Below, in pieces: positions 1 to 64,000 of a stretch of DNA of 64,000 nucleotides. Source of the stretch: Pseudosulfitobacter pseudonitzschiae (lineage in GTDB: Bacteria > Pseudomonadota > Alphaproteobacteria > Rhodobacterales > Rhodobacteraceae); NCBI RefSeq assembly GCF_900129395.1, contig NZ_FQVP01000014.1, forward strand, positions 1-64,000, in the 5' to 3' direction. The notes beneath the pieces are model-generated. The model searched no databases and was not told the DNA's origin. It was given only the letters and a program-made list of their open reading frames with translations. The number at the start of each line of letters is the position of its first letter. The stretch's first letter is position 1. A program made the translations under genes and the position numbers.

Positions 1-36
1 GGCAAGCGCCAGGAGGAGCGCGGGCAGGGATTTCAT
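1..36 (-). CDS. virB9: VirB9, N-terminal fragment (cut by window edge)
   Basis: An ATG on the minus strand at 36-34 opens a frame reading MKSLPALLLALA up to the window edge, which looks like the start of a secretory signal peptide. It begins 5 bases after the virB8 stop codon. In VirB operons the gene after virB8 encodes VirB9, a periplasmic component of the outer-membrane core complex. The name rests on gene order and the signal peptide only, because just 12 residues are visible. Confidence 0.55.
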   Translation of the reverse strand, partial: MKSLPALLLALA

Positions 37-41
37 CTTGG

Positions 42-722
42 TCAGTTCTCCAGGGTCTCGGCGTCGACGCGGTAGGAGGTCACCACGAAGCCCAAGGGGT
101 TGGCCCAGACGTCCTGAAGGCGCTGGCGGGTTTCGGGTTGGAAGTCGTAGCCGACGGTGGCCACGTAAGACCGGGTGACGGTGCGGGTGTCGCGGGGACG
201 GCGCAGCGTGCGGGTGAAGCGGACCTGGGCCACGCCGCGCTCGATCTGGTTCACGGACTTGATGACCACCTCGATCTTGGCGTCGCGCCCGTAGACGGTG
301 ATCGGGTAGTCTTCATTGGTGGACGACCAGAGATCGCGTAGCGTGCGCGCGGCATCGCCGTCGGAGCGGTCGAGCACCGAGTTGATGCGCTGCTCGCCAT
401 CGGTCAGGTCATAGGTCTCGCGATCGTCGACGTAAGATACGAGATTGGCCTGGATGATGGCGTCGCTCTCAGAGAGCGTCAGTGCCTGCACCGCCGCGAC
501 CCGGTCCATCTCGCCGGTCTCCTTGTCGACCACGACCACGAAGGTTTCAGTCGATTTGAGGGGAAAAAGACTCGCGCCCGCGACCATGCCGGCCACGCCG
601 ACCAGCACCCCTGCTGCCGCGACAAACCATGCAAAGCGCTCGCGTCGCCTTGGCCCGTAGATGAAATCCGCCTCGAAAGCGTCGCGGTCAGGCGAGGTGG
701 AACTGGTCACAAGCTTCTTCAC
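42..722 (-). CDS. virB8: T4SS inner-membrane protein VirB8
   Basis: The 226-residue product has the VirB8/TrbF layout: a short cytoplasmic N-terminus, one membrane helix at about residues 29-52 and a periplasmic domain. The domain carries typical VirB8 stretches such as FVVVVDKETGE, the alternating-strand region VRFTRTLRR and the C-terminal NPLGFVVTSYRVD. VirB8 is a bitopic inner-membrane scaffold that contacts VirB10, VirB9 and VirB5 during assembly of the conjugation channel. The gene lies 17 bases downstream of virB6 in the same leftward operon and its length is normal for the family. Nothing looks truncated. Confidence 0.92.
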   Translation of the reverse strand: MKKLVTSSTSPDRDAFEADFIYGPRRRERFAWFVAAAGVLVGVAGMVAGASLFPLKSTETFVVVVDKETGEMDRVAAVQALTLSESDAIIQANLVSYVDDRETYDLTDGEQRINSVLDRSDGDAARTLRDLWSSTNEDYPITVYGRDAKIEVVIKSVNQIERGVAQVRFTRTLRRPRDTRTVTRSYVATVGYDFQPETRQRLQDVWANPLGFVVTSYRVDAETLEN

Positions 723-739
723 GTCAGTCGTCTTTCACA

Positions 740-1753
740 TCAGGGTTTGCGGAAGGATTTGGCGGCGGAGAGGAGCGCGCCGGGGCTTTGGCGAATCATC
801 TCGCCGGTCTTCACCACGCCCGCATTGGCCATCTGGTTCAGCTCATGTGGGGATTTGCCGGTGACAAGACGTGAGGTTGCGCCAGTGCCATACTCCCGCG
901 TGTTCACAAAACCCTGGCGGGCGAGACCGGTCAGACCCGCGGCGTTGGAGGCAATGCCGACGACACCGGTGAGGTTTGAGGCGATGTAGGGCACCGAGGC
1001 CATGATCCCGGCGCTGAGGATTAGGATCACGAGAAAGGGCAGAATGAGGCTGACGGTCTCGACATCGCCCGGATCGGCGGAGGCGTCGCCTATGGCCTCG
1101 GCGATGGCGACGATGATGCCCGCGGCCCCGGCGGCGGCGACGGGCATGAGCGCGTAGCCGATGGTGGCGCGGGTCCAGGCCTCGAAGAGGGACTGGGTCG
1201 GTTTGAAGAGCGAAGTCACGATCATGAAGGGGGCGATCACGATCATCAGCGCGAAAACGATGCGGGCGAAGGCGATGATCCCGGCGGTTACGGCGGCAAA
1301 GACGGCGGAAAGGACGAAGAAGATGGCACCGAGGACCGCGCCGAAGACCCAGCCTGCGCGGTCGCCGATCGTATCGCCATAGGCGGTGATGCGGGCAACC
1401 ATGTTGTCGAGGCTCTCATAGACCCCGGCTTCGTCGCCCGAGCCGGTGAGCGCGAGGATCGAGGCGCCGACGGAGTCGGGGACTTCTGTGACGATGCCAT
1501 AGATGACGCTGAAGTTGTCCCAGCTCTGCGCGAAGATCCCTACGAGTGCCACCTTGATCCCGAAGGCAAAACCGGTGCCGAAGGGCAGGGGGCGGAGCTG
1601 CATCACCGCGTTGATCCCGAGAAGGACGACAAGGAGGGTCGCGCCCGCCGAGATGACATTGCCGACCGAGGCCGCCGAGGAGACAAAGCCGTCCTGCGCC
1701 ACGGTGTTCACCGCAGCGTCGACCTGGCCGAGGATGTCGCGAATGACCCCCAT
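740..1753 (-). CDS. virB6: T4SS polytopic membrane protein VirB6
   Basis: The product is a 337-residue, alanine- and glycine-rich polytopic membrane protein of the VirB6/TrbL family. Five to seven hydrophobic segments are visible, including those around residues 30-48, 68-90, 140-165, 168-190, 195-215 and 235-260. The C-terminal tail is hydrophilic (RQGFVNTREYG onward). VirB6 forms part of the inner-membrane translocation channel. The ATG at 1753 directly abuts the stop codon of the upstream 145-codon gene, so the two are probably translationally coupled. Confidence 0.88.
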   Translation of the reverse strand: MGVIRDILGQVDAAVNTVAQDGFVSSAASVGNVISAGATLLVVLLGINAVMQLRPLPFGTGFAFGIKVALVGIFAQSWDNFSVIYGIVTEVPDSVGASILALTGSGDEAGVYESLDNMVARITAYGDTIGDRAGWVFGAVLGAIFFVLSAVFAAVTAGIIAFARIVFALMIVIAPFMIVTSLFKPTQSLFEAWTRATIGYALMPVAAAGAAGIIVAIAEAIGDASADPGDVETVSLILPFLVILILSAGIMASVPYIASNLTGVVGIASNAAGLTGLARQGFVNTREYGTGATSRLVTGKSPHELNQMANAGVVKTGEMIRQSPGALLSAAKSFRKP

Positions 1754-2191
1754 TTACTCGGCACATGCCTCCGTAACCTGGGCTTCCAGCGCATCGGCTT
1801 TGGCGTAGAGATCCAGCACTTTGAACGGCAGGCGTGGGTTGTTCGAGGTCTGGAACCGGGGCAGGGCGGTGAGCGCCTGATGCCAGGTGAACTGACTCAG
1901 CAGGCAGGTGCAGGTTTCCGAAACGAGCGCTTCTTCGGCGATCAGGATGCGCAGGATGGCGCGGTAGCCATTGCGCAGGTACGCGGTCTCGGCCAGATCG
2001 GCGGGCGGTTTCGGGACGCGGCAGTCGTCGGCCTCGTCCCGCGCGACGACCATCGAGCTGAAGGGCGTGTCGCCGGATGGTTCGGTGTTCGGGGTCTTGG
2101 CCAGTGCGGCACTGTGAAGTGCGGCCAAGACAAGAGCGGCAAGACCAAGAGCCCGAACTGAAGCCAACTTGTGGGTCATGGACATTCTCAT
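1754..2191 (-). CDS. Small secreted protein of the T4SS operon, unknown function
   Basis: This 145-residue protein begins with a clear signal peptide (hydrophobic core ALGLAALVLAAL, predicted cleavage after ALA near residue 31). The mature part has four cysteines (DDCRVP, TCTCLL, TEACAE) that could form disulfides in the periplasm. I do not recognise the family. The gene starts within an ATGA overlap with virB5 and abuts virB6, so it is embedded in the T4SS operon and probably acts in assembly or surface contact. The overlap supports the ATG at 2191 rather than the in-frame ATG four codons later. Confidence 0.75.
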   Translation of the reverse strand: MRMSMTHKLASVRALGLAALVLAALHSAALAKTPNTEPSGDTPFSSMVVARDEADDCRVPKPPADLAETAYLRNGYRAILRILIAEEALVSETCTCLLSQFTWHQALTALPRFQTSNNPRLPFKVLDLYAKADALEAQVTEACAE

Positions 2192-2955
2192 GGATCCACC
2201 GCCATCGAGCGGAACTTGCGCTCATCGGCGAGGGTCGCAGCATCGACGACGCCGAGCTGGCCAGCGCTGACGCCTTGCGCCGCTTCCAGCCGCCAGATCT
2301 GGGTCAGGATGATGCCAAGCTCGGCGGTGACGCGGGTGTTGAGATCAACCGCGGCTTTGAGGCCGTCCTGATCATCGATCAGCCCGACCATGGTCTCGAG
2401 CCGCTCGAGGCTTTGACCGGCCTCTTCATGACTTTCCTGCGCGGCGACCGACAACATGGCGCTGGCCCCGGCCGAGGCGGCAATCCGGTTGTCGGTAGGC
2501 TGGTCGGAGCCTGAGAGTGTCCCCAGGCGTTCCGACGTGAAACCGCTGCCAGAGAGCACCCGCTCGACCGAGGCCGAGAGTTCCGCGCCCGGATTGAAGC
2601 CGCTCAGGAAATCGCCGCTGGCCAAAGACTGCGCGGTATTGAGGGGCGCGACCAGCTTGCCGCGCAGCGCGCGGAACTCTTCGACAGTGGCGAAAAGTTC
2701 ACCTAACCCGCTGCCCTCGATCAGCGAGGTCAGTTGCGCCTCGAGGTTGGTAAGCTGCGACAGCTGGGTTTCCAACTCCAGCCGCATGGTGGCGAGCTGC
2801 TGCATCTGGACGTTCAGGTCCTCGGCCATGTGCTCGAGCTGGGCCACAAGCTGACCAAGCTGCGATCCATCGAAAGTCGGGACACCTTGGGCTGTTGCGG
2901 GCGAGGCGAGCCTGAGTGCTGTGACCGCAGCCACGGTCAGGAGAAGATGTCTCAT
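2188..2955 (-). CDS. virB5: VirB5-like pilus-associated protein
   Basis: The 255-residue protein has a signal peptide ending in ATAQ near residue 22, followed by a largely helical, coiled-coil-rich periplasmic domain (for example MQQLATMRLELETQLSQL), as in VirB5/TrbJ proteins. VirB5 is a minor pilus component at the tip, involved in recipient contact. Its mature N-terminus (QGVPTFD) and C-terminal helix (KAAVDLNTRVTAELGIIL) resemble the corresponding ends of the protein encoded just upstream (2952-4064). It overlaps both neighbours by four bases (ATGA), indicating coupled translation. Confidence 0.8.
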   Translation of the reverse strand: MRHLLLTVAAVTALRLASPATAQGVPTFDGSQLGQLVAQLEHMAEDLNVQMQQLATMRLELETQLSQLTNLEAQLTSLIEGSGLGELFATVEEFRALRGKLVAPLNTAQSLASGDFLSGFNPGAELSASVERVLSGSGFTSERLGTLSGSDQPTDNRIAASAGASAMLSVAAQESHEEAGQSLERLETMVGLIDDQDGLKAAVDLNTRVTAELGIILTQIWRLEAAQGVSAGQLGVVDAATLADERKFRSMAVDP

Positions 2956-4064
2956 TCGGGAACTCCCATCTGCATGAAGTCGCGCTCGGCCAGCCGGTCG
3001 GCGACGAGGTGTTGCGCGTATGCCGCCTCGCGTTGCTGGTTTGCTGCCATCAGCCGGACACGAAGATTGAGGATGCGGCCGATCTCGGCCTTGGCGTAGG
3101 TATTGAGTTCCCAGGCCGCCTTGGCATTGGGCTGGGCATCGATCTGCAGGATGATCGCGCGCAGGCGATTGATGACCTGTTCGGTCGTGGCGGAACTGTC
3201 TGCGGCGTAATAGACGCCCGCCTCGGAGATGCTGGCATATTCGGCGAGGGCAAAGTCCGAGGGCGAGAGCGTGCCAAGCGCGTCGGCGCCCCCCACCACG
3301 GCCAGATATTCGTTGTAGAACTTTGAGATGTTGCGCACGTAGCCTTGGGTCTCGGCGAAGGGCGGCACGCCGCCAAATTCGATGACCCGGCCAGGGCCCG
3401 CGTTATAAGCCGCGAGCGCATGGGGGATATTGCCGAAACGGTTGAGCTGGGTCGTGATATAGCGCGCGCCGCCGCGGAGGTTGTCCTTCACATCATACCG
3501 GTCGACGCCGAGATCGGAAGCGGTGCCGGGCATGAGTTGGGTGAGGCCATAGGCCCCGACCGGGCTTTCGGCAGCGACGTTGAAGCGGCTCTCCTGCTTG
3601 ATCAGGGCCTGGAAGAGGCAGCGCCACTGGGTGGCCGAGAGCCCGGCCCGGGCGACGCCGGGGGCGCCTGCGAACTCGCCGGCGACCTCGACGATCATCA
3701 TCTCGACCGTCTCGCGGCCCTCGCCGAAGAGGCGGCTGTTCATCGGGCTTGGGTCGGTATTGGGATAGACAGCCGCCACCCCGAAATCCGCATTGCCCTC
3801 AAGCGCGCGGATATCGAAGCCGGGGCCGGTGATTGCAGAGGTCATCTCCTCGAGGACGCGGAGTTGGTCGGCCTGGACATCGGCCAGAGTGGACTCCGTC
3901 CGATCCTTGTCCTGCTGGACGCCCAGATCTTCGGCGAGCGCCGTCACCCGCGCTATGGCGCGGCCGATCGCGGAATTGTCCTGCGTCGGCACGCCTTGGG
4001 CGAGCGCGGGCAGCGCACCGAGGCCGAGGCAGAGCCCGGCGGATATGATCGCGGCACGGCTCAT
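2952..4064 (-). CDS. VirB5-like protein with an internal lytic transglycosylase (SLT) domain
   Basis: The 370-residue secreted protein has a signal peptide to about residue 22, a VirB5-like N-terminus (AQGVPTQDN), and an SLT domain at about residues 140-250. That domain carries the catalytic Glu in ALIKQESRFN, the AYGLTQLMPGTA motif and the AYNAGPGRV motif. The C-terminal helix (KAAWELNTYAKAEIGRIL) resembles the VirB5 end. It should cleave peptidoglycan locally during T4SS assembly, as VirB1 does. A second, simpler VirB1-type enzyme is encoded at 7323-8021. The gene overlaps both neighbours by ATGA. The domain arrangement is directly visible; the idea of an SLT insertion into a VirB5 duplicate is my inference. 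Confidence 0.82.
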   Translation of the reverse strand: MSRAAIISAGLCLGLGALPALAQGVPTQDNSAIGRAIARVTALAEDLGVQQDKDRTESTLADVQADQLRVLEEMTSAITGPGFDIRALEGNADFGVAAVYPNTDPSPMNSRLFGEGRETVEMMIVEVAGEFAGAPGVARAGLSATQWRCLFQALIKQESRFNVAAESPVGAYGLTQLMPGTASDLGVDRYDVKDNLRGGARYITTQLNRFGNIPHALAAYNAGPGRVIEFGGVPPFAETQGYVRNISKFYNEYLAVVGGADALGTLSPSDFALAEYASISEAGVYYAADSSATTEQVINRLRAIILQIDAQPNAKAAWELNTYAKAEIGRILNLRVRLMAANQQREAAYAQHLVADRLAERDFMQMGVPE

Positions 4065-4270
4065 TCCGGACGCGGCAGGGGCTCGAAGCTGCAGTCAGAC
4101 TTTGCAGCCTGCTGGACCGGAGCGCCTATGGTCGAGAAGGAAAGCGCGGAGCGCGTCACCTGTGGCTCGCCATTGCGCCCGAAGCAGGGCGAGGTCTGTT
4201 CGGTGTATTTCTCGCAAGCCGAGAGAAGGCCTGCGGCGGCGCAAAGCGCGAGAAGGTGTTTCGAACTCAT
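4061..4270 (-). CDS. Small lipoprotein, VirB7-like or entry-exclusion candidate
   Basis: The 69-residue protein starts MSSKHLLALCAAAG and has a lipobox (LLSAC) at about residues 15-19, so it is predicted to be lipidated at Cys19 and anchored in the outer or inner membrane. The start at 4270 is chosen because it forms an ATGA overlap with the virB4 stop codon; a longer reading from 4306 would lie inside virB4 and spoil the signal peptide. The mature part has two further cysteines (SPCFG and KSDCSF). The position after virB4 fits either a VirB7-like lipoprotein that pairs with VirB9 or a TrbK-like exclusion lipoprotein; sequence alone does not separate the two. Confidence 0.7.
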   Translation of the reverse strand: MSSKHLLALCAAAGLLSACEKYTEQTSPCFGRNGEPQVTRSALSFSTIGAPVQQAAKSDCSFEPLPRPE

Positions 4271-6645
4271 ATCACATGTCTCCAGAAATCGGGATTGGCG
4301 CGCCAATCAGCAGGCACGCGCGCCTCGCCGGTGGCGCCGCCGCCAAGGATGGGGAGGAGGTCGCCCAAGGCGGAGAGGTCCGCATCGACAAAGACGCTAT
4401 CGCCCGCCGAGCGCACGAGCGCGATGCGCTGGCCGATGGTCGGCTGGATGAGTAGGGTCGCCTCCTTGGCGTTCACCCGCAGGAAGTCGTAATCCGAGAT
4501 GGTGGCGCGGTCGTTCGGGAAGAGGATCTGGGTCGGCACCGTCTCGACGATGGTCTTGCCAACGCGGCTGTCGCGCAGCTGGCTCGGATACTGCGTCATC
4601 ATGATCACGACGCAGTTCATCTTGCGCAGCGTTACCAGCCAGTTCTCCAGCCGTGCCCCGAAGTAGGGATCGTCGAGAAGCTTCCAGGCTTCGTCGAGCA
4701 CGATGATGGTGGGGCGGCGATCCTCGACCACGCGTTCGATCTGGCGGAAGATGTAGGAGAGCACCGCCATGCGCTCGGTGGTCATGTCGAGGATTTCGGT
4801 CATGTCGAAGCCAATGATGTCGGAGGCCAGTTCAAGCCCGGCACCGTATTCCGGCTCATCGAACACCCATCCGTAGCGGCCGCCCGGGGCCCATTCGGCG
4901 ACGCGGGACTGCAGCTCGCCATCGTCATCAAGCGACTGGAACAGCGTCTCGAAACTCGCGAAGCGTCTTAGCGAGCCCTCGGCATGGGCATTTTGCGCGA
5001 CAGCACTCTGGATGTGTCGTGACTGCTCGCCGGTGAGGGTTCCGTTGCGTGTGAGAAGTGTCGCAAGCCAATCCGAGAGCCAGGCGCGGCCACGTTCGTC
5101 GATTTCGGTATCGAGCGGGTTCAGGCCCGTGGGCACGCCCGCGCGGATTTCGTTGTAGCGGCCGCCAAGGGCGCGGACCGCCATCTCGAGGCCGCGATCC
5201 TTGTCGAAGAAGAAAAGCCGCGCGCCGACCCGTTGCGCTTGGGCTGCGAGGAAAGCCGTGGTCAGTGTCTTGCCGGTGCCGGTGCGTCCCAGAACCAGCG
5301 TATGGCCGACGGTCGGTTCCTTGCCGGGGCTGCCCGCCTCGTGGAAATTGAAGCGATAACCGGAGGTGTCGACCGTCGGCAGGACCGAAATGGTATGACC
5401 CCAGGGCGACTGGTCACGTCCGCGTCCCTCGACGCTGCCATGAAGCGCCGCGAAATCCGCGAAATTGATCGAGGAGATCGGCGTCTTGCGCGCCCGGTAG
5501 CCGAAGTTGCCGGGCGATTGCGCGAAGTAGGTGGCTTTCAGCGCCATGTTCTCGCGCACGATGACAGACATGATCTCCTGGCCCACGCGTTTGATCTGGG
5601 CGGCGGCGCGTTCGAGCGTGTCGCGGTCTGGGGCATAGACGGCGATCGAGAGGTGATGATCGCCAAAGGCGATGCGCCCCGCCTCCTGGTCATCGGCGGC
5701 CTGACCCAGCTGTTCGCGCAGGGAGACGGCGGCATCGTCGGAAGCCTGCATCTGGCGGATGATCCGCTGTATCCGCTCGGCCATAATATTGTTCGGGATC
5801 GGGCTGAAGGAATTCGTCAGCACGATGTCGAGCGGCAGGTCGAGCGCGTCGAGCAGCGTCACATCGGTCAATGCCGGGTAGGTCTTCATCGAAAAGAGCG
5901 CGCCGTATTTGACCTGACCGGTCACGGCGTCGGTGAGGGTGACAACGTCGCCGTCGAAGGTCGCGCGGCAATTGCTCAAGGTATGCGAGAGGGGCAGGGC
6001 GCTTTGCCCGAAGGCGATGGGGGAGAAGCTGCCTGCGTTCAGCGTGTTGAGGTAGCCCAGCCACTCGCCGCCCGATTTCGTGAGCCTGACGGGGTTGGCC
6101 GAGGCAAGCGCAACCTCGAAGAAGCCCATGACCTCGTTCAATTCCTGCATCCGTGTCGCGCGGTCCTTGACCCAAGCCTTGCGGGCCAGCGCGCGCAGGA
6201 GCGGAATGCGCGCCGAAATGTCGGGCCGCCTGATGACGCTGAGATAGAGCTGGCGCTTGGCCGGTCGCAGGTCTTTGACATGGGCCTGCCAGCGCGCGTC
6301 GATCGCGGCTGCGAAACTGTCTCCCTCGATAGGGCGCATGCCGAGATCCTGCGGCACGGAGATCCGGTGGACGTAGAAACCGAAGGCGTTGCCGGTCTGG
6401 GCGACGATGGCTGCGACCGCGCGTTTGAGCGCATCGAGCCGGGCATCCTCGGTGGTCATCGGGTTCAGCCCGTCGAGGCGCAGGGTCGCCAGGAGATCGC
6501 CCTCGCGCAGGACCATGACATCGTCATCGGCGAGGGCAAAATACGGCAGGTGTTCGGCGAGATAGCTCTCCCGCGCGAACTCCCCGCTGCCGGCCTGGAG
6601 CAGAGCGGTTCCGTGAGTGGAAAGTGTGCCTGCATCAAGCGCCAA
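4267..6645 (-). CDS. virB4: T4SS ATPase VirB4
   Basis: The product is a 792-residue cytoplasmic ATPase that energises pilus biogenesis and substrate transfer. The N-terminal CagE/TrbE/VirB4 domain is followed by the ATPase domain with Walker A GRTGTGKT near residue 455 and Walker B TIIVLDEAWKLLDD near residue 647, plus the MMTQYPSQL segment. An ATG at 6696 is in frame but lies deep inside virB3. A TTG at 6645 is preceded by GGAGG with 8 bases of spacing, overlaps virB3 by only 11 bases and gives a family-like N-terminus, so I chose it. Length is normal and no catalytic motif is missing. Confidence 0.93.
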   Translation of the reverse strand: MALDAGTLSTHGTALLQAGSGEFARESYLAEHLPYFALADDDVMVLREGDLLATLRLDGLNPMTTEDARLDALKRAVAAIVAQTGNAFGFYVHRISVPQDLGMRPIEGDSFAAAIDARWQAHVKDLRPAKRQLYLSVIRRPDISARIPLLRALARKAWVKDRATRMQELNEVMGFFEVALASANPVRLTKSGGEWLGYLNTLNAGSFSPIAFGQSALPLSHTLSNCRATFDGDVVTLTDAVTGQVKYGALFSMKTYPALTDVTLLDALDLPLDIVLTNSFSPIPNNIMAERIQRIIRQMQASDDAAVSLREQLGQAADDQEAGRIAFGDHHLSIAVYAPDRDTLERAAAQIKRVGQEIMSVIVRENMALKATYFAQSPGNFGYRARKTPISSINFADFAALHGSVEGRGRDQSPWGHTISVLPTVDTSGYRFNFHEAGSPGKEPTVGHTLVLGRTGTGKTLTTAFLAAQAQRVGARLFFFDKDRGLEMAVRALGGRYNEIRAGVPTGLNPLDTEIDERGRAWLSDWLATLLTRNGTLTGEQSRHIQSAVAQNAHAEGSLRRFASFETLFQSLDDDGELQSRVAEWAPGGRYGWVFDEPEYGAGLELASDIIGFDMTEILDMTTERMAVLSYIFRQIERVVEDRRPTIIVLDEAWKLLDDPYFGARLENWLVTLRKMNCVVIMMTQYPSQLRDSRVGKTIVETVPTQILFPNDRATISDYDFLRVNAKEATLLIQPTIGQRIALVRSAGDSVFVDADLSALGDLLPILGGGATGEARVPADWRANPDFWRHVI

Positions 6646-6913
6646 AGCTGTCGCCTCCGTGCAGGGCCCGGTTCTTTGTCGGGCGTACCGAGCCATAGGA
6701 GACGTGCAGCACCTCGAAAAAATGCGGCTCTCGGTCGGCGACGAACCAGAGGATCGGGTAGGCGACGAGCCCGATCAGGAAAAAGACCATCGACTTCGTC
6801 CAGATGAACGGCAGAACGACCCCAGTCGCCAGAACCACGAGGTATCCGACAGGGAGACCCAGATACTTGGGCGGACGGGCGAGGCCCAGAAAGAGGGGGG
6901 ATCGTTCTGCCAT
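6635..6913 (-). CDS. virB3: T4SS membrane protein VirB3
   Basis: The 92-residue protein has the compact VirB3 pattern: the N-terminal motif SPLFLGLARPPKYLGLP, two adjacent membrane helices (about residues 22-40 and 43-60) and the characteristic DREPHFFEVL after the second helix. VirB3 is an inner-membrane subunit that works with VirB4. I chose the ATG at 6913 because the family starts immediately before the SPLFLGL motif; the upstream in-frame extension is not family-like. The 3' end overlaps the inferred TTG start of virB4. Confidence 0.9.
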   Translation of the reverse strand: MAERSPLFLGLARPPKYLGLPVGYLVVLATGVVLPFIWTKSMVFFLIGLVAYPILWFVADREPHFFEVLHVSYGSVRPTKNRALHGGDSFGA

Positions 6914-7024
6914 TGGGTGATATTCCGGCTTAGAAGAAATTGTGTGTCCGGAGAGGGACCCGAGGCAGCGTTTGCGAAGCACAACGCGTTCGGGGCGCTC
7001 GTAGGACGCTATTTTGCCGGAATG

Positions 7025-7306
7025 TCACGAGAAGCCGTCGACGATGGTGCCGGCCGAGAAGATCAGCACGATCCCGATGATGACCGAGGCGAACCAGCCC
7101 CAGTTCAGCCGTCCCATCATACACATGAAGCCGGTGCCGATCACGGCGAGCGTGGCGACCGCGATACCGATCGGACCAGTCAGTGCGGCCTCGACGGTTT
7201 CCAGCATGGTCTGGATCGGCGACAAGTCTTGCGCGAGAGCGGGCGTTGCGAAAGCCGCCAGGGTTGTGGCGGCGGGCAAGAGGCGGCTGAGGCGATGTCG
7301 AAGCAT
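7025..7306 (-). CDS. virB2: Pilin VirB2
   Basis: The 93-residue pre-pilin has an extended signal peptide (cleavage expected after ATPALAQ near residue 26) and two hydrophobic helices (about residues 44-64 and 70-90) separated by a short polar loop (GRLNWGW). This is the VirB2/TrbC pilin layout; the processed subunit polymerises into the conjugative pilus. I chose the ATG at 7306 because it gives a family-sized precursor; the frame remains open further upstream but that region overlaps the transglycosylase gene. It lies between virB1 and virB3 as in canonical operons. Confidence 0.9.
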   Translation of the reverse strand: MLRHRLSRLLPAATTLAAFATPALAQDLSPIQTMLETVEAALTGPIGIAVATLAVIGTGFMCMMGRLNWGWFASVIIGIVLIFSAGTIVDGFS

Positions 7307-7322
7307 GCGAGATTCCCTTGTT

Positions 7323-8021
7323 TTACTGAAGTTCGATGAGGACCGGCGCGCGGGCGGGCATCCGGTCTGCGATGCGGATGTCCGGAGCTGAAGCGGGAGG
7401 GCCTGCCAGCCGGGACCGGATCCGGTGGATGCGCGCGATGTAGTCGCGGGTCTCGGTGAAAGGCGGGATGCCGGAATACTCGACCACCCTGTGCGGCCCG
7501 GCATTATAGGCTGCCAGCGCCAGGTCGATGTCCTTGAAGGTGGCAAGCTGAGCGAGCAAATAGCGCGCCGCGCCATCGAGGTTCTGGGACGGATTGCGCG
7601 GATCGACCCCGAGTGCGCGCGCCGTGTCGGGCATCAGTTGCCCCAATCCATAGGCACCTTTCGGGCTCATGGCGGCCGGGTTGTAGCCGCTCTCTGCCTC
7701 GACCAGGGCGCGGAACAGGACCTGCCAGTCACCCGCCTCAAGGCCAACCTGGCGTAGAGCACGGTTACCTTCATGTCGGACTGCCGTAGCTTGGATCAGG
7801 GAGAGGATATCGTGGCGACCGGAAGGCGGCGCGGCTTCTAGTGACGCAAGTACGATCTCGGCCTCAGCCGGTTCGTCCAACCCAGCCCAAGCAGGGCGCT
7901 GGCCATGGAAGGTCCAGCCGGAGGTCCGGGCTGTGCCGTCGCGGCCGAAGGCGATGACGTCAGCCGCGCTCCTCGAGGGTAATACTGTAGTCAGGACCAA
8001 AGCGCAGATCGCGCCCGTCAC
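7323..8021 (-). CDS. virB1: VirB1-type lytic transglycosylase
   Basis: A GTG start at 8021 gives a 232-residue protein with a signal peptide (TGAICALVLTTVL, cleavage near SAADV). The SLT domain has the catalytic Glu in ALVEAESGYNP, GAYGLGQLMPDTA and LALAAYNAGPHRVVEYSG. Family members hydrolyse peptidoglycan to let the T4SS span the wall. An ATG at 8237 is in frame, but translation from it would run antisense-free through most of the neighbouring 104-aa gene and has no signal peptide at its start. The 3' end is 16 bases before virB2. The start is moderately certain; the family is certain. Confidence 0.87.
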   Translation of the reverse strand: MTGAICALVLTTVLPSRSAADVIAFGRDGTARTSGWTFHGQRPAWAGLDEPAEAEIVLASLEAAPPSGRHDILSLIQATAVRHEGNRALRQVGLEAGDWQVLFRALVEAESGYNPAAMSPKGAYGLGQLMPDTARALGVDPRNPSQNLDGAARYLLAQLATFKDIDLALAAYNAGPHRVVEYSGIPPFTETRDYIARIHRIRSRLAGPPASAPDIRIADRMPARAPVLIELQ

Positions 8022-8274
8022 CGAACTCGAGATGATGTTTGAAGAGCCCCGGCCATATGTTGAAATACCGCGGCTCAGGCCCGTGTGGGGTGATCCGGGT
8101 CGAGACCAGAATGGCTTCCGGTTCGCCCTCGCGCAGGTAGATGCACTGGTAGCGCGGCTTGCCATCGTCCGTGAACCCCACGAGTTCATACCGGCAGCGG
8201 TACGCGATGCCCTCCTCCTGGAGGTCTTTGACACCATCGATGGTGATCAGGATCTGGTTGCGCGCTATCGGCAT
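7960..8274 (-). CDS. Conserved hypothetical protein at the head of the T4SS operon
   Basis: The 104-residue protein (MPIARNQILITIDGVKDL) has no signal peptide or membrane helix and is rich in beta-prone segments (ITIDGV, YRCRYELVGFT, RYQCIYL). A GGGAGAG ribosome-binding site sits upstream of the ATG at 8274. It is the first gene of the leftward operon, and its 3' end overlaps the start of virB1 by about 60 bases in another frame. I do not recognise the family; the position suggests a cytoplasmic T4SS accessory or regulatory role. Confidence 0.65.
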   Translation of the reverse strand: MPIARNQILITIDGVKDLQEEGIAYRCRYELVGFTDDGKPRYQCIYLREGEPEAILVSTRITPHGPEPRYFNIWPGLFKHHLEFGDGRDLRFGPDYSITLEERG

Positions 8275-8377
8275 GTTTGGACTCTCCCGTTGAGAGCCCT
8301 TCTACTTCACGACACTAAGGCCATAAAGTCATATAGAGTCAATACGACATATTGCAGAAAAATACAAATTGCACGAT

Positions 8378-8390
8378 AGTTGCCGCAACT
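8378..8390. promoter_or_regulatory. Inverted repeat in the divergent T4SS / TrbM-like intergenic region
   Basis: Six-base arms AGTTGC and GCAACT are separated by one C in an AT-rich 130-base region between two divergent transcription units. Related half-sites (ATTGCA, ATTGCAC) occur 10-30 bases to the left. The site is well placed to act as an operator for the T4SS operon, the 192-aa gene, or both. No regulator has been assigned; the XRE gene 1 kb away is one candidate. Confidence 0.35.
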
Positions 8391-8406
8391 TTTGCGGGAG
8401 AGTGGC

Positions 8407-8985
8407 ATGAAACGTCAGATGATGGCGGCGATAATCGGGGTGTTTGGTGCTCTTGGTGCCCCTGAGAAAGCGCAGGCCTATGATATCGACTGCGCCATCA
8501 TGCTCTGTATGGCGGGAGGTTTCCCCCCGAGCGCGGTCTGCGCGCGGGCCTATCGCACCATGATTCGTCGGATCACGCCCTGGCCGAGTCTACCGCCCTT
8601 CGGGGTCTGCACCTTTGCCCATGTGCCGGTCGAGCTGGGTGGGCCTGGCGGGGAGGGCGAGCTCGACACCAACCTGCCGGAATACGAATGGCTGAACCGC
8701 ACCCATGTGATCTGGTTCACCGGGCGATCCTACGAGCCGCGCGACGAGCCGCGTCAGTGGGATTGGTCGATCCGCTCCTGCGATCGCGAAAACCGGACCT
8801 GCCGCTACATCCAGCGTGTCTACGGCTCCCACACCCCCTGGCCCGCGACATTCGTCTCGGAAAGCGGTCAGGAGATCGCCTATCCGAACGGTGGTGGCCT
8901 CTGGCACTTCTACTCCCGCAGCATCATGGTCGAATACGGCGACTATGAGGGCAACTTGGGCCATTCGGAGTGGTTTTCCTACTGA
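8407..8985 (+). CDS. Secreted cysteine-rich protein, TrbM-like
   Basis: The ATG at 8407 follows GGGAGAG and yields a 192-residue protein with a signal peptide ending near AQA (residue 23). The mature N-terminus (YDIDCAIMLCMAGGFP, then SAVCARAYRTMIRRI) has the paired-cysteine pattern of TrbM-family conjugal-transfer proteins. Further cysteines (GVCTF, RSCDREN, RTCRYI) suggest disulfide bonds in the periplasm. The second half is aromatic and I do not recognise it. The gene diverges from the T4SS operon, which fits an accessory conjugation role. TrbM assignment is by motif only. Confidence 0.6.
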   Translation: MKRQMMAAIIGVFGALGAPEKAQAYDIDCAIMLCMAGGFPPSAVCARAYRTMIRRITPWPSLPPFGVCTFAHVPVELGGPGGEGELDTNLPEYEWLNRTHVIWFTGRSYEPRDEPRQWDWSIRSCDRENRTCRYIQRVYGSHTPWPATFVSESGQEIAYPNGGGLWHFYSRSIMVEYGDYEGNLGHSEWFSY

Positions 8986-9179
8986 TCTGAGCTGTCACTG
9001 GGCGTCAGGGAAAACGGGCGCACGATGGCAAGACTGGCATCAAAGCGTTCCGGATCGACATGCCAACGACGGCTCACCGAGCCATCATTCCAACGGTAAT
9101 CGGTGAACAGGTGAATCTTCTGCGTCCCGTCGTTCAGAAACCCTTCCTGGAAAGGCCAGCCTGTCTTTCTCTTCGCCAT
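8979..9179 (-). CDS. Small hypothetical protein
   Basis: A 66-codon frame encodes a basic and aromatic protein (MAKRKTGWPFQEGFLNDG). It converges with the TrbM-like gene, overlapping it by seven bases, and lies downstream of the XRE regulator on the same strand. The ribosome-binding site is weak. No family is recognised, so the gene is plausible but unproven. Confidence 0.4.
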   Translation of the reverse strand: MAKRKTGWPFQEGFLNDGTQKIHLFTDYRWNDGSVSRRWHVDPERFDASLAIVRPFSLTPSDSSDQ

Positions 9180-9244
9180 GTATCCGCGCCACTCGTACCG
9201 TTTTTGCCGTTATGTCTCTCGCGTTGGGGGACGGGATCAAAGCC

Positions 9245-9466
9245 TCAGGAAACGGACTTGCGCTTCGCGAAGAGTTCTTCGGGGTCGACATTGAGCGCCT
9301 TGGCGATGCGTTCGAGAAGGTCGAGGGAAGCCGCGAACTTGGCGTTCTCGACCTTGCCCATATGGCCGCGGCTCACTTCGGCCCGATGAGCAAGCTCCTC
9401 CTGGCTGAGGCCGCGGGCGCGTCTCAATTCCTGGATGTTCAGTGCTACACGGTCCCGCAAGTTCAT
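9245..9466 (-). CDS. XRE-family helix-turn-helix regulator
   Basis: This 73-residue protein is a single HTH_3 domain. The helix-turn-helix reads LSQEELAHRAEVSRGHMGKVE at about residues 20-40, followed by DLLERIAKALNVDPEELF, typical of Cro/C1 and restriction-control regulators. No effector domain is present. It is transcribed leftward from a promoter region that holds a perfect inverted repeat (9494-9510), so autoregulation is likely. Its position next to the conjugation genes suggests control of transfer, which is inference. Confidence 0.85.
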   Translation of the reverse strand: MNLRDRVALNIQELRRARGLSQEELAHRAEVSRGHMGKVENAKFAASLDLLERIAKALNVDPEELFAKRKSVS

Positions 9467-9493
9467 GCCCGCGAAACGGGCACGATGCGCGAA

Positions 9494-9510
9494 ATATCGC
9501 CACGCGATAT
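9494..9510. promoter_or_regulatory. Probable operator of the XRE regulator
   Basis: Arms ATATCGC and GCGATAT form a perfect 7-base inverted repeat around CAC. It lies 28 bases upstream of the XRE start codon, the expected place for an autorepressor dimer site of a small HTH_3 protein. Confidence 0.55.
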
Positions 9511-9647
9511 ATGTTACATTCGGAGGCGCAGAGAAGAAATGTTTGAGCGGCGCGAGATCGCCGAAATGGGATGCCTGCCGAAACGCAGGTCACGGGATTA
9601 TCCGTCTCGCAAACATTTTGGGCCGTTCAATCGTTCTTTCTGAAAAG

Positions 9648-9674
9648 GGCGGCACCGGCAATACCGGTGCCGCC
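9648..9674 (-). terminator. Rho-independent terminator of the thiolase/etf operon
   Basis: Arms GGCGGCACCGG and CCGGTGCCGCC form an 11-bp stem with a 5-base loop. Read on the minus strand the stem is followed by CTTTTC. It lies about 110 bases past the stop codon of the leftward thiolase gene. The rest of 9467-9784 holds the XRE promoter and no supported gene. Confidence 0.65.
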
Positions 9675-9784
9675 AGTTGGTCGTCCACAGGGAGGTTCAA
9701 GAGGACGAATTCTACAGCGAAATTTGAGGTCAGCCAAAAATCGCATAAGAGAACTTATGTTAGTTTTGTGGTTGTCGCGGCACC

Positions 9785-10984
9785 TCAGACAGCTTCGAGC
9801 GCGATTGCAATCCCCTGTCCCACGCCAATACACATGGTCGATAACGACTTTTCTCCAGGTTTGAGGTCCAGCATCGCTGAACCAGTGATGCGGGCACCTG
9901 ACATGCCAAGCGGATGGCCGAGAGCAATAGCGCCGCCGTTCGGGTTCACGCGGGCGTCATCATCCGCGATCCCCAGGTGCCGTAGTGTGGCCAGACCCTG
10001 CGAAGCAAAGGCTTCGTTAAGTTCGATTACCGAGAAGTCTTCTTGTTTCAGTCCAAGTCGCGCCATCAGCTTTTCCGACGCCGGTGCCGGCCCGAAACCC
10101 ATGATGCGCGGTGCGACGCCCGCGGTTGCGCCGCCCAAGACCCTTGCGATCGGTGTGAGGCCAAATTTTTTTGCGACGTCGCTGGTGGCAAGGATCAATG
10201 CTGCGGCACCATCGTTCACGCCCGAAGAATTCCCAGCGGTTACAGTGCCGTCCGCTTTTACGAAAGTTTTCAGTTGGGCGAGCGCTTCCAAAGTCGTACC
10301 CGCGCGAGGGTGTTCATCCTGTACGACGATCTTTGGCTCCCCCTTTCGCTGAGGAATCTCTACCGGGACAATTTCACGGGCCAAACGACCGTTCGCCATG
10401 GCATCTCTCGCCTTTCGCTGCGAACGCATGGCGAAGGCATCTTGGTCGGCGCGGTTGATGCTGAAGTCTTCCGCTACGTTTTCGGCCGTTTCAGGCATGC
10501 TGTCGACGCCGTATTGACTCTTCATCTGTTTATTGACGAAGCGCCAGCCGATGGTGGTGTCTTCAGCAGAATTTTCGCGCGAGAATGCAGTTGTAGCTTT
10601 TGGCATCACAAACGGAGCACGAGACATGCTTTCCACACCGCCAGCAACAATGAGATCGGCTTCTCCAGCTTTGATCGCGCGGGCGGCTGTGATTACGGCG
10701 TCCATACCCGATCCGCACAACCGGTTCATCGTCGTGCCAGGGACACAATCCGGAAATCCCGCGAGTAGCAGCGACATGCGTGCGACGTTGCGGTTGTCCT
10801 CGCCCGCCTGGTTGGCGCAGCCGAAAATCACTTCGTCAATGGCCGCTAGATCTAGCTTCGGGTTTCGGCTGGCCAGGGCCCTGAGTGGGATTGCACCAAG
10901 ATCGTCGGCTCGCACAGAAGAAAGCGCGCCGCCATAGCGACCAATTGGTGTGCGGATGTAATCGCAGATGTAGACGTTTGTCAT
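9785..10984 (-). CDS. Acetyl-CoA acyltransferase, probably 3-oxoadipyl-CoA thiolase
   Basis: The 399-residue thiolase II-type enzyme carries the acyl-accepting Cys in NRLCGSGMDAV (about residue 89), the His in GGAIALGHPLGMSGAR and the second Cys in TMCIGVGQG. Overall wording is closest to PcaF/PaaJ beta-ketoadipyl-CoA thiolases, which split 3-oxoadipyl-CoA into succinyl-CoA and acetyl-CoA. That would be the last step of the island's pathway. It begins two bases after etfA and shares its operon. A general short-chain thiolase is the alternative, but the dicarboxylate context favours the named substrate. Confidence 0.85.
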   Translation of the reverse strand: MTNVYICDYIRTPIGRYGGALSSVRADDLGAIPLRALASRNPKLDLAAIDEVIFGCANQAGEDNRNVARMSLLLAGFPDCVPGTTMNRLCGSGMDAVITAARAIKAGEADLIVAGGVESMSRAPFVMPKATTAFSRENSAEDTTIGWRFVNKQMKSQYGVDSMPETAENVAEDFSINRADQDAFAMRSQRKARDAMANGRLAREIVPVEIPQRKGEPKIVVQDEHPRAGTTLEALAQLKTFVKADGTVTAGNSSGVNDGAAALILATSDVAKKFGLTPIARVLGGATAGVAPRIMGFGPAPASEKLMARLGLKQEDFSVIELNEAFASQGLATLRHLGIADDDARVNPNGGAIALGHPLGMSGARITGSAMLDLKPGEKSLSTMCIGVGQGIAIALEAV

Positions 10985-10986
10985 TC

Positions 10987-11907
10987 TTAGAGTGCCTTTG
11001 TCATATCCGGGACGGCGTCGAGCAGGTCTGCGACCAGGCCGTAGTCGGCGACCTGGAAGATCTGGGCCTCTTCATCCTTGTTGATGGCGACGATGACCTT
11101 GCTGTCCTTCATGCCTGCAAGGTGTTGAATTGCCCCGGAAATCCCGACCGCGATGTACAGCTCGGGCGCCACGACCTTGCCGGTCTGGCCGACCTGCCAG
11201 TCGTTCGGTGCGAACCCGCTATCCACCGCCGCGCGCGAGGCGCCGACCGCCGCGCCCAGCTTGTCGGCCAGGCCCTCGATGATCGCGAAGTTCTCCTCGG
11301 AACCGACGCCGCGACCGCCCGAGACCACGATCTTGGCCGAGGTCAGTTCCGGACGATCCGACGCCGCGACCTTGTCCTCGACCCAGGCGCTCAGGCCCGC
11401 GTTGCCGGCCGCTGCGATGGCCTCGACGGCGGCCGAACCACCCTGGCCAGCCGCGTCGAAGGCGGTGGTGCGGACGGTCAGTACCTTCTTGGAATCGTTG
11501 GACTTTACCGTCTGAATCGCGTTGCCCGCGTAGATCGGGCGTTCGAACGTGGACCCGTCCACGATGGCGGTGACGTCCGACAAAACCATCACGTCCAGCA
11601 GCGCCGCGACGCGCGGCAGGATGTTTTTCGCGCTCGCCGTGGACGGAGCAACGATATGTTCATAATTGCCTGCCAGGCTGACCACCAGATCGGCGACCGG
11701 CTCGGCCAGGCCGTTGGCATAGGCGGCGTCATCCGCCACCAGAACCTTTGCCACGCCGTCGATCTTCGACGCGGCCTCGCCTGCGGCAGCGGGGCCCGCA
11801 ACCAGAACGGTCACATCGCCCAGCGATTTGGCAGCGGTCACCGCCTTGGCGGTGGCGTCCAGCGCCAGTGCACCACCGGCGATTTCTGCAAGGAGAAGAA
11901 CAGCCAT
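10987..11907 (-). CDS. etfA: Electron transfer flavoprotein alpha subunit
   Basis: The 306-residue protein has the ETF-alpha N-terminal domain and the conserved C-terminal FAD-binding domain (GRGVGSEENF, GASRAAVDSGF, LYIAVGISGAIQHLAGM, INKDEEAQIFQVADYG). With EtfB it carries electrons from acyl-CoA dehydrogenases to ETF:ubiquinone oxidoreductase. The start codon overlaps the etfB stop (TAATG). A plasmid copy probably serves the acyl-CoA dehydrogenase at 23085-24245 and relieves demand on the chromosomal ETF. Confidence 0.95.
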   Translation of the reverse strand: MAVLLLAEIAGGALALDATAKAVTAAKSLGDVTVLVAGPAAAGEAASKIDGVAKVLVADDAAYANGLAEPVADLVVSLAGNYEHIVAPSTASAKNILPRVAALLDVMVLSDVTAIVDGSTFERPIYAGNAIQTVKSNDSKKVLTVRTTAFDAAGQGGSAAVEAIAAAGNAGLSAWVEDKVAASDRPELTSAKIVVSGGRGVGSEENFAIIEGLADKLGAAVGASRAAVDSGFAPNDWQVGQTGKVVAPELYIAVGISGAIQHLAGMKDSKVIVAINKDEEAQIFQVADYGLVADLLDAVPDMTKAL

Positions 11908-12665
11908 TACACGATCCCCTTTTCTTTCAGCTTCGACACCAGCTCGTCGACCGAGCCAACCATTTCCCCGGCCGAACGCGCGGCGGGCTCTGCCGTCTTG
12001 ACGACGGTCAGGCGCGGCGTGACATCGACGCCGAAATCGGCGGCGGTCTTTTCGTCCAGCGGTTTCTTCTTGGCTTTCATGATGTTGGGCAGCGAGGCGT
12101 AGCGCGGCTCGTTCAGGCGCAGGTCGGCGGTGACGATCGCCGGCAGCTTCACCTTGATGGTCTGCAGACCGCCGTCCACTTCGCGGGTCACGACGGCATG
12201 CTCGCCCTCGATCGCAACCTCAGAGGCATAGGTCGCCTGACCCCAGCCCAGCAGCGCCGCCAGCATCTGGCCGGTCGCGTTCATGTCGTTGTCGATCGCC
12301 TGTTTGCCCGCGATCACCAGGCCCGGCGCCTCGGCGTCGATCACGGCCTTTAGGATCTTGGCCACCGCCAGCGGCTCGATATCTTGGTGCACGTCGTCGG
12401 CGGCCACGACGAGGATCGCCCGGTCCGCGCCCATCGCCAGCGCCGTGCGCAGCGTTTCCTGCGCCTGTTTCACGCCGATCGACACGACGACAAGCTCGTC
12501 CGCCTTGCCCGCTTCCTTCAGACGGATCGCCTCTTCAACCGCAATCTCGTCGAACGGGTTCATCGACATCTTCACATTCGCGAGACCAACTCCGCTACCG
12601 TCCGCCTTAACGCGAACCTTCACGTTGTAATCAATTAGGTGTTTTATAGGTGCAATTATTTTCAT
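11907..12665 (-). CDS. etfB: Electron transfer flavoprotein beta subunit
   Basis: This 252-residue protein is a standard EtfB with the N-terminal [13 protein letters not shown], the [19 protein letters not shown] segment, the AMP-binding region ([19 protein letters not shown]) and the recognition loop [16 protein letters not shown]. It is coupled to etfA by a one-base overlap. It follows the SDR gene across a 76-base gap that contains a 10-bp hairpin (12698-12726). Confidence 0.95.
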
Positions 12666-12697
12666 TGGCGTTTATCGTCTTGGAAATTTGCAATGGC

Positions 12698-12726
12698 AGT
12701 AACGGCCCGGGTTCCAGGCCGTTACT
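12698..12726. repeat. Perfect 10-bp inverted repeat between the SDR gene and etfB
   Basis: Arms AGTAACGGCC and GGCCGTTACT flank a 9-base loop. There is no T-tract on either side, so it is more likely an mRNA-stability or attenuator hairpin than a full terminator. It could allow different expression of the ring-cleavage genes and the etf/thiolase genes. Confidence 0.5.
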
Positions 12727-12741
12727 TGGGATGTGTCTCTG

Positions 12742-13497
12742 TCAATTCGCAGTATAACCGCCATCTACTACAATCTCTGCTCCGTGAACGAACGATGACT
12801 CATCCGATGCGAGGAACAGGACCGCATTCGAAACCTCTTCAGGTTTGCTTGGCCGCTTGAGCAGCGTGGCCCCCAGAATTGCCTGCCGGGTCTCTTCGTC
12901 GGCGTGTAGCAGATCTTTTGTCATGGGAGTATCGATGACACCGGGATGGATCGAATTGACACGTATGCCACTTTCGGCCAGGTCGACTGCGCAGGATTTG
13001 GTCAACATCCGTACGGCGCCTTTGGATCCAATGTAGGCTCCCGCCGAAGCGGCACCAACAATCCCATAGATTGAAGAAATATTGATAATTGATGCTTTTT
13101 CGGTCTCTTTCATCAATGGAACCGCAGCTCGGATACCGAGATAAACACCGCGTACATTGACGTTGATCGTCATGTCAAATTCGTCAGGCGAGGTTTCGTG
13201 GAGCGGCTTCAGAATGAGAATGCCAGCGTTGTTCACTAGCACATCAAGTCGACCAGCACTTGATTGCACCGTGGAGATGACATTCTTCCAATCTTCTTCA
13301 AGCGTCACGTCATGCTGAATGAATTCCGCCTTCCCTCCGGCTCCAATGATACCTTTTACTACGCTTTCACCCGCTTCCGTATCACGGTCGGTTACAAATA
13401 CATGCGCGCCTTCACGTGCCAGCGTTTCACAATGGGCTTTTCCCATGCCCATGGCGCCACCTGTTACCAGTGCGACTTTTCCGGATACCCGTCCCAT
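12742..13497 (-). CDS. Short-chain dehydrogenase, probable cyclohexanol dehydrogenase
   Basis: The 251-residue classical SDR has the cofactor motif TGGAMGMGKA, NNAG (VLVNNAGIL), the catalytic Ser (INISSIYG) and YxxxK (GAYIGSKGA), and ends with the SDR signature HGAEIVVDGGYTAN. The Asp after the second strand (VTDRD) points to NAD(H). ATG 13497 is chosen because AGGAGA precedes it; the nine-codon upstream extension lacks such a site. It directly follows the Baeyer-Villiger monooxygenase gene, so it likely oxidises the cyclic alcohol to the ketone (ChnA-like role, inferred). Confidence 0.85.
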   Translation of the reverse strand: MGRVSGKVALVTGGAMGMGKAHCETLAREGAHVFVTDRDTEAGESVVKGIIGAGGKAEFIQHDVTLEEDWKNVISTVQSSAGRLDVLVNNAGILILKPLHETSPDEFDMTINVNVRGVYLGIRAAVPLMKETEKASIINISSIYGIVGAASAGAYIGSKGAVRMLTKSCAVDLAESGIRVNSIHPGVIDTPMTKDLLHADEETRQAILGATLLKRPSKPEEVSNAVLFLASDESSFVHGAEIVVDGGYTAN

Positions 13498-13534
13498 AGT
13501 TCTCTCCTGAGTGTTCATGAACAAATTTAATTGT

Positions 13535-13565
13535 TTCCGCCGGGTTTTCTTAATGCCCGACGGAA
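13535..13565. repeat. Imperfect 10-bp hairpin between monooxygenase and SDR genes
   Basis: TTCCGCCGGG and CCCGACGGAA pair at nine of ten positions around an 11-base AT-rich loop, within the 72-base gap between two co-directional genes. No T-tract follows on the minus strand. The flanks end in TTCCG/CGGAA, like those of the inverted repeat at 22175-22193, so it could be either a processing hairpin or a secondary operator. Confidence 0.35.
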
Positions 13566-13569
13566 TTCT

Positions 13570-15207
13570 TTACACCTTCTCGGCAGTGCGGTCGCGGATC
13601 AGGGATGTATAACCTTCCTCCTTAACCGCACTAATGGCATTGCGATAATTGCCAATCCCGGCCATGTAGAACATCACCGCATTCTTCTTTCCGGGGATAT
13701 TTGCGCCGAAGATCCAGCTTTCAGCTTTGGGGAAGAGTGTCATGTCGGCGATTTCACGGCAGGTGCCAACCCAAGCGTCGCGCGCCTCCACGGTTGGCTC
13801 CACACTTTGAACCCCCTCTTCTTCCATTGCGCAAATCGTGTCAGCGATCCATTCAACTTGCGTCTCAATGCTGGGGGGCAGGTTAGTGAAGGGGCCATTA
13901 GGGCCAAGGATCATGAAGAAGTTAGGGAAGTCTACCTCCATCATGCCGAGGTAACCGAGTGGGCCTTCCTTCCAAGTGTCGCGCATGGTCACGCCTCCGC
14001 GTCCGCGGAGGTCCATTTTGACGTAATTGCCGTCGACCGCATCGAAACCAGTGGCAAAGATTACGATGTCAAGCTCATGCTCCTCGCCGCTTTCGAGACG
14101 AATGCCGTTCGGAGTGAACTCTGCGATCGGATCGGCCTTCACGTCGGCGAGGGTCACGTTGTCTCGGTTGTAGACCTCGTAATAGTTGTTTCCGCAAAGC
14201 GGGCGCTTGGCGTAAAGGTCCTTCGGCGTCAGTTTCTCTGCGACCTTGGGGTCCTTCACGATTTGCTTGATCTTGCCCTTGATGAAGTCAGCGGCCGCAT
14301 CATTGGCCACTTGGCTGGTCGCAATATCGCAAAAGGTGCCAAACATGAAATAGAAACCACCGCCGCGCTGCCAGGCGGCTTCGAAGACCCGCTCCCGTTC
14401 CTCGGGCGAGGCGGTTTCGGCGGGTTCGGCGCTTTCTTCGAAGCCGAAGGCCACAACAGAATTCTTCACTTGATTCCAGATATTATCGTAGTTCGCCTTT
14501 TGCTCGGCGATGGTAGCATCGTCTTGCGGGGTGTTCCCAATCGGCACGACATATTGTGCAGAGCGCTGAAAAACAGTCAGGTGTTTTGCAATTGGTGCCG
14601 TTGCAGTGATAACCTGAACACCCGTCGAGCCGGTGCCGATAATGCCCACGCGTTTGTTGCTCAAGTCCACTCCCTCGGGCCAGGCACCTGTGTGTAAGAT
14701 ACGGCCTTTGAAATCATCGATGCCCTTGAATTTTGGAACATTCGTTGCGGACAAGAGACCGAGGCCAGTGACAAGGTATTTTGCGGTAACTGTCTCACCA
14801 CTATCAGTGATCACGTTCCAGAGACCGGTTTTTTCATTATAGTGCGCGCCATCCACTTTGGTGTCGAACTTGTAGCTGCGTCGAAGATCGAGATGATCCG
14901 CTACCTCGTTCATGTATTCGAGGATCTCGGGCTGGGTCAGATACCGGGTTTTCCAGCGGCCTTTTCGAAGCAACTCTTTGTCAAAAGAATAGCGATAGAC
15001 ATAGCTTTCCGTGTCTGACAGCGCACCGGGATATCGGTTCCACCACCAGGTGCCGCCAACGTCACTGGCGCTGTCATAGCCCCGGACGTTCAGTCCCTGC
15101 TCGTTGCGAAGTTTGTGGACAGCGTAAAGCCCGCCGAAGCCCGCGCCAATGACGACTGCGTCAAAATCCGCTCCGACCGTTTTAGTATTCTCAGTCTGAA
15201 TGTTCAT
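13570..15207 (-). CDS. Baeyer-Villiger monooxygenase, probable cyclohexanone monooxygenase
   Basis: A strong site (GGGAGGAG) precedes ATG 15207, giving 545 residues, the usual cyclohexanone monooxygenase length. Visible are the FAD-binding GxGxxG (VIGAGFGGLYAV, about residue 20), the NADPH Rossmann motif (VGIIGTGSTGVQV, about residue 185) and the BVMO fingerprint FKGRILHTGAWPEG. The enzyme inserts oxygen into a cyclic ketone to give a lactone using NADPH and O2. Neighbours (SDR, esterase) match the chn/cpn gene sets. Six-ring specificity is inferred from the adipate-type downstream genes; cyclopentanone is possible. Confidence 0.92.
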   Translation of the reverse strand: MNIQTENTKTVGADFDAVVIGAGFGGLYAVHKLRNEQGLNVRGYDSASDVGGTWWWNRYPGALSDTESYVYRYSFDKELLRKGRWKTRYLTQPEILEYMNEVADHLDLRRSYKFDTKVDGAHYNEKTGLWNVITDSGETVTAKYLVTGLGLLSATNVPKFKGIDDFKGRILHTGAWPEGVDLSNKRVGIIGTGSTGVQVITATAPIAKHLTVFQRSAQYVVPIGNTPQDDATIAEQKANYDNIWNQVKNSVVAFGFEESAEPAETASPEERERVFEAAWQRGGGFYFMFGTFCDIATSQVANDAAADFIKGKIKQIVKDPKVAEKLTPKDLYAKRPLCGNNYYEVYNRDNVTLADVKADPIAEFTPNGIRLESGEEHELDIVIFATGFDAVDGNYVKMDLRGRGGVTMRDTWKEGPLGYLGMMEVDFPNFFMILGPNGPFTNLPPSIETQVEWIADTICAMEEEGVQSVEPTVEARDAWVGTCREIADMTLFPKAESWIFGANIPGKKNAVMFYMAGIGNYRNAISAVKEEGYTSLIRDRTAEKV

Positions 15208-15322
15208 ATCACTCCTCCCAGAGTAAGACCGCTCCGCCCCGCAGATTGCGGGTGAGATGCTAGATGAATGTTTCGTAGGGGTTTGTCTCGCACCGCACCG
15301 CAATGCAGTGCGAGTACAGGTC

Positions 15323-16225
15323 TCAGAGGGCCCGATACCATGCGGCGATGCGACCAAGTTCCTCGTTTGCCTCGGGCGCGCGTCCCGAAAGCGCGGGAAA
15401 GACATGCTGCATGCCTTCGACGATAGACAGGGTCACGTTTACGCCCTGTGCCTTGGCCTTTTCGTGCAACCGTTCGGCATCGCTCTTAAGCGTCTCGGCC
15501 CCTCCGGCATTGATATAGAGCGGCGGGTAACCGGTGAAATCGTTCTCCAGCGGGTTGGCCAACGGATTAAGCGGATCCGTGCCTTCACCGAGGAACATCC
15601 CCGCCATCGCTTCGAGGATCGGTTTGCCGACTAGCGCATCGGTTTCCGCGTTGGTTTCCAGTGTTTCCCCGCGCATCGCCATGTCGAGCCAGGGCGAATA
15701 GGCGATGACCGCTCCGGGCAGTGGCAACCCAAGTTCGCGTAACTTCAGCACGCTGGCGATGGCAAGATTGCCGCCAGCACTGTCGCCAGCCGTCAGAATA
15801 TTTCTTGCCTTGAAACCCTTATCCAGCAGCGCTTTGTATGCGGCTACTGCATCTTCGATCTGCGCCGGAAATGGGTGCTCGGGTGCGCGCCGATAGTGCA
15901 GGATCACCGACGTAACCCCAAGCACCTTAGCGAGGTGCCCTGCCATTTTTCGATGACTATCGGCTGAGCCGACGGCAAAGCCGCCACCATGAGTGTAAAC
16001 AATTACACGCGAGGTATCTGCCCCGGCTGGTAGGGCCCAGATAGCCTCAACTCCTCCGACATGATCGCTTTTGTAGCTAACGTTTTCCGGCTCTAGTGCG
16101 GGCTGCCCCCATTCATCGAACATGCTGCGCAGGTTCGCGATCGTCAGGTCTGGGTTCTCGACCATCTGATCGGTCCAATTCTGATAAAGCGCCCGCAGCG
16201 TATCGGCTTCTCTACTGATTTCCAT
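15323..16225 (-). CDS. Alpha/beta hydrolase of the HSL family, probable caprolactone hydrolase
   Basis: The 300-residue enzyme has the oxyanion motif HGGGFAVG, the nucleophile motif GDSAGGN and a C-terminal His in EGMQHVFP. GGAGGA precedes ATG 16225; the 13-codon extension upstream is not supported. Lying directly upstream of the monooxygenase, it is the expected lactonase that opens epsilon-caprolactone to 6-hydroxyhexanoate (ChnC-like). The region upstream (16226-16500) contains two TGACGTC-type half-sites (TGACGTC at 16266 and GACGTCA at 16284), then IS-derived DNA, so its native promoter may have been altered. Confidence 0.85.
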   Translation of the reverse strand: MEISREADTLRALYQNWTDQMVENPDLTIANLRSMFDEWGQPALEPENVSYKSDHVGGVEAIWALPAGADTSRVIVYTHGGGFAVGSADSHRKMAGHLAKVLGVTSVILHYRRAPEHPFPAQIEDAVAAYKALLDKGFKARNILTAGDSAGGNLAIASVLKLRELGLPLPGAVIAYSPWLDMAMRGETLETNAETDALVGKPILEAMAGMFLGEGTDPLNPLANPLENDFTGYPPLYINAGGAETLKSDAERLHEKAKAQGVNVTLSIVEGMQHVFPALSGRAPEANEELGRIAAWYRAL

Positions 16226-16512
16226 GTTTATCCTCCCAAGCATAACATTTGGCAAAGCCACCAACTGACGTCGCCAATCTCGAAGACGTCAAACGGTCAA
16301 CGGCATACGCCAATTATCTCAGAGTAAGGGCGAAAAATGCGCCATGTATTGAACAATCCTGCTTTGGAAATAGTATGATCGTGCTCAGCCTGTCGTGAGG
16401 CAGATATGCCCGTTACTAGGCTCTGTTGATGGCGTGGATACCCCCTCCCGACGGCATCGCAATGTGCCACTATGATGAGCGTTAAAAGCCATCACAGAAG
16501 GAAGGAGCATCT

Positions 16513-17540
16513 ATGTCCGAAATTAAAATTATCGGTGTCGACTTGGCAAAGCGCGTTATCCAGTTGCATGGTGCGTACAATGATGGGTCAGTCGCGTTTC
16601 GCAAAAAGCTTTCACGAGGCCAGTTTCTCGCGTTCGTGGCACAGCAACCCAAATGCATGATCGCCATGGAGGCGTGGCCACGGCGTATGGCTGGGGCCGC
16701 GAATTTGAGAAGCTGGGGTGCGACGTGCGGTTGATACCGCCGGTCTATGTGAAGCCGTTCGTCAAACGCCAGAAGAATGATGCGACCGATGCAGAGGCCA
16801 TCTTGGAGGCTGCATTGCGTCCAACCATGCGCTTTTTCGCAGTGAAGACGGAAGATCAGCAGGCCCGTGCCATGCTGTTTCGCACGCGGCAGATGTTTGT
16901 CGGCCAGCGCCCCCAGATGATCAACGCTTTACGCGGCCACCTCGCCGAACACGGATTGGTCGCGGCCCGCGGGCCTGCCCATCTCAAGCGACTCGCGGAC
17001 GCAATCGCAGGTGATGACACCGCGCTGCATGCTGAGGTTCGTGACCTCGGCCGGATGTATCTGGGGCAGATTGAGGGGCTGAATACGCGTGTTGCAGAGC
17101 TTGACGCGAAGATGCGATGTGCCGCCAAGAAAGCCGACTTGGTGCGCCGAACACAAACCATGCCGGGCGTGGTTCCTGTCACGGCGCTTGCGATCGAGAC
17201 ATTTGCCCGTGACCTGGCCACCTTCCGGCGCGGGTGCGATTTTGCCGCCTGGCTTGGGCTTGTGCCGAAGCAGCACTCGACGGGCGGCAAAGCCCGGCTC
17301 GGGAAGACCTCGAAGATGCGACAGCGCGACTCCGGACACTCTTGGTCTCTGGCGCTATGGCTGTCCTCCAGGCTGTCGAGCGGTTTGACACACCGAATAA
17401 TGGCTGGCTGAAACGCCTACTAACCCGCAAGCCGCGCATGGGTCGCCGCGATTGCGCTGGCCAACAAGATGGCGCGTGGCCTCTGGGCCATCATAATGAA
17501 ACAAGAGGATTACCGGAATCCGGTGGCGGCGATGGCATAG
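16513..17540 (+). pseudogene. Decayed IS110-family transposase
   Basis: The frame opens MSEIKIIGVDLAKRVIQLHG with the DEDD-type Asp. One base is lost near 16675, and the frame resumes as ATAYGWGREFEKLGCDVRLI and runs through the IS110 N-terminal and transposase_20 regions (MPGVVPVTALAIETF, DFAAWLGLVPKQHSTGGK). Further frameshifts occur near 17330 and 17440, after which the native end (WVAAIALANKMARGLW) is readable to a stop at 17540. At least three frameshifts make it non-functional. The 17541-17864 stretch behind it shows no gene and is probably the rest of this element. Confidence 0.88.
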
Positions 17541-17864
17541 CGAAGACGGCATGCCACGACGTCCCGGTAAGTTGGGAGTGTGAGGAGGTCACTGAAAAGT
17601 AAGGGCAAAGGATCGATCAGATCCGGGTCAGAGAAAGCAGCATTTGTGCAGGAGCCACCGAGCTCGGTTTGTTGATATGCCTCTGGTCCGCGCATCGCCA
17701 TACCGGCCCGCGGTTACATCAGCGCCGCACACAGAGGCCTGATACATGACCGCACCCGATCACACGCTCGCGCCGTTCAAAAAATCACTTGCACCAATGG
17801 GGGCATGCATGCACAAATCCCGTGTCGGACTCATCTTATGAATCCAGCGTGGTAGCTGAGGTGC

Positions 17865-18610
17865 ATGAGCAGACCGACAACCCCGACATACAAGACCATG
17901 AACTGGCCCGCTTATAACGAAGCGCTCAAGCGCCGTGGCTCGCTGACGATCTGGTTTGACCCCGAGATGAGCTGGGAGGCCGTGCCGACAGGCAGAAGAG
18001 TTACAGCGACGCCGCGACCCAGACCTGTCTTTCGATGAAGGTCCTGTTCGGCATGGCCTTGCGACAGGCGACCGGGTTCGTCGAGAGCCTGTTGCGGCTG
18101 ATCGGTCTCGACTGGACGGTGCTCGACTTCAGCACCCTGTCCCGGCGCCAGAAGACCCTGGCCGTGAACATCCCGTATCGCGGCTCCAAAGGGCCGTTGC
18201 ACTTGTTGGTGGACAGCACGGGGATCAAGCTTGAAGGTGAGTGGCATGCCCGCAAGCATGGCGGCCCCAAGCGACGGGTCTGGCGCAAGATCCACCTCGG
18301 GATCGACGAGCAAACGTTGGAAGTGCGCGCTGTTCAGATCACCGGGAGCCACATCGGTGACGCTCCAGTGTTACCCAACCTTCTTGAACAGATCCCGGCA
18401 GACCAGCAGTGTCACGGCTGACGGTGCGTATGACACACGAAAATGCCAGGACGCGATTGCGGACCGTGGCGTCCACGCCGTTATCCCACCAGGTAAGAAC
18501 GCAAAGTCTTGGAAGACCATCACCGCCTAAGCCGCGTCGAGACGAAGATGCACTGTGTTAAGTTGCTGGGGCAGCGCCTTATGGCGCGGGACTTTGACCG
18601 TCAGGTCGCG
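17865..18610 (+). pseudogene. Decayed and truncated IS5-family transposase
   Basis: Reading starts MSRPTTPTYKTMNWPAYNE and shows IS5-type wording (RRGSLTIWFDPEM, SDAATQTCLSMKVLFGMALR, HARKHGGPKRRVWRKIHLGI). It is broken by small deletions near 17995 and 18412 and by a large internal deletion near 18528. The last readable words are SRVETKMHCVKLLGQRLMARDFDRQVA. The element ends abruptly at about 18610, inside the 3' end of the fadB-like gene on the other strand, and its right end is missing. Confidence 0.85.
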
Positions 18611-20640
18611 AAAACCCTTTCTAAATAACGAGGCACCCTCCAGTCGCAAGGGTCCTCTTTGACAAGCGCGCTAAACAGCGCGGCCAACCGATCCTTGCCG
18701 ATATTTTTGGCGTGGTGCATCAGGCCTCCCCGCCAGCGGGGAAATCCGTAGCCGTGAATCATTACTAGGTCGATGTCTTGCGGTTTTTCTGCGACGCCTT
18801 CGTCAAGGATATCGCAGGCTTCCGCCACCATTGCGAGCAAGAGCCTTTCTACGATTTCGTCAGCTGAGAACTCCCGGCGAGTGAAGTTCATTTCTTCTGA
18901 GACACGGAGTATTTCGCTAGCGACCAGCTCCGAAGGTGAGGGTTTGCCGTCCGGCCCATAGTCGTACCATCCGGCGCCCGATTTGCGTCCTAGGCGTTTG
19001 TGCTTTTCGACCAGCCGCTCGACCAAGGGCATGTGACCACAGCAGTTCCCTTCTGCAGCGGCCTTGCGACGGATATTCGCGTAGGCGATGTCCAGCCCCG
19101 ACATGTCCTGTGCAGCATATGGACCCATCGCCATACCGAATCCGCGCATAGCCGCGTCGATCTCGTCGACAATAGCCCCCTTCACCAGAAGGCGATTAGC
19201 GGCGTGACGGTAGCTAGACAAAATTCGGTTTCCGATGAAGCCATCGCAAACACCAGACAGTACCGGGATTTTACCAAGCCTGCGCGCCAGCACAAATGCT
19301 GCACCTAATGTATCGTCTGACGTTCGGTCGCTCCTGACGACTTCCAGAAGCTTCATAATATGCGCAGGACTGAAGAAATGAATCCCTACAAAGCGTGCTG
19401 GGTGCTTCAACCCATCAGAAAGCCGATTTACATCGAGATAGGATGTGTTTGTGGCAATAATCGTCTCGGGCGGCAGAGCACCTTCGAGTTCGGTCAAGAT
19501 CGCGCTCTTGACCGCAAAATCCTCGAAGGCCGCCTCGATTGCTAGATCGGTTGGTGGCAGAGCGTCATAGCCTGAGACCGTAACCAGCCGGTCCTCAACC
19601 GCCTTTCCCGCATCGGGGGACAGAATGCCGCGACTGATACCCTGATCAATCAGCTTTTGCAGGTTTTCTCTGGCCCACTCTGCGGACGAGGCACTGCGTT
19701 CGACGACAGTCACCGAGATCCCTGCGGTCGCTAGCGTGTACGCAATAGCTGCTCCCATATTACCACCACCGACCACGATGGCGGTTTCAGCATCTCGGGA
19801 AGGTCGGGGGTAGGTGCGCCCCTTGTTGGTTGCGGTACGCTCGGTGAAGAAAACGTGCCTAAGGGCCCGCGCCTGATCCGAGGCACGAAGGTCCAAAAAC
19901 GCAGCGCGCTCGCTGGCCAGTGCGTCGTGCAGCGGCGTCATCGCGCTGGCCGCGACCAGGTCCACCGCAACATGCGGGGCATTCTGGCCAGGCATACGCC
20001 GCGCTACCTGCGCGCGGGCGACTTCCGCTGCGAAGTGGTTTGGCATTGGTGAAGGAAGATTGTCGGGTGCCTGTGCCGCCTCTAGAACAGCGTCATCGAG
20101 AGCTATGGCCGCGCCAAGCGGGTCATCGGCTAGCAGCTGGATCAGTCCTATTTTCAGTGCCTGCTCGGCGGAAACAGCCTTCCCGGTGACGATCATGTCA
20201 AGCGCAGCTTCAATACCGATAAGTCGCGGCAGTCTTTGGGTTCCCCCTGCGCCAGGCACGATCCCCAAGTTTACCTCTGGCAGGCCCAGTTTGGTAGAAG
20301 TTGAGGCGATGCGATAGCAGCAAGCCAGAGCAATCTCTAGTCCCCCACCAAGCGCAGCCCCGTTGATGGCTGCGATAGTCGGAATCGGAAGGTGCGCAAG
20401 TTGCAACAGCACGTCATTTAGTTGTGGATCAACAGGCAACTGTCCGAATTCCTTCGCATCCGCGCCCGCGACGAACGTCGTTCCTGCGCCGGTGATAATC
20501 AGCCTGGTAGCGCCAGTTTCGAGGACTTGGAAGATACATTGTTGTATTCCAGCCCGAACCTCCGCGTTGATTAGGTTAAGCGGCGAATTGTCTATGGTCA
20601 GAATTGCTGCGCCATTTGAGAAGCTTAATTCAACAGGCAT
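18601..20640 (-). CDS. Bifunctional enoyl-CoA hydratase / 3-hydroxyacyl-CoA dehydrogenase (FadB type)
   Basis: The 679-residue fusion has an N-terminal crotonase domain (FVAGADAKEF, LPEVNLGIVPGAGGTQRLPR) and a 3-hydroxyacyl-CoA dehydrogenase part with NAD motif VVGGGNMGAAIAY (near residue 290), the catalytic His segment GIHFFSPAHIMKLLEVV and two C-terminal HADH domains. It should hydrate 2,3-dehydroadipyl-CoA and oxidise the 3-hydroxy product. ATG 20640 is preferred for its TGAGGA site; a GTG at 20652 overlaps the ALDH stop. The last codons (Ala-Thr-stop) come from IS5 DNA, so roughly ten or more native residues appear lost; activity may persist. Confidence 0.88.
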   Translation of the reverse strand: MPVELSFSNGAAILTIDNSPLNLINAEVRAGIQQCIFQVLETGATRLIITGAGTTFVAGADAKEFGQLPVDPQLNDVLLQLAHLPIPTIAAINGAALGGGLEIALACCYRIASTSTKLGLPEVNLGIVPGAGGTQRLPRLIGIEAALDMIVTGKAVSAEQALKIGLIQLLADDPLGAAIALDDAVLEAAQAPDNLPSPMPNHFAAEVARAQVARRMPGQNAPHVAVDLVAASAMTPLHDALASERAAFLDLRASDQARALRHVFFTERTATNKGRTYPRPSRDAETAIVVGGGNMGAAIAYTLATAGISVTVVERSASSAEWARENLQKLIDQGISRGILSPDAGKAVEDRLVTVSGYDALPPTDLAIEAAFEDFAVKSAILTELEGALPPETIIATNTSYLDVNRLSDGLKHPARFVGIHFFSPAHIMKLLEVVRSDRTSDDTLGAAFVLARRLGKIPVLSGVCDGFIGNRILSSYRHAANRLLVKGAIVDEIDAAMRGFGMAMGPYAAQDMSGLDIAYANIRRKAAAEGNCCGHMPLVERLVEKHKRLGRKSGAGWYDYGPDGKPSPSELVASEILRVSEEMNFTRREFSADEIVERLLLAMVAEACDILDEGVAEKPQDIDLVMIHGYGFPRWRGGLMHHAKNIGKDRLAALFSALVKEDPCDWRVPRYLERVFAT

Positions 20641-20648
20641 GGGCATCC

Positions 20649-22103
20649 TCACAGCACTGGCGCTCGATTGCGCGAGATAAATTTGGTATTGAGATAGCCT
20701 TCGAAGGTTTCTGTCCCGCCTTCAGTCCCATAGCCGCTGTCTCTTACGCCGCCAAACGGAGTCTCGGGCAGAGCCAGGCCGAACTGGTTGATGCTTACCA
20801 TACCTGCCTGCAAACCCGCAGCTGCTTTATCTGCACGCTCCAACGAATTGGTAAAGACATAGGACGCCAGCCCGAAGGGTAGCCCGTTGGCCCGCGACAG
20901 TCCGTCCTCTATTTCACGAAAAGACGAGACGACAGCAATCGGGCCGAAGGGTTCTTCGCGCATCAAGTCGATGTCGTCGTTGGGCGTATCGACGACTGTC
21001 GGGGCATAGAAGTTACCATGATTCCCAACCCTTTTGCCTCCCGTCAACACCCGTGCACCGTTTTCGCGGGCATCCTCGACGAGCTTTTCCATCGCATTCA
21101 CGCGTCCGCGATGACACAATGGCCCCATCTGTGTGCCCTCGGTTAAACCATCGCCCACCTTTACGCTCTCAAATGCTGAAACTAGCTCGGACAGAAATCG
21201 GTCGTAGATGCCTTGTTGTACGTAAAACCGGGTTGGGGCGATGCACACCTGGCCTGCATTGCGCAGCTTGTTGCCCGCCAAGGCGCGCGCCGCGGCCGTG
21301 GCATCGGCGTCGTCGAACACCAATACGGGCGCGTGACCGCCGAGTTCCATCGTCGCCCGCTTCATGTGGCGGCCAGCCAATTCTGCCAGATGCTTGCCCA
21401 CCTCGACCGAACCGGTGAAGGTGATCTTGCGCACCTCGGGGCGCGCAATAAGAGTTTCCGAAATGAAGGCCGCATTACCCCAGACAAGGTTCAGACAGCC
21501 TTCGGGCAAGCCTGCATCCAGCAGATAGCGCGCAATTGCCATGCAGCCCGCCGGAGCCTCTGCCGGGGCTTTCAAGATCATCGTGCAACCTGACGCAAGC
21601 GCCGCCGCGACCTTGCGTACCGCTTGGCTCAGCGGAAAATTCCAAGGCGTGATGGCAAGGCAGACGCCTATCGGTTCGCGCACGACAAGCTGCTGTACCC
21701 CCGGGCTGCGCGATGGAATGATGCGCCCATAAATGCGCCGACATTCCTCGGCGTGCCAGTCGACGTGGTCAGCTGAGGCGCGGACCTCAGCCAAGGCCTC
21801 AGCCAGCGGCTTGCCTTCATCGAGAGTGATCCAGCCAGCGATCAGTCTGTCATTTTGGCGCAGCAGGTCGGCAAACCGTCGCAAAATTGCACTTCGTTCC
21901 ATGGGAGAGCTGTTTTTCCATCGGCGAAAAGCTGATTCGGCCGAGTGAACCGCATGGTCCAGATCTGCGGCGCTAGCCTGCGGAATCTGTCCGATAGTTT
22001 GCCCGTTTGCAGGGTTTATGACTGCACGATCCTCCGGCGTGGGAGAAGCGATCCAGTCCCGTCCGATGAGGTGCTGGATGGTCGGATAATTCATTTCTTT
22101 CAT
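20649..22103 (-). CDS. NAD(P)-dependent aldehyde dehydrogenase, probable 6-oxohexanoate dehydrogenase
   Basis: The 484-residue ALDH resembles succinate-semialdehyde dehydrogenases. It contains ITPWNFPLSQ, FTGSVEVGK, the catalytic Glu in MELGGHAPV, the nucleophile Cys in NAGQVCIAPTRF and MREEPFGPI. In this setting it would oxidise 6-oxohexanoate to adipate (ChnE-like). ATG 22103 is chosen over 22202 because the longer form runs through the operator at 22175-22193. It is coupled to the fadB-like gene and diverges from iclR. The exact semialdehyde is inferred from context. Confidence 0.87.
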   Translation of the reverse strand: MKEMNYPTIQHLIGRDWIASPTPEDRAVINPANGQTIGQIPQASAADLDHAVHSAESAFRRWKNSSPMERSAILRRFADLLRQNDRLIAGWITLDEGKPLAEALAEVRASADHVDWHAEECRRIYGRIIPSRSPGVQQLVVREPIGVCLAITPWNFPLSQAVRKVAAALASGCTMILKAPAEAPAGCMAIARYLLDAGLPEGCLNLVWGNAAFISETLIARPEVRKITFTGSVEVGKHLAELAGRHMKRATMELGGHAPVLVFDDADATAAARALAGNKLRNAGQVCIAPTRFYVQQGIYDRFLSELVSAFESVKVGDGLTEGTQMGPLCHRGRVNAMEKLVEDARENGARVLTGGKRVGNHGNFYAPTVVDTPNDDIDLMREEPFGPIAVVSSFREIEDGLSRANGLPFGLASYVFTNSLERADKAAAGLQAGMVSINQFGLALPETPFGGVRDSGYGTEGGTETFEGYLNTKFISRNRAPVL

Positions 22104-22174
22104 GGCGTTATGCCCTCGCTCAGTTGTGTCATCCGCAGGATCCGGCACGAAGGGGACCAGATGGACGACTTTAG

Positions 22175-22193
22175 TTTTCCGCATAGCGGAAAA
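22175..22193. promoter_or_regulatory. Probable IclR-type operator between aldh and iclR
   Basis: Perfect arms TTTTCCGC and GCGGAAAA flank ATA. The TCCG-NATAN-CGGA layout is like operators of IclR-family catabolic regulators. It lies in the 171-base divergent region, 72 bases from the ALDH start and 82 from the iclR start, where one site could control both directions. Confidence 0.6.
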
Positions 22194-22274
22194 GTTTACC
22201 ACAGTATTGACGCGGACGTTATCGATCGTTTAGATGTGTTTCAAGACGCATAATTCTTCCCGAGGAGGGATGTC

Positions 22275-23069
22275 GTGAGACCAAGGAAAGACCGCACCAA
22301 GGACGCCGAGAGACAGGACCGCGATTTTGTCACGGCGTTGGCGCGCGGCTTGGAGCTGTTGCGGGCCTTTCGGCGGGAAGGGGAAGCTCTGGGGAATGGT
22401 GAGTTGGCCGAGCGCACTGGCCTGAGCAGATCGACGGTCTCAAGGCTGGCCTATACACTGAACAAGCTGGAATACCTCAGCTACGATCCGGATACAGCAC
22501 GCTATCGACTGGCCCCTCCAGTGCTTTCGCTGGGTTTCTCCTGCCTTGCAGGGATTCCGCTGCGGCAACTCGCAAAGCCCTTTATGCAGGAATTAGCCGA
22601 TTACACAGGTATGCCGGCGGCCATGGCCAGTCGTGACCGACTATCGATGGTCTATCTAGAGCGGTGCAAGGGCACCAACGCCGTCACGCTGGCGATTGAG
22701 GTTGGTGCCCATATTAAACTGGCCACTACCGCGGTTGGTCGCGCCTGCATAGCGGCACACGGCCCGGATGAGCAGGCCAGAATTCTGGCCCTTGTGGAGG
22801 AACATGAGGGTGACAACTGGCCGAATGTGCAGCCCGGAATCGAAGCAGCTATCGAAGACTACCAACAGTACGGTTATTGCACGTCCTTCACGGAGTGGAA
22901 GCGTGATGTGAACGCAGTAGCAGTGCCCTTCGTGCCGACGGACGGCTCACCCATCATTGCCTTCAACTGCGGCGGTCCTTCGCAAACCCTTACGCGCGAT
23001 TGGATCGAAAGCGACGTCGCGCACCGCCTTGTCGATCTTGTCCGCCGCGTTGCGGCGGTCGCACCCTGA
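22275..23069 (+). CDS. IclR-family transcriptional regulator
   Basis: The GTG at 22275 follows GAGGAGGG and gives 264 residues. The N-terminal winged helix-turn-helix (NGELAERTGLSRSTVSRLAYTL, residues about 42-62) precedes the IclR effector domain (SLGFSCLAG, MAVASRD-type stretch, LATTAVGRACIAA, CTSFTEWKRDVNAVAVPF), wording typical of the PcaR/PcaU/PobR branch that senses aromatic or dicarboxylic intermediates. It sits between the divergent ALDH operon and the acyl-CoA dehydrogenase operon, which it leads by 15 bases, and probably controls both. Confidence 0.9.
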   Translation: MRPRKDRTKDAERQDRDFVTALARGLELLRAFRREGEALGNGELAERTGLSRSTVSRLAYTLNKLEYLSYDPDTARYRLAPPVLSLGFSCLAGIPLRQLAKPFMQELADYTGMPAAMASRDRLSMVYLERCKGTNAVTLAIEVGAHIKLATTAVGRACIAAHGPDEQARILALVEEHEGDNWPNVQPGIEAAIEDYQQYGYCTSFTEWKRDVNAVAVPFVPTDGSPIIAFNCGGPSQTLTRDWIESDVAHRLVDLVRRVAAVAP

Positions 23070-23084
23070 ACAATAGAGAGCATA

Positions 23085-24245
23085 ATGGCCCTTGATACAG
23101 ATACCCTTTCCCAGTTTCTCGACGCGCTCGACCGCTTCGTGAAAGAGCGACTAATCCCTTACGAGGATCGCGTCGCCGATGAAGATGTGATTCCGCCTAT
23201 GCTGGTCGATGAAATCCGCACGATGGGCCTTTTCGGCATGTCGATCCCGGAGGATTTCGGCGGGCTTGGCTTGTCGATGATAGAGGAAGTGCAAGCCGCT
23301 TTCGTTCTTGGCCAGGCTTCGCCTGCGTTCCGGTCGCTAGTTGGCACAAACAACGGGATCGGCTCGCAGGGAATCATCATCGATGGAACCGACGAGCAGA
23401 AGGCGAAGTATCTACCAGCTCTCGCCTCCGGAGATATGATCGCATCCTTCGCCCTAACCGAGCCAGATGCTGGTTCGGATGCTGGCGGTCTGCGCACCAC
23501 TGCGCGGCGTGATGGAAACGATTTCCTACTGAACGGCACGAAGCGCTACATTACCAATGCGCCGCGTGCCGATCTATTCACGGTTTTTGCCCGGACCAGT
23601 CCAGAGGTGAAAGGTTCTGCCGGCGTAAGCGCTTTTCTCGTCGAGGCAGGGACGCCGGGCATAACGCTTGGCCAGCCTGACAGGAAGATGGGGCAGAAGG
23701 GTTCGCACACATGCGACGTCATCCTTGACAATGTCCGCGTGCCTGCCTCGAACATCATCGGCGGGCCGGACCGTCTGAACAAGGGCTTCAAAACGGCAAT
23801 GAAAGTCCTTGATCGGGGCCGACTGCATATTTCTGCCGTCTGTGTGGGCGCCGCCGAACGGCTGATCCGTGACAGCCTATCCTATGCGATTGAACGCAAA
23901 CAATTCGGTGAACCCATCGCTGAAAAGCAACTGATCCAAGCCATGCTGGCTGACAGTCGCGCCGAGGCCTTCGCAGCGCGTTGCATGATCGAAGAAACAG
24001 CACGCCGCAAGGACGCTGGTCAGAACGTGTCGACTGATGCTGCCTGCTGCAAGATGTTTGCCAGTGAGATGGTAGGTCGAGTGGCCGATCGCGCAGTGCA
24101 AATCCACGGCGGTGCAGGATACATGGCCGAATATGCGGTCGAGCGCTTCTATCGCGATGTGCGTCTCTTCCGCATCTACGAGGGGACAACCCAGATTCAG
24201 CAAATACTGATCGCGCGGAATATGATCCGCACTGCAGCAGCTTAA
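23085..24245 (+). CDS. Acyl-CoA dehydrogenase, probable adipyl-CoA dehydrogenase
   Basis: The 386-residue flavoprotein has the family motifs FALTEPDAGSDAGGLRT, YITNAPRADLFTVFAR, the substrate-binding region MGQKGSHTCDV, ERKQFGEPIAEKQ and QIHGGAGYMAEYAVERFYRDVR, with the catalytic-base region RIYEGTTQIQ. It would form the 2,3-enoyl-CoA and pass electrons to the plasmid-encoded ETF. It is followed 18 bases later by the Fe-ADH gene. Chain length cannot be read from sequence; adipyl-CoA is inferred. Confidence 0.9.
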   Translation: MALDTDTLSQFLDALDRFVKERLIPYEDRVADEDVIPPMLVDEIRTMGLFGMSIPEDFGGLGLSMIEEVQAAFVLGQASPAFRSLVGTNNGIGSQGIIIDGTDEQKAKYLPALASGDMIASFALTEPDAGSDAGGLRTTARRDGNDFLLNGTKRYITNAPRADLFTVFARTSPEVKGSAGVSAFLVEAGTPGITLGQPDRKMGQKGSHTCDVILDNVRVPASNIIGGPDRLNKGFKTAMKVLDRGRLHISAVCVGAAERLIRDSLSYAIERKQFGEPIAEKQLIQAMLADSRAEAFAARCMIEETARRKDAGQNVSTDAACCKMFASEMVGRVADRAVQIHGGAGYMAEYAVERFYRDVRLFRIYEGTTQIQQILIARNMIRTAAA

Positions 24246-24263
24246 CAGGAGCGAAGACAAACT

Positions 24264-25418
24264 ATGGACTTCAATTTCCTTTCCACCCCGAGGATCGTCT
24301 GCGAGAGCGGTGGGCTTGGCCGGATCGGCAGCCTGATGCAAGATTTGTCTTGCACCCGTGCGCTGGTCGTGACGGACCCGGGCATATTGGCCTGTGGTTT
24401 TGCGGACGAGGCAGCCGCCTCACTTAGGGCTGCTGGCATCGAGGTTGAGATTTTTCATAAAGTCAAAGCGGACCCCCCGATCGCTGTCGTCGAGGCCGCG
24501 GTAGAGGTCGCGCGGGCCTTTGGTGCTGACGGAATCATCGGACTTGGCGGCGGCAGTTCACTGGACACTGCCAAGGTCATCGCAGCGGCGGTAGCCAACG
24601 ATCAACCGATTACGGACATGATCGGGATCAATCAGGTCACCGATAAACGCTTGCCACTGATTCAGGTGCCAACCACGGCAGGGACCGGATCAGAGGTAAC
24701 ATGGGTGTCCGTGCTGACTTCGGAAAGCCACGAAAAAAAAGCGGTATATGCACCGCAGCTTCTGCCTGACGTTGCCTTGCTAGATGCAAAGCTAACATTG
24801 GGAATGCCTCGTCACATCACAGCGGCCACGGCGTTAGACGCAATGGTTCACGCCATTGAGGCAGTAACCAGTCGCACCAGAAAGAATCCCATTTCCGATG
24901 GAATGGCGGACAAAGCGCTGGTGCTTCTCGGTCAGAACTTACCAATCGTCATGGAAACGCCTTCGGACCTGTCAGCGCGAGAGGCCATGCTGTTGGGGGC
25001 GACACTGGCTGGGATGGCCTTCATTAATGCCAGCGTGGGGGCGATTCATGCCTTGTCATACCCACTGGGAACAGGTTTCAAGGTTCCTCACGGGCACGCA
25101 AACGCTCTGGTCGCAGGACCAGTGATGAGGTTCAACATGCCCGTTGCAGAAGCTGAATATGCTCGTCTATCGCGGTTACTACTGCCCTCGCGGCCTTTTA
25201 ACTCTGATGCGGCTGCGGCCCATGGCCTGATCGACGAGATGGAACGGATGCTAGTCGAAAGCGGACTTGAGTCTCGACTTTCTGGTGTCGGAGTGACCGA
25301 GGCAGCCATTCCCGGAATGGCTAATGAGGTCGTGACCGGTATCACGCGATTGCTGGAGACCAACCCGCGCGACATGACAGCCGAAGATGTGTCGCGCCTC
25401 TATCAGGAGGCGCTTTGA
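24264..25418 (+). CDS. Iron-containing alcohol dehydrogenase, probable 6-hydroxyhexanoate dehydrogenase
   Basis: The 384-residue group III ADH has the dinucleotide motif GLGGGSSLDTAK (about residue 95), the PTTAGTGSEVTW segment and metal ligands in ALDAMVHAIEAVTS, HALSYPLGTGF and VPHGHANAL. Relatives oxidise linear alcohols or 4-hydroxybutyrate. Here it is the best candidate for 6-hydroxyhexanoate to 6-oxohexanoate. Known chnD enzymes are zinc-type, so this would be an analogous replacement (inference). Its stop overlaps the next start (TGATG). Confidence 0.87.
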   Translation: MDFNFLSTPRIVCESGGLGRIGSLMQDLSCTRALVVTDPGILACGFADEAAASLRAAGIEVEIFHKVKADPPIAVVEAAVEVARAFGADGIIGLGGGSSLDTAKVIAAAVANDQPITDMIGINQVTDKRLPLIQVPTTAGTGSEVTWVSVLTSESHEKKAVYAPQLLPDVALLDAKLTLGMPRHITAATALDAMVHAIEAVTSRTRKNPISDGMADKALVLLGQNLPIVMETPSDLSAREAMLLGATLAGMAFINASVGAIHALSYPLGTGFKVPHGHANALVAGPVMRFNMPVAEAEYARLSRLLLPSRPFNSDAAAAHGLIDEMERMLVESGLESRLSGVGVTEAAIPGMANEVVTGITRLLETNPRDMTAEDVSRLYQEAL

Positions 25419-26620
25419 TGGCTGGCTCATTGGACGGGATCAAGGTGGTCGACCTCAGCCGCGTGCTGGGCGGGCCTTACTGCACCCAAATGCTTGCGGA
25501 TCATGGCGCTGAGGTCATCAAGGTGGAGCCGCCTCTGGGCGACGAGACCCGCAGTTGGGGCCCGCCTTTCAATGATGAACTCAGCGCCTATTTCTCTGGC
25601 GCCAACCGCAACAAGCGGTCCATCGCTATCGATCTGCAGCAACCGGAAGGGCGCGACCTGATATTGCGGTTTCTTCAGGATGCAGATGTTTTAGTTCACA
25701 ATTTTAAGTCTGGTACTCTTGAAAAATGGGGGCTTGGTTATGATGATGTTCTCAGGGCACGTTTTCCTAGACTGGTACTCTGCCACGTGACTGGATTTGG
25801 TTCCGATGGCCCACTTGGCGGTTTTCCCGGCTATGACGCCGTGGTACAAGCTATGACGGGCCTCATGAGCATCAACGGCAATCCCTCCGAAGGCCCGACA
25901 CGCATGGGTACGCCCATCGTGGACATCGGCACCGGTCTGATCGCCTGTAACGCTATTCTCGCCGCACTTTTGGAACGGGGCCGGTCCGGATTGGGCCAAG
26001 CCATCGAAGTGCCGCTATATGATTGCGCGATCAGCATGATGCATCCCCAAGCGGCTAATTCCCTCATGTCCGGACAGATACCAATGGCGACCGGCAATGG
26101 GCATCCAAATATCGTACCATACGACATGTTCGAAACAAGTAATGGCAAACTCTATCTGGCTATCGGTAACAATGGTCAGTTCGCAAAACTCTGTGACGTG
26201 CTTGGCCTACCTGAGGTGCCCTGCGATCCACGATTTGCCGACAATGCCGCGCGTCTTGCGCATCGGTCAGAGATGACAGAGGTCTTGTCAGAGTGCCTGG
26301 TGCAACATGACGCCTTCAAACTTGAGCCGGTGCTTTTGAAAGCTGGGATTCCCGCCGGAGTCGTTCGGAATGTGAATGAAGCGTTGGAGCATCCACACAC
26401 CCGACATCGCGGCATGGTGGTATCAGTTGGTACCTACCGCGGCACCGGCGTGCCAGCACGCTTGTCGCGTACCCCCGGAGCGGTTCGCGCGGCACCGCCT
26501 CGCTTCGGGCAGCATAGTAGGCAGTTGCTTAGCGAGGCTGGACTGACAGAAGCTGAAATCGATAGATTGACTCAAGCGGATATCGTTCGAGAAGAACCGC
26601 GGATGCGCGAGACGACCTAA
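25418..26620 (+). CDS. Class III (CaiB/BaiF) CoA-transferase, probable adipate CoA-transferase
   Basis: The 400-residue protein has the family start (GIKVVDLSRVLGGPYCTQMLADHGAEVIKVEPP is split over residues 5-37), ANRNKRSIAIDL, the catalytic Asp in TPIVDIGTGL (near residue 168), YDMFETSNGKLYLAIGNN and HRGMVV. These enzymes move CoA between carboxylates, for example from succinyl-CoA. ATG 25418, preceded by CAGGAGG and overlapping the ADH stop, is the better start than the TTG one codon earlier. It supplies adipate activation, since no acyl-CoA ligase is present in the island. Confidence 0.88.
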   Translation: MAGSLDGIKVVDLSRVLGGPYCTQMLADHGAEVIKVEPPLGDETRSWGPPFNDELSAYFSGANRNKRSIAIDLQQPEGRDLILRFLQDADVLVHNFKSGTLEKWGLGYDDVLRARFPRLVLCHVTGFGSDGPLGGFPGYDAVVQAMTGLMSINGNPSEGPTRMGTPIVDIGTGLIACNAILAALLERGRSGLGQAIEVPLYDCAISMMHPQAANSLMSGQIPMATGNGHPNIVPYDMFETSNGKLYLAIGNNGQFAKLCDVLGLPEVPCDPRFADNAARLAHRSEMTEVLSECLVQHDAFKLEPVLLKAGIPAGVVRNVNEALEHPHTRHRGMVVSVGTYRGTGVPARLSRTPGAVRAAPPRFGQHSRQLLSEAGLTEAEIDRLTQADIVREEPRMRETT

Positions 26621-26672
26621 GCCGAAATTTCAGCTCAAGCGGACGATCGTGAAAAAGTTCAGGGAGGCCAAG

Positions 26673-27554
26673 ATGGAAAGACTGCTCATATCACCGGACC
26701 GGATACCCGAATGGATTCCCGGCACGACTACGTTGGACAGTTCCGGGTGCAACTGGAACGGCATTACCCTGAAGGGCTATCGTTATGAGCGACAAGACGC
26801 GGCAATTCCCCCCATGCGCGACTATATGATTGTTGCATATGATGGCGCGCCAACCACTATGCGCCGCACGAGTGGCGGCCCATGGCAAAGCGCGCGCGTA
26901 GAGAAAGGTAGGATTTCCTTGCTCACGCGTGCAGAGGAATCCACTTGGAGTTGGTCCGAGCCTATCACGGTTAGACACGTCTATCTCAATCACAGCGAAC
27001 TCGAAAACACGGCCCTTTCGGTCTTTGATCGTGACCCGAAGTCCATTGAGATCAATGATTGGCTATCTGCGAAGGACCCCTGTATCCTGAACTGCATCCA
27101 ATTGCTAGAGAATGAGCTAAAGAACGGTGGAATCGGCCAGAGATTGATCATCGACGCCCTGCGCAGCCAGATCGCCGTTCACCTTCTGCGTCAGTACGCC
27201 AAGGTCTCTTTGACCAGCGACGCAAACTCGAACTTCAGCCCTGCTCAAAGGCAGAGAATCATCGATCTCGTTGAAAGCTGCTTAGGTGAAAACCTCAGTC
27301 TGGAAGACATGGCCGCATCTATCGGTTTCAGCCAGTTTCACTTTTCGCGTCAGTTCAAGGCGGAGTTTGGGTTGGCACCGTATGCATATGTTTTGCGCAA
27401 GCGAATATCGAAGGCCCAGGAGATGCTGAGAAAGGGTAATGCCCCCCTGAAAGTGGTCGCGCTTGACTGCGGTTTTGCAGATCAGAGTCATTTTAGTCGA
27501 ACTTTTCGAAAAATGACAGGCGCGACCCCCGCCGAATTCCGGCGCATGGCATAA
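26673..27554 (+). CDS. AraC-family transcriptional activator
   Basis: The 293-residue protein has a C-terminal double HTH (LSLEDMAASIGFSQFHFSRQFKAEFG and the second helix pair ending VVALDCGFADQSHFSRTFRKMTGATPAEFRR). The N-terminal half is a poorly conserved sensor. AGGGAGG precedes ATG 26673; the GTG at 26649 is less likely. Located at the end of the pathway operon, it is a candidate activator comparable in role to ChnR of cyclohexanone degraders. The ligand is unknown. Confidence 0.87.
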   Translation: MERLLISPDRIPEWIPGTTTLDSSGCNWNGITLKGYRYERQDAAIPPMRDYMIVAYDGAPTTMRRTSGGPWQSARVEKGRISLLTRAEESTWSWSEPITVRHVYLNHSELENTALSVFDRDPKSIEINDWLSAKDPCILNCIQLLENELKNGGIGQRLIIDALRSQIAVHLLRQYAKVSLTSDANSNFSPAQRQRIIDLVESCLGENLSLEDMAASIGFSQFHFSRQFKAEFGLAPYAYVLRKRISKAQEMLRKGNAPLKVVALDCGFADQSHFSRTFRKMTGATPAEFRRMA

Positions 27555-27627
27555 TGACCGGAAAACTATTCCTTCCTATCGCTGTCACGCACCAGAGACA
27601 AAGAAATGTTGAGCCCGTAACGCTGCA

Positions 27628-28086
27628 ATGAATGTACCAGAAACAGAATTTAAACCACGATTTGCCTTCGAACGCAGGATTTTCTTTGGCGACTGTGACC
27701 AGCTGGGAATCGCCTTTACTGGCCGGATTACGAATTTCGCGCTGGAAGCGATCGAGACTTTCTGGGACGATTTGCTTTCAGGCCGGGGCTGGCTTTTTCT
27801 ACTCACGGAAAGAAACACGGCCATGCCTTTTGTCTCTATGGACCTACAATTCCATGCGCCGGTGAAAGCAGGCGCGAACCTAGCATGCGAGGTCTATGTG
27901 GTCCATGTCGGGGAAAGTTCAGTTGGTCTAAAAGTTGTCGGCCGTCAGCATGACTTGATTTGCTTCGAATGCGAAACGAAGTCAGTTTTCCGAGATGCTT
28001 CAACATTTGGTAAAGTCAAAATTGAAAGCTCAATTCGGCAGATTTTGCTCGCGGAAGTGGGTTCGGAAAATCAAACAGTGAGCTAG
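27628..28086 (+). CDS. Hotdog-fold thioesterase, 4HBT type
   Basis: The 152-residue protein has the 4-hydroxybenzoyl-CoA thioesterase pattern: FFGDCDQLGIAFTGRITNF with the catalytic Asp and the helix EAIETFWDDLL. Such enzymes hydrolyse acyl-CoA thioesters. Its position next to the CoA-dependent adipate genes suggests release of stalled CoA esters. It starts 73 bases after araC on the same strand. Substrate unknown. An 8-bp hairpin without a T-tract lies just behind it (28093-28115) and may mark the end of the unit. Confidence 0.72.
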   Translation: MNVPETEFKPRFAFERRIFFGDCDQLGIAFTGRITNFALEAIETFWDDLLSGRGWLFLLTERNTAMPFVSMDLQFHAPVKAGANLACEVYVVHVGESSVGLKVVGRQHDLICFECETKSVFRDASTFGKVKIESSIRQILLAEVGSENQTVS

Positions 28087-28165
28087 GCCTGTAGGCTTTG
28101 GAGACAGCAAAGCCTGTGCAAAACGATCTCATGTAAGGGAACACAAGAAAAAGCCAGAGAAAGGG

Positions 28166-28184
28166 AAGCCCGGGTGCCGGGCTT
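28166..28184 (+). repeat. Hairpin in the leader of the ParB-like gene
   Basis: Arms AAGCCCGG and CCGGGCTT flank GTG, with purine-rich GAAAG/GAGAGAG on either side. A similar hairpin with GAGAGA flanks (33445-33465) precedes the strawberry-notch gene, at 52-55 bases from each start. A leader or boundary element of backbone genes is likely. Confidence 0.45.
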
Positions 28185-28235
28185 GAAAGGATAGAGAGAG
28201 GCTCTTCCGGGTCCGGCGTGACAAGGACCCTGACC

Positions 28236-30407
28236 ATGGCCAAGACCACAACCCGCCCGAAACCCGCCACTGCGAAGAAAACCGAAGCCACTGAGTTGTC
28301 CGTGCCTGGCGGCGGGACCGACATCCGGATGATCCCGCTCGACCAGTTGGAGCCGAGCCCGCTCAACGTTCGAAAAGTTGCGGCCAGCGCCAGCGACGAT
28401 GCTGAGCTCCTCGTCAGTATCCGCGAGACCGGAATTAAACAGAATCTGGTGGTTCATGCGCTGTCAGAGACACGTTTTGCAGTCGATGCCGGCGGTCGTC
28501 GCCTCAAGGCGCTGAAGCAGCTCGCTGAGGACAGCGTCATCCCCGCCGATCACCCCGTGCCCTGCCTCGTCGATGATAAGCGCAACGCCATCCTTACTTC
28601 TGCAACTGAAAACCTCCAGCGCGCGGCGATGCACCCCGCCGACCAGTTCGAGGCTTTTGAGGCGATGATCGCCGAGGGCCGCAGCGAAGACGAGATCGCG
28701 CTCAAATTCGGCGTCTCCGTCGACCTGGTGCGCCGCCGCCTCAAACTCGCCCGTGTCGCGCCCGAGATCATCGAGCAGTTCCGCGCGGGTGATCTGACCC
28801 TTGAATGCGTGATGGCTTTCACACTGACCGACGACCATGATCGCCAGCTGGCGGTCTGGAACGCAGTGAAGGGCGGCTATCACATCCATCCGCAAAGCAT
28901 CAAACGCCATCTTACCGAGACCGCCCATTCGGCGAACTCGGCCATCGGGCGCTTTGTCGGCATTGAGGCCTATGAGGCGGCGGGTGGTGTTCTGCTGCGC
29001 GATCTCTTCGACGACCGCGCCAGCGCCCATATGGAGAACCCCGAACTCCTAGAGCGTCTCGCCATCGAAAAGCTGCAGGCTGCGGCGAAAACCTTCGAGG
29101 GAACGTGGAAATGGGTCGAGGTGCATCTCTCGGTGGATTACGGCGCGTTTCGCAGCTTCGGGCGGGTCTATCCGCAGGACATCGACCCCGATCCGGACCT
29201 GCTCACCGAAGAAGAACGTCTCATTGCGCGCGAGGAAGAACTGGCGGCGAAGAATGACGGCGAGGACTGGACGGACGCGGAGACGGAAGAATATTATGCC
29301 ATCGAGCCGCGCCTGCGCGAGATCGAGGCCCTGCAACGCGAACGGCAGCCTTACGCGGACGAAGATCGTGCCATCGCGGGCGTGGTTCTGACCATCGGTC
29401 ATGACGGCGCGCTGCGTGTCGAGAAAGGCCTCGTGCGGCCAGAAGATATCCCCGCTGCGGTCGTCCCGAGCGAAAATAGTGCTGACGCGGGTGATGCCCC
29501 GTCTCCTGTCCGCCCGAACGTGACGCCGCCAACCTCCTCGACACCGGTGCCCACCTCCGACCCGGCCGCGACCTTGCGCAAGGCGAACGGGATTTCGGCG
29601 AGCCTCGCCGACGATCTGCGCGCGACGCGTCAGCATATCCTTCGGGCGCATCTGGCGGCGGATTTCGAGGTGGCGTTCGATGCGATGCTCTACGCGCTCT
29701 GCGAGCAGGCTCTGGGGCGGTCCTACAACAACGAGGCGCTCGATATCTCGATCCGGCCCTTCCAGGCGCAGAACCGCGAGGTGCTGCATTCGGATACTGT
29801 TGCCCAGAAGATGCTCGAGGCGCTGGAGCAGGGCCTCGCCACCGACTGGATTACGCTGGAGAAGCCCGAAAACTTCCGGGCGATGTCGGCGCTGCCCATT
29901 GCCGCCAAGCAGGCGCTTTTCGCCTGGGCGACGGGTCTGGCAGTCAAGCCGCAGCTTTCCTCCGACAATCGCCCCTCCCCGATCATCGAGGAGATCGGCG
30001 CGCGTCTTGACGTCGATGTGGCGGCCTGCTGGCGCCCGACTGCTCAGAATTACTGGGGTCGGGTCAACAAGGGGCATGCGGTCGCTACCGCGCGCAAGCT
30101 CATTGGCGACGATTACGCCGAAGATCGCAATCGCGAGCGTAAGGGCGATATCGCGGCCGCGATGGAGCGGGCCTTCGCGGAAACGGCCGGCGAGACGGAA
30201 GGGTTCGACGCCGCAACGGTTGTCAGGACGACGCGCTGGCTGCCCGACGGGATGGTGTTTGCCGGTGCGGCGGAGGCTGTTGCCGACATGGCAGGCGAAG
30301 CGCCGGAGACCGAGGAGGGGGATGTGTCCGCCGAAGATTCTCTGAGCGACGCCGAGAGCGATGAACCGTCGTCCTTGCCCGCCTTCCTCAGCGAGGATGC
30401 GGCTTGA
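28236..30407 (+). CDS. Large ParB/Spo0J-like protein of alphaproteobacterial plasmids
   Basis: The 723-residue protein has an N-terminal ParB domain: IPLDQLEPSPLNVRK, the GGRRLKALKQL box, ENLQRAAMHPADQFEAFEAM and a HTH (SEDEIALKFGVSVDLVRRRLKLA). The long remainder is acidic, with helical stretches and a Pro/Thr-rich linker near residue 430. It differs from RepB (45922-46893) in size and is not paired with a ParA gene, so a regulatory or DNA-protective role is likelier than partition. AAGGA precedes ATG 28236; a GTG six codons earlier is the alternative. Confidence 0.82.
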   Translation: MAKTTTRPKPATAKKTEATELSVPGGGTDIRMIPLDQLEPSPLNVRKVAASASDDAELLVSIRETGIKQNLVVHALSETRFAVDAGGRRLKALKQLAEDSVIPADHPVPCLVDDKRNAILTSATENLQRAAMHPADQFEAFEAMIAEGRSEDEIALKFGVSVDLVRRRLKLARVAPEIIEQFRAGDLTLECVMAFTLTDDHDRQLAVWNAVKGGYHIHPQSIKRHLTETAHSANSAIGRFVGIEAYEAAGGVLLRDLFDDRASAHMENPELLERLAIEKLQAAAKTFEGTWKWVEVHLSVDYGAFRSFGRVYPQDIDPDPDLLTEEERLIAREEELAAKNDGEDWTDAETEEYYAIEPRLREIEALQRERQPYADEDRAIAGVVLTIGHDGALRVEKGLVRPEDIPAAVVPSENSADAGDAPSPVRPNVTPPTSSTPVPTSDPAATLRKANGISASLADDLRATRQHILRAHLAADFEVAFDAMLYALCEQALGRSYNNEALDISIRPFQAQNREVLHSDTVAQKMLEALEQGLATDWITLEKPENFRAMSALPIAAKQALFAWATGLAVKPQLSSDNRPSPIIEEIGARLDVDVAACWRPTAQNYWGRVNKGHAVATARKLIGDDYAEDRNRERKGDIAAAMERAFAETAGETEGFDAATVVRTTRWLPDGMVFAGAAEAVADMAGEAPETEEGDVSAEDSLSDAESDEPSSLPAFLSEDAA

Positions 30408-30443
30408 CGAGCCGCACGCTGACCTGATCACGACATGAGCCTT

Positions 30444-30470
30444 GGGCCGTCCTCACATCGAGGGCGGCCC
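30444..30470 (+). terminator. Hairpin, terminator-like, after the ParB-like gene
   Basis: Arms GGGCCGTCCTC and GAGGGCGGCCC form an 11-bp stem (one G-T pair) with a 5-base loop, followed by TTTCC. It lies 37 bases past the stop codon. The same layout (11-bp stem, 5-base loop, TTTC) recurs at 30941-30967 and both share the sequence that follows. Confidence 0.55.
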
Positions 30471-30533
30471 TTTCCGGCTGACGGGTTACCAACAGCCGAT
30501 ATCGGATCGGCGGGCCCGTCCCGGAGATATCCC

Positions 30534-30914
30534 ATGACCACCACACTTGACCTCGATCCCGTTAAGGAAGCCGCACTCGTCGCTTCGCAGAATGACGCCT
30601 TTCGTCGCTCTATCCTTGGCAATATCCTCGTCACCGATGCCCCGCAGGGCCAGTTCGTGATGACCCGTGGCGTTGCAGCGCTTGGGCCCGATGCCCAGCT
30701 TGCTCTCACCCGCAGCGTGGCTTCATTTGACGCGTTCAACGCTGACAGCGACCCGCAAGGATGGCACGAGATGGGCGTCATCGACCTCGACGGCACGAAG
30801 GTCTGGTTCAAGATCGACCTGTACGACGTCGACTACACCTATGGCTCGCCTGAGCCCTCCGATCCTGATCAGACGCGCCGGGTCCTGACCCTGCTTCTGC
30901 CGTCGGAATACTGA
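30534..30914 (+). CDS. DUF3768 family protein
   Basis: The 126-residue cytoplasmic protein shows DUF3768 wording: NDAFRRSILGN, VMTRGVAALG, SVASFDAFNADSDPQGWHEMG, VWFKIDLYDVDY, GSPEPSDPDQTRRVLTLLLPSEY. Function is unknown; it is common in alphaproteobacterial accessory DNA. GGAG before ATG 30534 sets the start; the in-frame region upstream belongs to the hairpin leader. It is flanked by terminator-like hairpins, so it is probably monocistronic. Confidence 0.8.
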   Translation: MTTTLDLDPVKEAALVASQNDAFRRSILGNILVTDAPQGQFVMTRGVAALGPDAQLALTRSVASFDAFNADSDPQGWHEMGVIDLDGTKVWFKIDLYDVDYTYGSPEPSDPDQTRRVLTLLLPSEY

Positions 30915-30940
30915 CGCCCCTTTTTCACCGACATCGCCAC

Positions 30941-30967
30941 GGATCGCCCTTGCACAAAGGGCGGTCC
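30941..30967 (+). terminator. Hairpin, terminator-like, after the DUF3768 gene
   Basis: Arms GGATCGCCCTT and AAGGGCGGTCC pair over 11 positions (one G-T) around a 5-base loop, followed by TTTCG. It sits 27 bases past the stop codon. Confidence 0.6.
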
Positions 30968-31030
30968 TTTCGGGCTGGCGGGTTCCAAGGGGCGCGATGA
31001 TCGTGTCCGGCCTGCCGCAGGAGACCAGAG

Positions 31031-31327
31031 ATGGCCAAGACACTCGACTACCAGATCACCCTCTATCCCGCACATCGCGATGGCGCCTTCGTCGTCACCC
31101 AGTTCCAGATGCTGGCGAACTACCCCGAAAAGCGCATCGAGGCCGCGGGCATGGATGATCTGATCGACCAAGTGACGCAGTTCGCGATGGAGCACGGCGA
31201 GAGCTGCAGCGCCTCGGTGCGCTGCCTCGCTCCGCGCAAACCGCCGGGGTTCAAGCGCGCGACCGAGAATTTGTATTTCAACCTGGTTGACCGGACGGCT
31301 GAGAAACGCGGCGACGCTGCGGCCTGA
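31031..31327 (+). CDS. Small hypothetical protein of the plasmid backbone
   Basis: This 98-residue soluble protein (MAKTLDYQITLYPAHRDGAF) follows a good ribosome-binding site (GCAGGAGACC). No membrane segment or known motif is seen. It lies in a run of small co-directional genes, each separated by 80-120 bases with hairpins, and has backbone-like codon use. No function is proposed. Confidence 0.6.
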   Translation: MAKTLDYQITLYPAHRDGAFVVTQFQMLANYPEKRIEAAGMDDLIDQVTQFAMEHGESCSASVRCLAPRKPPGFKRATENLYFNLVDRTAEKRGDAAA

Positions 31328-31407
31328 AGCCCCCCAAAGGAAACCTCCGGGGCGCGGCCTGCAAGACGGTCGCCCTCACCCTCCCTCAATTCCAAAGGAC
31401 CGAAGAT

Positions 31408-31791
31408 ATGACACAAGCAAATGATTTCTACGCGCAGATGCTCGAAGCCCAGAGACGGGCAGCCGAACAGCGGGTCGAGACCCGCGCAGCCCTTCTCACC
31501 GAACTGCGCGGCCTCGGCGTGACCGGCCTCGACGTGCAATATGAAGGCTATGGCGATTCCGGCAATGTCGAGGAGGTCGTCGTGACGCCTGACACGATTA
31601 CCCTGACAGAAGAGCTGCGGCGACGGGTCGAAGATTTCGGCTGGGACTTTGCCTATGCGCTGAGCCCTGGCTTCGAAAACAACGAGGGCGGCTATGGCGA
31701 ATTGACCTGGGCGCTCGAGACGGACAAGATCGATGTCAGCCACTCGAACCGCTTCATCGAGACCGACACCACAGAACATGAGGGGCTCTGA
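31408..31791 (+). CDS. Hypothetical protein, DUF6878-like
   Basis: The 127-residue acidic protein has an N-terminal helical segment rich in Arg/Glu (MLEAQRRAAEQRVETRAALLTEL) and then an alpha/beta-type region with VTGLDVQYEGYGDSGNVE and GGYGELTWALETDKIDVSHS. This pattern is familiar from conserved plasmid and phage proteins grouped as DUF6878. AAAGGA precedes the start. It is two bases from the next gene, so the two are cotranscribed. Confidence 0.62.
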   Translation: MTQANDFYAQMLEAQRRAAEQRVETRAALLTELRGLGVTGLDVQYEGYGDSGNVEEVVVTPDTITLTEELRRRVEDFGWDFAYALSPGFENNEGGYGELTWALETDKIDVSHSNRFIETDTTEHEGL

Positions 31792-31792
31792 C

Positions 31793-32269
31793 ATGGCACA
31801 TCCTCTCCACCACGCCGAAAGCTCGGCCCGTAGATTTGGCGGTGTTCCAGATGATTACCAACATGTGCATGACTGGTTTGACTCATCTAAAGAGCACCTA
31901 GGTCTCTTTGTTCACAGAGCCCAAAAACATCATACGGTCGGGATCTATGATGCCGAGCGGGTGTTCGGTCGCAGCCTGATCAACAGCGCGGGCCGGGTCG
32001 TTCCGATCCGCTGGATCGGCGAGCAGCATGTGCGCGAAGACTGCCAGGGGCGTATCCCGTCACTGGCTGACTGGCTCGGACGCATACAACCCGAACCGTG
32101 GATGGCCAATGGCCGGATCGACAACGACCCGACGCAGATCGGCAGCGATCCGCGTGCGGCCTGGGTCCAGGCGGTTGCGGGTCACCAGACCATTCTTGGC
32201 TTTGAGGATTGGCTTCTCAAGGTCTCTGTCGAGCACGTCCAGCATCGCCAGAATCGCGCCGCCGCCTGA
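31793..32269 (+). CDS. Hypothetical protein, DUF6915-like
   Basis: The 158-residue protein (MAHPLHHAESSARRFGG) has His-rich stretches (VHRAQKHHTVGIYDAERVFG) and a central IRWIGEQHVREDCQGRIPSL, as in conserved hypothetical phage/plasmid proteins. ATG 31793 lies one base past the upstream stop; an in-frame ATG at 31733 lies inside that gene and is rejected. No catalytic motif can be named. Confidence 0.65.
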   Translation: MAHPLHHAESSARRFGGVPDDYQHVHDWFDSSKEHLGLFVHRAQKHHTVGIYDAERVFGRSLINSAGRVVPIRWIGEQHVREDCQGRIPSLADWLGRIQPEPWMANGRIDNDPTQIGSDPRAAWVQAVAGHQTILGFEDWLLKVSVEHVQHRQNRAAA

Positions 32270-32311
32270 TCCGCCGGGCGGCAAACTCACCAACCATCTG
32301 ATCCCATCCAG

Positions 32312-32350
32312 ATCGACCCGCCTGCGCCACAACCGGCTTGGCGGGTCGAT
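32312..32350 (+). terminator. Hairpin between DUF6915-like and next gene
   Basis: Perfect 11-bp arms ATCGACCCGCC and GGCGGGTCGAT flank a 17-base loop, followed by TGCGTTTCG. The weak T content makes termination uncertain; it may instead be a leader hairpin for the gene at 32369. Confidence 0.45.
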
Positions 32351-32368
32351 TGCGTTTCGAGAAAGGAC

Positions 32369-33004
32369 ATGGACATGCAAGATCCCGTCTACGAGGAGGT
32401 CCACCAGGGCCACACGATCAAGATCTACCACGACCCCGACGCTGAGGACCCACGAGAGTGGTGCAACCTCGGTACGCTGATCTGCTGGCACCGCCGCTAT
32501 CGGCTGGGTGACAGCCATCAGTACGACAGCCCTGAGGCGTTCCTGCGCGATCTTGCGGGCGTCTCGGATCAGAGCGATCTCTCGATGGATCGTCTGCGGG
32601 ACCGCGCCGAGCGGAAGGCAATCATTCTGCCTGTGTTTCTCTATGACCATTCCGGTCTCGCGATGAACACCGTCGGGTTCCACTGCCCGTGGGATTCTGG
32701 GCAGGTCGGTTACGTCTACGTGACGCTCGAAGCGGTCCGAAAGGAATTCGGTGTAAAACGCGTGACCAAGGCCCTGCGCGAACAGGCTGTAGACATCTTA
32801 CGTGGTGAGACCGCCGACTACGATTCTTACCTTGGTGGGCGTGTCTATGGTTACATCGTCGAACAGGGTGGCGAGGAGATCGACGCTTGCTGGGGGTTTG
32901 TTGGCGCCTATGAGACGCATTGTTTGCCGGAGGCGCGGAATGCCGTTCCTCGGTCCGATCCCCATGCGCCACCCGCGACCGGTGCATTGACCGCATATCC
33001 ATAG
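32369..33004 (+). CDS. Conserved hypothetical protein of phages and plasmids
   Basis: The 211-residue protein has the recognisable N-terminal pattern IKIYHDPDAEDPREWCNLGTLICWHRRYRLGD (residues about 17-48), then LPVFLYDHSGLAMNT, PWDSGQVGYVYVT and ETADYDSYLGGRVYGYIVE. This combination is common in phage and plasmid ORFs of unknown function. AAAGGACAT precedes the start. The C-terminal 20 residues are Pro/Ala-rich and may vary. Confidence 0.7.
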   Translation: MDMQDPVYEEVHQGHTIKIYHDPDAEDPREWCNLGTLICWHRRYRLGDSHQYDSPEAFLRDLAGVSDQSDLSMDRLRDRAERKAIILPVFLYDHSGLAMNTVGFHCPWDSGQVGYVYVTLEAVRKEFGVKRVTKALREQAVDILRGETADYDSYLGGRVYGYIVEQGGEEIDACWGFVGAYETHCLPEARNAVPRSDPHAPPATGALTAYP

Positions 33005-33172
33005 AATAACTCGCCGCCACACACCGGAACTATGGGCAGCACCCGATCGCGGACATGCATTGCTGCATTGCAGAAAAGTCATAGCCCGCCCATTGTGCGA
33101 CTGCAGCATTGCTCCTATGTTCGCTCTTGTGATCGGTTCTCTCCTCCTCCCTGAGCCGATCCGGAATAATCG

Positions 33173-33202
33173 GCGGCATCCACCTCCTCCCGGATGTCGC
33201 CT
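33173..33202 (+). terminator. Rho-independent terminator
   Basis: Arms GGCGGCATCC and GGATGTCGCC pair over 10 positions (one G-T) around a pyrimidine loop and are followed by TTTTTATT on the plus strand. It lies 170 bases past the nearest upstream stop codon. Confidence 0.8.
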
Positions 33203-33444
33203 TTTTATTTGCAGATCCCCATTCTGAGCTCTTGCGATTTCTCCTCGTTGACCATTCGGTCCCCGAGCTTGCTGTGTGTCGGGTCCGTTTCGCTGGAGGT
33301 GCCCAAAATGCAGGCACGGCCGTGTCCCAGCAGCCTGGCATGGGTTTGCGCGACAACGCCCACAGCGTCATCCCCAGATTTTGTGGATAAGTTTTCGCTG
33401 CCAAGACTTCAGTTTTCGAGGCCATGAAAGAGTGAGAGACAGGG

Positions 33445-33465
33445 CGGGAGGGGTGACCCCTCCCG
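33445..33465 (+). repeat. Hairpin in the leader of the strawberry-notch gene
   Basis: Perfect arms CGGGAGGGGT and ACCCCTCCCG flank a single G; GTGAGAGA occurs on both sides (33432 and 33467). The distance to the start codon is 55 bases. It resembles the hairpin before the ParB-like gene. Confidence 0.5.
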
Positions 33466-33519
33466 GGTGAGAGAGTGCACGCGGGGCTCGGGGCCAACCC
33501 TCAACCCCGGAGATTGCCG

Positions 33520-36500
33520 ATGAACGCTCACCCCCATTCCGTCCAACTTGCAACCGAGCCCGAAGCCCCTGCCCTGCCGGATGCCCCACGCTTCGCCCAA
33601 AACCTGATGCAGGCTGCGAAAATCCTCGTCCCCGTTTTCGAGGCAGGCAGGTCCATCGACGCCGCCGCACTTCGCGCCGCGATGGAAGATGCTTGCGGTG
33701 CCAGTGACACAAGTGGTGCCTGGGTCTGGAAAGACGCCTATGAGGCGGCCGAGGTCGCCCAAATCCTTATACTCTCGCGCTACGGCGCGCTGATGCAGCG
33801 TCAGGCACTGTCGCCGCAGGCCTTCCTCACCATGATCGAACGTTTCACGGCTCTGGCCCCGTCTCACACGCGCCGCTCCGAAGACAGTATCCGTCTGCAA
33901 CAGTTTTCCACGCCTTTGCCCCTCGCGGCCATCGTCGCGCAGGCCGCCGGGTTTCGGGACGACGACCTGATGCTCGAGCCGTCGACGGGCACGGGCATGC
34001 TGGCCATCTTTGCAAAGATCGCTGGTGCACGGTTGGCGCTGAATGAACTTGCCGACACGCGCCGCGCCCTACTGGGGCAGTTGTTCCCCGATGCCGCCGT
34101 ATCTGACCACGATGCTGCCTCGATCGACGATCGTCTTGATCGCTCGATCACGCCCTCGGTCGTGGTGATGAACCCGCCGTTTTCCGCTGCCAACCATGTC
34201 GAGGGCCGGTTTAGGCAAGCGACCAGTCAGCATGTGCTTTCCGCCCTGGCACGCCTCGCGCCTGGTGGGCGGCTTGTCGTCATCACCGGCGAAAGCTTCC
34301 GTCCCTCTTTGAAATCCTTCCAGTCGACATTTCAGCGGATCGGCCAGAGCGCCGATGTCGTGTTTTCGGCCCCCATCGACGGCAAGGTCTTCGCACGGCA
34401 TGGCACCACGATCGACACGCGGTTGACGGTAATCGATAAGCGCGCGGCTGGTGCTGAAGAGACCGCACCGGCTGATATTGACGCCGCCTATCATCCGATC
34501 TGCGCGACCACGAGTGATCTTCTCTCCGTAGTACTCGCCCATTGCCCGGAACGCCGCAGCCCCCCGCCCTGCCCCACCACATCGGCCCTTTCGGTCCCGT
34601 CTCAGCCGACCCGCACCAACCTCCACGCCCTGCGCAACGCAGCACGCAAAGAAACCCGTGCGCTCGCCGAGGAACGCGCGAAGCATCCGTTCGACGACAT
34701 CGAGACGGCCCCGCTCGACTACTTGCCAAAAGCCTGGAGCGAACCCTATGGCACGTTGCAGGACACGGTCTACGAGGTCTATGACCTGCAGGCGATCCGG
34801 ATCGACGGCGCGGCGGAGCATCCGACAGCACTTGTGCAATCCGCCGCCATGGCCTCGGTGCCGCCGCCCGTGCCGAGCTACCGCCCCGTTCTGCCGAAGA
34901 CCCTCGTTCGAGACGGTCTCCTCTCTGCGCCGCAGCTCGAAAGCGTGATCTACGCGGGCAATGCACACGAGACGCATCTCAAAGGCTTGTTCAAGCGTGG
35001 CGAGATCGAAGGCCAACTGATTGCAGCGGCTGAGGGTGACGAAGGCGCCTTCCGCCTGCGCAAGGGCTGGTTCCTCGGTGATGGCACTGGATGCGGTAAA
35101 GGGCGACAGGTCGCGGGTATCATTCTCGACAACTGGCTGCAGGGGCGTCGCCGCTCGGTCTGGGTCTCGAAGAGCGACAAGCTCATCGAGGATGCGCGAC
35201 GCGACTGGATGGCGCTCGGCGGGCGTGAAAGCGATATCGTGCCGCTCTCAAAATTCCGCCAAGGCAGCGACATACGCCTGCCCGAGGGCATCCTCTTCGT
35301 TACCTACGCCACGCTGCGCTCGGCTGAACGTGAGGGCAAGGCTGCCCGCCTCGAGCAAGTGACCTCCTGGCTCGGCGAGGGGTTCGACGGGGTCATCGCT
35401 TTTGATGAAAGCCACGCCATGGCCAATGCCGCCGGCGAAAAGTCCGACCGCGGCGACAAAAAGGCCTCTCAACAAGGCCTTGCGGGCCTCGCGCTGCAAA
35501 ACGCCGTGCCCGACGCCCGCGTACTCTATGTCTCGGCCACCGGGGCGACGGTCGTTGGCAATCTTGCCTATGCTTCGCGCCTCGGTCTCTGGGGCACGGG
35601 AGATTTCCCCTTCGTGACGCGGGCAGAATTTGTCGCCGCGATGGAGGCCGGGGGCATCGCCGCCATGGAGATGATTTCCCGCGACCTGAAGGCGCTTGGG
35701 CTCTATCTCGCGCGGTCCCTCTCCTATGCCGGGGTCGAATACGAGATGCTGGTCCATGAGCTGACGCCCGCCCAGGTCGCGATCTACGACAGCTACGCTG
35801 ATGCCTACCAGATCATCCACACCAACCTTGAGGCTGCCCTACAAGCCTCTGGCATTTCGTCTGAGACAGGCACCTTGAACCCTCAGGCCAAATCCGCCGC
35901 ACGCTCGGCGTTTGAGAGCAACAAGCAGCGCTTCTTCAACCACCTCATCACCGCCATGAAATGCCCCTCGCTGATCCGCGCCATCGAGGCGGACCTGGCG
36001 GCGGGACATTCGGCGGTGATCCAGGTGGTGTCGACCAGCGAGGCGGTGATGGAACGGCGTCTCGAAGAGATCCCGCCTTCGGAGTGGGATGATCTGCAGG
36101 TCGATTTTACGCCGCGCGAGAACATCATGGACTACCTGATGCATTCCTTCCCGACGCGGCTCTTCGAGCCTTACACCGACGAGAGCGGGGATCTGCGCTC
36201 GCGCCCGGCCGTCGATGGCGATGGCAATCACATCATTTGCCGCGAGGCGGAGCGGCGGCGGGACGAGCTTGTCGAGCATCTCGGTGCCCTCGCCCCAGTA
36301 CAGGGTGCTCTCGACCAGATCCTTTGGCATTTCGGAGGGGAGGCTGTGGCCGAGGTCACGGGGCGCAAACGGCGCATCGTGAAGACGCGGGAGGGGCGGC
36401 TCAAGGTCGAGAAGCGTCCCGCTTCCTCCAACCTCGGAGAAACCCAGGCCTTCATGGATGATGCCAAGCGCATCCTGATCTTCTCCGATGCCGGTGGCAC

Positions 36501-37917
36501 CGGGCGCAGCTATCATGCCGATCTCGGGGCCAAGAACCAGCGCCTGCGGGTGCATTACCTCCTTGAGCCCGGCTGGAAGGCCGACAATGCGATCCAGGGG
36601 CTCGGGCGCACCAACCGCACCAATCAGGCGCTGCCGCCGCTGTTTCGACCCGTCGCAACAGACGTGAAGGGTGAGAAACGGTTCCTCTCCACCATCGCGC
36701 GCCGCCTCGACACGCTCGGGGCGATCACCAAGGGGCAGCGCGAAACCGGCGGCCAGAACATGTTCCGCGCCGAGGACAATCTTGAGAGCCCCTACGCACG
36801 CGCGGCGCTGCGACAGTTCTTCTACAAGCTGCGGGCGGGCAAGATCGACGCCTGCTCATATGCCAGGTTCCAGGAGATGACCGGGCTGACACTCGATGAG
36901 GCGGATGGCACGATGAAAGAGAATCTGCCGCCTATCCAGCAGTTCCTGAACCGCTGTCTGGCACTGCGGATCGACATGCAGGACGCGATCTTCGAGGCTT
37001 TCGGCGGGTTACTTTCGGCCATCATCGAGGACGCACGGCAGGCTGGCACGCTGGACGTCGGGCTAGAGACCCTGCGCGCCGAAAAATTCGAGATCGTCGA
37101 CCGCAAGGTGATCTTCGAACATGAGGCGACGGGGGCGACGGCCACCGCCCTGACCGTTGAGCGTACGGATCGAAACGATCCGCTCACCCTGTCCCGCGTG
37201 AAAGCCATCTGCGCTGATAACAAAGGCGCGACGCTCTATTGGAACAAGACCTCCAAACGCGCGGCCCTGATGGTGAAGGCGCCGGCCTTCATGGATGAGG
37301 ATGGCGTACCGATCCTGCGGGTGAAACTGCTACGGCCCATGGCGACCGAGATCCTCGCCCTCACCGAGTTCTCGAAATCGCACTGGGAAGAGATAGACGA
37401 TGCGATGTTCGAACAGCTCTGGCAGGCTGAGGTCGACGCGGTGCCGCAGTTCACCACATCGAAGATCACGCTGATCTGCGGCCTCCTCCTGCCGATCTGG
37501 GACCGGCTTCCTGCCGACAACATGCGCATTTACCGCCTGCAGGCCGAGGACGGGGAGCGCGCTATCGGCCGTCTCGTCAGTCAGGAGCAGCTCCTGAATG
37601 TCTATTCACGCCTTGGTCTCGATTGTCAGATCGAGATGTCGCCGCAGGAAGTGCTCAGCGCGGTGATGGAAGCCAGGACGACCCTGAACCTCCTCGGCGG
37701 CTACCAGTTGCGCCGGTCGTTGGTCATGGGACAGCCGAGACTTGAGCTGATCGGCGCGTCGGGCGCGGCCCTGCCCCGTCTGAAAGCGATGGGTTGTTTT
37801 GCCGAGGTGATCCAGTGGAAGACTCGGGTGTTCATCCCAGTGGATGGCACTGACGTGCTGGCGCGGGTTCTGGCTGAGCACCCGGTGGGTGCCAGCGCAG
37901 CGGATGTCGCCGCATGA
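33520..37917 (+). CDS. Strawberry-notch-type helicase fused to an N6-adenine methyltransferase-like domain
   Basis: The 1465-residue protein starts with a Rossmann methyltransferase-like region (EPSTGTGMLAIFA near 155; catalytic VVMNPPFS near 217). A long SF2 helicase of the strawberry-notch family follows: Walker A GDGTGCGKGRQ near 518, the DEAD-like AFDESHAMANA near 628, LYVSATGATV near 670 and the C-terminal helicase region FSDAGGTGRSYHADLG to GLGRTNRTNQ near 1028. Such proteins occur on large plasmids and phages; a role in DNA protection or transfer is proposed, not proven. GGAG precedes ATG 33520. The 3' end overlaps the Toprim gene by ATGA. Confidence 0.9.
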   Translation: MNAHPHSVQLATEPEAPALPDAPRFAQNLMQAAKILVPVFEAGRSIDAAALRAAMEDACGASDTSGAWVWKDAYEAAEVAQILILSRYGALMQRQALSPQAFLTMIERFTALAPSHTRRSEDSIRLQQFSTPLPLAAIVAQAAGFRDDDLMLEPSTGTGMLAIFAKIAGARLALNELADTRRALLGQLFPDAAVSDHDAASIDDRLDRSITPSVVVMNPPFSAANHVEGRFRQATSQHVLSALARLAPGGRLVVITGESFRPSLKSFQSTFQRIGQSADVVFSAPIDGKVFARHGTTIDTRLTVIDKRAAGAEETAPADIDAAYHPICATTSDLLSVVLAHCPERRSPPPCPTTSALSVPSQPTRTNLHALRNAARKETRALAEERAKHPFDDIETAPLDYLPKAWSEPYGTLQDTVYEVYDLQAIRIDGAAEHPTALVQSAAMASVPPPVPSYRPVLPKTLVRDGLLSAPQLESVIYAGNAHETHLKGLFKRGEIEGQLIAAAEGDEGAFRLRKGWFLGDGTGCGKGRQVAGIILDNWLQGRRRSVWVSKSDKLIEDARRDWMALGGRESDIVPLSKFRQGSDIRLPEGILFVTYATLRSAEREGKAARLEQVTSWLGEGFDGVIAFDESHAMANAAGEKSDRGDKKASQQGLAGLALQNAVPDARVLYVSATGATVVGNLAYASRLGLWGTGDFPFVTRAEFVAAMEAGGIAAMEMISRDLKALGLYLARSLSYAGVEYEMLVHELTPAQVAIYDSYADAYQIIHTNLEAALQASGISSETGTLNPQAKSAARSAFESNKQRFFNHLITAMKCPSLIRAIEADLAAGHSAVIQVVSTSEAVMERRLEEIPPSEWDDLQVDFTPRENIMDYLMHSFPTRLFEPYTDESGDLRSRPAVDGDGNHIICREAERRRDELVEHLGALAPVQGALDQILWHFGGEAVAEVTGRKRRIVKTREGRLKVEKRPASSNLGETQAFMDDAKRILIFSDAGGTGRSYHADLGAKNQRLRVHYLLEPGWKADNAIQGLGRTNRTNQALPPLFRPVATDVKGEKRFLSTIARRLDTLGAITKGQRETGGQNMFRAEDNLESPYARAALRQFFYKLRAGKIDACSYARFQEMTGLTLDEADGTMKENLPPIQQFLNRCLALRIDMQDAIFEAFGGLLSAIIEDARQAGTLDVGLETLRAEKFEIVDRKVIFEHEATGATATALTVERTDRNDPLTLSRVKAICADNKGATLYWNKTSKRAALMVKAPAFMDEDGVPILRVKLLRPMATEILALTEFSKSHWEEIDDAMFEQLWQAEVDAVPQFTTSKITLICGLLLPIWDRLPADNMRIYRLQAEDGERAIGRLVSQEQLLNVYSRLGLDCQIEMSPQEVLSAVMEARTTLNLLGGYQLRRSLVMGQPRLELIGASGAALPRLKAMGCFAEVIQWKTRVFIPVDGTDVLARVLAEHPVGASAADVAA

Positions 37918-38960
37918 GCGCGCGGCGCAGCATCGCAGACCTCTCGGCCGCTCTGGCAGACCGTGCCGAGAGTTTCTGCCGCCAGTATTTCCCCGAGGGT
38001 CGTAAGCAGGGCAATTATTGGCAGGTCGGCGACACGTCCGGTGCAAAGGGCCAAAGCCTCGCCATCCGTCTGCAAGCTCAAGGTGAGCGCAAGGCCGGAT
38101 CCTGGCAAGATTTCGCGACGGGTGAATATGGCGACCTGATCGACCTGCTGCAGGAACGGCTTGGGTCGGTCACGCTCAAAGAAACGCTGAGGGAGGCCCG
38201 GTCCTTTCTCGGCGAGGCCCCCTGCCCTGCCGTACCTCGAGACACCCAAAGGGCTGAGCGCCCGGAGGCAGCGTCCAGCAAACGCATCGCGCGGGCGCGC
38301 AAACTCTTCGGCGCTGGTAAGCCACTTCTTGGCAGCCTGGCTGTCTCCTATCTGCAAGGTCGCGGGATCACACGTCTTGGCCCGGCCCTGTGCTATCACC
38401 CGCGGGTCTTCCTGCGGCAGGGCGAGGACGATCCCGATCCGCCGCAAAGAGCCCCTGCCCTGCTGGCGAAGATCACCGACATTCGCGGCCAGATCACCGG
38501 ATGCGCAAGGGTCTATCTCGACCCGTCCACCGGCAGCTTGGCCGCGATCGAGAGCCCCAAGCGGATCCTCGGGCAGCTTCACGGCCATGCCATCCGTTTC
38601 TGGTCGGGCACCGGGCGTACTGATCTCATCGTCGCGGAAGGTCTCGAGAACACCCTCTCGGTCGGAACCGCCCTGCCAGAATTCGATCTCGCCTCCTGTC
38701 TCACCGCCACCCATCTCGGCCTCTTCATCCCGCCACCGGGGATCACACGCATCTGGATCGCGCGAGACAATGACGAAGCTGGACGTAACGCATCAACGAG
38801 ATTGCGTAACCAATTGGAATCTAATGGAATTGCCTGTGGTGATCTCGTGCCGAACATGGGCGATTTCAACGACGATCTGCGGGCTTTTGGCAAGGATGCG
38901 CTGCGCCGCTCCCTGCTCGAGGCCATGAAGGCACAAGGTCTGGAGATCGAGGACGGCTGA
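37914..38960 (+). CDS. Toprim-domain primase-like protein
   Basis: The 348-residue protein has an N-terminal region that starts with a partial zinc-finger-less primase fold (QYFPEGRKQGNYWQVGD, GQSLAIRL, WQDFATGEYGDLIDLLQ) and a C-terminal Toprim domain with the acidic Glu in LIVAEGLENTLSV (near 240) and DxD-like IWIARDNDEAGRN (near 282). It probably makes primers for lagging-strand synthesis after conjugation. It is coupled to the helicase gene by a four-base overlap, suggesting they act together. Confidence 0.83.
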   Translation: MSARRSIADLSAALADRAESFCRQYFPEGRKQGNYWQVGDTSGAKGQSLAIRLQAQGERKAGSWQDFATGEYGDLIDLLQERLGSVTLKETLREARSFLGEAPCPAVPRDTQRAERPEAASSKRIARARKLFGAGKPLLGSLAVSYLQGRGITRLGPALCYHPRVFLRQGEDDPDPPQRAPALLAKITDIRGQITGCARVYLDPSTGSLAAIESPKRILGQLHGHAIRFWSGTGRTDLIVAEGLENTLSVGTALPEFDLASCLTATHLGLFIPPPGITRIWIARDNDEAGRNASTRLRNQLESNGIACGDLVPNMGDFNDDLRAFGKDALRRSLLEAMKAQGLEIEDG

Positions 38961-39090
38961 CCGCCAACCTCCGCGGGGATGTCCGACTGGGCAAAGGGTC
39001 CGCAGGTTCGATCTGATCCCGTTTGGAAAAGGGGAGCGATGGACCGGCGGGTCGGAGCAGAGTGCTCCTCGCCCGGGCAGCAATGCGCCC

Positions 39091-39178
39091 CGCACCAGAA
39101 AATTCCCCTGCCCCTCCGGGCCATTCCTCGCGGGAACAATTTTCCGGCCCTGGGCGCATTCTCCGCTGCGCTCCGATC
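39091..39178 (+). repeat. Structured leader element, copy A (upstream of DUF2493 gene)
   Basis: Arms CCAGAAAATT (39095) and AATTTTCCGG (39138) pair at 9 of 10 positions around a loop containing CCTCCGGGCCATTCCTCGCG, followed by CTCCGCTGCGCTCCG. Copies B (44051) and C (57811) share loop and tail but have different paired arms. The element ends about 80 bases before the start codon. The rest of 38961-39258 shows no gene. Confidence 0.55.
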
Positions 39179-39258
39179 CTGACGGATGCGGCCCGGTCGC
39201 CGCCGGTCCTGGTATCGCCCCATCCAAATCGGGTCAGATCAAACAGAGGAACCAGACA

Positions 39259-40170
39259 ATGCCCCATCAGACAGACATCCAAGAGGAAACCGGCGTAACC
39301 TCCGCCATCCTCGACCACCTGGCACTTCACGGCGCAACGCCCGGGCCCGGCGAGACTGATCATCGCCCCCTGCCCCAGCCCGACGAGGTCGAGCTCGCCA
39401 TGGCGACCCTCTTTGACACCACCATTGGCCTCCTTACCGGTAGCCAGTTGGAAGACAATCTCGAAGAGATGCTCTGGTCCCTCACTTCGATCTTCCATCG
39501 CCGGCTCACCCATATCCAGAAGCTCCTCGATGACAACGAATTCGAGCTCCGGGAAAGTCTGGCCGTCCAGGACGGCTCCGAGGTCGCCTCGGTCGAACTC
39601 GAGCGCCTCCAGATGGTCGGGCTGAAGCTCTGGGACCATCGTGACGCCTTCGAACAGATGCGCGATCTGGCCGTGGACCACTTCTCGGCCGCCACCGGTT
39701 CGCCTTGGCTGCCCCGCACCGGTTCACGCGTCTCGCATCGCGGCCTGACCTCCGCCGTGGTGGACAGCCGGGCCTATCTCTCGGCCAAGCGCCGCAAAGA
39801 GACCGAGGTGCACTGCCCCGAAGGCACGCGGATCGCTTTCTCGGGCGGGGATTATCACGCCTACGATCTGATCTGGTCCGTCCTCGATGCCACCCATGCG
39901 AAATATCCCGACATGGTGCTGCTGCACGGCGGTACGCCCAAAGGTGCCGAGATGATCGCGGCCCGCTGGGCAGATACCCGCGGGATCACCCAGGTGGTCT
40001 TCAAACCCGACTGGAAGAGCCACGGCAAGGCCGCTCCCTTCAAGCGCAACGACAAGATGCTCGAGACCATGCCCCAAGGGCTGATCGCCACCCCAGGTTC
40101 AGGCATCACCGAGAACATCGTCGACAAGGCCCGCAAGCTCGGGATCCGCATCAAGAGGATCGGGGCTTAG
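39259..40170 (+). CDS. DUF2493 family protein (SLOG-type fold)
   Basis: The 303-residue protein has a helical N-terminal half (residues 1-190) and a C-terminal DUF2493 domain with the Rossmann-like nucleotide-binding core: IAFSGGDYHAYD, VLLHGGTPKGAEMIAARWA, VVFKPDWKSHGKAAPFKRND and GSGITENIVDKARKLGI. Members are related to the SLOG superfamily that binds nucleotide-like ligands. Function in plasmids is unknown. AGAGGAACC precedes the start. A single-gene unit with a structured leader. Confidence 0.83.
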   Translation: MPHQTDIQEETGVTSAILDHLALHGATPGPGETDHRPLPQPDEVELAMATLFDTTIGLLTGSQLEDNLEEMLWSLTSIFHRRLTHIQKLLDDNEFELRESLAVQDGSEVASVELERLQMVGLKLWDHRDAFEQMRDLAVDHFSAATGSPWLPRTGSRVSHRGLTSAVVDSRAYLSAKRRKETEVHCPEGTRIAFSGGDYHAYDLIWSVLDATHAKYPDMVLLHGGTPKGAEMIAARWADTRGITQVVFKPDWKSHGKAAPFKRNDKMLETMPQGLIATPGSGITENIVDKARKLGIRIKRIGA

Positions 40171-40302
40171 GCCCCGTACATTCCGACAAAGTGGTTTGAA
40201 AGCGGACGTTCGGTCTGAGGCGTGACGATGACCGGACTGCGGACGGAGTGGTCTTTCGCTGCGGCTGCGCAAATGGCTGTTCTCGAACGTCGACCCTCCA
40301 CT

Positions 40303-41361
40303 TCAGGAGATGCCCAAATCTTGAACGACAGTTATTCCGGGTAATTCGGCAAGTGGTTCTCTTGCAAATAGATAGGTATCAATTGCCTGCCTTATTCTGC
40401 CAATCGCTGCCGTTGATGACGCGGTCAAGCTATCGTAGGCCTGAAAATCATGCGGCATGTCCGGCCACAGATCGAGCATCACCTTGGCGCCGTTTTCTTT
40501 CTGAACCTGTGCAAATTCAATGATCATGTCGCGCAAAACCTCGCGCCCGCCGGCCTGCAAATATAGAGGGGCAAGACCACTGTAGTCGTAGCAGATCGGA
40601 GACAAGGTATCGCGCCCGAATACCTGATCGGGATCGAGCCAGCGGCCGAACTGGAGCGCCATCCAACCCTGCACGAGATCGGTGGCGTTATTGTTGCGCA
40701 GGCTTGCACCCCGGTCGCCGATGTCAGTCCAGGGGCAAAGCCCGATACACAGTGCAGGCTGAGGTTTGCCTTGATCCTTGAGTGCCTGAAGCAACATCAG
40801 CGCCATGTGCCCACCCGCGCTATCGCCAATCACGACAATCCTTTCCGCAGGCGTTTCTGCCGTCAGATGATCCCACGCGGCCATGGCGTCCTGAGCCTGT
40901 GCAGGATGGGGATGCTCGGGCGTCAGGCGATAGTCGGGCGCAAACAATCTGGCGCCGGAGTGGTGCGACAGCATCTGTGCGAAACGGTCGCTCACCCCGC
41001 CGTGGAAGGTATAGCCGCCACCGTGGAAATACAGCAGGACGGCCTCGCTATCGCAGTGCCTTGGGACATGCCACCGCCCATCGACCCCCCGCGAAACGGT
41101 GGAGGTGACGTCGTAGACATCATCCGTCTGCGTCTGAACGCTATCGAACAATCTGCGCCCCTGCGCGATGTCACGATGGCGCATCGCCGCTGAAAACTGG
41201 TGGCGGACAAATCGGATGCCGGTTTCCATGTTGGCGTCCCAATCCTCGGCCATCTTGCGCCCGAACGCGTGTCGGATCGACGTTGCGATTGCGATCTGGC
41301 TGAGTTTGGCGAGGCTGCACAGGCGAAGGGAGAGCGGACCTGAATAGACCAATTTGACCAT
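40303..41361 (-). CDS. Alpha/beta hydrolase, HSL-type esterase
   Basis: The 352-residue enzyme has HGGGYTFHGG (oxyanion hole), GDSAGGHMAL (nucleophile Ser), an acidic residue in GREVLRDMI and the catalytic His in WPDMPHDFQAY. GAGGAAAT precedes ATG 41361. It diverges from an AraC-type regulator that starts 87 bases away, forming a self-contained esterase/regulator pair. The substrate is unknown; hydrolysis of esters or lactones is expected. It is unrelated in detail to the hydrolase at 15323-16225. Confidence 0.82.
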   Translation of the reverse strand: MVKLVYSGPLSLRLCSLAKLSQIAIATSIRHAFGRKMAEDWDANMETGIRFVRHQFSAAMRHRDIAQGRRLFDSVQTQTDDVYDVTSTVSRGVDGRWHVPRHCDSEAVLLYFHGGGYTFHGGVSDRFAQMLSHHSGARLFAPDYRLTPEHPHPAQAQDAMAAWDHLTAETPAERIVVIGDSAGGHMALMLLQALKDQGKPQPALCIGLCPWTDIGDRGASLRNNNATDLVQGWMALQFGRWLDPDQVFGRDTLSPICYDYSGLAPLYLQAGGREVLRDMIIEFAQVQKENGAKVMLDLWPDMPHDFQAYDSLTASSTAAIGRIRQAIDTYLFAREPLAELPGITVVQDLGIS

Positions 41362-41447
41362 GTTGATTTCCTCAGTGGTGGATTTGGCCTTAGTTGCCTC
41401 GAACGGCGTTGGGAAATATAGAAAGATTGCGTCAAAAGGAGCCCGGC

Positions 41448-42272
41448 ATGCCGCCAACCTCAAAGTTGTTTCTGCCGCTGACCAGCCTCTCGGGATGCCT
41501 TATGGCGGGGATCTTCCGCGATACTCGGGGGGCTGATTTGTCGGCTGCGGACAGGCTGAACCATTTTCCGGCCTCGCCGATTGTTGCGATCACACTCGTT
41601 CAACACGGCACGCTGCACATTCTGCCGCCGGAAACCAGCTGGCGGACCGCCTCGGAGGCTCCGAGCCTTCCACGGTCATCCGTACTGGCGCCGCAGGATG
41701 TGCCGGTGACCAGTTGGTCGGAGGGGAGCGTCGTTGCCTTGACAGTCGGAGTCTATCCGGACGCGTGGCGCAGGCTTGGGGGTGATGACAGCTATCAAGC
41801 AATGTTGCCCATTTTCGATGAGGCTTTGGGAAACTTTGATGCCGAAAGCGATGCCGCCGACGGATGGGACAGGTTCTGCACAACACTGGTAAGCGGTTGG
41901 CGCAAGGCGCGCCCGCAGGGCTGGGAGCCCGTCACTCGCGTGGCGGACTGGTCCAAGGCGCTTGCGACGCGGGCGGCGCTTTCGGGGGGCGGGCGTAGCC
42001 TTCGCAGCATCGAACGCAGGATCATGCGCTTTTCCGGCCACACGCGACGCAACCTGGCCTTCTATTCGGCATTCGAGAGGCTTCATGAATGCGCGACGAA
42101 TGCGGCGGGGCGATCGTTGGCGGAAATCGCGATCGAAGTGGGGTATTCCGACCAGTCCCACATGGGGCGCGCGGTCCGCCGAGCGACCGGGTTCTCTCCG
42201 GCCCGGCTCAATCGAGCGATCGAGACCGAGGAGCCTTTCTGGTGCTATCGCCTTCTTGGTGAACGCTTCTGA
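41448..42272 (+). CDS. AraC-family regulator
   Basis: The 274-residue protein has a C-terminal HTH region with the second helix-turn-helix SLAEIAIEVGYSDQSHMGRAVRRATGFSPARL and a preceding weaker first HTH (RSLRSIERRIMRFSGHTRRNL). The N-terminal part (residues 1-150) resembles a cupin-like sensor. AAAGGAG precedes ATG 41448. It likely controls the divergent esterase gene from the 86-base shared promoter region. Confidence 0.8.
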   Translation: MPPTSKLFLPLTSLSGCLMAGIFRDTRGADLSAADRLNHFPASPIVAITLVQHGTLHILPPETSWRTASEAPSLPRSSVLAPQDVPVTSWSEGSVVALTVGVYPDAWRRLGGDDSYQAMLPIFDEALGNFDAESDAADGWDRFCTTLVSGWRKARPQGWEPVTRVADWSKALATRAALSGGGRSLRSIERRIMRFSGHTRRNLAFYSAFERLHECATNAAGRSLAEIAIEVGYSDQSHMGRAVRRATGFSPARLNRAIETEEPFWCYRLLGERF

Positions 42273-42482
42273 GAGCTGCCCGAGTGCGGACATTCGAAAT
42301 TCGTGCCGTTTCCAGCGGTTAGGGCTCTGAACTGTTGCTCGTCGCGCCTTGTTCAAATGTCCGCTTCTGAGGTCATTGTTGTCTAGCGTGCAGGTGAACC
42401 AAGACTAGATTTATGGGCGGCAACCCGAGGTCTCGAGAGATTAAACTTGCAAATCTTCCGTATCGTGGAGTAATTGCAAGGT

Positions 42483-43646
42483 ATGTACAAACGCAAGACC
42501 CAACAATTCGTTCAGTCTTCCTTGGAGAGCCAAGCGGCTGTGGTCCTTCTCGGCCCCCGACAGGTCGGAAAGACAACACTTGCACTCGACATCGCATCAG
42601 AGCGCCCGTCTGTCTATCTCGACCTTGAGCGTGAGGCGGACAGGCAAATCCTGACTGAACCAGATCTCTATCTGGACGAACAGGCGGGCAAACTCGTCAT
42701 CCTCGACGAGGTACAGCAGATGCCTGACCTCTTCAAAACTTTGCGCGGCCAGATCGATCAGCGTCGGCGGGCCGGGTTTCGGACGGGACAGTTCCTGCTA
42801 TTGGGATCGGCTTCCAATATCCTCTTGCACCAAACGGCGGAATCCCTCGCCGGTCGTGTTCGATATGTTGAAATGCCCCCCTTGCAGCCTGACGAGGTGG
42901 GGGCCGATCAGTTGAACTTGCTCTGGCTGCGCGGCGGCTTTCCCGACAGCTTTCAGGCCGCGAGCGATCGGGCAAGTATGGACTGGCGTCTGGACTTCCT
43001 GCGCACCTATCTGGAGCGAGACATCCCTGCCCTCGGACCTCGGATTCCGGCAGCGACCTTGCGGCGGTTCTGGACGATGCTTGCGCATGTCCAGAGCGGC
43101 CTTCTGAACGCCGCGGCCCTTGCCGAGGGATTGGGCGTGTCCGGCCAGACCGTTGGGCGCTACCTCGATCTGCTCGTCGATCTCATGCTGGTGAGACGCC
43201 TGCAGCCCTGGCACGAGAATGTCGGCAAGCGTCTGGTGAAATCGCCAAAGGTCTATGTGAGAGACAGCGGGATCGTGCATGCGTTGTTGGGCATCGGCAC
43301 GACAGAGGGCTTGCTCGGGCATCCGGTCGTCGGTGGCAGTTGGGAGGGGTTCTGTATCGAGGCGCTTCTTGCTGCCGCCCCTTTAGGCACCGAACCTTTC
43401 TTCTATCGCACTTCGGCCGGTGCTGAACTCGACTTGGTTTTGCGTTTGCCAAGCGGTGACATCTGGGCTGTTGAGATCAAACGAACGACTGCACCGAAGG
43501 TTTCGAGAGGATTTCACACAGGGGCCAAGGACATTGGAGCCAACCGAAAGCTCCTGGTCTATGCCGGTGCGCATGAGGTTCCCATCGCGAAGGACATTCG
43601 AGCGTTACCACTGGCACATGCAATCGAGTTGTTGAGCACGCTATGA
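42483..43646 (+). CDS. AAA-type ATPase with DUF4143
   Basis: The 387-residue protein has an AAA_14 N-domain with Walker A LLGPRQVGKTTLAL (near 26), Walker B KLVILDEVQQMPDLF (near 72), a sensor LLLGSASNILL, and a C-terminal DUF4143 domain (GVSGQTVGRYLDLLVDLMLVRRL, FYRTSAGAELDLVLRL with PD-(D/E)xK-like pattern, VEIKRT). Such ATPases are widespread in accessory DNA and are of unclear function. ATG 42483 is preferred to a TTG three codons earlier. It is a lone gene. Confidence 0.85.
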   Translation: MYKRKTQQFVQSSLESQAAVVLLGPRQVGKTTLALDIASERPSVYLDLEREADRQILTEPDLYLDEQAGKLVILDEVQQMPDLFKTLRGQIDQRRRAGFRTGQFLLLGSASNILLHQTAESLAGRVRYVEMPPLQPDEVGADQLNLLWLRGGFPDSFQAASDRASMDWRLDFLRTYLERDIPALGPRIPAATLRRFWTMLAHVQSGLLNAAALAEGLGVSGQTVGRYLDLLVDLMLVRRLQPWHENVGKRLVKSPKVYVRDSGIVHALLGIGTTEGLLGHPVVGGSWEGFCIEALLAAAPLGTEPFFYRTSAGAELDLVLRLPSGDIWAVEIKRTTAPKVSRGFHTGAKDIGANRKLLVYAGAHEVPIAKDIRALPLAHAIELLSTL

Positions 43647-43942
43647 CTTCGTTTTGATCTCTGGCTCAGGACACGTCCATTGGTCCGAGGATAACAGCGG
43701 CACGCGAAGCATTTCATAGCCAGGCCTGGCCATTTGTCGGGCACCAGAGCGGATGAGTGTCTGGCAACTCGATGGTATCTGGACGCCTGCATCTCCGAAT
43801 GCGAACGCAAACGCCCCTGTGAGGCCACGGAAGGATGGGCGAATGCCCTGCCGTTGCTATCGATTTATGATCTGACGGCTTTGGTCTTCAAAGAGTCTTG
43901 AAGTTTGGATGGGTGAGAAGACGATCCCTACTCCTTGCGGCA
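43647..43942. other. Intergenic region after the DUF4143 gene
   Basis: I see no supported gene, terminator or repeat here. The right-hand boundary is where the 598-bp direct repeat (copy 1) begins. Confidence 0.5.
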
Positions 43943-44050
43943 TCTCCCTCGGCTGTTCACCCACCTTCCTTCGCGGCCACCGCACTTCTCCCTTTGTCTG
44001 AGTTGCATGACATGCTGGTCGCAGCTGTCGTCCCGTCCACAAAGGTTGTC

Positions 44051-44131
44051 GCCGATCTTTTTCCCCTGACCCTGCGGGTCATTCCGCGCGGATCAAAAAG
44101 ACCGGCGTCGGCCCTTCTCCGCTGCGCTTCG
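44051..44131 (+). repeat. Structured leader element, copy B
   Basis: Arms GCCGATCTTTTT (44051) and AAAAAGACCGGC (44095) pair at 11 of 12 positions around CCCTGCGGGTCATTCCGCG, followed by CTCCGCTGCGCTTCG. It ends about 70 bases before the DUF736 start codon. Confidence 0.55.
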
Positions 44132-44201
44132 CCTTCGGTGTGGCCGGGCCTTGGCCAGCTGCAAGGTGACCATCATTGCAACGCAAACAAGGAGAAGAGC
44201 A

Positions 44202-44540
44202 ATGACCACGAACTGCATCAAATTCACCAGCGCCGACATCGAAACCGCCAAGGGCGTCGGCTCCATCTCGACCCTGACCTTCGACCTCGACATCACGGTC
44301 GAACCCGTCGCGAGCACGAACCCGATGGCCCCCACGCACCGCGTCCTCGGCCGCTCCCCGCGCGGCAAGCTGGTCGAGTGCGGCGGCATCTGGAAGAAGC
44401 AGAACAAGGAGACCGGCGCCGACTACTACACGCTGACCATCCGCGATCACGGCTTCAACGCCAACCTCGGCAAGGCCGCGAACCAGGACGATCTGTCCCT
44501 GCAGGCCGTCATCCCCTGGGGCCCCAAAGACGCCGCCTAA
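44202..44540 (+). CDS. DUF736 family protein, copy 1
   Basis: The 112-residue protein has the DUF736 pattern: an N-terminal IKFTSADIETAKGVGSI, DITVEPVAS, APTHRVLGRSPRGKLVECGGIWKK, YYTLTIRDHGFNANLG and SLQAVIPWG. These small plasmid proteins are usually near conjugation or replication genes and have no proven function. AAGGAG precedes ATG 44202. It differs from copy 2 (57962-58300) at one residue (Thr versus Ala at position 39). A terminator follows at once. Confidence 0.87.
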   Translation: MTTNCIKFTSADIETAKGVGSISTLTFDLDITVEPVASTNPMAPTHRVLGRSPRGKLVECGGIWKKQNKETGADYYTLTIRDHGFNANLGKAANQDDLSLQAVIPWGPKDAA

Positions 44541-44547
44541 GCCAAAG

Positions 44548-44571
44548 TTGGCGGGGGCTTGCCTCCGCCAA
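44548..44571 (+). terminator. Terminator of DUF736 copy 1
   Basis: Arms TTGGCGGGGGC and GCCTCCGCCAA pair over 11 positions (one G-T) with a two-base loop, followed by TTCGTTTA. It separates the DUF736 gene from the repABC operon. Confidence 0.6.
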
Positions 44572-44575
44572 TTCG

Positions 44576-44589
44576 TTTACAGCTGTAAA
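44576..44589. promoter_or_regulatory. parS-like palindrome 1, upstream of repA
   Basis: TTTACAGCTGTAAA is a perfect 14-base palindrome. The same 14 bases occur within repB (46113-46128, extended to 16), and a one-base variant lies at the repB end. In repABC plasmids, RepB binds such palindromes (parS). This one lies 160 bases before the repA start. Confidence 0.7.
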
Positions 44590-44737
44590 ATCGACCAAGA
44601 TCGCGGTCGTGGATATAGTCTCTTCAAGCGTTGATAGACACTATATAGAGGAAAAATCTTGACTTAGCCGCGTGAATCACTGCTTTTATCCCCAAGTGGC
44701 GCGAAAAAGGCCACATTTTCGAAATTGGGGCAACCAG

Positions 44738-45922
44738 ATGATTCCTGTGACACCATTGGCAAATGAGCGCCCTTCGGCTCTTGCAACGGAGATTTCCGAA
44801 CGACTCAACGCTGCCATCAGGGAACATCTGCTCTCTGCTTTTGCCCCAGACAACACGAAGACGCTACGCTCTTTTTCGGCACCTGAGGCCGCTGAGCTCT
44901 TGGGAGTATCCGGACAGTTCATGCGAAAGGTTCACGCTGAGGGCACAATCCCTGAACCTGACGATATCCGGGGTGGCCGACGCTACTACACAGCCCAAGA
45001 GATATGGGACGCGCGCGAAGTTCTAGAGAAGACCTCTCGGAAGAAAGGCCGTTATCTGCCTCGCCGCTCGGGAGAGGAGCAGTTGCAAGTTTGGCAGCTG
45101 ATGAATTTCAAAGGTGGTTCCAGTAAGAGCACGACGAGCGTCCACCTCGCTCACTACTTTGCTCTTCGAGGTTATCGGGTCTTGGTTGTTGATCTGGATC
45201 CTCAGGGATCTCTCACATCAATGTGCGGGATCAGCCCTGAAATCGAGTTCGATGGACTGACTGTCTATGATGCGATCCGCTACGACGAGCCGGTGAACAT
45301 GGCTGATGTCGTCGTTCCAACATACTTTCCAGGGCTCTCGATTGCGCCGTCCCGCTTGATGCTGTCCGAGTTTGAGACTGAGTCGGCCGTTCATTCGAAC
45401 CCAGACCAACCATTCTTTACTCGTATCCGAAATGCTTTGGCACAGGTAGAAGATGATTTTGATCTGGTGTTGATGGACAGCCCGCCACAGCTTGGTTTCT
45501 TGACCATTGCTGGGATGGCTGCCGCTAGTTCTTTGATTGTCCCTCTAACGCCATCGATGTTGGACGTTTCGTCAACTGCTCAGTTTCTTGAACTAGCAGG
45601 AGCGTATATGGGTGTGATCGAGGATGCTGGCGCAACTCTCCAATATGATCACTTCAAATTTCTGATCACGCGAGACGAACCGACGGACGTTCCCTCTCAG
45701 CAGCTAACGTCTTTCATGCGGGCTTTGTTTCAAGACCGTGTCATGTCGGCAACCGCCTTGAAGAGCACAGCAATCAGTGACGCGACCATGCTAAAGCAGT
45801 CGATTTATGAGGTGGTCCGTTCCGAAATGACACGGGCCACATATGACCGCGCTAAGGGCTCCATGGATGCTGTGGGGCATGAAGTCGAAACGATGATCCA
45901 ACAATCGTGGGGGCGTAAGTAA
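44738..45922 (+). CDS. repA: RepA, ParA-type partition ATPase and operon repressor
   Basis: The 394-residue protein has an N-terminal MerR-like HTH (FSAPEAAELLGVSGQFMRKV, recognition of DIRGGRRYY) and a ParA domain with deviant Walker A FKGGSSKSTTSVHLA (near 148), VLVVDLDPQGSLTSM, and Walker B-type LVLMDSPPQLG. It separates plasmid copies with RepB and represses its own promoter. ATG 44738 gives a family-typical start; a GTG at 44672 would add 22 residues. The stop overlaps the repB start (TAATG). Confidence 0.93.
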   Translation: MIPVTPLANERPSALATEISERLNAAIREHLLSAFAPDNTKTLRSFSAPEAAELLGVSGQFMRKVHAEGTIPEPDDIRGGRRYYTAQEIWDAREVLEKTSRKKGRYLPRRSGEEQLQVWQLMNFKGGSSKSTTSVHLAHYFALRGYRVLVVDLDPQGSLTSMCGISPEIEFDGLTVYDAIRYDEPVNMADVVVPTYFPGLSIAPSRLMLSEFETESAVHSNPDQPFFTRIRNALAQVEDDFDLVLMDSPPQLGFLTIAGMAAASSLIVPLTPSMLDVSSTAQFLELAGAYMGVIEDAGATLQYDHFKFLITRDEPTDVPSQQLTSFMRALFQDRVMSATALKSTAISDATMLKQSIYEVVRSEMTRATYDRAKGSMDAVGHEVETMIQQSWGRK

Positions 45923-46893
45923 TGGCTAGGAAATCACTTCGCGATATGTCCGGAATTGCAAATACGATCGCTCGTTCTGGCGGGGCGCCGTCAGAACGGC
46001 CGTCGAAGACCAGTGCTCCGGCTTTGGGGGCCCTTCAAGGATCTCTGGCATCTATCCGAGAAATTGATCCCAATATGATCGACGATTGGGGGCCAGTAGA
46101 TCGCCTTGAAGAGTTTACAGCTGTAAACGTCGAAGACGATGACGAGAGCCTCGAAGGACTAAAGAACAGCATCCGAGAAGGTGGTCAGCAAGTGCCCATT
46201 CTCGTTAGGCGATCAAAGGCGGCTGAAGGGCGCTTCGAGGCGATTTATGGGCGGCGGCGCTTAAAGGCCTGCCGCGAACTCGGCATCAAGGTTCGCGCGA
46301 ACGTCCAAGATATCGACGATGCTACAGCTTTGCTGGCGAAAGGATTGGAAAATGCTGCGCGCCGAAACCTCTCTTTCTACGAGAAGGCGCGGTTCGCCGT
46401 GGCCATCCAGACAGCGGGCCACGACGCGGCAACTGTTCGGCAGGTTCTCAATCTCTCTGCGTCGGGTCATTCGCACCTTACAAAGGTAACACAAAACGTC
46501 CCGATCAAGATCGGCGACCTGATTGGCGCGGCACCAAAGTCCGGGCGTCCAAAATGGACGGAGCTGGCTGAGTTATTTCTCTCAAAGAAGCTAACTGAAC
46601 GCGCGGCGCTCGATATCTTGGCCAGAATCAGCGCCTCATCGGGTTCGGATGATCGCCTCGAATTTCTCATTAGGGAAGCGACTAAGCGCGGTGCGAAGAC
46701 GTCGAGTGGGGTTAGAGAGATGACGCCGTTGGAAGGCGTGACTATCAGAGCTGGCCGCGGAGCATTGTCATTGTCAGTCAAGAAGTCCGGCACAAACGCT
46801 GAGTTTGCAACCTGGCTTGAGAGCAATCTCGCAGAGATAATCAAAAAATCCTATGCCGAATTTACAGATGTAAATTCGGTGGATGACAACTGA
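45922..46893 (+). CDS. repB: RepB, ParB-type partition protein
   Basis: The 323-residue protein has the ParB N-terminal region (LKNSIREGGQQVPILVRR, the arginine-rich YGRRRLKACRELG box, ATALLAKGLENAARRNLSFYEKARFA), a central HTH (DAATVRQVLNLSASGHSHLTKV) and a C-terminal dimer domain. It binds parS-like sites; two of the three in this window lie inside its own gene (46113-46128 and 46856-46879). It is translationally coupled to repA. Confidence 0.93.
   Translation: MARKSLRDMSGIANTIARSGGAPSERPSKTSAPALGALQGSLASIREIDPNMIDDWGPVDRLEEFTAVNVEDDDESLEGLKNSIREGGQQVPILVRRSKAAEGRFEAIYGRRRLKACRELGIKVRANVQDIDDATALLAKGLENAARRNLSFYEKARFAVAIQTAGHDAATVRQVLNLSASGHSHLTKVTQNVPIKIGDLIGAAPKSGRPKWTELAELFLSKKLTERAALDILARISASSGSDDRLEFLIREATKRGAKTSSGVREMTPLEGVTIRAGRGALSLSVKKSGTNAEFATWLESNLAEIIKKSYAEFTDVNSVDDN
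46113..46128. promoter_or_regulatory. parS-like palindrome 2, within repB
   Basis: GTTTACAGCTGTAAAC is a perfect 16-base palindrome inside the repB coding sequence, encoding the residues EEFTAVNV. It is the longest exact match of the three sites and fits the GTT...AAC ends of RepABC parS sites. Confidence 0.72.
46856..46879. promoter_or_regulatory. parS-like inverted repeat 3, 3' end of repB
   Basis: Perfect 11-base arms CCGAATTTACA and TGTAAATTCGG flank GA. The core TTTACAGATGTAAA differs from the others by one central base. It lies directly before the repB stop. Confidence 0.62.
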
Positions 46894-46920
46894 GGACGAG
46901 CAGAAAGGAGGAACGGCAAA

Positions 46921-46971
46921 CAAAGAAAACCCCCGAAACCGGAGCTTCGAGGGCTGCTGCGCAGAACGCAA
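46921..46971 (-). ncRNA. Counter-transcribed RNA (ctRNA) of the repB-repC gap
   Basis: On the minus strand a promoter-like pair TTGGCT / TAATCT with 17-base spacing (47005-46977) is followed about 20 bases later by a terminator hairpin (CCCTCGAA with TTTCGGGGG, one G-T) and TTTTCTTT ending near 46921. This is the layout of the RepABC ctRNA, a ~50-base antisense RNA that limits RepC synthesis and confers incompatibility. Ends are estimates from promoter and terminator. Confidence 0.65.
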
Positions 46972-46976
46972 TTCTT

Positions 46977-47005
46977 AGATTAGACACCTAGAATCTAGCA
47001 GCCAA
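46977..47005 (-). promoter_or_regulatory. Putative ctRNA promoter
   Basis: TTGGCT (-35) and TAATCT (-10) on the minus strand are separated by exactly 17 bases, upstream of the terminator at 46953-46921. The region also holds the palindrome CTAGAATCTAG. Confidence 0.5.
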
Positions 47006-47068
47006 CGAATCACCACACAAGAGAAAACGCTTCTGAGCGAACGGGATTTCTTTGTCGCTGGCATAAAG

Positions 47069-48427
47069 ATGGAAAAATTTAGTGATGCTCCACAAGGAGC
47101 GGCTGAGACAGGCATGTCTCAGAACAAGAGAGTTATGTCCAACATAAGCCAACGCTCAGGGTGGCGAAAAGCAACGGCCGGGCTGGCTACGGCTGAGCAA
47201 CTTGCCCAAGCCGGTGAACGGGTAGCAGTACCCAAAACACGGGCCTTCGTGGCACTCAAGCGCGTGGGGGCACATATCGGCTTAAAGGCAGGCGACGTGA
47301 TGCTCCTCGATACCCTGGGGGCCTTCACTCAGGCCCAGGATTGGGAGGAGGGGCAGCGTCCGATCGTCTGGGCGTCGAACGCTTATCTGATGGAGCAGAC
47401 GGGCTTTTCGCTATCGGCCCTCAAGCGCCACGCGCGGCGTCTTGCTGAGATCGGCGTGATCTCCTTCCAGGATAGCCCCAATGGCAAGCGGTGGGGCCGC
47501 AGGGACGCTGAGGGGCGTATCGTCGAGGCCTATGGCTTCGATCTGTCACCGCTTTCCGCCCGTGTCGAGGAGTTCGAGGGACTTCATACCGAGTTGCAGG
47601 CCGAGCGCGAACTCTGCCAGCGCCTGAAGCGCCAGATCACTGTGGCGCGCCGGATGATCCGAGCCCGGATCGAGGCAGCTCTCAGCAGCGCGCTGCGTGG
47701 GCCCTGGAGGCAATTCACGGGTCTCTTCGAGGAGCTTCTCGACCGGCTACCGCGCCGACACGAAGCCTCTGAACAGCTGGTGCGCTTACTCACATGGTTC
47801 AAGGAGCTCCAGGAACGGGTTGAGGCGGCCTATCTCAAAGCGACTGGCGCGGTGAAACCTGTGGAAAACACCGGTGATAACGATACCCAAGTCACGAAGA
47901 AGACTCAAGAAATGAACCCCAGGGAGGTCATTTCTGACCCTCACATACTAATTACAAATCAACTTAATCCTGTAACTAGTAATTCCTCTGAAAAAGAGGA
48001 AGCGGCGGGTGTGGTGCCCAATGCCCAACCCGAAGAGCGGGTTGACAGGGAGCTGGAAGACTGGGTTGCCGAGGTGCGCAAGAAGCGCACAGCGCTCGAC
48101 CTGCCGACAATCATGCAGGCCTGTCCGGAATTCGCGTCATGGGCGCGCAATATGGGTGGATTCCTGAAGGATTGGGGCGATTTGCACCGGGTTGCGGGGC
48201 AACTCAGGCCGATGATCGGGATCTCGGAGCATGCCTGGAACGTGGCGCAGGACCGAATGGGCACTCAGGTGGCCACGGCCGCGTTTGCGCTCGTCTTCGA
48301 AAAGCACAGTGCCGGTGAGGTTTCCTCGCCGGGCGGATATCTGCGCGGCATGGTCGAGAAAGCCGGGGCAGGGGAGCTGCATCTCGAGCGCAGCTTCTAT
48401 GGTAGGCTCAGTGGGCAGGCGGCGTGA
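47069..48427 (+). CDS. repC: RepC replication initiator
   Basis: The 452-residue protein has the RepC N-terminal domain (SGWRKATAGLATAEQL, VALKRVGAHIGLKAGDVMLLDTL), the winged-helix region VWASNAYLMEQTGFSLSALKRHARRLAEIGVI, a helical middle with a variable Thr/Asn-rich linker near 280-310 and the conserved C-terminus (YLRGMVEKAGAGELHLERSFYGRL). RepC is the only protein essential for RepABC replication and its origin normally lies within its gene. Three in-frame starts are possible (47069, 47114, 47135); the last two would drop 15 or 22 residues and fit the family better, but none has a strong ribosome site. Confidence 0.9.
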   Translation: MEKFSDAPQGAAETGMSQNKRVMSNISQRSGWRKATAGLATAEQLAQAGERVAVPKTRAFVALKRVGAHIGLKAGDVMLLDTLGAFTQAQDWEEGQRPIVWASNAYLMEQTGFSLSALKRHARRLAEIGVISFQDSPNGKRWGRRDAEGRIVEAYGFDLSPLSARVEEFEGLHTELQAERELCQRLKRQITVARRMIRARIEAALSSALRGPWRQFTGLFEELLDRLPRRHEASEQLVRLLTWFKELQERVEAAYLKATGAVKPVENTGDNDTQVTKKTQEMNPREVISDPHILITNQLNPVTSNSSEKEEAAGVVPNAQPEERVDRELEDWVAEVRKKRTALDLPTIMQACPEFASWARNMGGFLKDWGDLHRVAGQLRPMIGISEHAWNVAQDRMGTQVATAAFALVFEKHSAGEVSSPGGYLRGMVEKAGAGELHLERSFYGRLSGQAA

Positions 48428-48439
48428 TAGGGCAGGGGC

Positions 48440-49579
48440 TCAGAGACCGGCGGCTTTGGTCAGGTTTACCCGGAACCTGTCGCGGCGCCGCTGATAGCGG
48501 CGGGTCATCTCGGCCGAGGCGTGGCCAAGCTGCTTCTGGACGTAGCGCTCGTCGACTTCGGCGGAGCTGGCGAGACCGGCGCGCAACGAATGGCCGGAGA
48601 ACAGCGCCAGGCGGTCTTTCTCAGGCAGGTCCGACCGAATGCCAGCGTCCAGAACCGTGCGCTTGATCAGGCGCGCGACATGCTTGTCGTTCAACCTGGT
48701 TTCTGAGGCGCGTTTGCCATCGCGTGAGGTGCCGACGAAGATTGGACCGAAGTCGATCTTGGCGAAGTGCAGCCATTGTTCGAGCGCATGCACGGGGCAG
48801 GTTTGATCCTTCGAGCCGCGTCCGATCTCGACCTCACGCCAGCCGGTCTTGGCATTGAGGGTGAGCAGGGCGCCCTTGTCGAAGATCTCGATCCAGCCGC
48901 CCGAGTCCGGCGTGTCGTCCTTGTGCACGTCGAGGCTGACAATTTCAGAGCGGCGCAAGCCTCCGGCGTATCCCAGCAGCAGGATCGCCCGATCCCGCAG
49001 CCCGCGCAGATCGTAGGGCAGGGTGGCGACCATCGCGAGGATGTCCTCGGCCAGGATGGCCTCCTTCTGCACCGGTGGGCGCGCGTGTTTGCGCTTGATC
49101 CCGGCCAGCACCGTGGCGATGTGCCGGTTCTTGCGATCGAGGGAAAAACCACGCTGTGTGTAGTTCCAGGCGAGACCGGACAGGCGGCGGTCGATGGTTG
49201 AGACGGATAGGGCAGGGGAGCGCCCAGAACCGGACGCTAGATCCGTTAGGTAAAGCCCGATCATCTCGGGTGACGGTGGCAGCAGCTCGGCGCCCTTCAT
49301 CCGGCACCAGCGGGCGAAATGCGCCCAATCCTTGGCATAGGCCTTCAGCGTATTGTCAGAAGCTGCGGCGCGGGCATAGTCGCGGGCCGTATCGACGAGG
49401 CGATCCAGGCTGCCGGAGCCCGCGACGTGGGCGGGTAGGGAGATATCGTCGCTTTTTTCTTGATCTATCTCGTCGTCCTGAGCGATACTAAACGCACCAG
49501 AGTTTGATGATGTCGATTTCTCGTCCTCTGCGGCCATTTCCAGTGAATCCAGCGATGAAATTGAACTGTCTCGCAGCAT
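48440..49579 (-). CDS. Tyrosine recombinase (phage-integrase family)
   Basis: The 379-residue enzyme has a core-binding N-domain (AYAKDWAHFARWCRMKG) and a catalytic domain with Arg in GYAGGLRRSEIVSL (near 206), the HxxR motif HSLRAGLAS (near 330), GHASAEMTRRYQRR with the nucleophile Tyr (near 360). An acidic, Ser-rich tail of about 50 residues precedes the core domain. Its start lies eight bases from a dif-like inverted repeat, so it probably acts there to resolve plasmid multimers. It converges with repC. Confidence 0.88.
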   Translation of the reverse strand: MLRDSSISSLDSLEMAAEDEKSTSSNSGAFSIAQDDEIDQEKSDDISLPAHVAGSGSLDRLVDTARDYARAAASDNTLKAYAKDWAHFARWCRMKGAELLPPSPEMIGLYLTDLASGSGRSPALSVSTIDRRLSGLAWNYTQRGFSLDRKNRHIATVLAGIKRKHARPPVQKEAILAEDILAMVATLPYDLRGLRDRAILLLGYAGGLRRSEIVSLDVHKDDTPDSGGWIEIFDKGALLTLNAKTGWREVEIGRGSKDQTCPVHALEQWLHFAKIDFGPIFVGTSRDGKRASETRLNDKHVARLIKRTVLDAGIRSDLPEKDRLALFSGHSLRAGLASSAEVDERYVQKQLGHASAEMTRRYQRRRDRFRVNLTKAAGL

Positions 49580-49586
49580 ATCTTTT

Positions 49587-49617
49587 TATGTCCGATAATG
49601 CAAACTTATTGGACATA
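49587..49617. other. dif-like recombination site at the start of the recombinase gene
   Basis: Arms TATGTCCGATAA and TTATTGGACATA pair at 11 of 12 positions (one G-T) around a 7-base spacer TGCAAAC. The ATAA-spacer-TTAT core is the layout of XerCD/dif-type sites bound by tyrosine recombinases. It could also overlap the promoter and act as an operator. Confidence 0.55.
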
Positions 49618-49692
49618 TAACGGTTCAGCAAAGAGGGGCGGTTTCTACACTATATGGTAGCCAAAAGCGCCGCCGCAAGATAGTGTTGTGGC

Positions 49693-50637
49693 ATGACATA
49701 TGCCCGCTCAACCTTCGACAGCGACCCTGATAGCTTACCCCGGATGCCGTCCTGGGTCACCTCCGGTCCTGTCGAAACCCTTGAAACTGTGGCCTTTCGG
49801 TCGGGAGCCGCGCTGACGGTGCTCGATCAGCTGGTTTCCGATCCGCGGTATGGCGTGCCGGTGAAGCTGCTCGCCAATCGACTGGCGCTGAGAGCCGCAA
49901 CCGCCACCTCGAAACTGGAAGGTCGCCTGGCGCGGGAGGCCGATATCCGCGACGCCTACCATCTGACGCCACCCGGCGAGGCGCGGGGGCCCGACGGCGA
50001 TCTTCTGGTGTTCTGGCGCGAGAGTTCGCGGGCGCGCCCGGGTGAGATCGCTGACTTGGTTGGAGCGGAGTATGCGGGCGAGGTGGGTGTCTGGCTTGAC
50101 GTGGGATTGGAACGCGCACGGACCCATGGTCCGTTGTCGGGTTGCGTCGCAGCCCTGGGCGCCGTGCTCGAGGCCGACGACCGGGCAGAGCGCACCGCCT
50201 GCCTGTTCTCGGACGTCGTCCTTGCGCGGGCGCTGAACTGGAAGCAGGTGCTGCCTGTGACTGCGCAGCGTTTGACAAAGGCCGTTCTGCGCGACCTGAC
50301 TGCAGAAGGGCAGGGGGCCGATCTGGCGGTCGAGGTGCGGGTCCTCGAGGCTATCGAAGAGTCGATCCGGGTGGCGCGGGATCTGGCCCGACGCGCCGAG
50401 ACCCTTCGCGCCGTTGCGCCGAAGCTACGGGCCAAAGGATCGGACGCGGCGGTCGCGCTGTTCCTGACCGAGGATGCCGTGGCGCCTGCGTCGATGCTGT
50501 CTCCTTGCATTCGCGGCACCTCGATCCCCATGACTGACCGCGCCGCGCGGCGGTTTTGCGACCGGCTGGTCGAGCTCGGAGTTGCACGGGAACTGACTGG
50601 ACGACCGACCTTCCGGCTCTACGGGATCGCATCATGA
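49693..50637 (+). CDS. DUF1403 family protein
   Basis: The 314-residue helical protein has DUF1403 wording (VETLETVAFRSGAALTVLDQLV, LLANRLALRAATATSKLEGR, DAYHLTPPGEARGPDGDLLV, SDVVLARALNWKQVLPV) and a C-terminal winged-helix-like end (MTDRAARRFCDRLVELGVARELTGRPTFRLYGI). Its end overlaps the scpB start, and this pairing suggests it partners ScpB. No function is established; a kleisin (ScpA-like) role is only a hypothesis. Confidence 0.78.
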   Translation: MTYARSTFDSDPDSLPRMPSWVTSGPVETLETVAFRSGAALTVLDQLVSDPRYGVPVKLLANRLALRAATATSKLEGRLAREADIRDAYHLTPPGEARGPDGDLLVFWRESSRARPGEIADLVGAEYAGEVGVWLDVGLERARTHGPLSGCVAALGAVLEADDRAERTACLFSDVVLARALNWKQVLPVTAQRLTKAVLRDLTAEGQGADLAVEVRVLEAIEESIRVARDLARRAETLRAVAPKLRAKGSDAAVALFLTEDAVAPASMLSPCIRGTSIPMTDRAARRFCDRLVELGVARELTGRPTFRLYGIAS

Positions 50638-51248
50638 CGACCACGACCAGGAAACGGAAACCGGCGAAGGAGGGCGGCGCTGTCTTTGACCGGGAGCTCG
50701 ACGACCTCCCGCAGGAGCTCCGCTGGCGCGAATGGATGGGTCGGGTCGAGGCGGTGCTCTTCGCCAGTGCGTCGCCGGTCGGCCGCGACGAGCTGGCCCG
50801 CGTGGTAGGGCAGGGAGCCTCGGTCGAGATGGTGATCGACGACATCCAGGCCGAGCTGACCGGTCGTCCCTACGAACTCGCGCAGGTGGCCGGCGGTTGG
50901 ATGTTCCGAACGAGGACGCAGTTCGCGGACGCGATCAAGGCTGCTGCCGATCTGGGCGAGCAGTCGCTTGCCTTCACCGAGATGGAGATGGGTTTACTTT
51001 GCGCCATCGCCTATCATCAGCCGATCGACCGGGCGGGCCTGGCCGACATCTTCGGCAAGGAGGTCAGCCGCGACCTGTTGGCCCGGCTGCGCTACAAGGA
51101 CCTGATCGCCAGCGGACCGCGCTCGCCGCGGCCGGGCGCGCCGCATACCTTCGTAACCACGGAGACCTTCCTGGTGACCTTCGATCTGCAGAGCCTGCGG
51201 GATCTGCCGGAGCTGGAAGTTGTCGAGCCGTCCAATCTTGCTGGTTAG
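50634..51248 (+). CDS. scpB: ScpB-like chromosome-segregation protein
   Basis: The 204-residue protein has the ScpB pattern of two winged helices: VEAVLFASASPVGRDELARVVG, VIDDIQAELTGRPYELAQVAGGWMFRTR and IAYHQPIDRAGLADIFGKEVSRDLLARLRYKDLI, then TFVTTETFLVTFDLQSLRDLPEL. ScpB normally regulates SMC with ScpA; neither an smc nor an scpA gene is nearby. ATG 50634 overlaps the DUF1403 stop (ATGA). It converges with the helicase gene, whose stop overlaps its own by three bases. Confidence 0.85.
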   Translation: MTTTTRKRKPAKEGGAVFDRELDDLPQELRWREWMGRVEAVLFASASPVGRDELARVVGQGASVEMVIDDIQAELTGRPYELAQVAGGWMFRTRTQFADAIKAAADLGEQSLAFTEMEMGLLCAIAYHQPIDRAGLADIFGKEVSRDLLARLRYKDLIASGPRSPRPGAPHTFVTTETFLVTFDLQSLRDLPELEVVEPSNLAG

Positions 51249-54200
51249 ATGAGGTCGTCCAGATCTCGATTATTTAGTTCGCTTTCAGAAGCGGACTCCA
51301 CGCGTGCTTCCAATGCCTCTTGAGATTCACCGACCGCAGCCGGTTTGAGATAGGGTACGATATCTGCGAATTGTCGATGGACTTCACGCCGCGACCATTT
51401 GGCTGACCACATAAGTGATCCAAACGAGGCCATCTCAGCATTTGAAAATCCCCGCCTCACGCAACGATTGGCGAACGCCATCGCTGTACACGGTTCCGTC
51501 TTTTCCTCGGAATGCACGTTGACATGACCCTGAAGGATTTGAAGCGGCGCCCCCATGAGATGGGCGAGATCAGGAACAAGCCTAATCACGAATTTTCGGG
51601 CACTGGTAGAACGTTTTTTGTCGCGTGTTTTGTCTGAAAGCCGCTTCTGAATTTGCATGAGAGGTGCGCCGTTCATCCAGTCCTGCAAGGCTGCGCGAAG
51701 CTTCGGAAGAGAAAAGGATGCACGGGAACGATCATCTTTGAGCTTCTTGATTTCCGTTCCGAAGAGATACTCTAGGGTTTCCAACTTAACCAAGCGAACG
51801 AGGTATTGCGGTTTAACCATCAGCCACTCAAAGACCCAATCGCACAGGCTGTCGACTGTTTCGAAGTTTCGAAAACCGTGCATGTCGAGCGCCTTTGACA
51901 TGTCGTCCAGGATATCCTCCGGCAACCCCAACATGGATGCAGTGTTGCGCAAAGACAGCTGCTCGACGGGCAAGTCTCCGTCATCACTCTTCAGCAGTGA
52001 AAGGGCTGCGGAGGTTCTGCTCTCAACCCAGTCTTCATCCGCATCTTGACGTTTACGATAAGCCGCGAAGCTCCTAGCGAGGCCAAGTCGTATGTCCACT
52101 TTTCCATCGTCGCCTTGATCAGTTTCAGCCAAGCGCGCGACGACGTAGCGCTCCAGGTCACCGATGTCTGTTGCGCTGTCGTGGATGCGGTCCATCAGGG
52201 CCGTGAATGGATCGTCCAATACCAAACACTGATCGGTTTGCCCAAATATGTCTCGCAGCCTACTCCATCTTGAACCGATCCTGTTCTCTGCATCGTCCAG
52301 GCCAACGACCTGGCCTGGAATGACTAGAACGATACCGGTTGCGCTTTCACCGGCCCGCCCGGCACGGCCGGCTGCGTTCAGCAGGTCCTCTGGATTCAAA
52401 AGGTCCTTCCGACCGGAAGATGCGTCGAACTGGCTGTCCTCCGCAATGATGACCAGGTCCGCAGGCAAGTTCATACCCTGGCCGAGCGTCGGGGTTGCTG
52501 CGAGCACCGCCAACGTACCCTGGCGCTTGTACAGTGCCTCCACCAATTGGCGCTCCTCAGGAAGCAATTGTCCATGGTGGGTCGCAGCCTGGGATGCCAA
52601 TTTTCCATCCACTAGAGTCAAGTACAGCTGATCAGCACCACCCATTTCATCGACGGAAATCTCATACAGACGCTGCTCAGTTTCAGTCAGTTCGACACTA
52701 CACTCATCAAGTGCTGCCCCAGCCTTTTCTGATATAGAAAAGGCATTCGGTATGGATTGAGAAAAGACGAGAGTTCGTAGCCCTGCTCCAGCGGCTGCAG
52801 CAGCGACTGAAGATGCAACGACACCGGAGTTGGGCGTCACTTTCCAGAACTTGTTTGTCGAAAGCTGAAGTGTTTCGTTCAAGAGTGGTACAAGAGCATA
52901 GTCGCGGCGAACCTGTGACGCCCATGTCTGCTTCACGCTGAAGAACGCGTTTGGTTTTGCCGTCAGCTTGCGCTTTACCGCAGCAGGAACCCCCGCAGTG
53001 GAGCTTTTTGCGCGAGCATTCCGCAAGAGTTTTCGCAGGTCAGCAAGTCTCTTTTCATCGTAAACGACGCATCCCCTTAGTTGCCGGGTTGGTTTCCATG
53101 CATTGTCGAGAGCAAGAGAGTTTCTACCTGTCAGCTCCGCCAGCCAACCGCTCAGTTCATATGTGTTCTTCATCATAGCCGACATCAGGACGATATCGGC
53201 GTCCGGTACAACGCGGGTAAACCCCAAGATGCATAGCATCGCGTCGATTGCTCTCCGGTCTCCGTCAGTGCTCGGATGCATCAGATGACATTCATCGAAG
53301 ATCAAAAGACCGACGTCATCAAACCGCTCTGGTTCCATATGACTGGTAAGGAGACAGGCTTCTGGAGTCATCACCATGACGTCCGGCAACTCGTCGCTAT
53401 CCCCAGAAAACCCGAATTCGTCCATACGTTCACCGCGAACGGTTGCCCGCGGAAATGCACCGCGCAGGTCCCGTGCTGTCTGATCAACGAGAGCGTGCGT
53501 AGGAGCTAGGAATACCGCCTTGCGCCCGGATAACAAAGTTGCATGAATTTTGAGTTGTGCGGTCGTCGACTTCCCGGCTCCAGTGGGGAACCCTATCGCA
53601 GCAGATGTGCCAATCTTGAGGTACCCTTGGGCGACGGCGTCCTTGTGATTACGCCACAGATACGGGCGCGTCTCGGCAACCGTTTTCATGGCCTCGGTCC
53701 AACGATCCTCAGGTACGCCATCCGGAGGCGGTAGGTTAACGACGGCGCTTTCCATCAGGGCGGAGCCTGCAGCGATCAAGAGACTGGCCAAATGGAACGG
53801 TCCGGGAAAGACAGCGATTGCACCTTCGGGGAATGTATCCTCCAGATCTGATGCGCCGGCGGCGAGCGACTTTACTTCAGAGAAGACTGCAATTGGATCG
53901 ACCATCCCCCTCACTCGACGCCCTTGCAGCACGAAGGCCAAGGCTCGCACACCTCGCAAGAGTCGATAGTAGAGCGCTGCATTGGCTCGCTCGCCACCGG
54001 TACCCGAGACGAGTCGGTCTTGGGGCGGTCGCTTTCGATTCCGAATACGACCAACTTGTCCTTTTGCGAGCATGATCAAGTGAAGAATCAGTTCCGACTG
54101 CAGCCAATCGCCGCTCGGGATGCGGATAGAGTCTGCCACCTCAGCAGCATCAGCCGATGCCCCGGCTACCAAGAACAGGAGCATTGCCGAAACATCCGGA

Positions 54201-54544
54201 CTGATCGCATTCGGCGATACAAATGAAACTGGCTGGTCCGAGTCCCGTAGAGCGATCGCTTGATGAACCAACTGATAAGCCGTTGCGGCAACAAAGCCTG
54301 CCGCTGCCCGGTTTTCTCTATCGGGATTAATGGCTACCAATGCTTCATTGGTCTGCGCCAACCGGCGTGCAAATCGAATTGTGTCCTCGAGAAGCTCTTC
54401 CCCATTTTCACTCTCGCGAAGCAGTACCCTTGCCGATACGATCTCGGCGAAAGCACGTGCAAGTCGGTCAGGCAAACCTTCGCGGTCCAGGTCGGGCAAG
54501 TCTGGGGTGGACCTGATGAGTTCGGACGTTGCGGGATCATACAT
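51245..54544 (-). CDS. SF2 DEAD/DEAH-box helicase, HamB-like
   Basis: The 1099-residue protein has a long N-terminal region (about 300 residues, unknown), a helicase core with Walker A GFPTGAGKSTTA (near 318), FLAPTHALVDQ, the DEAD-like IFDECHLMHPS (near 415), VLMSAMMKN and motif VI LLNAAGRAGRAGES (near 730), and a long helical C-terminus. It resembles helicases of Hachiman-type defence (HamB). ATG 54544 forms an eight-base overlap with the nuclease gene's end and is preferred over 54562. The two proteins are therefore made together. Confidence 0.83.
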   Translation of the reverse strand: MYDPATSELIRSTPDLPDLDREGLPDRLARAFAEIVSARVLLRESENGEELLEDTIRFARRLAQTNEALVAINPDRENRAAAGFVAATAYQLVHQAIALRDSDQPVSFVSPNAISPDVSAMLLFLVAGASADAAEVADSIRIPSGDWLQSELILHLIMLAKGQVGRIRNRKRPPQDRLVSGTGGERANAALYYRLLRGVRALAFVLQGRRVRGMVDPIAVFSEVKSLAAGASDLEDTFPEGAIAVFPGPFHLASLLIAAGSALMESAVVNLPPPDGVPEDRWTEAMKTVAETRPYLWRNHKDAVAQGYLKIGTSAAIGFPTGAGKSTTAQLKIHATLLSGRKAVFLAPTHALVDQTARDLRGAFPRATVRGERMDEFGFSGDSDELPDVMVMTPEACLLTSHMEPERFDDVGLLIFDECHLMHPSTDGDRRAIDAMLCILGFTRVVPDADIVLMSAMMKNTYELSGWLAELTGRNSLALDNAWKPTRQLRGCVVYDEKRLADLRKLLRNARAKSSTAGVPAAVKRKLTAKPNAFFSVKQTWASQVRRDYALVPLLNETLQLSTNKFWKVTPNSGVVASSVAAAAAGAGLRTLVFSQSIPNAFSISEKAGAALDECSVELTETEQRLYEISVDEMGGADQLYLTLVDGKLASQAATHHGQLLPEERQLVEALYKRQGTLAVLAATPTLGQGMNLPADLVIIAEDSQFDASSGRKDLLNPEDLLNAAGRAGRAGESATGIVLVIPGQVVGLDDAENRIGSRWSRLRDIFGQTDQCLVLDDPFTALMDRIHDSATDIGDLERYVVARLAETDQGDDGKVDIRLGLARSFAAYRKRQDADEDWVESRTSAALSLLKSDDGDLPVEQLSLRNTASMLGLPEDILDDMSKALDMHGFRNFETVDSLCDWVFEWLMVKPQYLVRLVKLETLEYLFGTEIKKLKDDRSRASFSLPKLRAALQDWMNGAPLMQIQKRLSDKTRDKKRSTSARKFVIRLVPDLAHLMGAPLQILQGHVNVHSEEKTEPCTAMAFANRCVRRGFSNAEMASFGSLMWSAKWSRREVHRQFADIVPYLKPAAVGESQEALEARVESASESELNNRDLDDLI

Positions 54545-55325
54545 TGGCTGCCGCCTCGGCACTGTCGATCTTGACGAGCGCTTTCTCCGCTACACAATCT
54601 ATCCAGTCGCGAACGTCTTCCAAAACTAAGGTTTCGGCGCGCCGGCGTGCTACGTCACCCAGTACAGACTTCTCATACCCTTCGAACAAGCCCTTGCGTC
54701 CCTTTGCCGATGCATATTTGCCACCAACGGTCACCGCCACGCGGTATGCCCGTTTTTCATTCCATAGAATATCGGCAACAGTCCCGTCGGGGTCTGGGTC
54801 TCTGGATACCTCAAGTAGCGAAGTTACCGACGCAATGAGTTCGTTGTCTCGTCCGCCTGTTTCAAACTGCTCAAACTCCGGCCAGACCTTTGATTTAACT
54901 TGGTTCCGAGGGTTCTTGGTCGCCTTCTCTTCGCAGATGACAACATGGGCAATGCCGTCGCTGTCGAACTCAATAATGAGGCCATCCAACCCTTTGTCCG
55001 CTTTAATCATCTGTGGAGCCCGTATGAGAGCCTCATCGTCGAAACGGTGAGCGGCGATCCACGCAATGACCTGAAAAACCCAACCATCCCGATGGTAGGT
55101 CTTGTCGCCAGTGCCGACGGTCAAAAGCTTTCGCGCACCTTCGAAACCGCCTTTGGGATAGCGCGCGGGCAAATCGCCTGTGGCGCGCAATATGCGCTCC
55201 ACTGTTCGCGACTGACCTATTGCGACGCGGGCCAGGAGCTCAGCAAGCTGGTCCTCGTCCTCAATCGTCCAAGTGGAGCCCGACCAACAATCTTTCTGCC
55301 GTATTGGGGTTAGGGTTACTGGCAT
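54537..55325 (-). CDS. PD-(D/E)xK-type nuclease, HamA-like
   Basis: The 262-residue protein has a plausible nuclease core: IKADKGLDGLIIEFD (acidic Asp), then HVVICEEKATKNPRNQV (ExK) and VWPEFEQFE. The layout (small DUF1837-like nuclease before a large helicase) matches Hachiman HamA. No ribosome site is clear before ATG 55325, but the gene follows a small interrupted ORF by three bases. In Hachiman, the helicase controls the nuclease, which attacks DNA during infection. Assignment is by motif and context, so medium confidence. Confidence 0.68.
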   Translation of the reverse strand: MPVTLTPIRQKDCWSGSTWTIEDEDQLAELLARVAIGQSRTVERILRATGDLPARYPKGGFEGARKLLTVGTGDKTYHRDGWVFQVIAWIAAHRFDDEALIRAPQMIKADKGLDGLIIEFDSDGIAHVVICEEKATKNPRNQVKSKVWPEFEQFETGGRDNELIASVTSLLEVSRDPDPDGTVADILWNEKRAYRVAVTVGGKYASAKGRKGLFEGYEKSVLGDVARRRAETLVLEDVRDWIDCVAEKALVKIDSAEAAANV

Positions 55326-55487
55326 GAGCTAGACGCGCAACTCAGCGATGTCGATCAGGCTTGGCGTCTTAACGGTAGCTGCAGAATGAGTGTTTCTCAT
55401 CGTCGGACTCGCTCAAATGTAGAACTTGAATGGCTGGCGTTCGGCGTCATTGGCGCTTCCCATGACCAGAACATATTTATTTGTCAT
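55326..55487 (-). pseudogene. Small interrupted ORF between the Fic and nuclease genes
   Basis: A frame begins with an ATGA overlap at the fic stop (55487) and reads MTNKYVLVMGSANDAERQPF to a TGA at 55415-55413. It then stays open in the same frame through ASPT and MRNTHSAATVKTPSLIDIAE to a TAG three bases before the nuclease ATG. Taken together it would be a 52-residue protein split by one TGA (a TGG-to-TGA change would explain it). Alternatively it is two coupled mini-ORFs. No family is recognised. Confidence 0.4.
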
Positions 55488-57004
55488 TGCGCTGCCCTTG
55501 TCTCGGCCAGAAAAGCTGCAAACGGTCGAATATCTTCCCTCACGCTCGCTGTCTCTAAAGCGGCCATGTAAGCCGCGCGCTGTTCGAGCTTGATGACTGT
55601 CCATGGTTGCCCGGCAGCGGCCATCATGACGTTCATCAGAAAGCGCGCTATTCGACCGTTCCCGTCCAGGAACGGATGGATAAATACGAAGATGAAATGT
55701 CCAAGGACGATCCGAACAGTCGGGTCATCTTCCGCCTTGAGTAGGTCGAAGAAGACCGGCATGCAGTCTCGAACTGCCTCAGGACTCATTGGGACATGCT
55801 GGGATTGCCGAATGTACACAGGGGACGATCGGTAGCCTGCAAGTTGAGAGGCCTTCAGGATGCCCGCTGTGACAGACGGTGCGAATAGGTTGCGATACCA
55901 ATCACTCAGATCGCGCTCAACAACCTCACCCGCGTCAGCACCTTCCAGAACTGCCCGAATGCTTTCCTTCACTCTCTGAAATGCTTCCCAATATCCACGC
56001 GCTGCAAGGGCGTCTTTCAGCGCTCGGTCTTGCTCATCTGTTTCTGGGTTCCAGGTCCCCGAACGCACTTTGTCAATCAGTTCCGGCGAGACACGATAGC
56101 CCTCAATGGAGAGCGAATGATACGCATCCGTGACATAGATTTCGTCGATCTGCTTGAGATAGGCGTCGATGTCATTGGTGATGGGTTGGGCCTTTGGAAA
56201 GAGATCAATAACATCGTCGCGCATGCTCTCCCACTTCAAGCGGATGCGATGCACGTGGGGCGAGGTGATCCGCCCGGCGTTTGGCACAAGAATCGACTGC
56301 TCAAAGGGGTTGATCTCGCGAACGTCATGCGAAGCGGCTTTCATCGCCGCAAGGATTTCGTCTGCGACCTTTTCGGACCCGATGCTTCTAAAAGCACCAG
56401 CAAGCCTGCCGGCCGCTCGCGTGTGCCCCCCGTCCAACAGCTTGCCAAGCAGCCGTGAGGCATCCGGCATCATAGCAAGCACAGTGCGCGCTTCTGTCGG
56501 ATGGTTTTGGAAGAAGACCTCGGGAACGAGGATTAGGGCATCCTCGACGGAGAATAGGCGTAAATTGTCGACGATTTCGAGCGCCTCATCTGACGCGATC
56601 GTTGCGCGCGTCTCAAAAAGCGACGTGTTGTGGGGCAGATCGGTCTTAGAGTTTCCGCCCTTGACCGCTCTTACCAATAGCTGAGCAGGAACTGTCGTGT
56701 TTCCAGCATGTATGATGAGGGACTGTTCAGGAGACAGAGACCAGTCAGTGCCAAACCGATCTGACAGGTATTGTGCGCAGAATCCCCAAAACGATGTGTA
56801 CCATGCTGTGCTCTCACCGGCGTTTTCATCGGGGCGTGATGGGATGTACCAGCCCTTCATGACTTCCTTCAGGAAGCCTGCCTTCAGCAGCCGTTCGCGG
56901 TGAGTGCGTGACATGTCTTTGGAGCGAATGGCAATCGAACCACCAGACTGTAGTGTCTCGAGCTCTTCCAAGGAGCTTGCAAGCTTCTCTGCGGCACTCG
57001 GCAT
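55484..57004 (-). CDS. AbiEi-like winged-helix protein fused to a Fic AMPylation domain
   Basis: The 506-residue protein joins an N-terminal AbiEi-type region (wHTH HRERLLKAGFLKEVMKGWYIPSR at about 33-56, then HNTSLFETRATI to about residue 230) to a C-terminal Fic domain. The Fic part has the inhibitory motif [S/T]xxxE[G/N] as SLSIEG (near 298) and the active site HPFLDGNGRIARFL (near 445), complete in His, Asp, Asn and Arg. It should add AMP to a target when inhibition is relieved. AbiEi antitoxins bind their own promoters, and repeats lie just upstream (57025-57115). It leads the nuclease/helicase operon. Confidence 0.83.
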   Translation of the reverse strand: MPSAAEKLASSLEELETLQSGGSIAIRSKDMSRTHRERLLKAGFLKEVMKGWYIPSRPDENAGESTAWYTSFWGFCAQYLSDRFGTDWSLSPEQSLIIHAGNTTVPAQLLVRAVKGGNSKTDLPHNTSLFETRATIASDEALEIVDNLRLFSVEDALILVPEVFFQNHPTEARTVLAMMPDASRLLGKLLDGGHTRAAGRLAGAFRSIGSEKVADEILAAMKAASHDVREINPFEQSILVPNAGRITSPHVHRIRLKWESMRDDVIDLFPKAQPITNDIDAYLKQIDEIYVTDAYHSLSIEGYRVSPELIDKVRSGTWNPETDEQDRALKDALAARGYWEAFQRVKESIRAVLEGADAGEVVERDLSDWYRNLFAPSVTAGILKASQLAGYRSSPVYIRQSQHVPMSPEAVRDCMPVFFDLLKAEDDPTVRIVLGHFIFVFIHPFLDGNGRIARFLMNVMMAAAGQPWTVIKLEQRAAYMAALETASVREDIRPFAAFLAETRAAQ

Positions 57005-57024
57005 AATTATTCGGCTCCGTTCGA

Positions 57025-57115
57025 GATTTAGGTTTTAGCGTCGTACATGATTTAGGTGTATGTGTCGAACGATCTTTAGGGTTTTGTGATGCGCAAATCT
57101 TAGGTTTTAGTGTTA
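57025..57115. repeat. Four short direct repeats upstream of the AbiEi-Fic gene
   Basis: Related units at 57025-57043, 57049-57067, 57071-57090 and 57095-57115 share TTAGGTTTTAG-like cores with 22-26-base spacing; the first two match at 14 of 19 positions. They begin 21 bases before the start codon, where an autoregulatory AbiEi domain would be expected to bind. Confidence 0.55.
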
Positions 57116-57702
57116 TTGGCCCCTCCTGCCCTTTGGTCAGGACCGCGCCCTACTCGGTCGGCTGCGCGCAGCCGCCCTCCCCGAGCTGAAACGCCGCCTC
57201 TCCCTGCGACGTGCCGCTGGCCGCGCCGTCTCCTCCGGAGCCAGCCCGACCAGCCGTCGCACGGTCGTGGTAACGCTTCATCTCGGCCATTCGGTAACGG
57301 TCGCTGGGGCGGGCGTGTGACATCAGTGATCACGTACCTCGCGTCTCGGCCGCTGTTGGTCCTCGCTTTGCCGGACACGCAGCTCCGCGCCGCGATCATG
57401 GGTCGCAAACGATGTCCGACGACCGCCGGATTGCATTGACCGAAGCTGGCAGAAGGCCGGTGATGGTCGTGCTGTGCAAACCCAAGCTATCGGGTTGCCG
57501 TAGAGGGTCAGTTCGAAATCCCGGTGATCCGAACAGGTTGTCGAAGCTTCGACGTTCTCCATGCTGCGCTTCAAGACAACACACATCGGGTTGCCACGGA
57601 AACCAGCCGTCGTGGCACGTGAGGCAGGGACAGCAAAGCTCTGACTGGTCGGGATTCGGATCGGGGCAAGAGGACAGAGAAGACATCGCCCGCCCTGCAG
57701 CG
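57116..57702. other. Region without supported genes between the Fic promoter and DUF736 copy 2
   Basis: A minus-strand frame at 57150-57323 would encode 57 residues (MSHARPSDRYRMAEMKRYHD), but its ribosome site is poor and I give it low weight. The rest (57324-57702) shows no coding pattern, terminator or repeat. The stretch is GC-rich and may be remnant DNA. Confidence 0.4.
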
Positions 57703-58300
57703 CCTCCCTCGGCCGTTCCCCTACCTTCCTTCGCCGCCACCGCTCTTCTCCTTTTGTCTGAGTTGCATGACATGCTGGTCGCAGCTGTCGCCCCGTCCAC
57801 AAAGGTTGTCGCCGATCTTTTTCCCTTGCCCCTGCGGGCCATTCCTCGCGGAGCAAAAAGACCGGCGCCTGCCCCTCTCCGCTGCGCTCCGCCTGCGGTG
57901 TGGCCGGGCCTTGGCCAGCTGCAAGGTGACCATCATTGCAACGCAAACAAGGAGAAGAGCAATGACCACGAACTGCATCAAATTCACCAGCGCCGACATC
58001 GAAACCGCCAAGGGGGTCGGCTCCATCTCGACCCTGACCTTCGACCTCGACATCACGGTCGAACCCGTCGCAAGCGCGAACCCGATGGCCCCCACGCACC
58101 GCGTCCTCGGCCGCTCCCCGCGCGGCAAGCTGGTCGAGTGCGGCGGCATCTGGAAGAAACAGAACAAGGAGACCGGCGCCGACTACTACACGCTGACCAT
58201 TCGCGACCACGGCTTCAACGCCAACCTCGGCAAGGCCGCGAACCAGGACGATCTGTCCCTGCAGGCCGTCATCCCCTGGGGGCCAAAGGACGCCGCCTAA
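57703..58300 (+). repeat. 598-bp direct repeat, copy 2 (DUF736 gene with leader)
   Basis: Gap-free counterpart of 43943-44540 (constant offset 13760). It includes structured leader element copy C (57811-57890), with arms GCCGATCTTTTT and AAAAAGACCGGC (11 of 12 paired), and the DUF736 gene. Similarity stops at the stop codon, after which the two copies have unrelated terminators. Confidence 0.9.
57962..58300 (+). CDS. DUF736 family protein, copy 2
   Basis: The 112-residue protein is identical to copy 1 except Ala for Thr at position 39 (VASANPM). The AAGGAG site and the leader are conserved. The second copy sits before the conjugation genes. Near identity at protein and DNA level implies recent duplication or ongoing gene conversion. 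Function unknown. Confidence 0.87.
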   Translation: MTTNCIKFTSADIETAKGVGSISTLTFDLDITVEPVASANPMAPTHRVLGRSPRGKLVECGGIWKKQNKETGADYYTLTIRDHGFNANLGKAANQDDLSLQAVIPWGPKDAA

Positions 58301-58306
58301 GCCAAC

Positions 58307-58332
58307 AGCCAGACCGCTCCGGCGGTCTGGCT
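58307..58332 (+). terminator. Strong terminator of DUF736 copy 2
   Basis: Perfect arms AGCCAGACCGC and GCGGTCTGGCT with a four-base loop, followed by TTTTCTCG. It is seven bases past the stop codon. Confidence 0.85.
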
Positions 58333-58760
58333 TTTTCTCGTTTCAAGAAACGACAATGGTTCGGGTCCGAAACCCGTGTCTGAAGGTTGCGGCATATTCC
58401 GGACGACGTCGCCGTGGCGGGTAGGAAGCTGGATAGGTCGCAGATGCGGCTTTGATCTTTCTGTTCAGTGACAACGTGCATCGCGCGAACCCGAGTCGGA
58501 ACCGAATGTCCGCAGGAAGAACTGGCGGCCCGCTGGGCGAGACAAGCGCTCCCCTTCCGCCGGTCGAGCAATCCGCGCCTGGGTCGTCTTGGCGAAGCTG
58601 CCAGGGGCGGCGAACTCACCCTGTGCCGCGTGGGTGTAGCCGCAGATCAACGTCATGTGTCCGGGGGACGAAGTATCACGTCAGGGCCACCGCCGCGCGC
58701 CTTTCCGTCGACCTGTTGGCCTTTCAGATCGCTAGCCCGGGGTCGAGCGGTCGGCAACGC

Positions 58761-58830
58761 CGGGGGCAGGTTTCTGGGCGGCTGACGCCTTGAGCGCTGC
58801 GGGGCATCGCTCACAACAAACCTGCCCCCG
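58761..58830. repeat. 13-bp perfect inverted repeat
   Basis: CGGGGGCAGGTTT (58761-58773) and AAACCTGCCCCCG (58818-58830) flank 44 bases. It lies 104 bases before the 58-aa gene. The surrounding 58333-58760 shows no supported gene. It might be a long leader stem or a protein-binding site. Confidence 0.5.
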
Positions 58831-58933
58831 TCGTGCTCCATTTCATTCCGCCCCGTGCCGGGTGCAGCCCGCTCTCATGCCCCCGGTCTTTTCCACGATC
58901 CGTCCAACGACGATCAACGGAAAGGATCATATC

Positions 58934-59110
58934 ATGACACTCGAACAATCCATCGACCTCGCCGAAATGCAAGCCGACATGGCCTTCGAGGCCTACCTCG
59001 CCGCCTTTGATGAAGACGCCCATCCAGAGACCCTCGACAGCCTCGAGACCGAGGCTCTGATCGCGCGCAGCCGCTACGACGACCTGTGCTCTCAGGGACT
59101 GGGTCACTGA
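58934..59110 (+). CDS. Small acidic protein of the conjugation region
   Basis: A 58-residue helical acidic protein (MTLEQSIDLAEMQADMAFEA, then YLAAFDEDAHPETLDSLE) follows GGAAAGGA. It is terminated by a strong hairpin. The coding frame has high GC at third positions like neighbours. Family unknown; it may serve in the relaxosome or as a plasmid regulator. Confidence 0.55.
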   Translation: MTLEQSIDLAEMQADMAFEAYLAAFDEDAHPETLDSLETEALIARSRYDDLCSQGLGH

Positions 59111-59118
59111 CCCAGACA

Positions 59119-59146
59119 CCCCTGCGGGTCTTCGGATCCGCAGGGG
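59119..59146 (+). terminator. Terminator with TTCG tetraloop
   Basis: Arms CCCCTGCGGGTC and GATCCGCAGGGG form a 12-bp stem (one G-T) closed by a C(TTCG)G tetraloop, unusually stable in RNA. It starts eight bases past the stop of the 58-aa gene. A T-tract is short (TCTG). Confidence 0.6.
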
Positions 59147-59379
59147 TCTGACGTCGTCTCTCAGAAGCTCCGTGACGCCCTCAGGGGGTGTGACCCGCGC
59201 GATCCAGCGCGGGCCATTTTCGTGTGCCTGGTGCCCGATCCGTGACTGGCTCGCGCGCTCGGATTGCCTGACATCGCGTGCCGCCCGGGCGCAAGTTTCG
59301 GAAGCTTTCTCGACCTGGATGTCCTGCATCGATGAGGGTGGGACCCGTTCCATGTCGCGCCGCGGCGAGGGGTCTTGAT

Positions 59380-59470
59380 GGCGTCCAATGCCTGCAAAAA
59401 GACACAACATGCAAAACGTAATATTGCGCAATGTGATGTATTGAATTATAAGCGAAGGAGAGAAGGAAGA
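59380..59470. other. AT-rich region with palindrome, candidate oriT
   Basis: In the 412-base gap before the mobilisation genes, 59390-59460 is clearly richer in A+T than its surroundings and holds the palindrome ATTGCGCAAT (59423-59432). Relaxase/accessory pairs normally have oriT directly upstream. A conserved nic-site sequence was not recognised, so this is positional inference. Confidence 0.4.
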
Positions 59471-59522
59471 CGTTGGCAGGATATGGCCAATGTTTGCACA
59501 TTTTGTCCGAGGGGTCTGACCT

Positions 59523-60143
59523 GTGCCGAGGCCAGCGAAAAACCTGAAGCTTGAAGAGCGCATCGAAGTCGCGCGGCGCTTCGCGGCGGGCGAGACCGCG
59601 AAGGACCTGGCGGCGGCGTTCGGCATCTCTCCGCGTCATGTGAACCGGCTCGCGAACGAGGAGGCGGGCGAGGGCATCGCGGTGCGCGATCCGAGCGAGA
59701 CAGTGGCCTTTCGGGCGAGCCAGTCCGAGCTTGCAGCGTTTGATGCGGAGTGGCGCGCGCGGGGCTTTGCCAATCGTTCGCAGGCGCTCAATGCGGTGCT
59801 GCGCGGACGCTGCGGTTTCCTCGATGTCCCGCGTGATCTGGTGGCGGAATTCTGCGCCGCATGGCGTCAGGCGAAAGACGTGAGTGACGCCGGATTGGTG
59901 CTCGCCAAGGCGGTGCATCGCGGTCGGCTGGAGGTCTCGGAGGCGGATCGTGCGGTGCTGATCGAACTCGTTGATCTGGCGCAGTCCATGAGCCGCGACA
60001 TGGGTCGGATGAAGGATGCGGCGCAGGCGCTGCGTCATCGAGAGTGGCCAGAAAAGGAAGAAGGGCAGGGGGCGGATGGCACGGTTCTGGAGGATGACCC
60101 GCCCGCGACCGGCGGCCGTCTGAGGCTGGTCAGGAATGCCTGA
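59523..60143 (+). CDS. Relaxosome accessory protein (MobC-like) with HTH
   Basis: The GTG at 59523 follows GAGGGG and gives 206 residues. The N-terminus is a resolvase-type HTH (KDLAAAFGISPRHVNRLAN, near 25-45); the middle has a MobC-like region (VAFRASQSELAAFDAEWRARGFANRSQALNAVLRG, helix-rich, near 60-95). Such proteins bind oriT and help the relaxase. The gene overlaps the relaxase start by eight bases, indicating coupled expression. Confidence 0.75.
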   Translation: MPRPAKNLKLEERIEVARRFAAGETAKDLAAAFGISPRHVNRLANEEAGEGIAVRDPSETVAFRASQSELAAFDAEWRARGFANRSQALNAVLRGRCGFLDVPRDLVAEFCAAWRQAKDVSDAGLVLAKAVHRGRLEVSEADRAVLIELVDLAQSMSRDMGRMKDAAQALRHREWPEKEEGQGADGTVLEDDPPATGGRLRLVRNA

Positions 60144-62064
60144 TCCGCTCGCCCTCTACGCCTCGGTCATGGGCCGGCTCTGGGAGGATGAGCGCATCCG
60201 GGGCCAGGCCGCGGCGCGGATCGACGCGCGGCTGGCGGGTCGTCGGCAGGGGCGGAGTTTCGCGCGCGTCGGATCCTTGTCGGCGCGCAACGCGCTGAAG
60301 GCGGCGTCGGGTCAGAGCCGGGCGGCGGTGTTCAAACGGATCCGGGCGGGGGGCTGCAAGACGCGCGCCTCGCTCGGGGCGCAGATATCCTACATCAACG
60401 ACAAGGCGGTCTATACCTACTCGACGATGACTAATGCGCTGACCGATGCGACGGTTCTTTCTGAGGAGCAGAAGGAAGACATCATCGAGGATTGGGCCGG
60501 GACCTGGCGCGGCTCGACCAAGCTCGGCTTCACCTCGCACATGCTGCTGTCCTTCCCGACCGACGTGACGGTCGATCAGGTGCGCGACATCGCGATGGAC
60601 TGGACGGAGCATTTCTTCGAGAGCGGCGAATACGGCGACCAATGGGACTACGTCCTCGCGGTCCATGACGACCGGGCGCACAAGCACGCGCACATCATCC
60701 TGAACAATCGCGGCGTCGAAAACGGCACCTGGTTCTCTTGCTGGGCCGAAGGCGTGATGTCGCCGCAGCTGATGCGGGAGAAGCAGGCCGAGATCGCGGA
60801 ACGCTACGGCGTGATGCTTGACGCCACCACCCGGCTCGAGCGCGGCATCTTCGAGAAACCCGCCGGTATCGAGGAGATCTACCGCGCCAAGGAAGAGGCG
60901 AGGCTGCCGCGCGAGATCATCATGACTGCCCAGGAATCCGCCATCGCGCAGGCTCAGGTGGTGGGCTTCGCCAAGGACTACAAGAACCTCGCCGACCTGC
61001 TGGACCGGATGGACCAGCGTCACATGGCGCGCGCCGTGCGCGGGATGGCGGACGGGCTTGGCTCGGGCACGCCGTGGAACTTCACCGAAGGAGAGATAGA
61101 CATGAAGGACATCAAGACCGTCGGTGACGCGATCGACTATTCCGAGCGCACGATCGAGGCGCTGCGGCTCAAAGCCGAGGAACTGGACCCGACCGAGCGC
61201 GCCGCCTTCGAGGCCAAGGCCGCGCCGATCATCGCGGACCTCTCGCAGATGGTGCCTGACCCGGAGCTGCGCGCGCGCTTCGGCAAGCAACTCGAAGAAC
61301 CCTATCCGCCGGGGGCGGGAAGCGAAGTGCTGATCGCCGCGCTGAAGTCCGGCAACGACGACGGGTTGCGCGACATGCTCGAGCGCGCCGAGGAGGTCGG
61401 AATGGACGGCGAGGAACTGGTAGCCCGGATCACTGCCGGCGGCACGCGGAACTACGGCATGGCACAGGACTGGGTCGAGCGGGACATGAACGCGGTACTG
61501 GCGAAGGACGGTCTCAGCGTGGAGACCGCGAGTGACGACCAACTCGATCGTGCGCTCGAAAAAGTCGATGGCGTGATGGACGCGCTGATGGAGCGCGCGA
61601 AAGAACTGGGCGTCGAGATTGGCCGGACCCTTGCCGATGAGGAAGAGGCGACACTGCCGCTCATCGACGACGATGACCGGACGCCCAATCCCTACCTTCA
61701 GGACCTCGCCGACATGTTGCGGGACGGCAAGCTCACCGAGGAGCAGGAAGAGACGGTCGAGCGGACCCTGCAATCCGAGCTCTTTAAGGAGTTGGGTGAG
61801 GAAGGTTTGGCCGAGCTACGCCGCGGCAACTACGAGGTGCTGGACGCGGCCCTGCCGAGCAAGCTCGACCAGATCACCGTCACGCAGGAGTTCCTTGAGA
61901 TGACCTTCGATGAGACCGGCGACCAGGTCTTCACCGACCGTGCCGCCGAATTGCAGCAGGACAAGGCGACCGAGGTTGCACGACTGCGCGGGCAGCAGGA
62001 GGCCCAGGAGCTGGGACGTGATCTCGGTCGGGACCGCGGTCTCGATGACGAGATGGAATTCTGA
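60136..62064 (+). CDS. Conjugative relaxase
   Basis: The 642-residue protein has an N-terminal relaxase domain: the probable active-site Tyr region AVYTYSTMTN (near 95), SHMLLSFPTDVTVDQV and the metal-binding HDDRAHKHAHIILNNRG (near 175-191; histidine triad). The rest is long, helical and acidic (EEAERTLADEEEATL-like region). It nicks oriT and pilots DNA through VirD4. Type resembles RlxS/VirD2-like enzymes of alphaproteobacterial plasmids. It is followed by virD4 within 15 bases. Confidence 0.87.
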   Translation: MPDPLALYASVMGRLWEDERIRGQAAARIDARLAGRRQGRSFARVGSLSARNALKAASGQSRAAVFKRIRAGGCKTRASLGAQISYINDKAVYTYSTMTNALTDATVLSEEQKEDIIEDWAGTWRGSTKLGFTSHMLLSFPTDVTVDQVRDIAMDWTEHFFESGEYGDQWDYVLAVHDDRAHKHAHIILNNRGVENGTWFSCWAEGVMSPQLMREKQAEIAERYGVMLDATTRLERGIFEKPAGIEEIYRAKEEARLPREIIMTAQESAIAQAQVVGFAKDYKNLADLLDRMDQRHMARAVRGMADGLGSGTPWNFTEGEIDMKDIKTVGDAIDYSERTIEALRLKAEELDPTERAAFEAKAAPIIADLSQMVPDPELRARFGKQLEEPYPPGAGSEVLIAALKSGNDDGLRDMLERAEEVGMDGEELVARITAGGTRNYGMAQDWVERDMNAVLAKDGLSVETASDDQLDRALEKVDGVMDALMERAKELGVEIGRTLADEEEATLPLIDDDDRTPNPYLQDLADMLRDGKLTEEQEETVERTLQSELFKELGEEGLAELRRGNYEVLDAALPSKLDQITVTQEFLEMTFDETGDQVFTDRAAELQQDKATEVARLRGQQEAQELGRDLGRDRGLDDEMEF

Positions 62065-62078
62065 GGGGGATGACCACC

Positions 62079-63992
62079 ATGACCAAGACACTTCCTCTCT
62101 GGGCCGCGCTCCTCTTCGGTGTGATCTGCGGCGCCGTCATCGGCACCATCGTCGCCGCCTTCTACCTGACCCTGGCCCTGAAAACCGGGTTTCAGAGCTT
62201 CGACATGTTGGCGCTCTGGAAGGCTAGCGCCGGCACCCGCGCGGCGCACCCCGAGGCCTTCAAGGTGGGCTTCGGTGCCGTCGGTTTTGGAGCCATCGGC
62301 CTCGGCGCGCTGGCGCTCGCCTGGACCTGGAAGAAGGAGCGCGACGATTACGGCTCGGCCCACTGGCAGACCAAGGCGGAGCTGAAAAAGAACGACATGC
62401 TGCAGGCGCCGGGCAAGGGCTTTATCTGTGGCAAGCTCGGCGCCCCGACCTCGAAGGCCGAATTCATCTCCTCGACCACGATCCCGCATGTGATGATGGT
62501 GGCCCCGACCCGAGCGGGTAAAGGGGTGGGTTTCGTGATCCCGAATCTTCTGAGCTTTGCGGGTTCGGTCGTGGTGCTCGACGTGAAGGGCGAGAACTTC
62601 GAGAAGACTGCGCGGCTTCGGGCACTGAACGGCGACGAGGTCTATCGCTTCAGCCCGTTTGATTGGGCCAATGCCACGCATCGCTACAACCCGCTCGCGC
62701 GGATCGCGAAGGCCCCGAGCTTCGCGCAGCGTTTCACCGAGGTCTCGATCCTGGCCGATCTCTTCCTCGACAAGGACAACAAGACCCTCGACACCTTCTC
62801 GGAGGCTGGCAAGTCGATCTTTGTCGCGGCTTGCCTGCTGGCGATCCAGCGCGGCACGCCGAACCTTGGCGAGGTGAACAAGATCGTCGCGGGTGGTGAA
62901 TACAAGAACGCCCAATACAAGACCTATGCGGACGAGGCCGAGGAGGACATCCTGCGCGAGCTCTGGACCAACGCGGCCTCAGCCTCATCGCGCCTGCTGA
63001 CCTCGAACATTCAAGCCTTGATGACAGCCGGTCTCAAGCAATGGGACAACCCGGCGGTGCGCTCGGCGACCGAGGCGAGTGACTTCGATTTCTCGACGTT
63101 CAGGAAGACCCCGCAGTCGCTCTACATCGCGGTCTCCGAGGATCACATCGCCACCCTCGCCCCGCTCCTGCGCCTGATGTTCGCCGACCTCATCGCCTCG
63201 ATCCGCTTGAACGAGCCGGGCCCGGATGAGCCTTGGCCGGTCATGATGATGATCGACGAATTTCAGCAGATGGGGGCCATGCCCTATCTCGAACGCGCGA
63301 TCCATTCGCTGGCGAGCTATGGTGGCCGCGTCGCGATGATTGCGCAGTCGCTCGCCTCGCTCGACCGGATCTACGGACCCGAGGGCCGTGAGAGCCTCGA
63401 GAACGGGGCAGGGCTCAAGCTCTACATCACGCCTCGCGACCAGCGCACCGTGAAGGAGGTCTCCGCCGCCGTCGGCAGCACGACCCGCGAGGCGGTCACC
63501 AGGATGTATGGGCGTAACAAAGGTTTCCTCGGCGCGACCTCGACCTCGGCACGGCTGGAAGAACGGCCTCTGCTTTCCGAGACGGAAGCGCGCCTCATGG
63601 ATCCCGACGAGGTGATCATCCTCGCCTCGCCCCAGCATCCGATCAAGGCGAGCCGGATCAAGTATTACGACGATCCCTTCTTCAAGGAGATGCAGGCCCG
63701 CCAGGAGGGCAAGCCGTTCCCCTATCCGCCGAGTGTGCAGGGCGTGGGGCCCTGGGGCGGTGACGGTGGTGACGAAGCCGGCGCGGATGAGCCGTTGAAG
63801 CCAGTCGAACGCGCGCCTGTCCGGGATCGCTCGCAGCGTCGCGAAGCGCGCGCTATGAGCGTGAGGACAATGGAGGCCGGGCGCGGGCAGCCTGAGCCCG
63901 AGACGCTCGAGCGGGAAGCGGCCGTGCCGAAGGAATGGGAGGCGGCGCTCGACCGGCAGGAGAGCTTTATCGAGGAGTTGTTGGGCGGGTGA
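62079..63992 (+). CDS. virD4: T4SS coupling protein VirD4/TraG
   Basis: The 637-residue protein has two N-terminal membrane helices (about 8-30 and 62-82), then the ATPase domain with Walker A VAPTRAGKGVGF (near 140), VVLDVKGENFEKTA, Walker B MMMIDEFQQMG (near 388) and the IAQSLASLDRIYG segment. A basic, Pro-rich tail follows. It links the relaxosome to the VirB channel. ATG 62079 has GAGGGGG at a good distance; ATG 62070 lies too close to that site. It completes the transfer set with the VirB genes at 1-8 kb. Confidence 0.93.
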   Translation: MTKTLPLWAALLFGVICGAVIGTIVAAFYLTLALKTGFQSFDMLALWKASAGTRAAHPEAFKVGFGAVGFGAIGLGALALAWTWKKERDDYGSAHWQTKAELKKNDMLQAPGKGFICGKLGAPTSKAEFISSTTIPHVMMVAPTRAGKGVGFVIPNLLSFAGSVVVLDVKGENFEKTARLRALNGDEVYRFSPFDWANATHRYNPLARIAKAPSFAQRFTEVSILADLFLDKDNKTLDTFSEAGKSIFVAACLLAIQRGTPNLGEVNKIVAGGEYKNAQYKTYADEAEEDILRELWTNAASASSRLLTSNIQALMTAGLKQWDNPAVRSATEASDFDFSTFRKTPQSLYIAVSEDHIATLAPLLRLMFADLIASIRLNEPGPDEPWPVMMMIDEFQQMGAMPYLERAIHSLASYGGRVAMIAQSLASLDRIYGPEGRESLENGAGLKLYITPRDQRTVKEVSAAVGSTTREAVTRMYGRNKGFLGATSTSARLEERPLLSETEARLMDPDEVIILASPQHPIKASRIKYYDDPFFKEMQARQEGKPFPYPPSVQGVGPWGGDGGDEAGADEPLKPVERAPVRDRSQRREARAMSVRTMEAGRGQPEPETLEREAAVPKEWEAALDRQESFIEELLGG

Positions 63993-64000
63993 GCGTGGTC

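Follow-up and report, generated by a model that had tools for sequence, protein, structure and literature searches.

A plasmid-borne island with a predicted route from cyclohexanol to acetyl-CoA and succinyl-CoA in Pseudosulfitobacter pseudonitzschiae

The window, a 64,000-nucleotide stretch of a Pseudosulfitobacter pseudonitzschiae contig (C18), raises the question of whether a single plasmid-borne island can encode the degradation of a six-carbon alicyclic ring all the way to central metabolites. In our reading, the island is very probably a catabolic unit for such rings, taking cyclohexanol to acetyl-CoA and succinyl-CoA. An earlier note on this DNA had proposed the same route; its placement of the Baeyer-Villiger monooxygenase (BVMO), its adipate genes and its plasmid location stand, but the ring-to-adipate part of the island had already been published.

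Gene content and plasmid setting

Thirteen intact genes occupy positions 9785–27554, and a gene for a 4HBT-type acyl-CoA thioesterase (27628–28086, + strand; PF03061) extends the set to 28086. This thioesterase, which is present in the roseobacter copies of the island and has no match in the Labrenzia locus, had been overlooked, as had two broken IS remnants with interrupted frames at 16226–18600, in the interval between the esterase and fadB genes. One is identified by NF033542 as an IS110 family element, and the other we judge, from our own reading of its frames, to be IS5-like. Together they split the block of left-going genes, and they are missing from the Roseibium/Labrenzia plasmids, where a 192-bp gap is found instead.

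The enzymes named in the earlier note are real, as are the IclR and AraC regulators, each being an open and intact frame inside 9785–27554; with the annotation of a relative as guide, the true starts of the SDR, BVMO, esterase, FadB, aldehyde dehydrogenase (ALDH), CaiB and AraC genes lie internal to the listed open reading frames. The motifs that we take to be diagnostic for each family are in place in the BVMO, esterase, ALDH, thiolase, acyl-CoA dehydrogenase (ACD), FadB, iron-containing alcohol dehydrogenase (Fe-ADH) and SDR, and Pfam models support the Fe-ADH, the fusion of enoyl-CoA hydratase and 3-hydroxyacyl-CoA dehydrogenase, and the esterase fold. Among the NCBIfam matches listed, curated cut-offs are passed by PcaF and, for one broad subfamily, by the SDR, and by no other island gene.

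The contig measures 73,738 bp and has an exact end overlap of 144 bp, which would give about 73,594 bp if circular. It carries a repABC replication and partition module (44672–48427, + strand), genes for a VirD2-like relaxase and a VirD4 coupling protein (60136–63992, + strand), and type IV secretion (T4SS) genes for VirB8, VirB6, a further T4SS protein, an SLT protein, VirB4, VirB3 and VirB2 (42–7306, − strand), with virB9–B11 past the window end on the same contig (70504–73630). The island is therefore located, as had been claimed, on a plasmid, a circular-looking 73.6-kb RepABC replicon that also bears the genes for relaxase, coupling protein and VirB proteins. From this gene content the plasmid looks self-transmissible. 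PLSDB classes the related plasmids pDSM107133_g and pTHAF37_f as mobilizable, although pDSM107133_g is listed with a T4SS in a table of PMC9025767.

Predicted enzymes from the ring to adipate

We predict that the route begins with the SDR (12742–13497, − strand), which in the role of ChnA would oxidize cyclohexanol to cyclohexanone. Its score of 252.8 bits exceeds the cut-off of 215 for a broad NCBIfam subfamily named glucose 1-dehydrogenase, it is 58–84% identical to the SDRs of chn-type clusters, and its gene is next to or near those for the esterase and BVMO in plasmids of Roseibium, Actibacterium, Pseudosulfitobacter, Polaromonas and Rhodococcus.

The type I BVMO (13570–15207, − strand; ChnB role) carries two GxGxxG sites and the FxGxxxHxxxW[PD] fingerprint, belongs to the cyclohexanone monooxygenase (CHMO) clade, and would insert oxygen into cyclohexanone to give epsilon-caprolactone. 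In a PDB search, TmCHMO scored 744.9 bits and other entries named as CHMOs 723–742, followed by ten entries at 658–701 bits named only as putative flavin-binding monooxygenases, and below these by steroid monooxygenase (about 493), phenylacetone monooxygenase (PAMO; 455–470) and OTEMO (414.5). A tree of 122 rows, from which own or duplicate copies (L001, L002, L005, L006, L117 and L118) and BVMO stretches of at most 480 residues were omitted, puts the enzyme in a 21-member group supported by an SH-aLRT of 96, alongside TmCHMO, two other CHMOs and the plasmid enzyme of Polaromonas JS666, and PAMO elsewhere; the tree held no cyclopentanone monooxygenase, and the grouping is to be read as CHMO versus PAMO only. 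Scores and tree placement together rule out a non-cycloketone BVMO, the outcome that would have counted against the proposed route.

Ring opening of epsilon-caprolactone to 6-hydroxyhexanoate would be carried out by an HSL-type alpha/beta hydrolase (15323–16225, − strand; PF07859, HGGG and GDSAG motifs; ChnC role), a homologue of which adjoins the BVMO gene in all nine loci compared (L121 has two BVMO-like genes, and there it adjoins the first). Conversion of 6-hydroxyhexanoate to adipate would then proceed via the Fe-ADH (24264–25418, + strand; PF00465; ChnD role) and the SSADH-type ALDH as predicted 6-oxohexanoate dehydrogenase (20649–22103, − strand; ChnE role), whose homologues are found in seven of the nine loci at 36–83% identity. 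By family, the clustered chn gene set of alcohol dehydrogenase, BVMO, lactonase, and 6-hydroxyhexanoate and 6-oxohexanoate dehydrogenases is thus present, with the Fe-ADH as the predicted occupant of the fourth role.

In the Fe-ADH, the D-x3-H and later H positions are retained in the Labrenzia and Neobacillus homologues. Zinc alcohol dehydrogenases are present in the islands of Actibacterium, Pseudosulfitobacter, Pseudomonas, Polaromonas and Rhodococcus, and none of the four used as queries (the Pseudomonas enzyme was left out) has a match on the window plasmid, where the usual zinc-type ChnD is accordingly not found; for one of them the best match elsewhere in the genome is 31% identical. 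A point against the reading is that the host genome holds another Fe-ADH, 45% identical to that of the island. The suggestion that an Fe-ADH replaces zinc ChnD agrees with these searches, but the role is already known for an iron enzyme: ChnD1 of Brevibacterium sp. HCU is listed as an iron-type 6-hydroxyhexanoate dehydrogenase (cd08191; PMC5125639), in an entry that refers to a cyclohexanone-oxidation paper. As listed there, ChnD1 shares both family and assigned role with the island enzyme, which is for that reason not the first of its kind, and a zinc ChnD is not a defining feature because such an iron-type enzyme already exists.

Adipate beta-oxidation genes and regulators

The presence on the island of genes for adipate beta-oxidation was correctly recognised, and they are part of the conserved unit. 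By family, CoA activation, ACD, hydratase, 3-hydroxyacyl-CoA dehydrogenase and thiolase are all represented, the thiolase alone passing its cut-off. Adipate would be activated to adipyl-CoA by a CaiB/BaiF family III CoA-transferase (25418–26620, + strand), with succinyl-CoA as the probable CoA donor; the nearest NCBIfam model, succinate–glutarate CoA-transferase, gives 360.7, below its cut-off of 750. The ACD (23085–24245, + strand), a predicted adipyl-CoA dehydrogenase, would form 2,3-dehydroadipyl-CoA and pass electrons to the island's own electron transfer flavoprotein (ETF), encoded by etfA (10987–11907, − strand; one additional genome copy, 78% identical) and etfB (11907–12665, − strand). 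Hydration and oxidation to 3-oxoadipyl-CoA would be carried out by the FadB-type fusion (18601–20640, − strand; PF00378, PF02737 and PF00725). A candidate match to FadB in Neobacillus was rejected, being a stand-alone hydratase that spans only 19% of the query. Finally, the PcaF-type thiolase (9785–10984, − strand) would cleave 3-oxoadipyl-CoA to acetyl-CoA and succinyl-CoA, and the latter could fund the next round of activation. PcaF scores 669.7 bits with TIGR02430 (cut-off 597) and 705.9 with NF006551 (cut-off 605), and the closest other thiolase copy in the host genome is 67% identical.

Among solved structures the ACD scores best, at 290 bits, with a generic acyl-CoA dehydrogenase, whereas glutaryl-CoA dehydrogenases reach at most 209.5 bits among the best 60 of 69 matches, and the NCBIfam model for glutaryl-CoA dehydrogenase gives 236.6 against a cut-off of 470. 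Because PcaF passes the 3-oxoadipyl-CoA cut-off and the ACD is not glutaryl-CoA-like, a C6 chain length is indicated, and a glutarate (cyclopentanone) reading is ruled out.

The two divergent gene blocks are probably controlled by an IclR-family regulator (22275–23069, + strand), for which the nearest model is PcaR/PcaU/PobR (131.9, below the cut-off of 284.75), and an AraC-family regulator (26673–27554, + strand). If the assignment is true, a marine bacterium could gain in a single conjugation event everything needed to carry the carbon of a cyclic C6 ketone into central metabolism, ETF included.

Known systems, relatives and alternative readings

The ring-to-adipate part of the island is already in print: a cyclohexanone-to-adipate cluster on plasmid pKUB77 of Mameliella alba KU6B was reported in 2020 (PMC7206491). 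pKUB77 carries the same island, with six substitutions and 71 gap columns over 18.4 kb, and the published interval 59336–71649 corresponds to 12742–25125 in the window, from the SDR into the Fe-ADH. The paper covers cyclohexanone to adipate only and mentions neither CaiB, PcaF and EtfAB nor adipate beta-oxidation or spread; the present analysis adds that the island includes the adipate half. Our literature search, which covered the relevant papers only in part, met no description of this half or of the spread, and found no paper on cyclohexanol plasmids of Sulfitobacter or cycloalkane BVMOs of marine Rhodobacteraceae; for CHMOs on Roseobacter plasmids it brought up a single paper, on oil pipelines. 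KU6B was isolated on cyclohexylamine and uses it as sole carbon source (PMC7206491), and this growth is the sole physiological link, from a starting substrate different from cyclohexanol. Relative to the window, the KU6B assembly lacks one base in the Fe-ADH and one in AraC; if real, the first of these deletions would make the Fe-ADH dispensable in KU6B.

The island is another case of a known type. In Acinetobacter, the chn and dca adipate genes provide the same reactions from separate loci, with a zinc ChnD and beta-oxidation by separate proteins. Similarly to the island, pYLL2 of Rhodococcus sp. YL-1 carries esterase, BVMO (58% identical), SDR, ALDH and alcohol dehydrogenase genes near those for CaiB, ACD, hydratase, reductase and thiolase, a near-complete set which rules out that a plasmid-borne complete route is unique. 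It differs in having a zinc alcohol dehydrogenase, a MaoC hydratase and a FabG reductase in place of the Fe-ADH and FadB fusion, and its record lists no ETF genes. Plasmid 2 of Polaromonas sp. JS666 shares the esterase-BVMO-SDR order (68, 65 and 63% identity, respectively), but has a zinc alcohol dehydrogenase, and the ACD, FadB and thiolase are unmatched in the 20.9 kb examined. Its BVMO gene presumably encodes the JS666 CHMO of Alexander et al. 2012. PMC5407406 cites that study on a JS666 CHMO. Around an esterase-BVMO core that is conserved, sister islands appear to use unrelated enzymes for the same steps, and function may be readable from such substitutions (zinc or iron alcohol dehydrogenase, MaoC and FabG or FadB fusion), which would be useful to enzymology. 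For biocatalysis, the island would offer a marine CHMO-lactonase pair and a self-contained route through adipate.

CHMO-clade enzymes are promiscuous, and cyclohexanol may be a model only, the natural substrate being a different cyclic ketone or a compound that leads to one; candidates include cyclohexylamine, substituted cyclohexanones, larger rings and algal terpenoid ketones. We consider this possible, if unlikely; it is compatible with the cyclohexanol route, and the likelihoods of the two need not add up to certainty. The isolation of KU6B on cyclohexylamine (PMC7206491), the origin of several carriers from algae, corals and a copepod, and the lack of a ring-hydroxylase or transporter among the island genes all agree with it, but the 3-oxoadipyl-CoA thiolase and adipate-type module indicate an unbranched C6 dicarboxylate, and the SDR resembles those of chn-type clusters. 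It is improbable, in our view, that two units merely adjoin, one opening the ring to adipate and the other serving the beta-oxidation of dicarboxylates or fatty acids in general, with its own inducer. The two regulators would fit such an arrangement, and in three relatives the ring-opening half is partly missing or cut; among them, Sulfitobacter indolifex pDSM14862_e retains FadB, ALDH, ACD, Fe-ADH, CaiB and pcaF but has an IS21 element instead of etfAB, SDR, BVMO and esterase, and Sulfitobacter pontiacus NZ_CP139702.1 matches from fadB rightwards only. Against this, the genes are interleaved both in Roseibium and in the roseobacters: past the BVMO lie pcaF and etfAB in one direction, and CaiB and ACD are found on the opposite side. 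Actibacterium and the MAG L036 have the ACD and IclR genes immediately next to esterase-BVMO-SDR.

Very improbable is a decaying island, a plasmid passenger in which the IS remnants silence the genes from esterase to pcaF. The remnants do lie inside the block, truncated island copies occur elsewhere, and a promoter scan of 15200–22400 gave nothing above chance, but none of the 14 genes contains a stop, and dN/dS is below 1 in every computable case on both sides of the remnants. Compared with THAF37, values are 0.00–0.30 in 13 of 14 genes, FadB being the least constrained enzyme (0.30) and AraC reaching 0.44; compared with Labrenzia, they are 0.04–0.24 in all of the genes for which dS is computable, 11 out of 13. 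Moreover, KU6B grows on cyclohexylamine despite remnants that match those of the window except for five substitutions and a 69-bp deletion.

The preferred reading, a single catabolic unit, is in line with the distribution of the island. The same 13-gene order recurs at about 73–75% DNA identity in plasmids of Roseibium/Labrenzia, which belong to another order, and for this reason the island is not a chance assembly. Near-identical copies (5–16 substitutions) are found in plasmids from California, the South China Sea, the Atlantic, the North Sea and Japan. A rather doubtful extension is that one recent allele swept the marine Roseobacteraceae via plasmid transfer and backbone recombination, reaching several oceans and genera under the influence of present-day six-carbon alicyclics such as cyclohexylamine, as exchangeable cargo occupying a single fixed position within one family of conjugative plasmids. 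More distantly, BVMO relatives at E 1e-100 or better occur in 123 of 72,556 plasmid records, 99 of the 123 being below 60% identity.

Gene content and enzyme assignments

Two divergently oriented blocks make up the island (window 9785–27554), with 13 genes that are all intact; this confirms the earlier note's observation of its genes. The leftward block (− strand) holds ALDH, a FadB fusion, esterase, BVMO, an SDR (the predicted cyclohexanol dehydrogenase), etfB, etfA and pcaF, and the rightward block (+ strand) holds IclR, acyl-CoA dehydrogenase, Fe-ADH, CaiB and AraC, followed by a thioesterase gene that ends at 28086 and was omitted from the interval in that note. Esterase and FadB are separated by about 2.4 kb that contain a broken IS110 remnant and a broken IS5-like remnant, the latter label being our reading of the frames; a promoter scan of the block split in this way was uninformative. 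Measured in 2-kb steps, the GC content is 53–61% over 10–28 kb, compared with 64–65% in the first 8 kb.

The best match of the BVMO in a PDB search is Thermocrispum cyclohexanone monooxygenase (CHMO; 744.9 bits). Other entries named CHMO score 723–742 bits, ten entries named putative flavin-binding monooxygenase 658–701 bits, steroid monooxygenase about 493 bits, phenylacetone monooxygenase (PAMO) 455–470 bits, and OTEMO 414.5 bits. In a rapidly built maximum-likelihood tree (122 rows), the BVMO groups in a set of 21 rows (SH-aLRT 96) that also includes the Polaromonas JS666 plasmid enzyme and three CHMOs of known structure, with PAMO outside this set. Cyclopentanone monooxygenases and any sequence labelled Acinetobacter CHMO are absent from the tree, so it covers only part of the CHMO/cyclopentanone monooxygenase phylogeny called for earlier. 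The host genome encodes a further BVMO (G000:C19:179022–180584), 43% identical to that of the island.

PcaF scores above the NCBIfam cut-offs for 3-oxoadipyl-CoA thiolase, and the SDR above one cut-off, for a broad subfamily; among the matches listed, no other island gene reaches a curated NCBIfam cut-off. The nearest NCBIfam model for CaiB is succinate–glutarate CoA-transferase, and its nearest PDB match is an unnamed CaiB/BaiF protein, followed by a formyl-CoA transferase entry and succinate–hydroxymethylglutarate CoA-transferase. The acyl-CoA dehydrogenase is of generic type. Fe-ADH is of the iron type by Pfam, and its D-x3-H motif and later histidines, which we take to be metal ligands, are also present in Labrenzia and Neobacillus. 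The host genome encodes a second Fe-ADH elsewhere, 45% identical to that of the island.

Sister islands and earlier descriptions

Actibacterium pNS6002 carries esterase, BVMO, SDR, IclR and acyl-CoA dehydrogenase at 73–84% identity together with an ADH of zinc type, and zinc ADHs are likewise found in the islands of Polaromonas, Pseudomonas, Pseudosulfitobacter pSMR1-4 and Rhodococcus. Four of these zinc ADHs were searched against the window plasmid and none matched there; for one of the four, the best match in the remainder of the host genome is 31%. This makes Fe-ADH the natural candidate for the 6-hydroxyhexanoate (ChnD) step, though the host has its second Fe-ADH as well. Rhodococcus pYLL2 also differs in having a MaoC hydratase and a FabG reductase, where the window has the FadB fusion.

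BVMO loci were also collected in a genome scan and scored by tblastn (E 1e-15), the best 80 of at least 591 pattern matches being compared. Among these 80, a short contig of a Rhodobacteraceae MAG (L036) holds 7 of the 14 window genes, Neobacillus drentensis (L037) holds six, with one partial match, and the remaining 78 loci at most four each. The esterase and BVMO of N. drentensis (L037:9040–18865) are 67–69% identical to those of the window, which is high for a different phylum (Bacillota), and next to them come an Fe-ADH (34% identical) and an ALDH, with CaiB nearby; the locus also holds a symporter and an acyl-CoA ligase. On a Pseudomonas kurunegalensis plasmid (L121:12001–18458), a second CHMO-like gene lies near an APC permease, RidA and an FAD oxidoreductase, a neighbourhood that is possibly an amine-to-ketone entry.

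Mameliella alba KU6B can use cyclohexylamine as its only carbon source for growth. Its authors designated pKUB77 59336–71649 as a cluster oxidising cyclohexanone to adipate, and state that they could not determine the cyclohexylamine-oxidising gene (PMC7206491). The published interval corresponds to window 12742–25125, from SDR into Fe-ADH; the text of that paper mentions neither adipate beta-oxidation genes nor spread of the island. Brevibacterium ChnD1 is tabulated in PMC5125639 as an iron-type 6-hydroxyhexanoate dehydrogenase. The earlier interpretation, a plasmid-borne complete cyclohexanol route with Fe-ADH replacing the zinc ChnD, was right in substance, but both of its points of novelty were previously known, the plasmid-borne ring-to-adipate island from pKUB77 and the iron ChnD from ChnD1 as tabulated. 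What is added here is the adipate half, the modular exchange among sister islands and the island's wide occurrence in near-identical copies. The 2022 plasmid paper PMC9025767 describes pDSM107133_g as RepABC-9-2 with T4SS; "cyclohexan-", "Baeyer", "monooxygenase" and "adip-" are all absent from its main text and from that of a 2026 Sulfitobacter paper (PMC13386836), and "cyclohexan-", "monooxygenase" and "adip-" from PMC9044938.

Conservation and spread of the island

The order of the 13 genes is identical in Labrenzia and Roseibium plasmids, which belong to another order and lack the IS remnants. Proteins of the Labrenzia copy are 68–89% identical to those of the window, and the BVMO is found at 82.4% in six Labrenzia/Roseibium-type plasmid records. 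Relative to the Sulfitobacter THAF37 copy, dN/dS is 0.00–0.30 for 13 of the 14 genes and 0.44 for AraC; relative to Labrenzia it is 0.04–0.24 in all 11 of 13 genes yielding a value, dS not being computable for SDR and AraC. No stop codon interrupts any of the compared genes. Selection has therefore maintained the unit for a long time, on either side of the IS remnants.

At least 80% of the island is present in one place in 12 of 72,556 plasmid records, and 13 carry the BVMO at no less than 95% identity; these lists may omit records from the genome of the window itself or from one very close to it. With the window as reference and 18,401 columns aligned, seven plasmids differ by 5 (North Sea), 7 (California), 6 (Japan, pKUB77), 15 (South China Sea), 15 (Atlantic vent plume), 16 (copepod isolate) and 188 substitutions (Ruegeria THAF33, plus one gap). 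For pKUB77 there are in addition 71 gap columns: 69 bp are deleted among the IS remnants, and Fe-ADH and AraC each lack one base. Near-identity of the copies on its own gives no date for the spread. The BVMO occurs at 97% or more in 2 of 394 genomes drawn from the family, the window's own included, and is thus scattered, not universal. In S. indolifex pDSM14862_e, an IS21 element replaces etfAB, SDR, BVMO and esterase, with the other island genes kept; the match of S. pontiacus NZ_CP139702.1 is confined to the part of the island that starts with FadB, and that of Phaeobacter G2 CP104102.1 covers 59%, with the BVMO at the end of the record. Such partial islands in relatives weigh against the reading.

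The right flank (28.1–33 kb) is 99.9–100% identical in all seven plasmids, over 57–100% of its length, whereas window 1–9700, mostly T4SS genes, has a mean identity of only 89–93%. The left breakpoint varies between plasmids. DSM 107133 is 99.85% identical to the window from 6,700 to 31,100, so that its left break lies further left, within the T4SS genes; two S. faviae plasmids and D7 have six substitutions clustered at 9716–9732, at the very edge of the island. In the THAF37 lineage, 500-bp windows from 10 kb to 28 kb outside the IS region are 90–99.8% identical, and flanking windows 82–93%. The histories of island and backbone are thus in part distinct, as would fit recombination into a single slot. 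Synonymous divergence from the THAF37 copy (L003) is 0.01–0.02 from Fe-ADH to thioesterase (24264–28086) and 0.09–0.29 in the rest of the island, so the right part recombined more recently. The island (window 9.7–28.1 kb) sits in a cargo slot: in pSMR1-6 (L132), the same HTH gene precedes GABA-type, folate, ETF and hydantoinase genes, with ParB farther along.

Replicon and mobility genes

The host contig C18 is 73,738 bp long with an exact 144-bp overlap of its ends, consistent with a closed plasmid some 73.6 kb in size. Pfam identifies RepABC, a MobA/VirD2 relaxase, VirD4 coupling protein, VirB8, VirB6, VirB4 and an SLT protein, and all 12 sister-plasmid conjugation proteins, including VirB9–B11, are matched on C18 at 94–99% identity (tblastn). 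Judged by its gene content, the plasmid is predicted to transfer by conjugation. A HamB-like DEAD helicase lies near a Fic-domain protein (window 51245–57004), both with partial PADLOC matches. Between VirD4 and VirB11 is a CBASS-like trio (C18:64014–67353; L116:10012–13354) of CD-NTase, 2TM/SLATT effector and DUF2235 protein. The CD-NTase scores 653 bits as a PADLOC cyclase and the effector 256 bits; the DUF2235 protein has no PADLOC match. A 97–99% identical copy is present in plasmid pSMR1-6.
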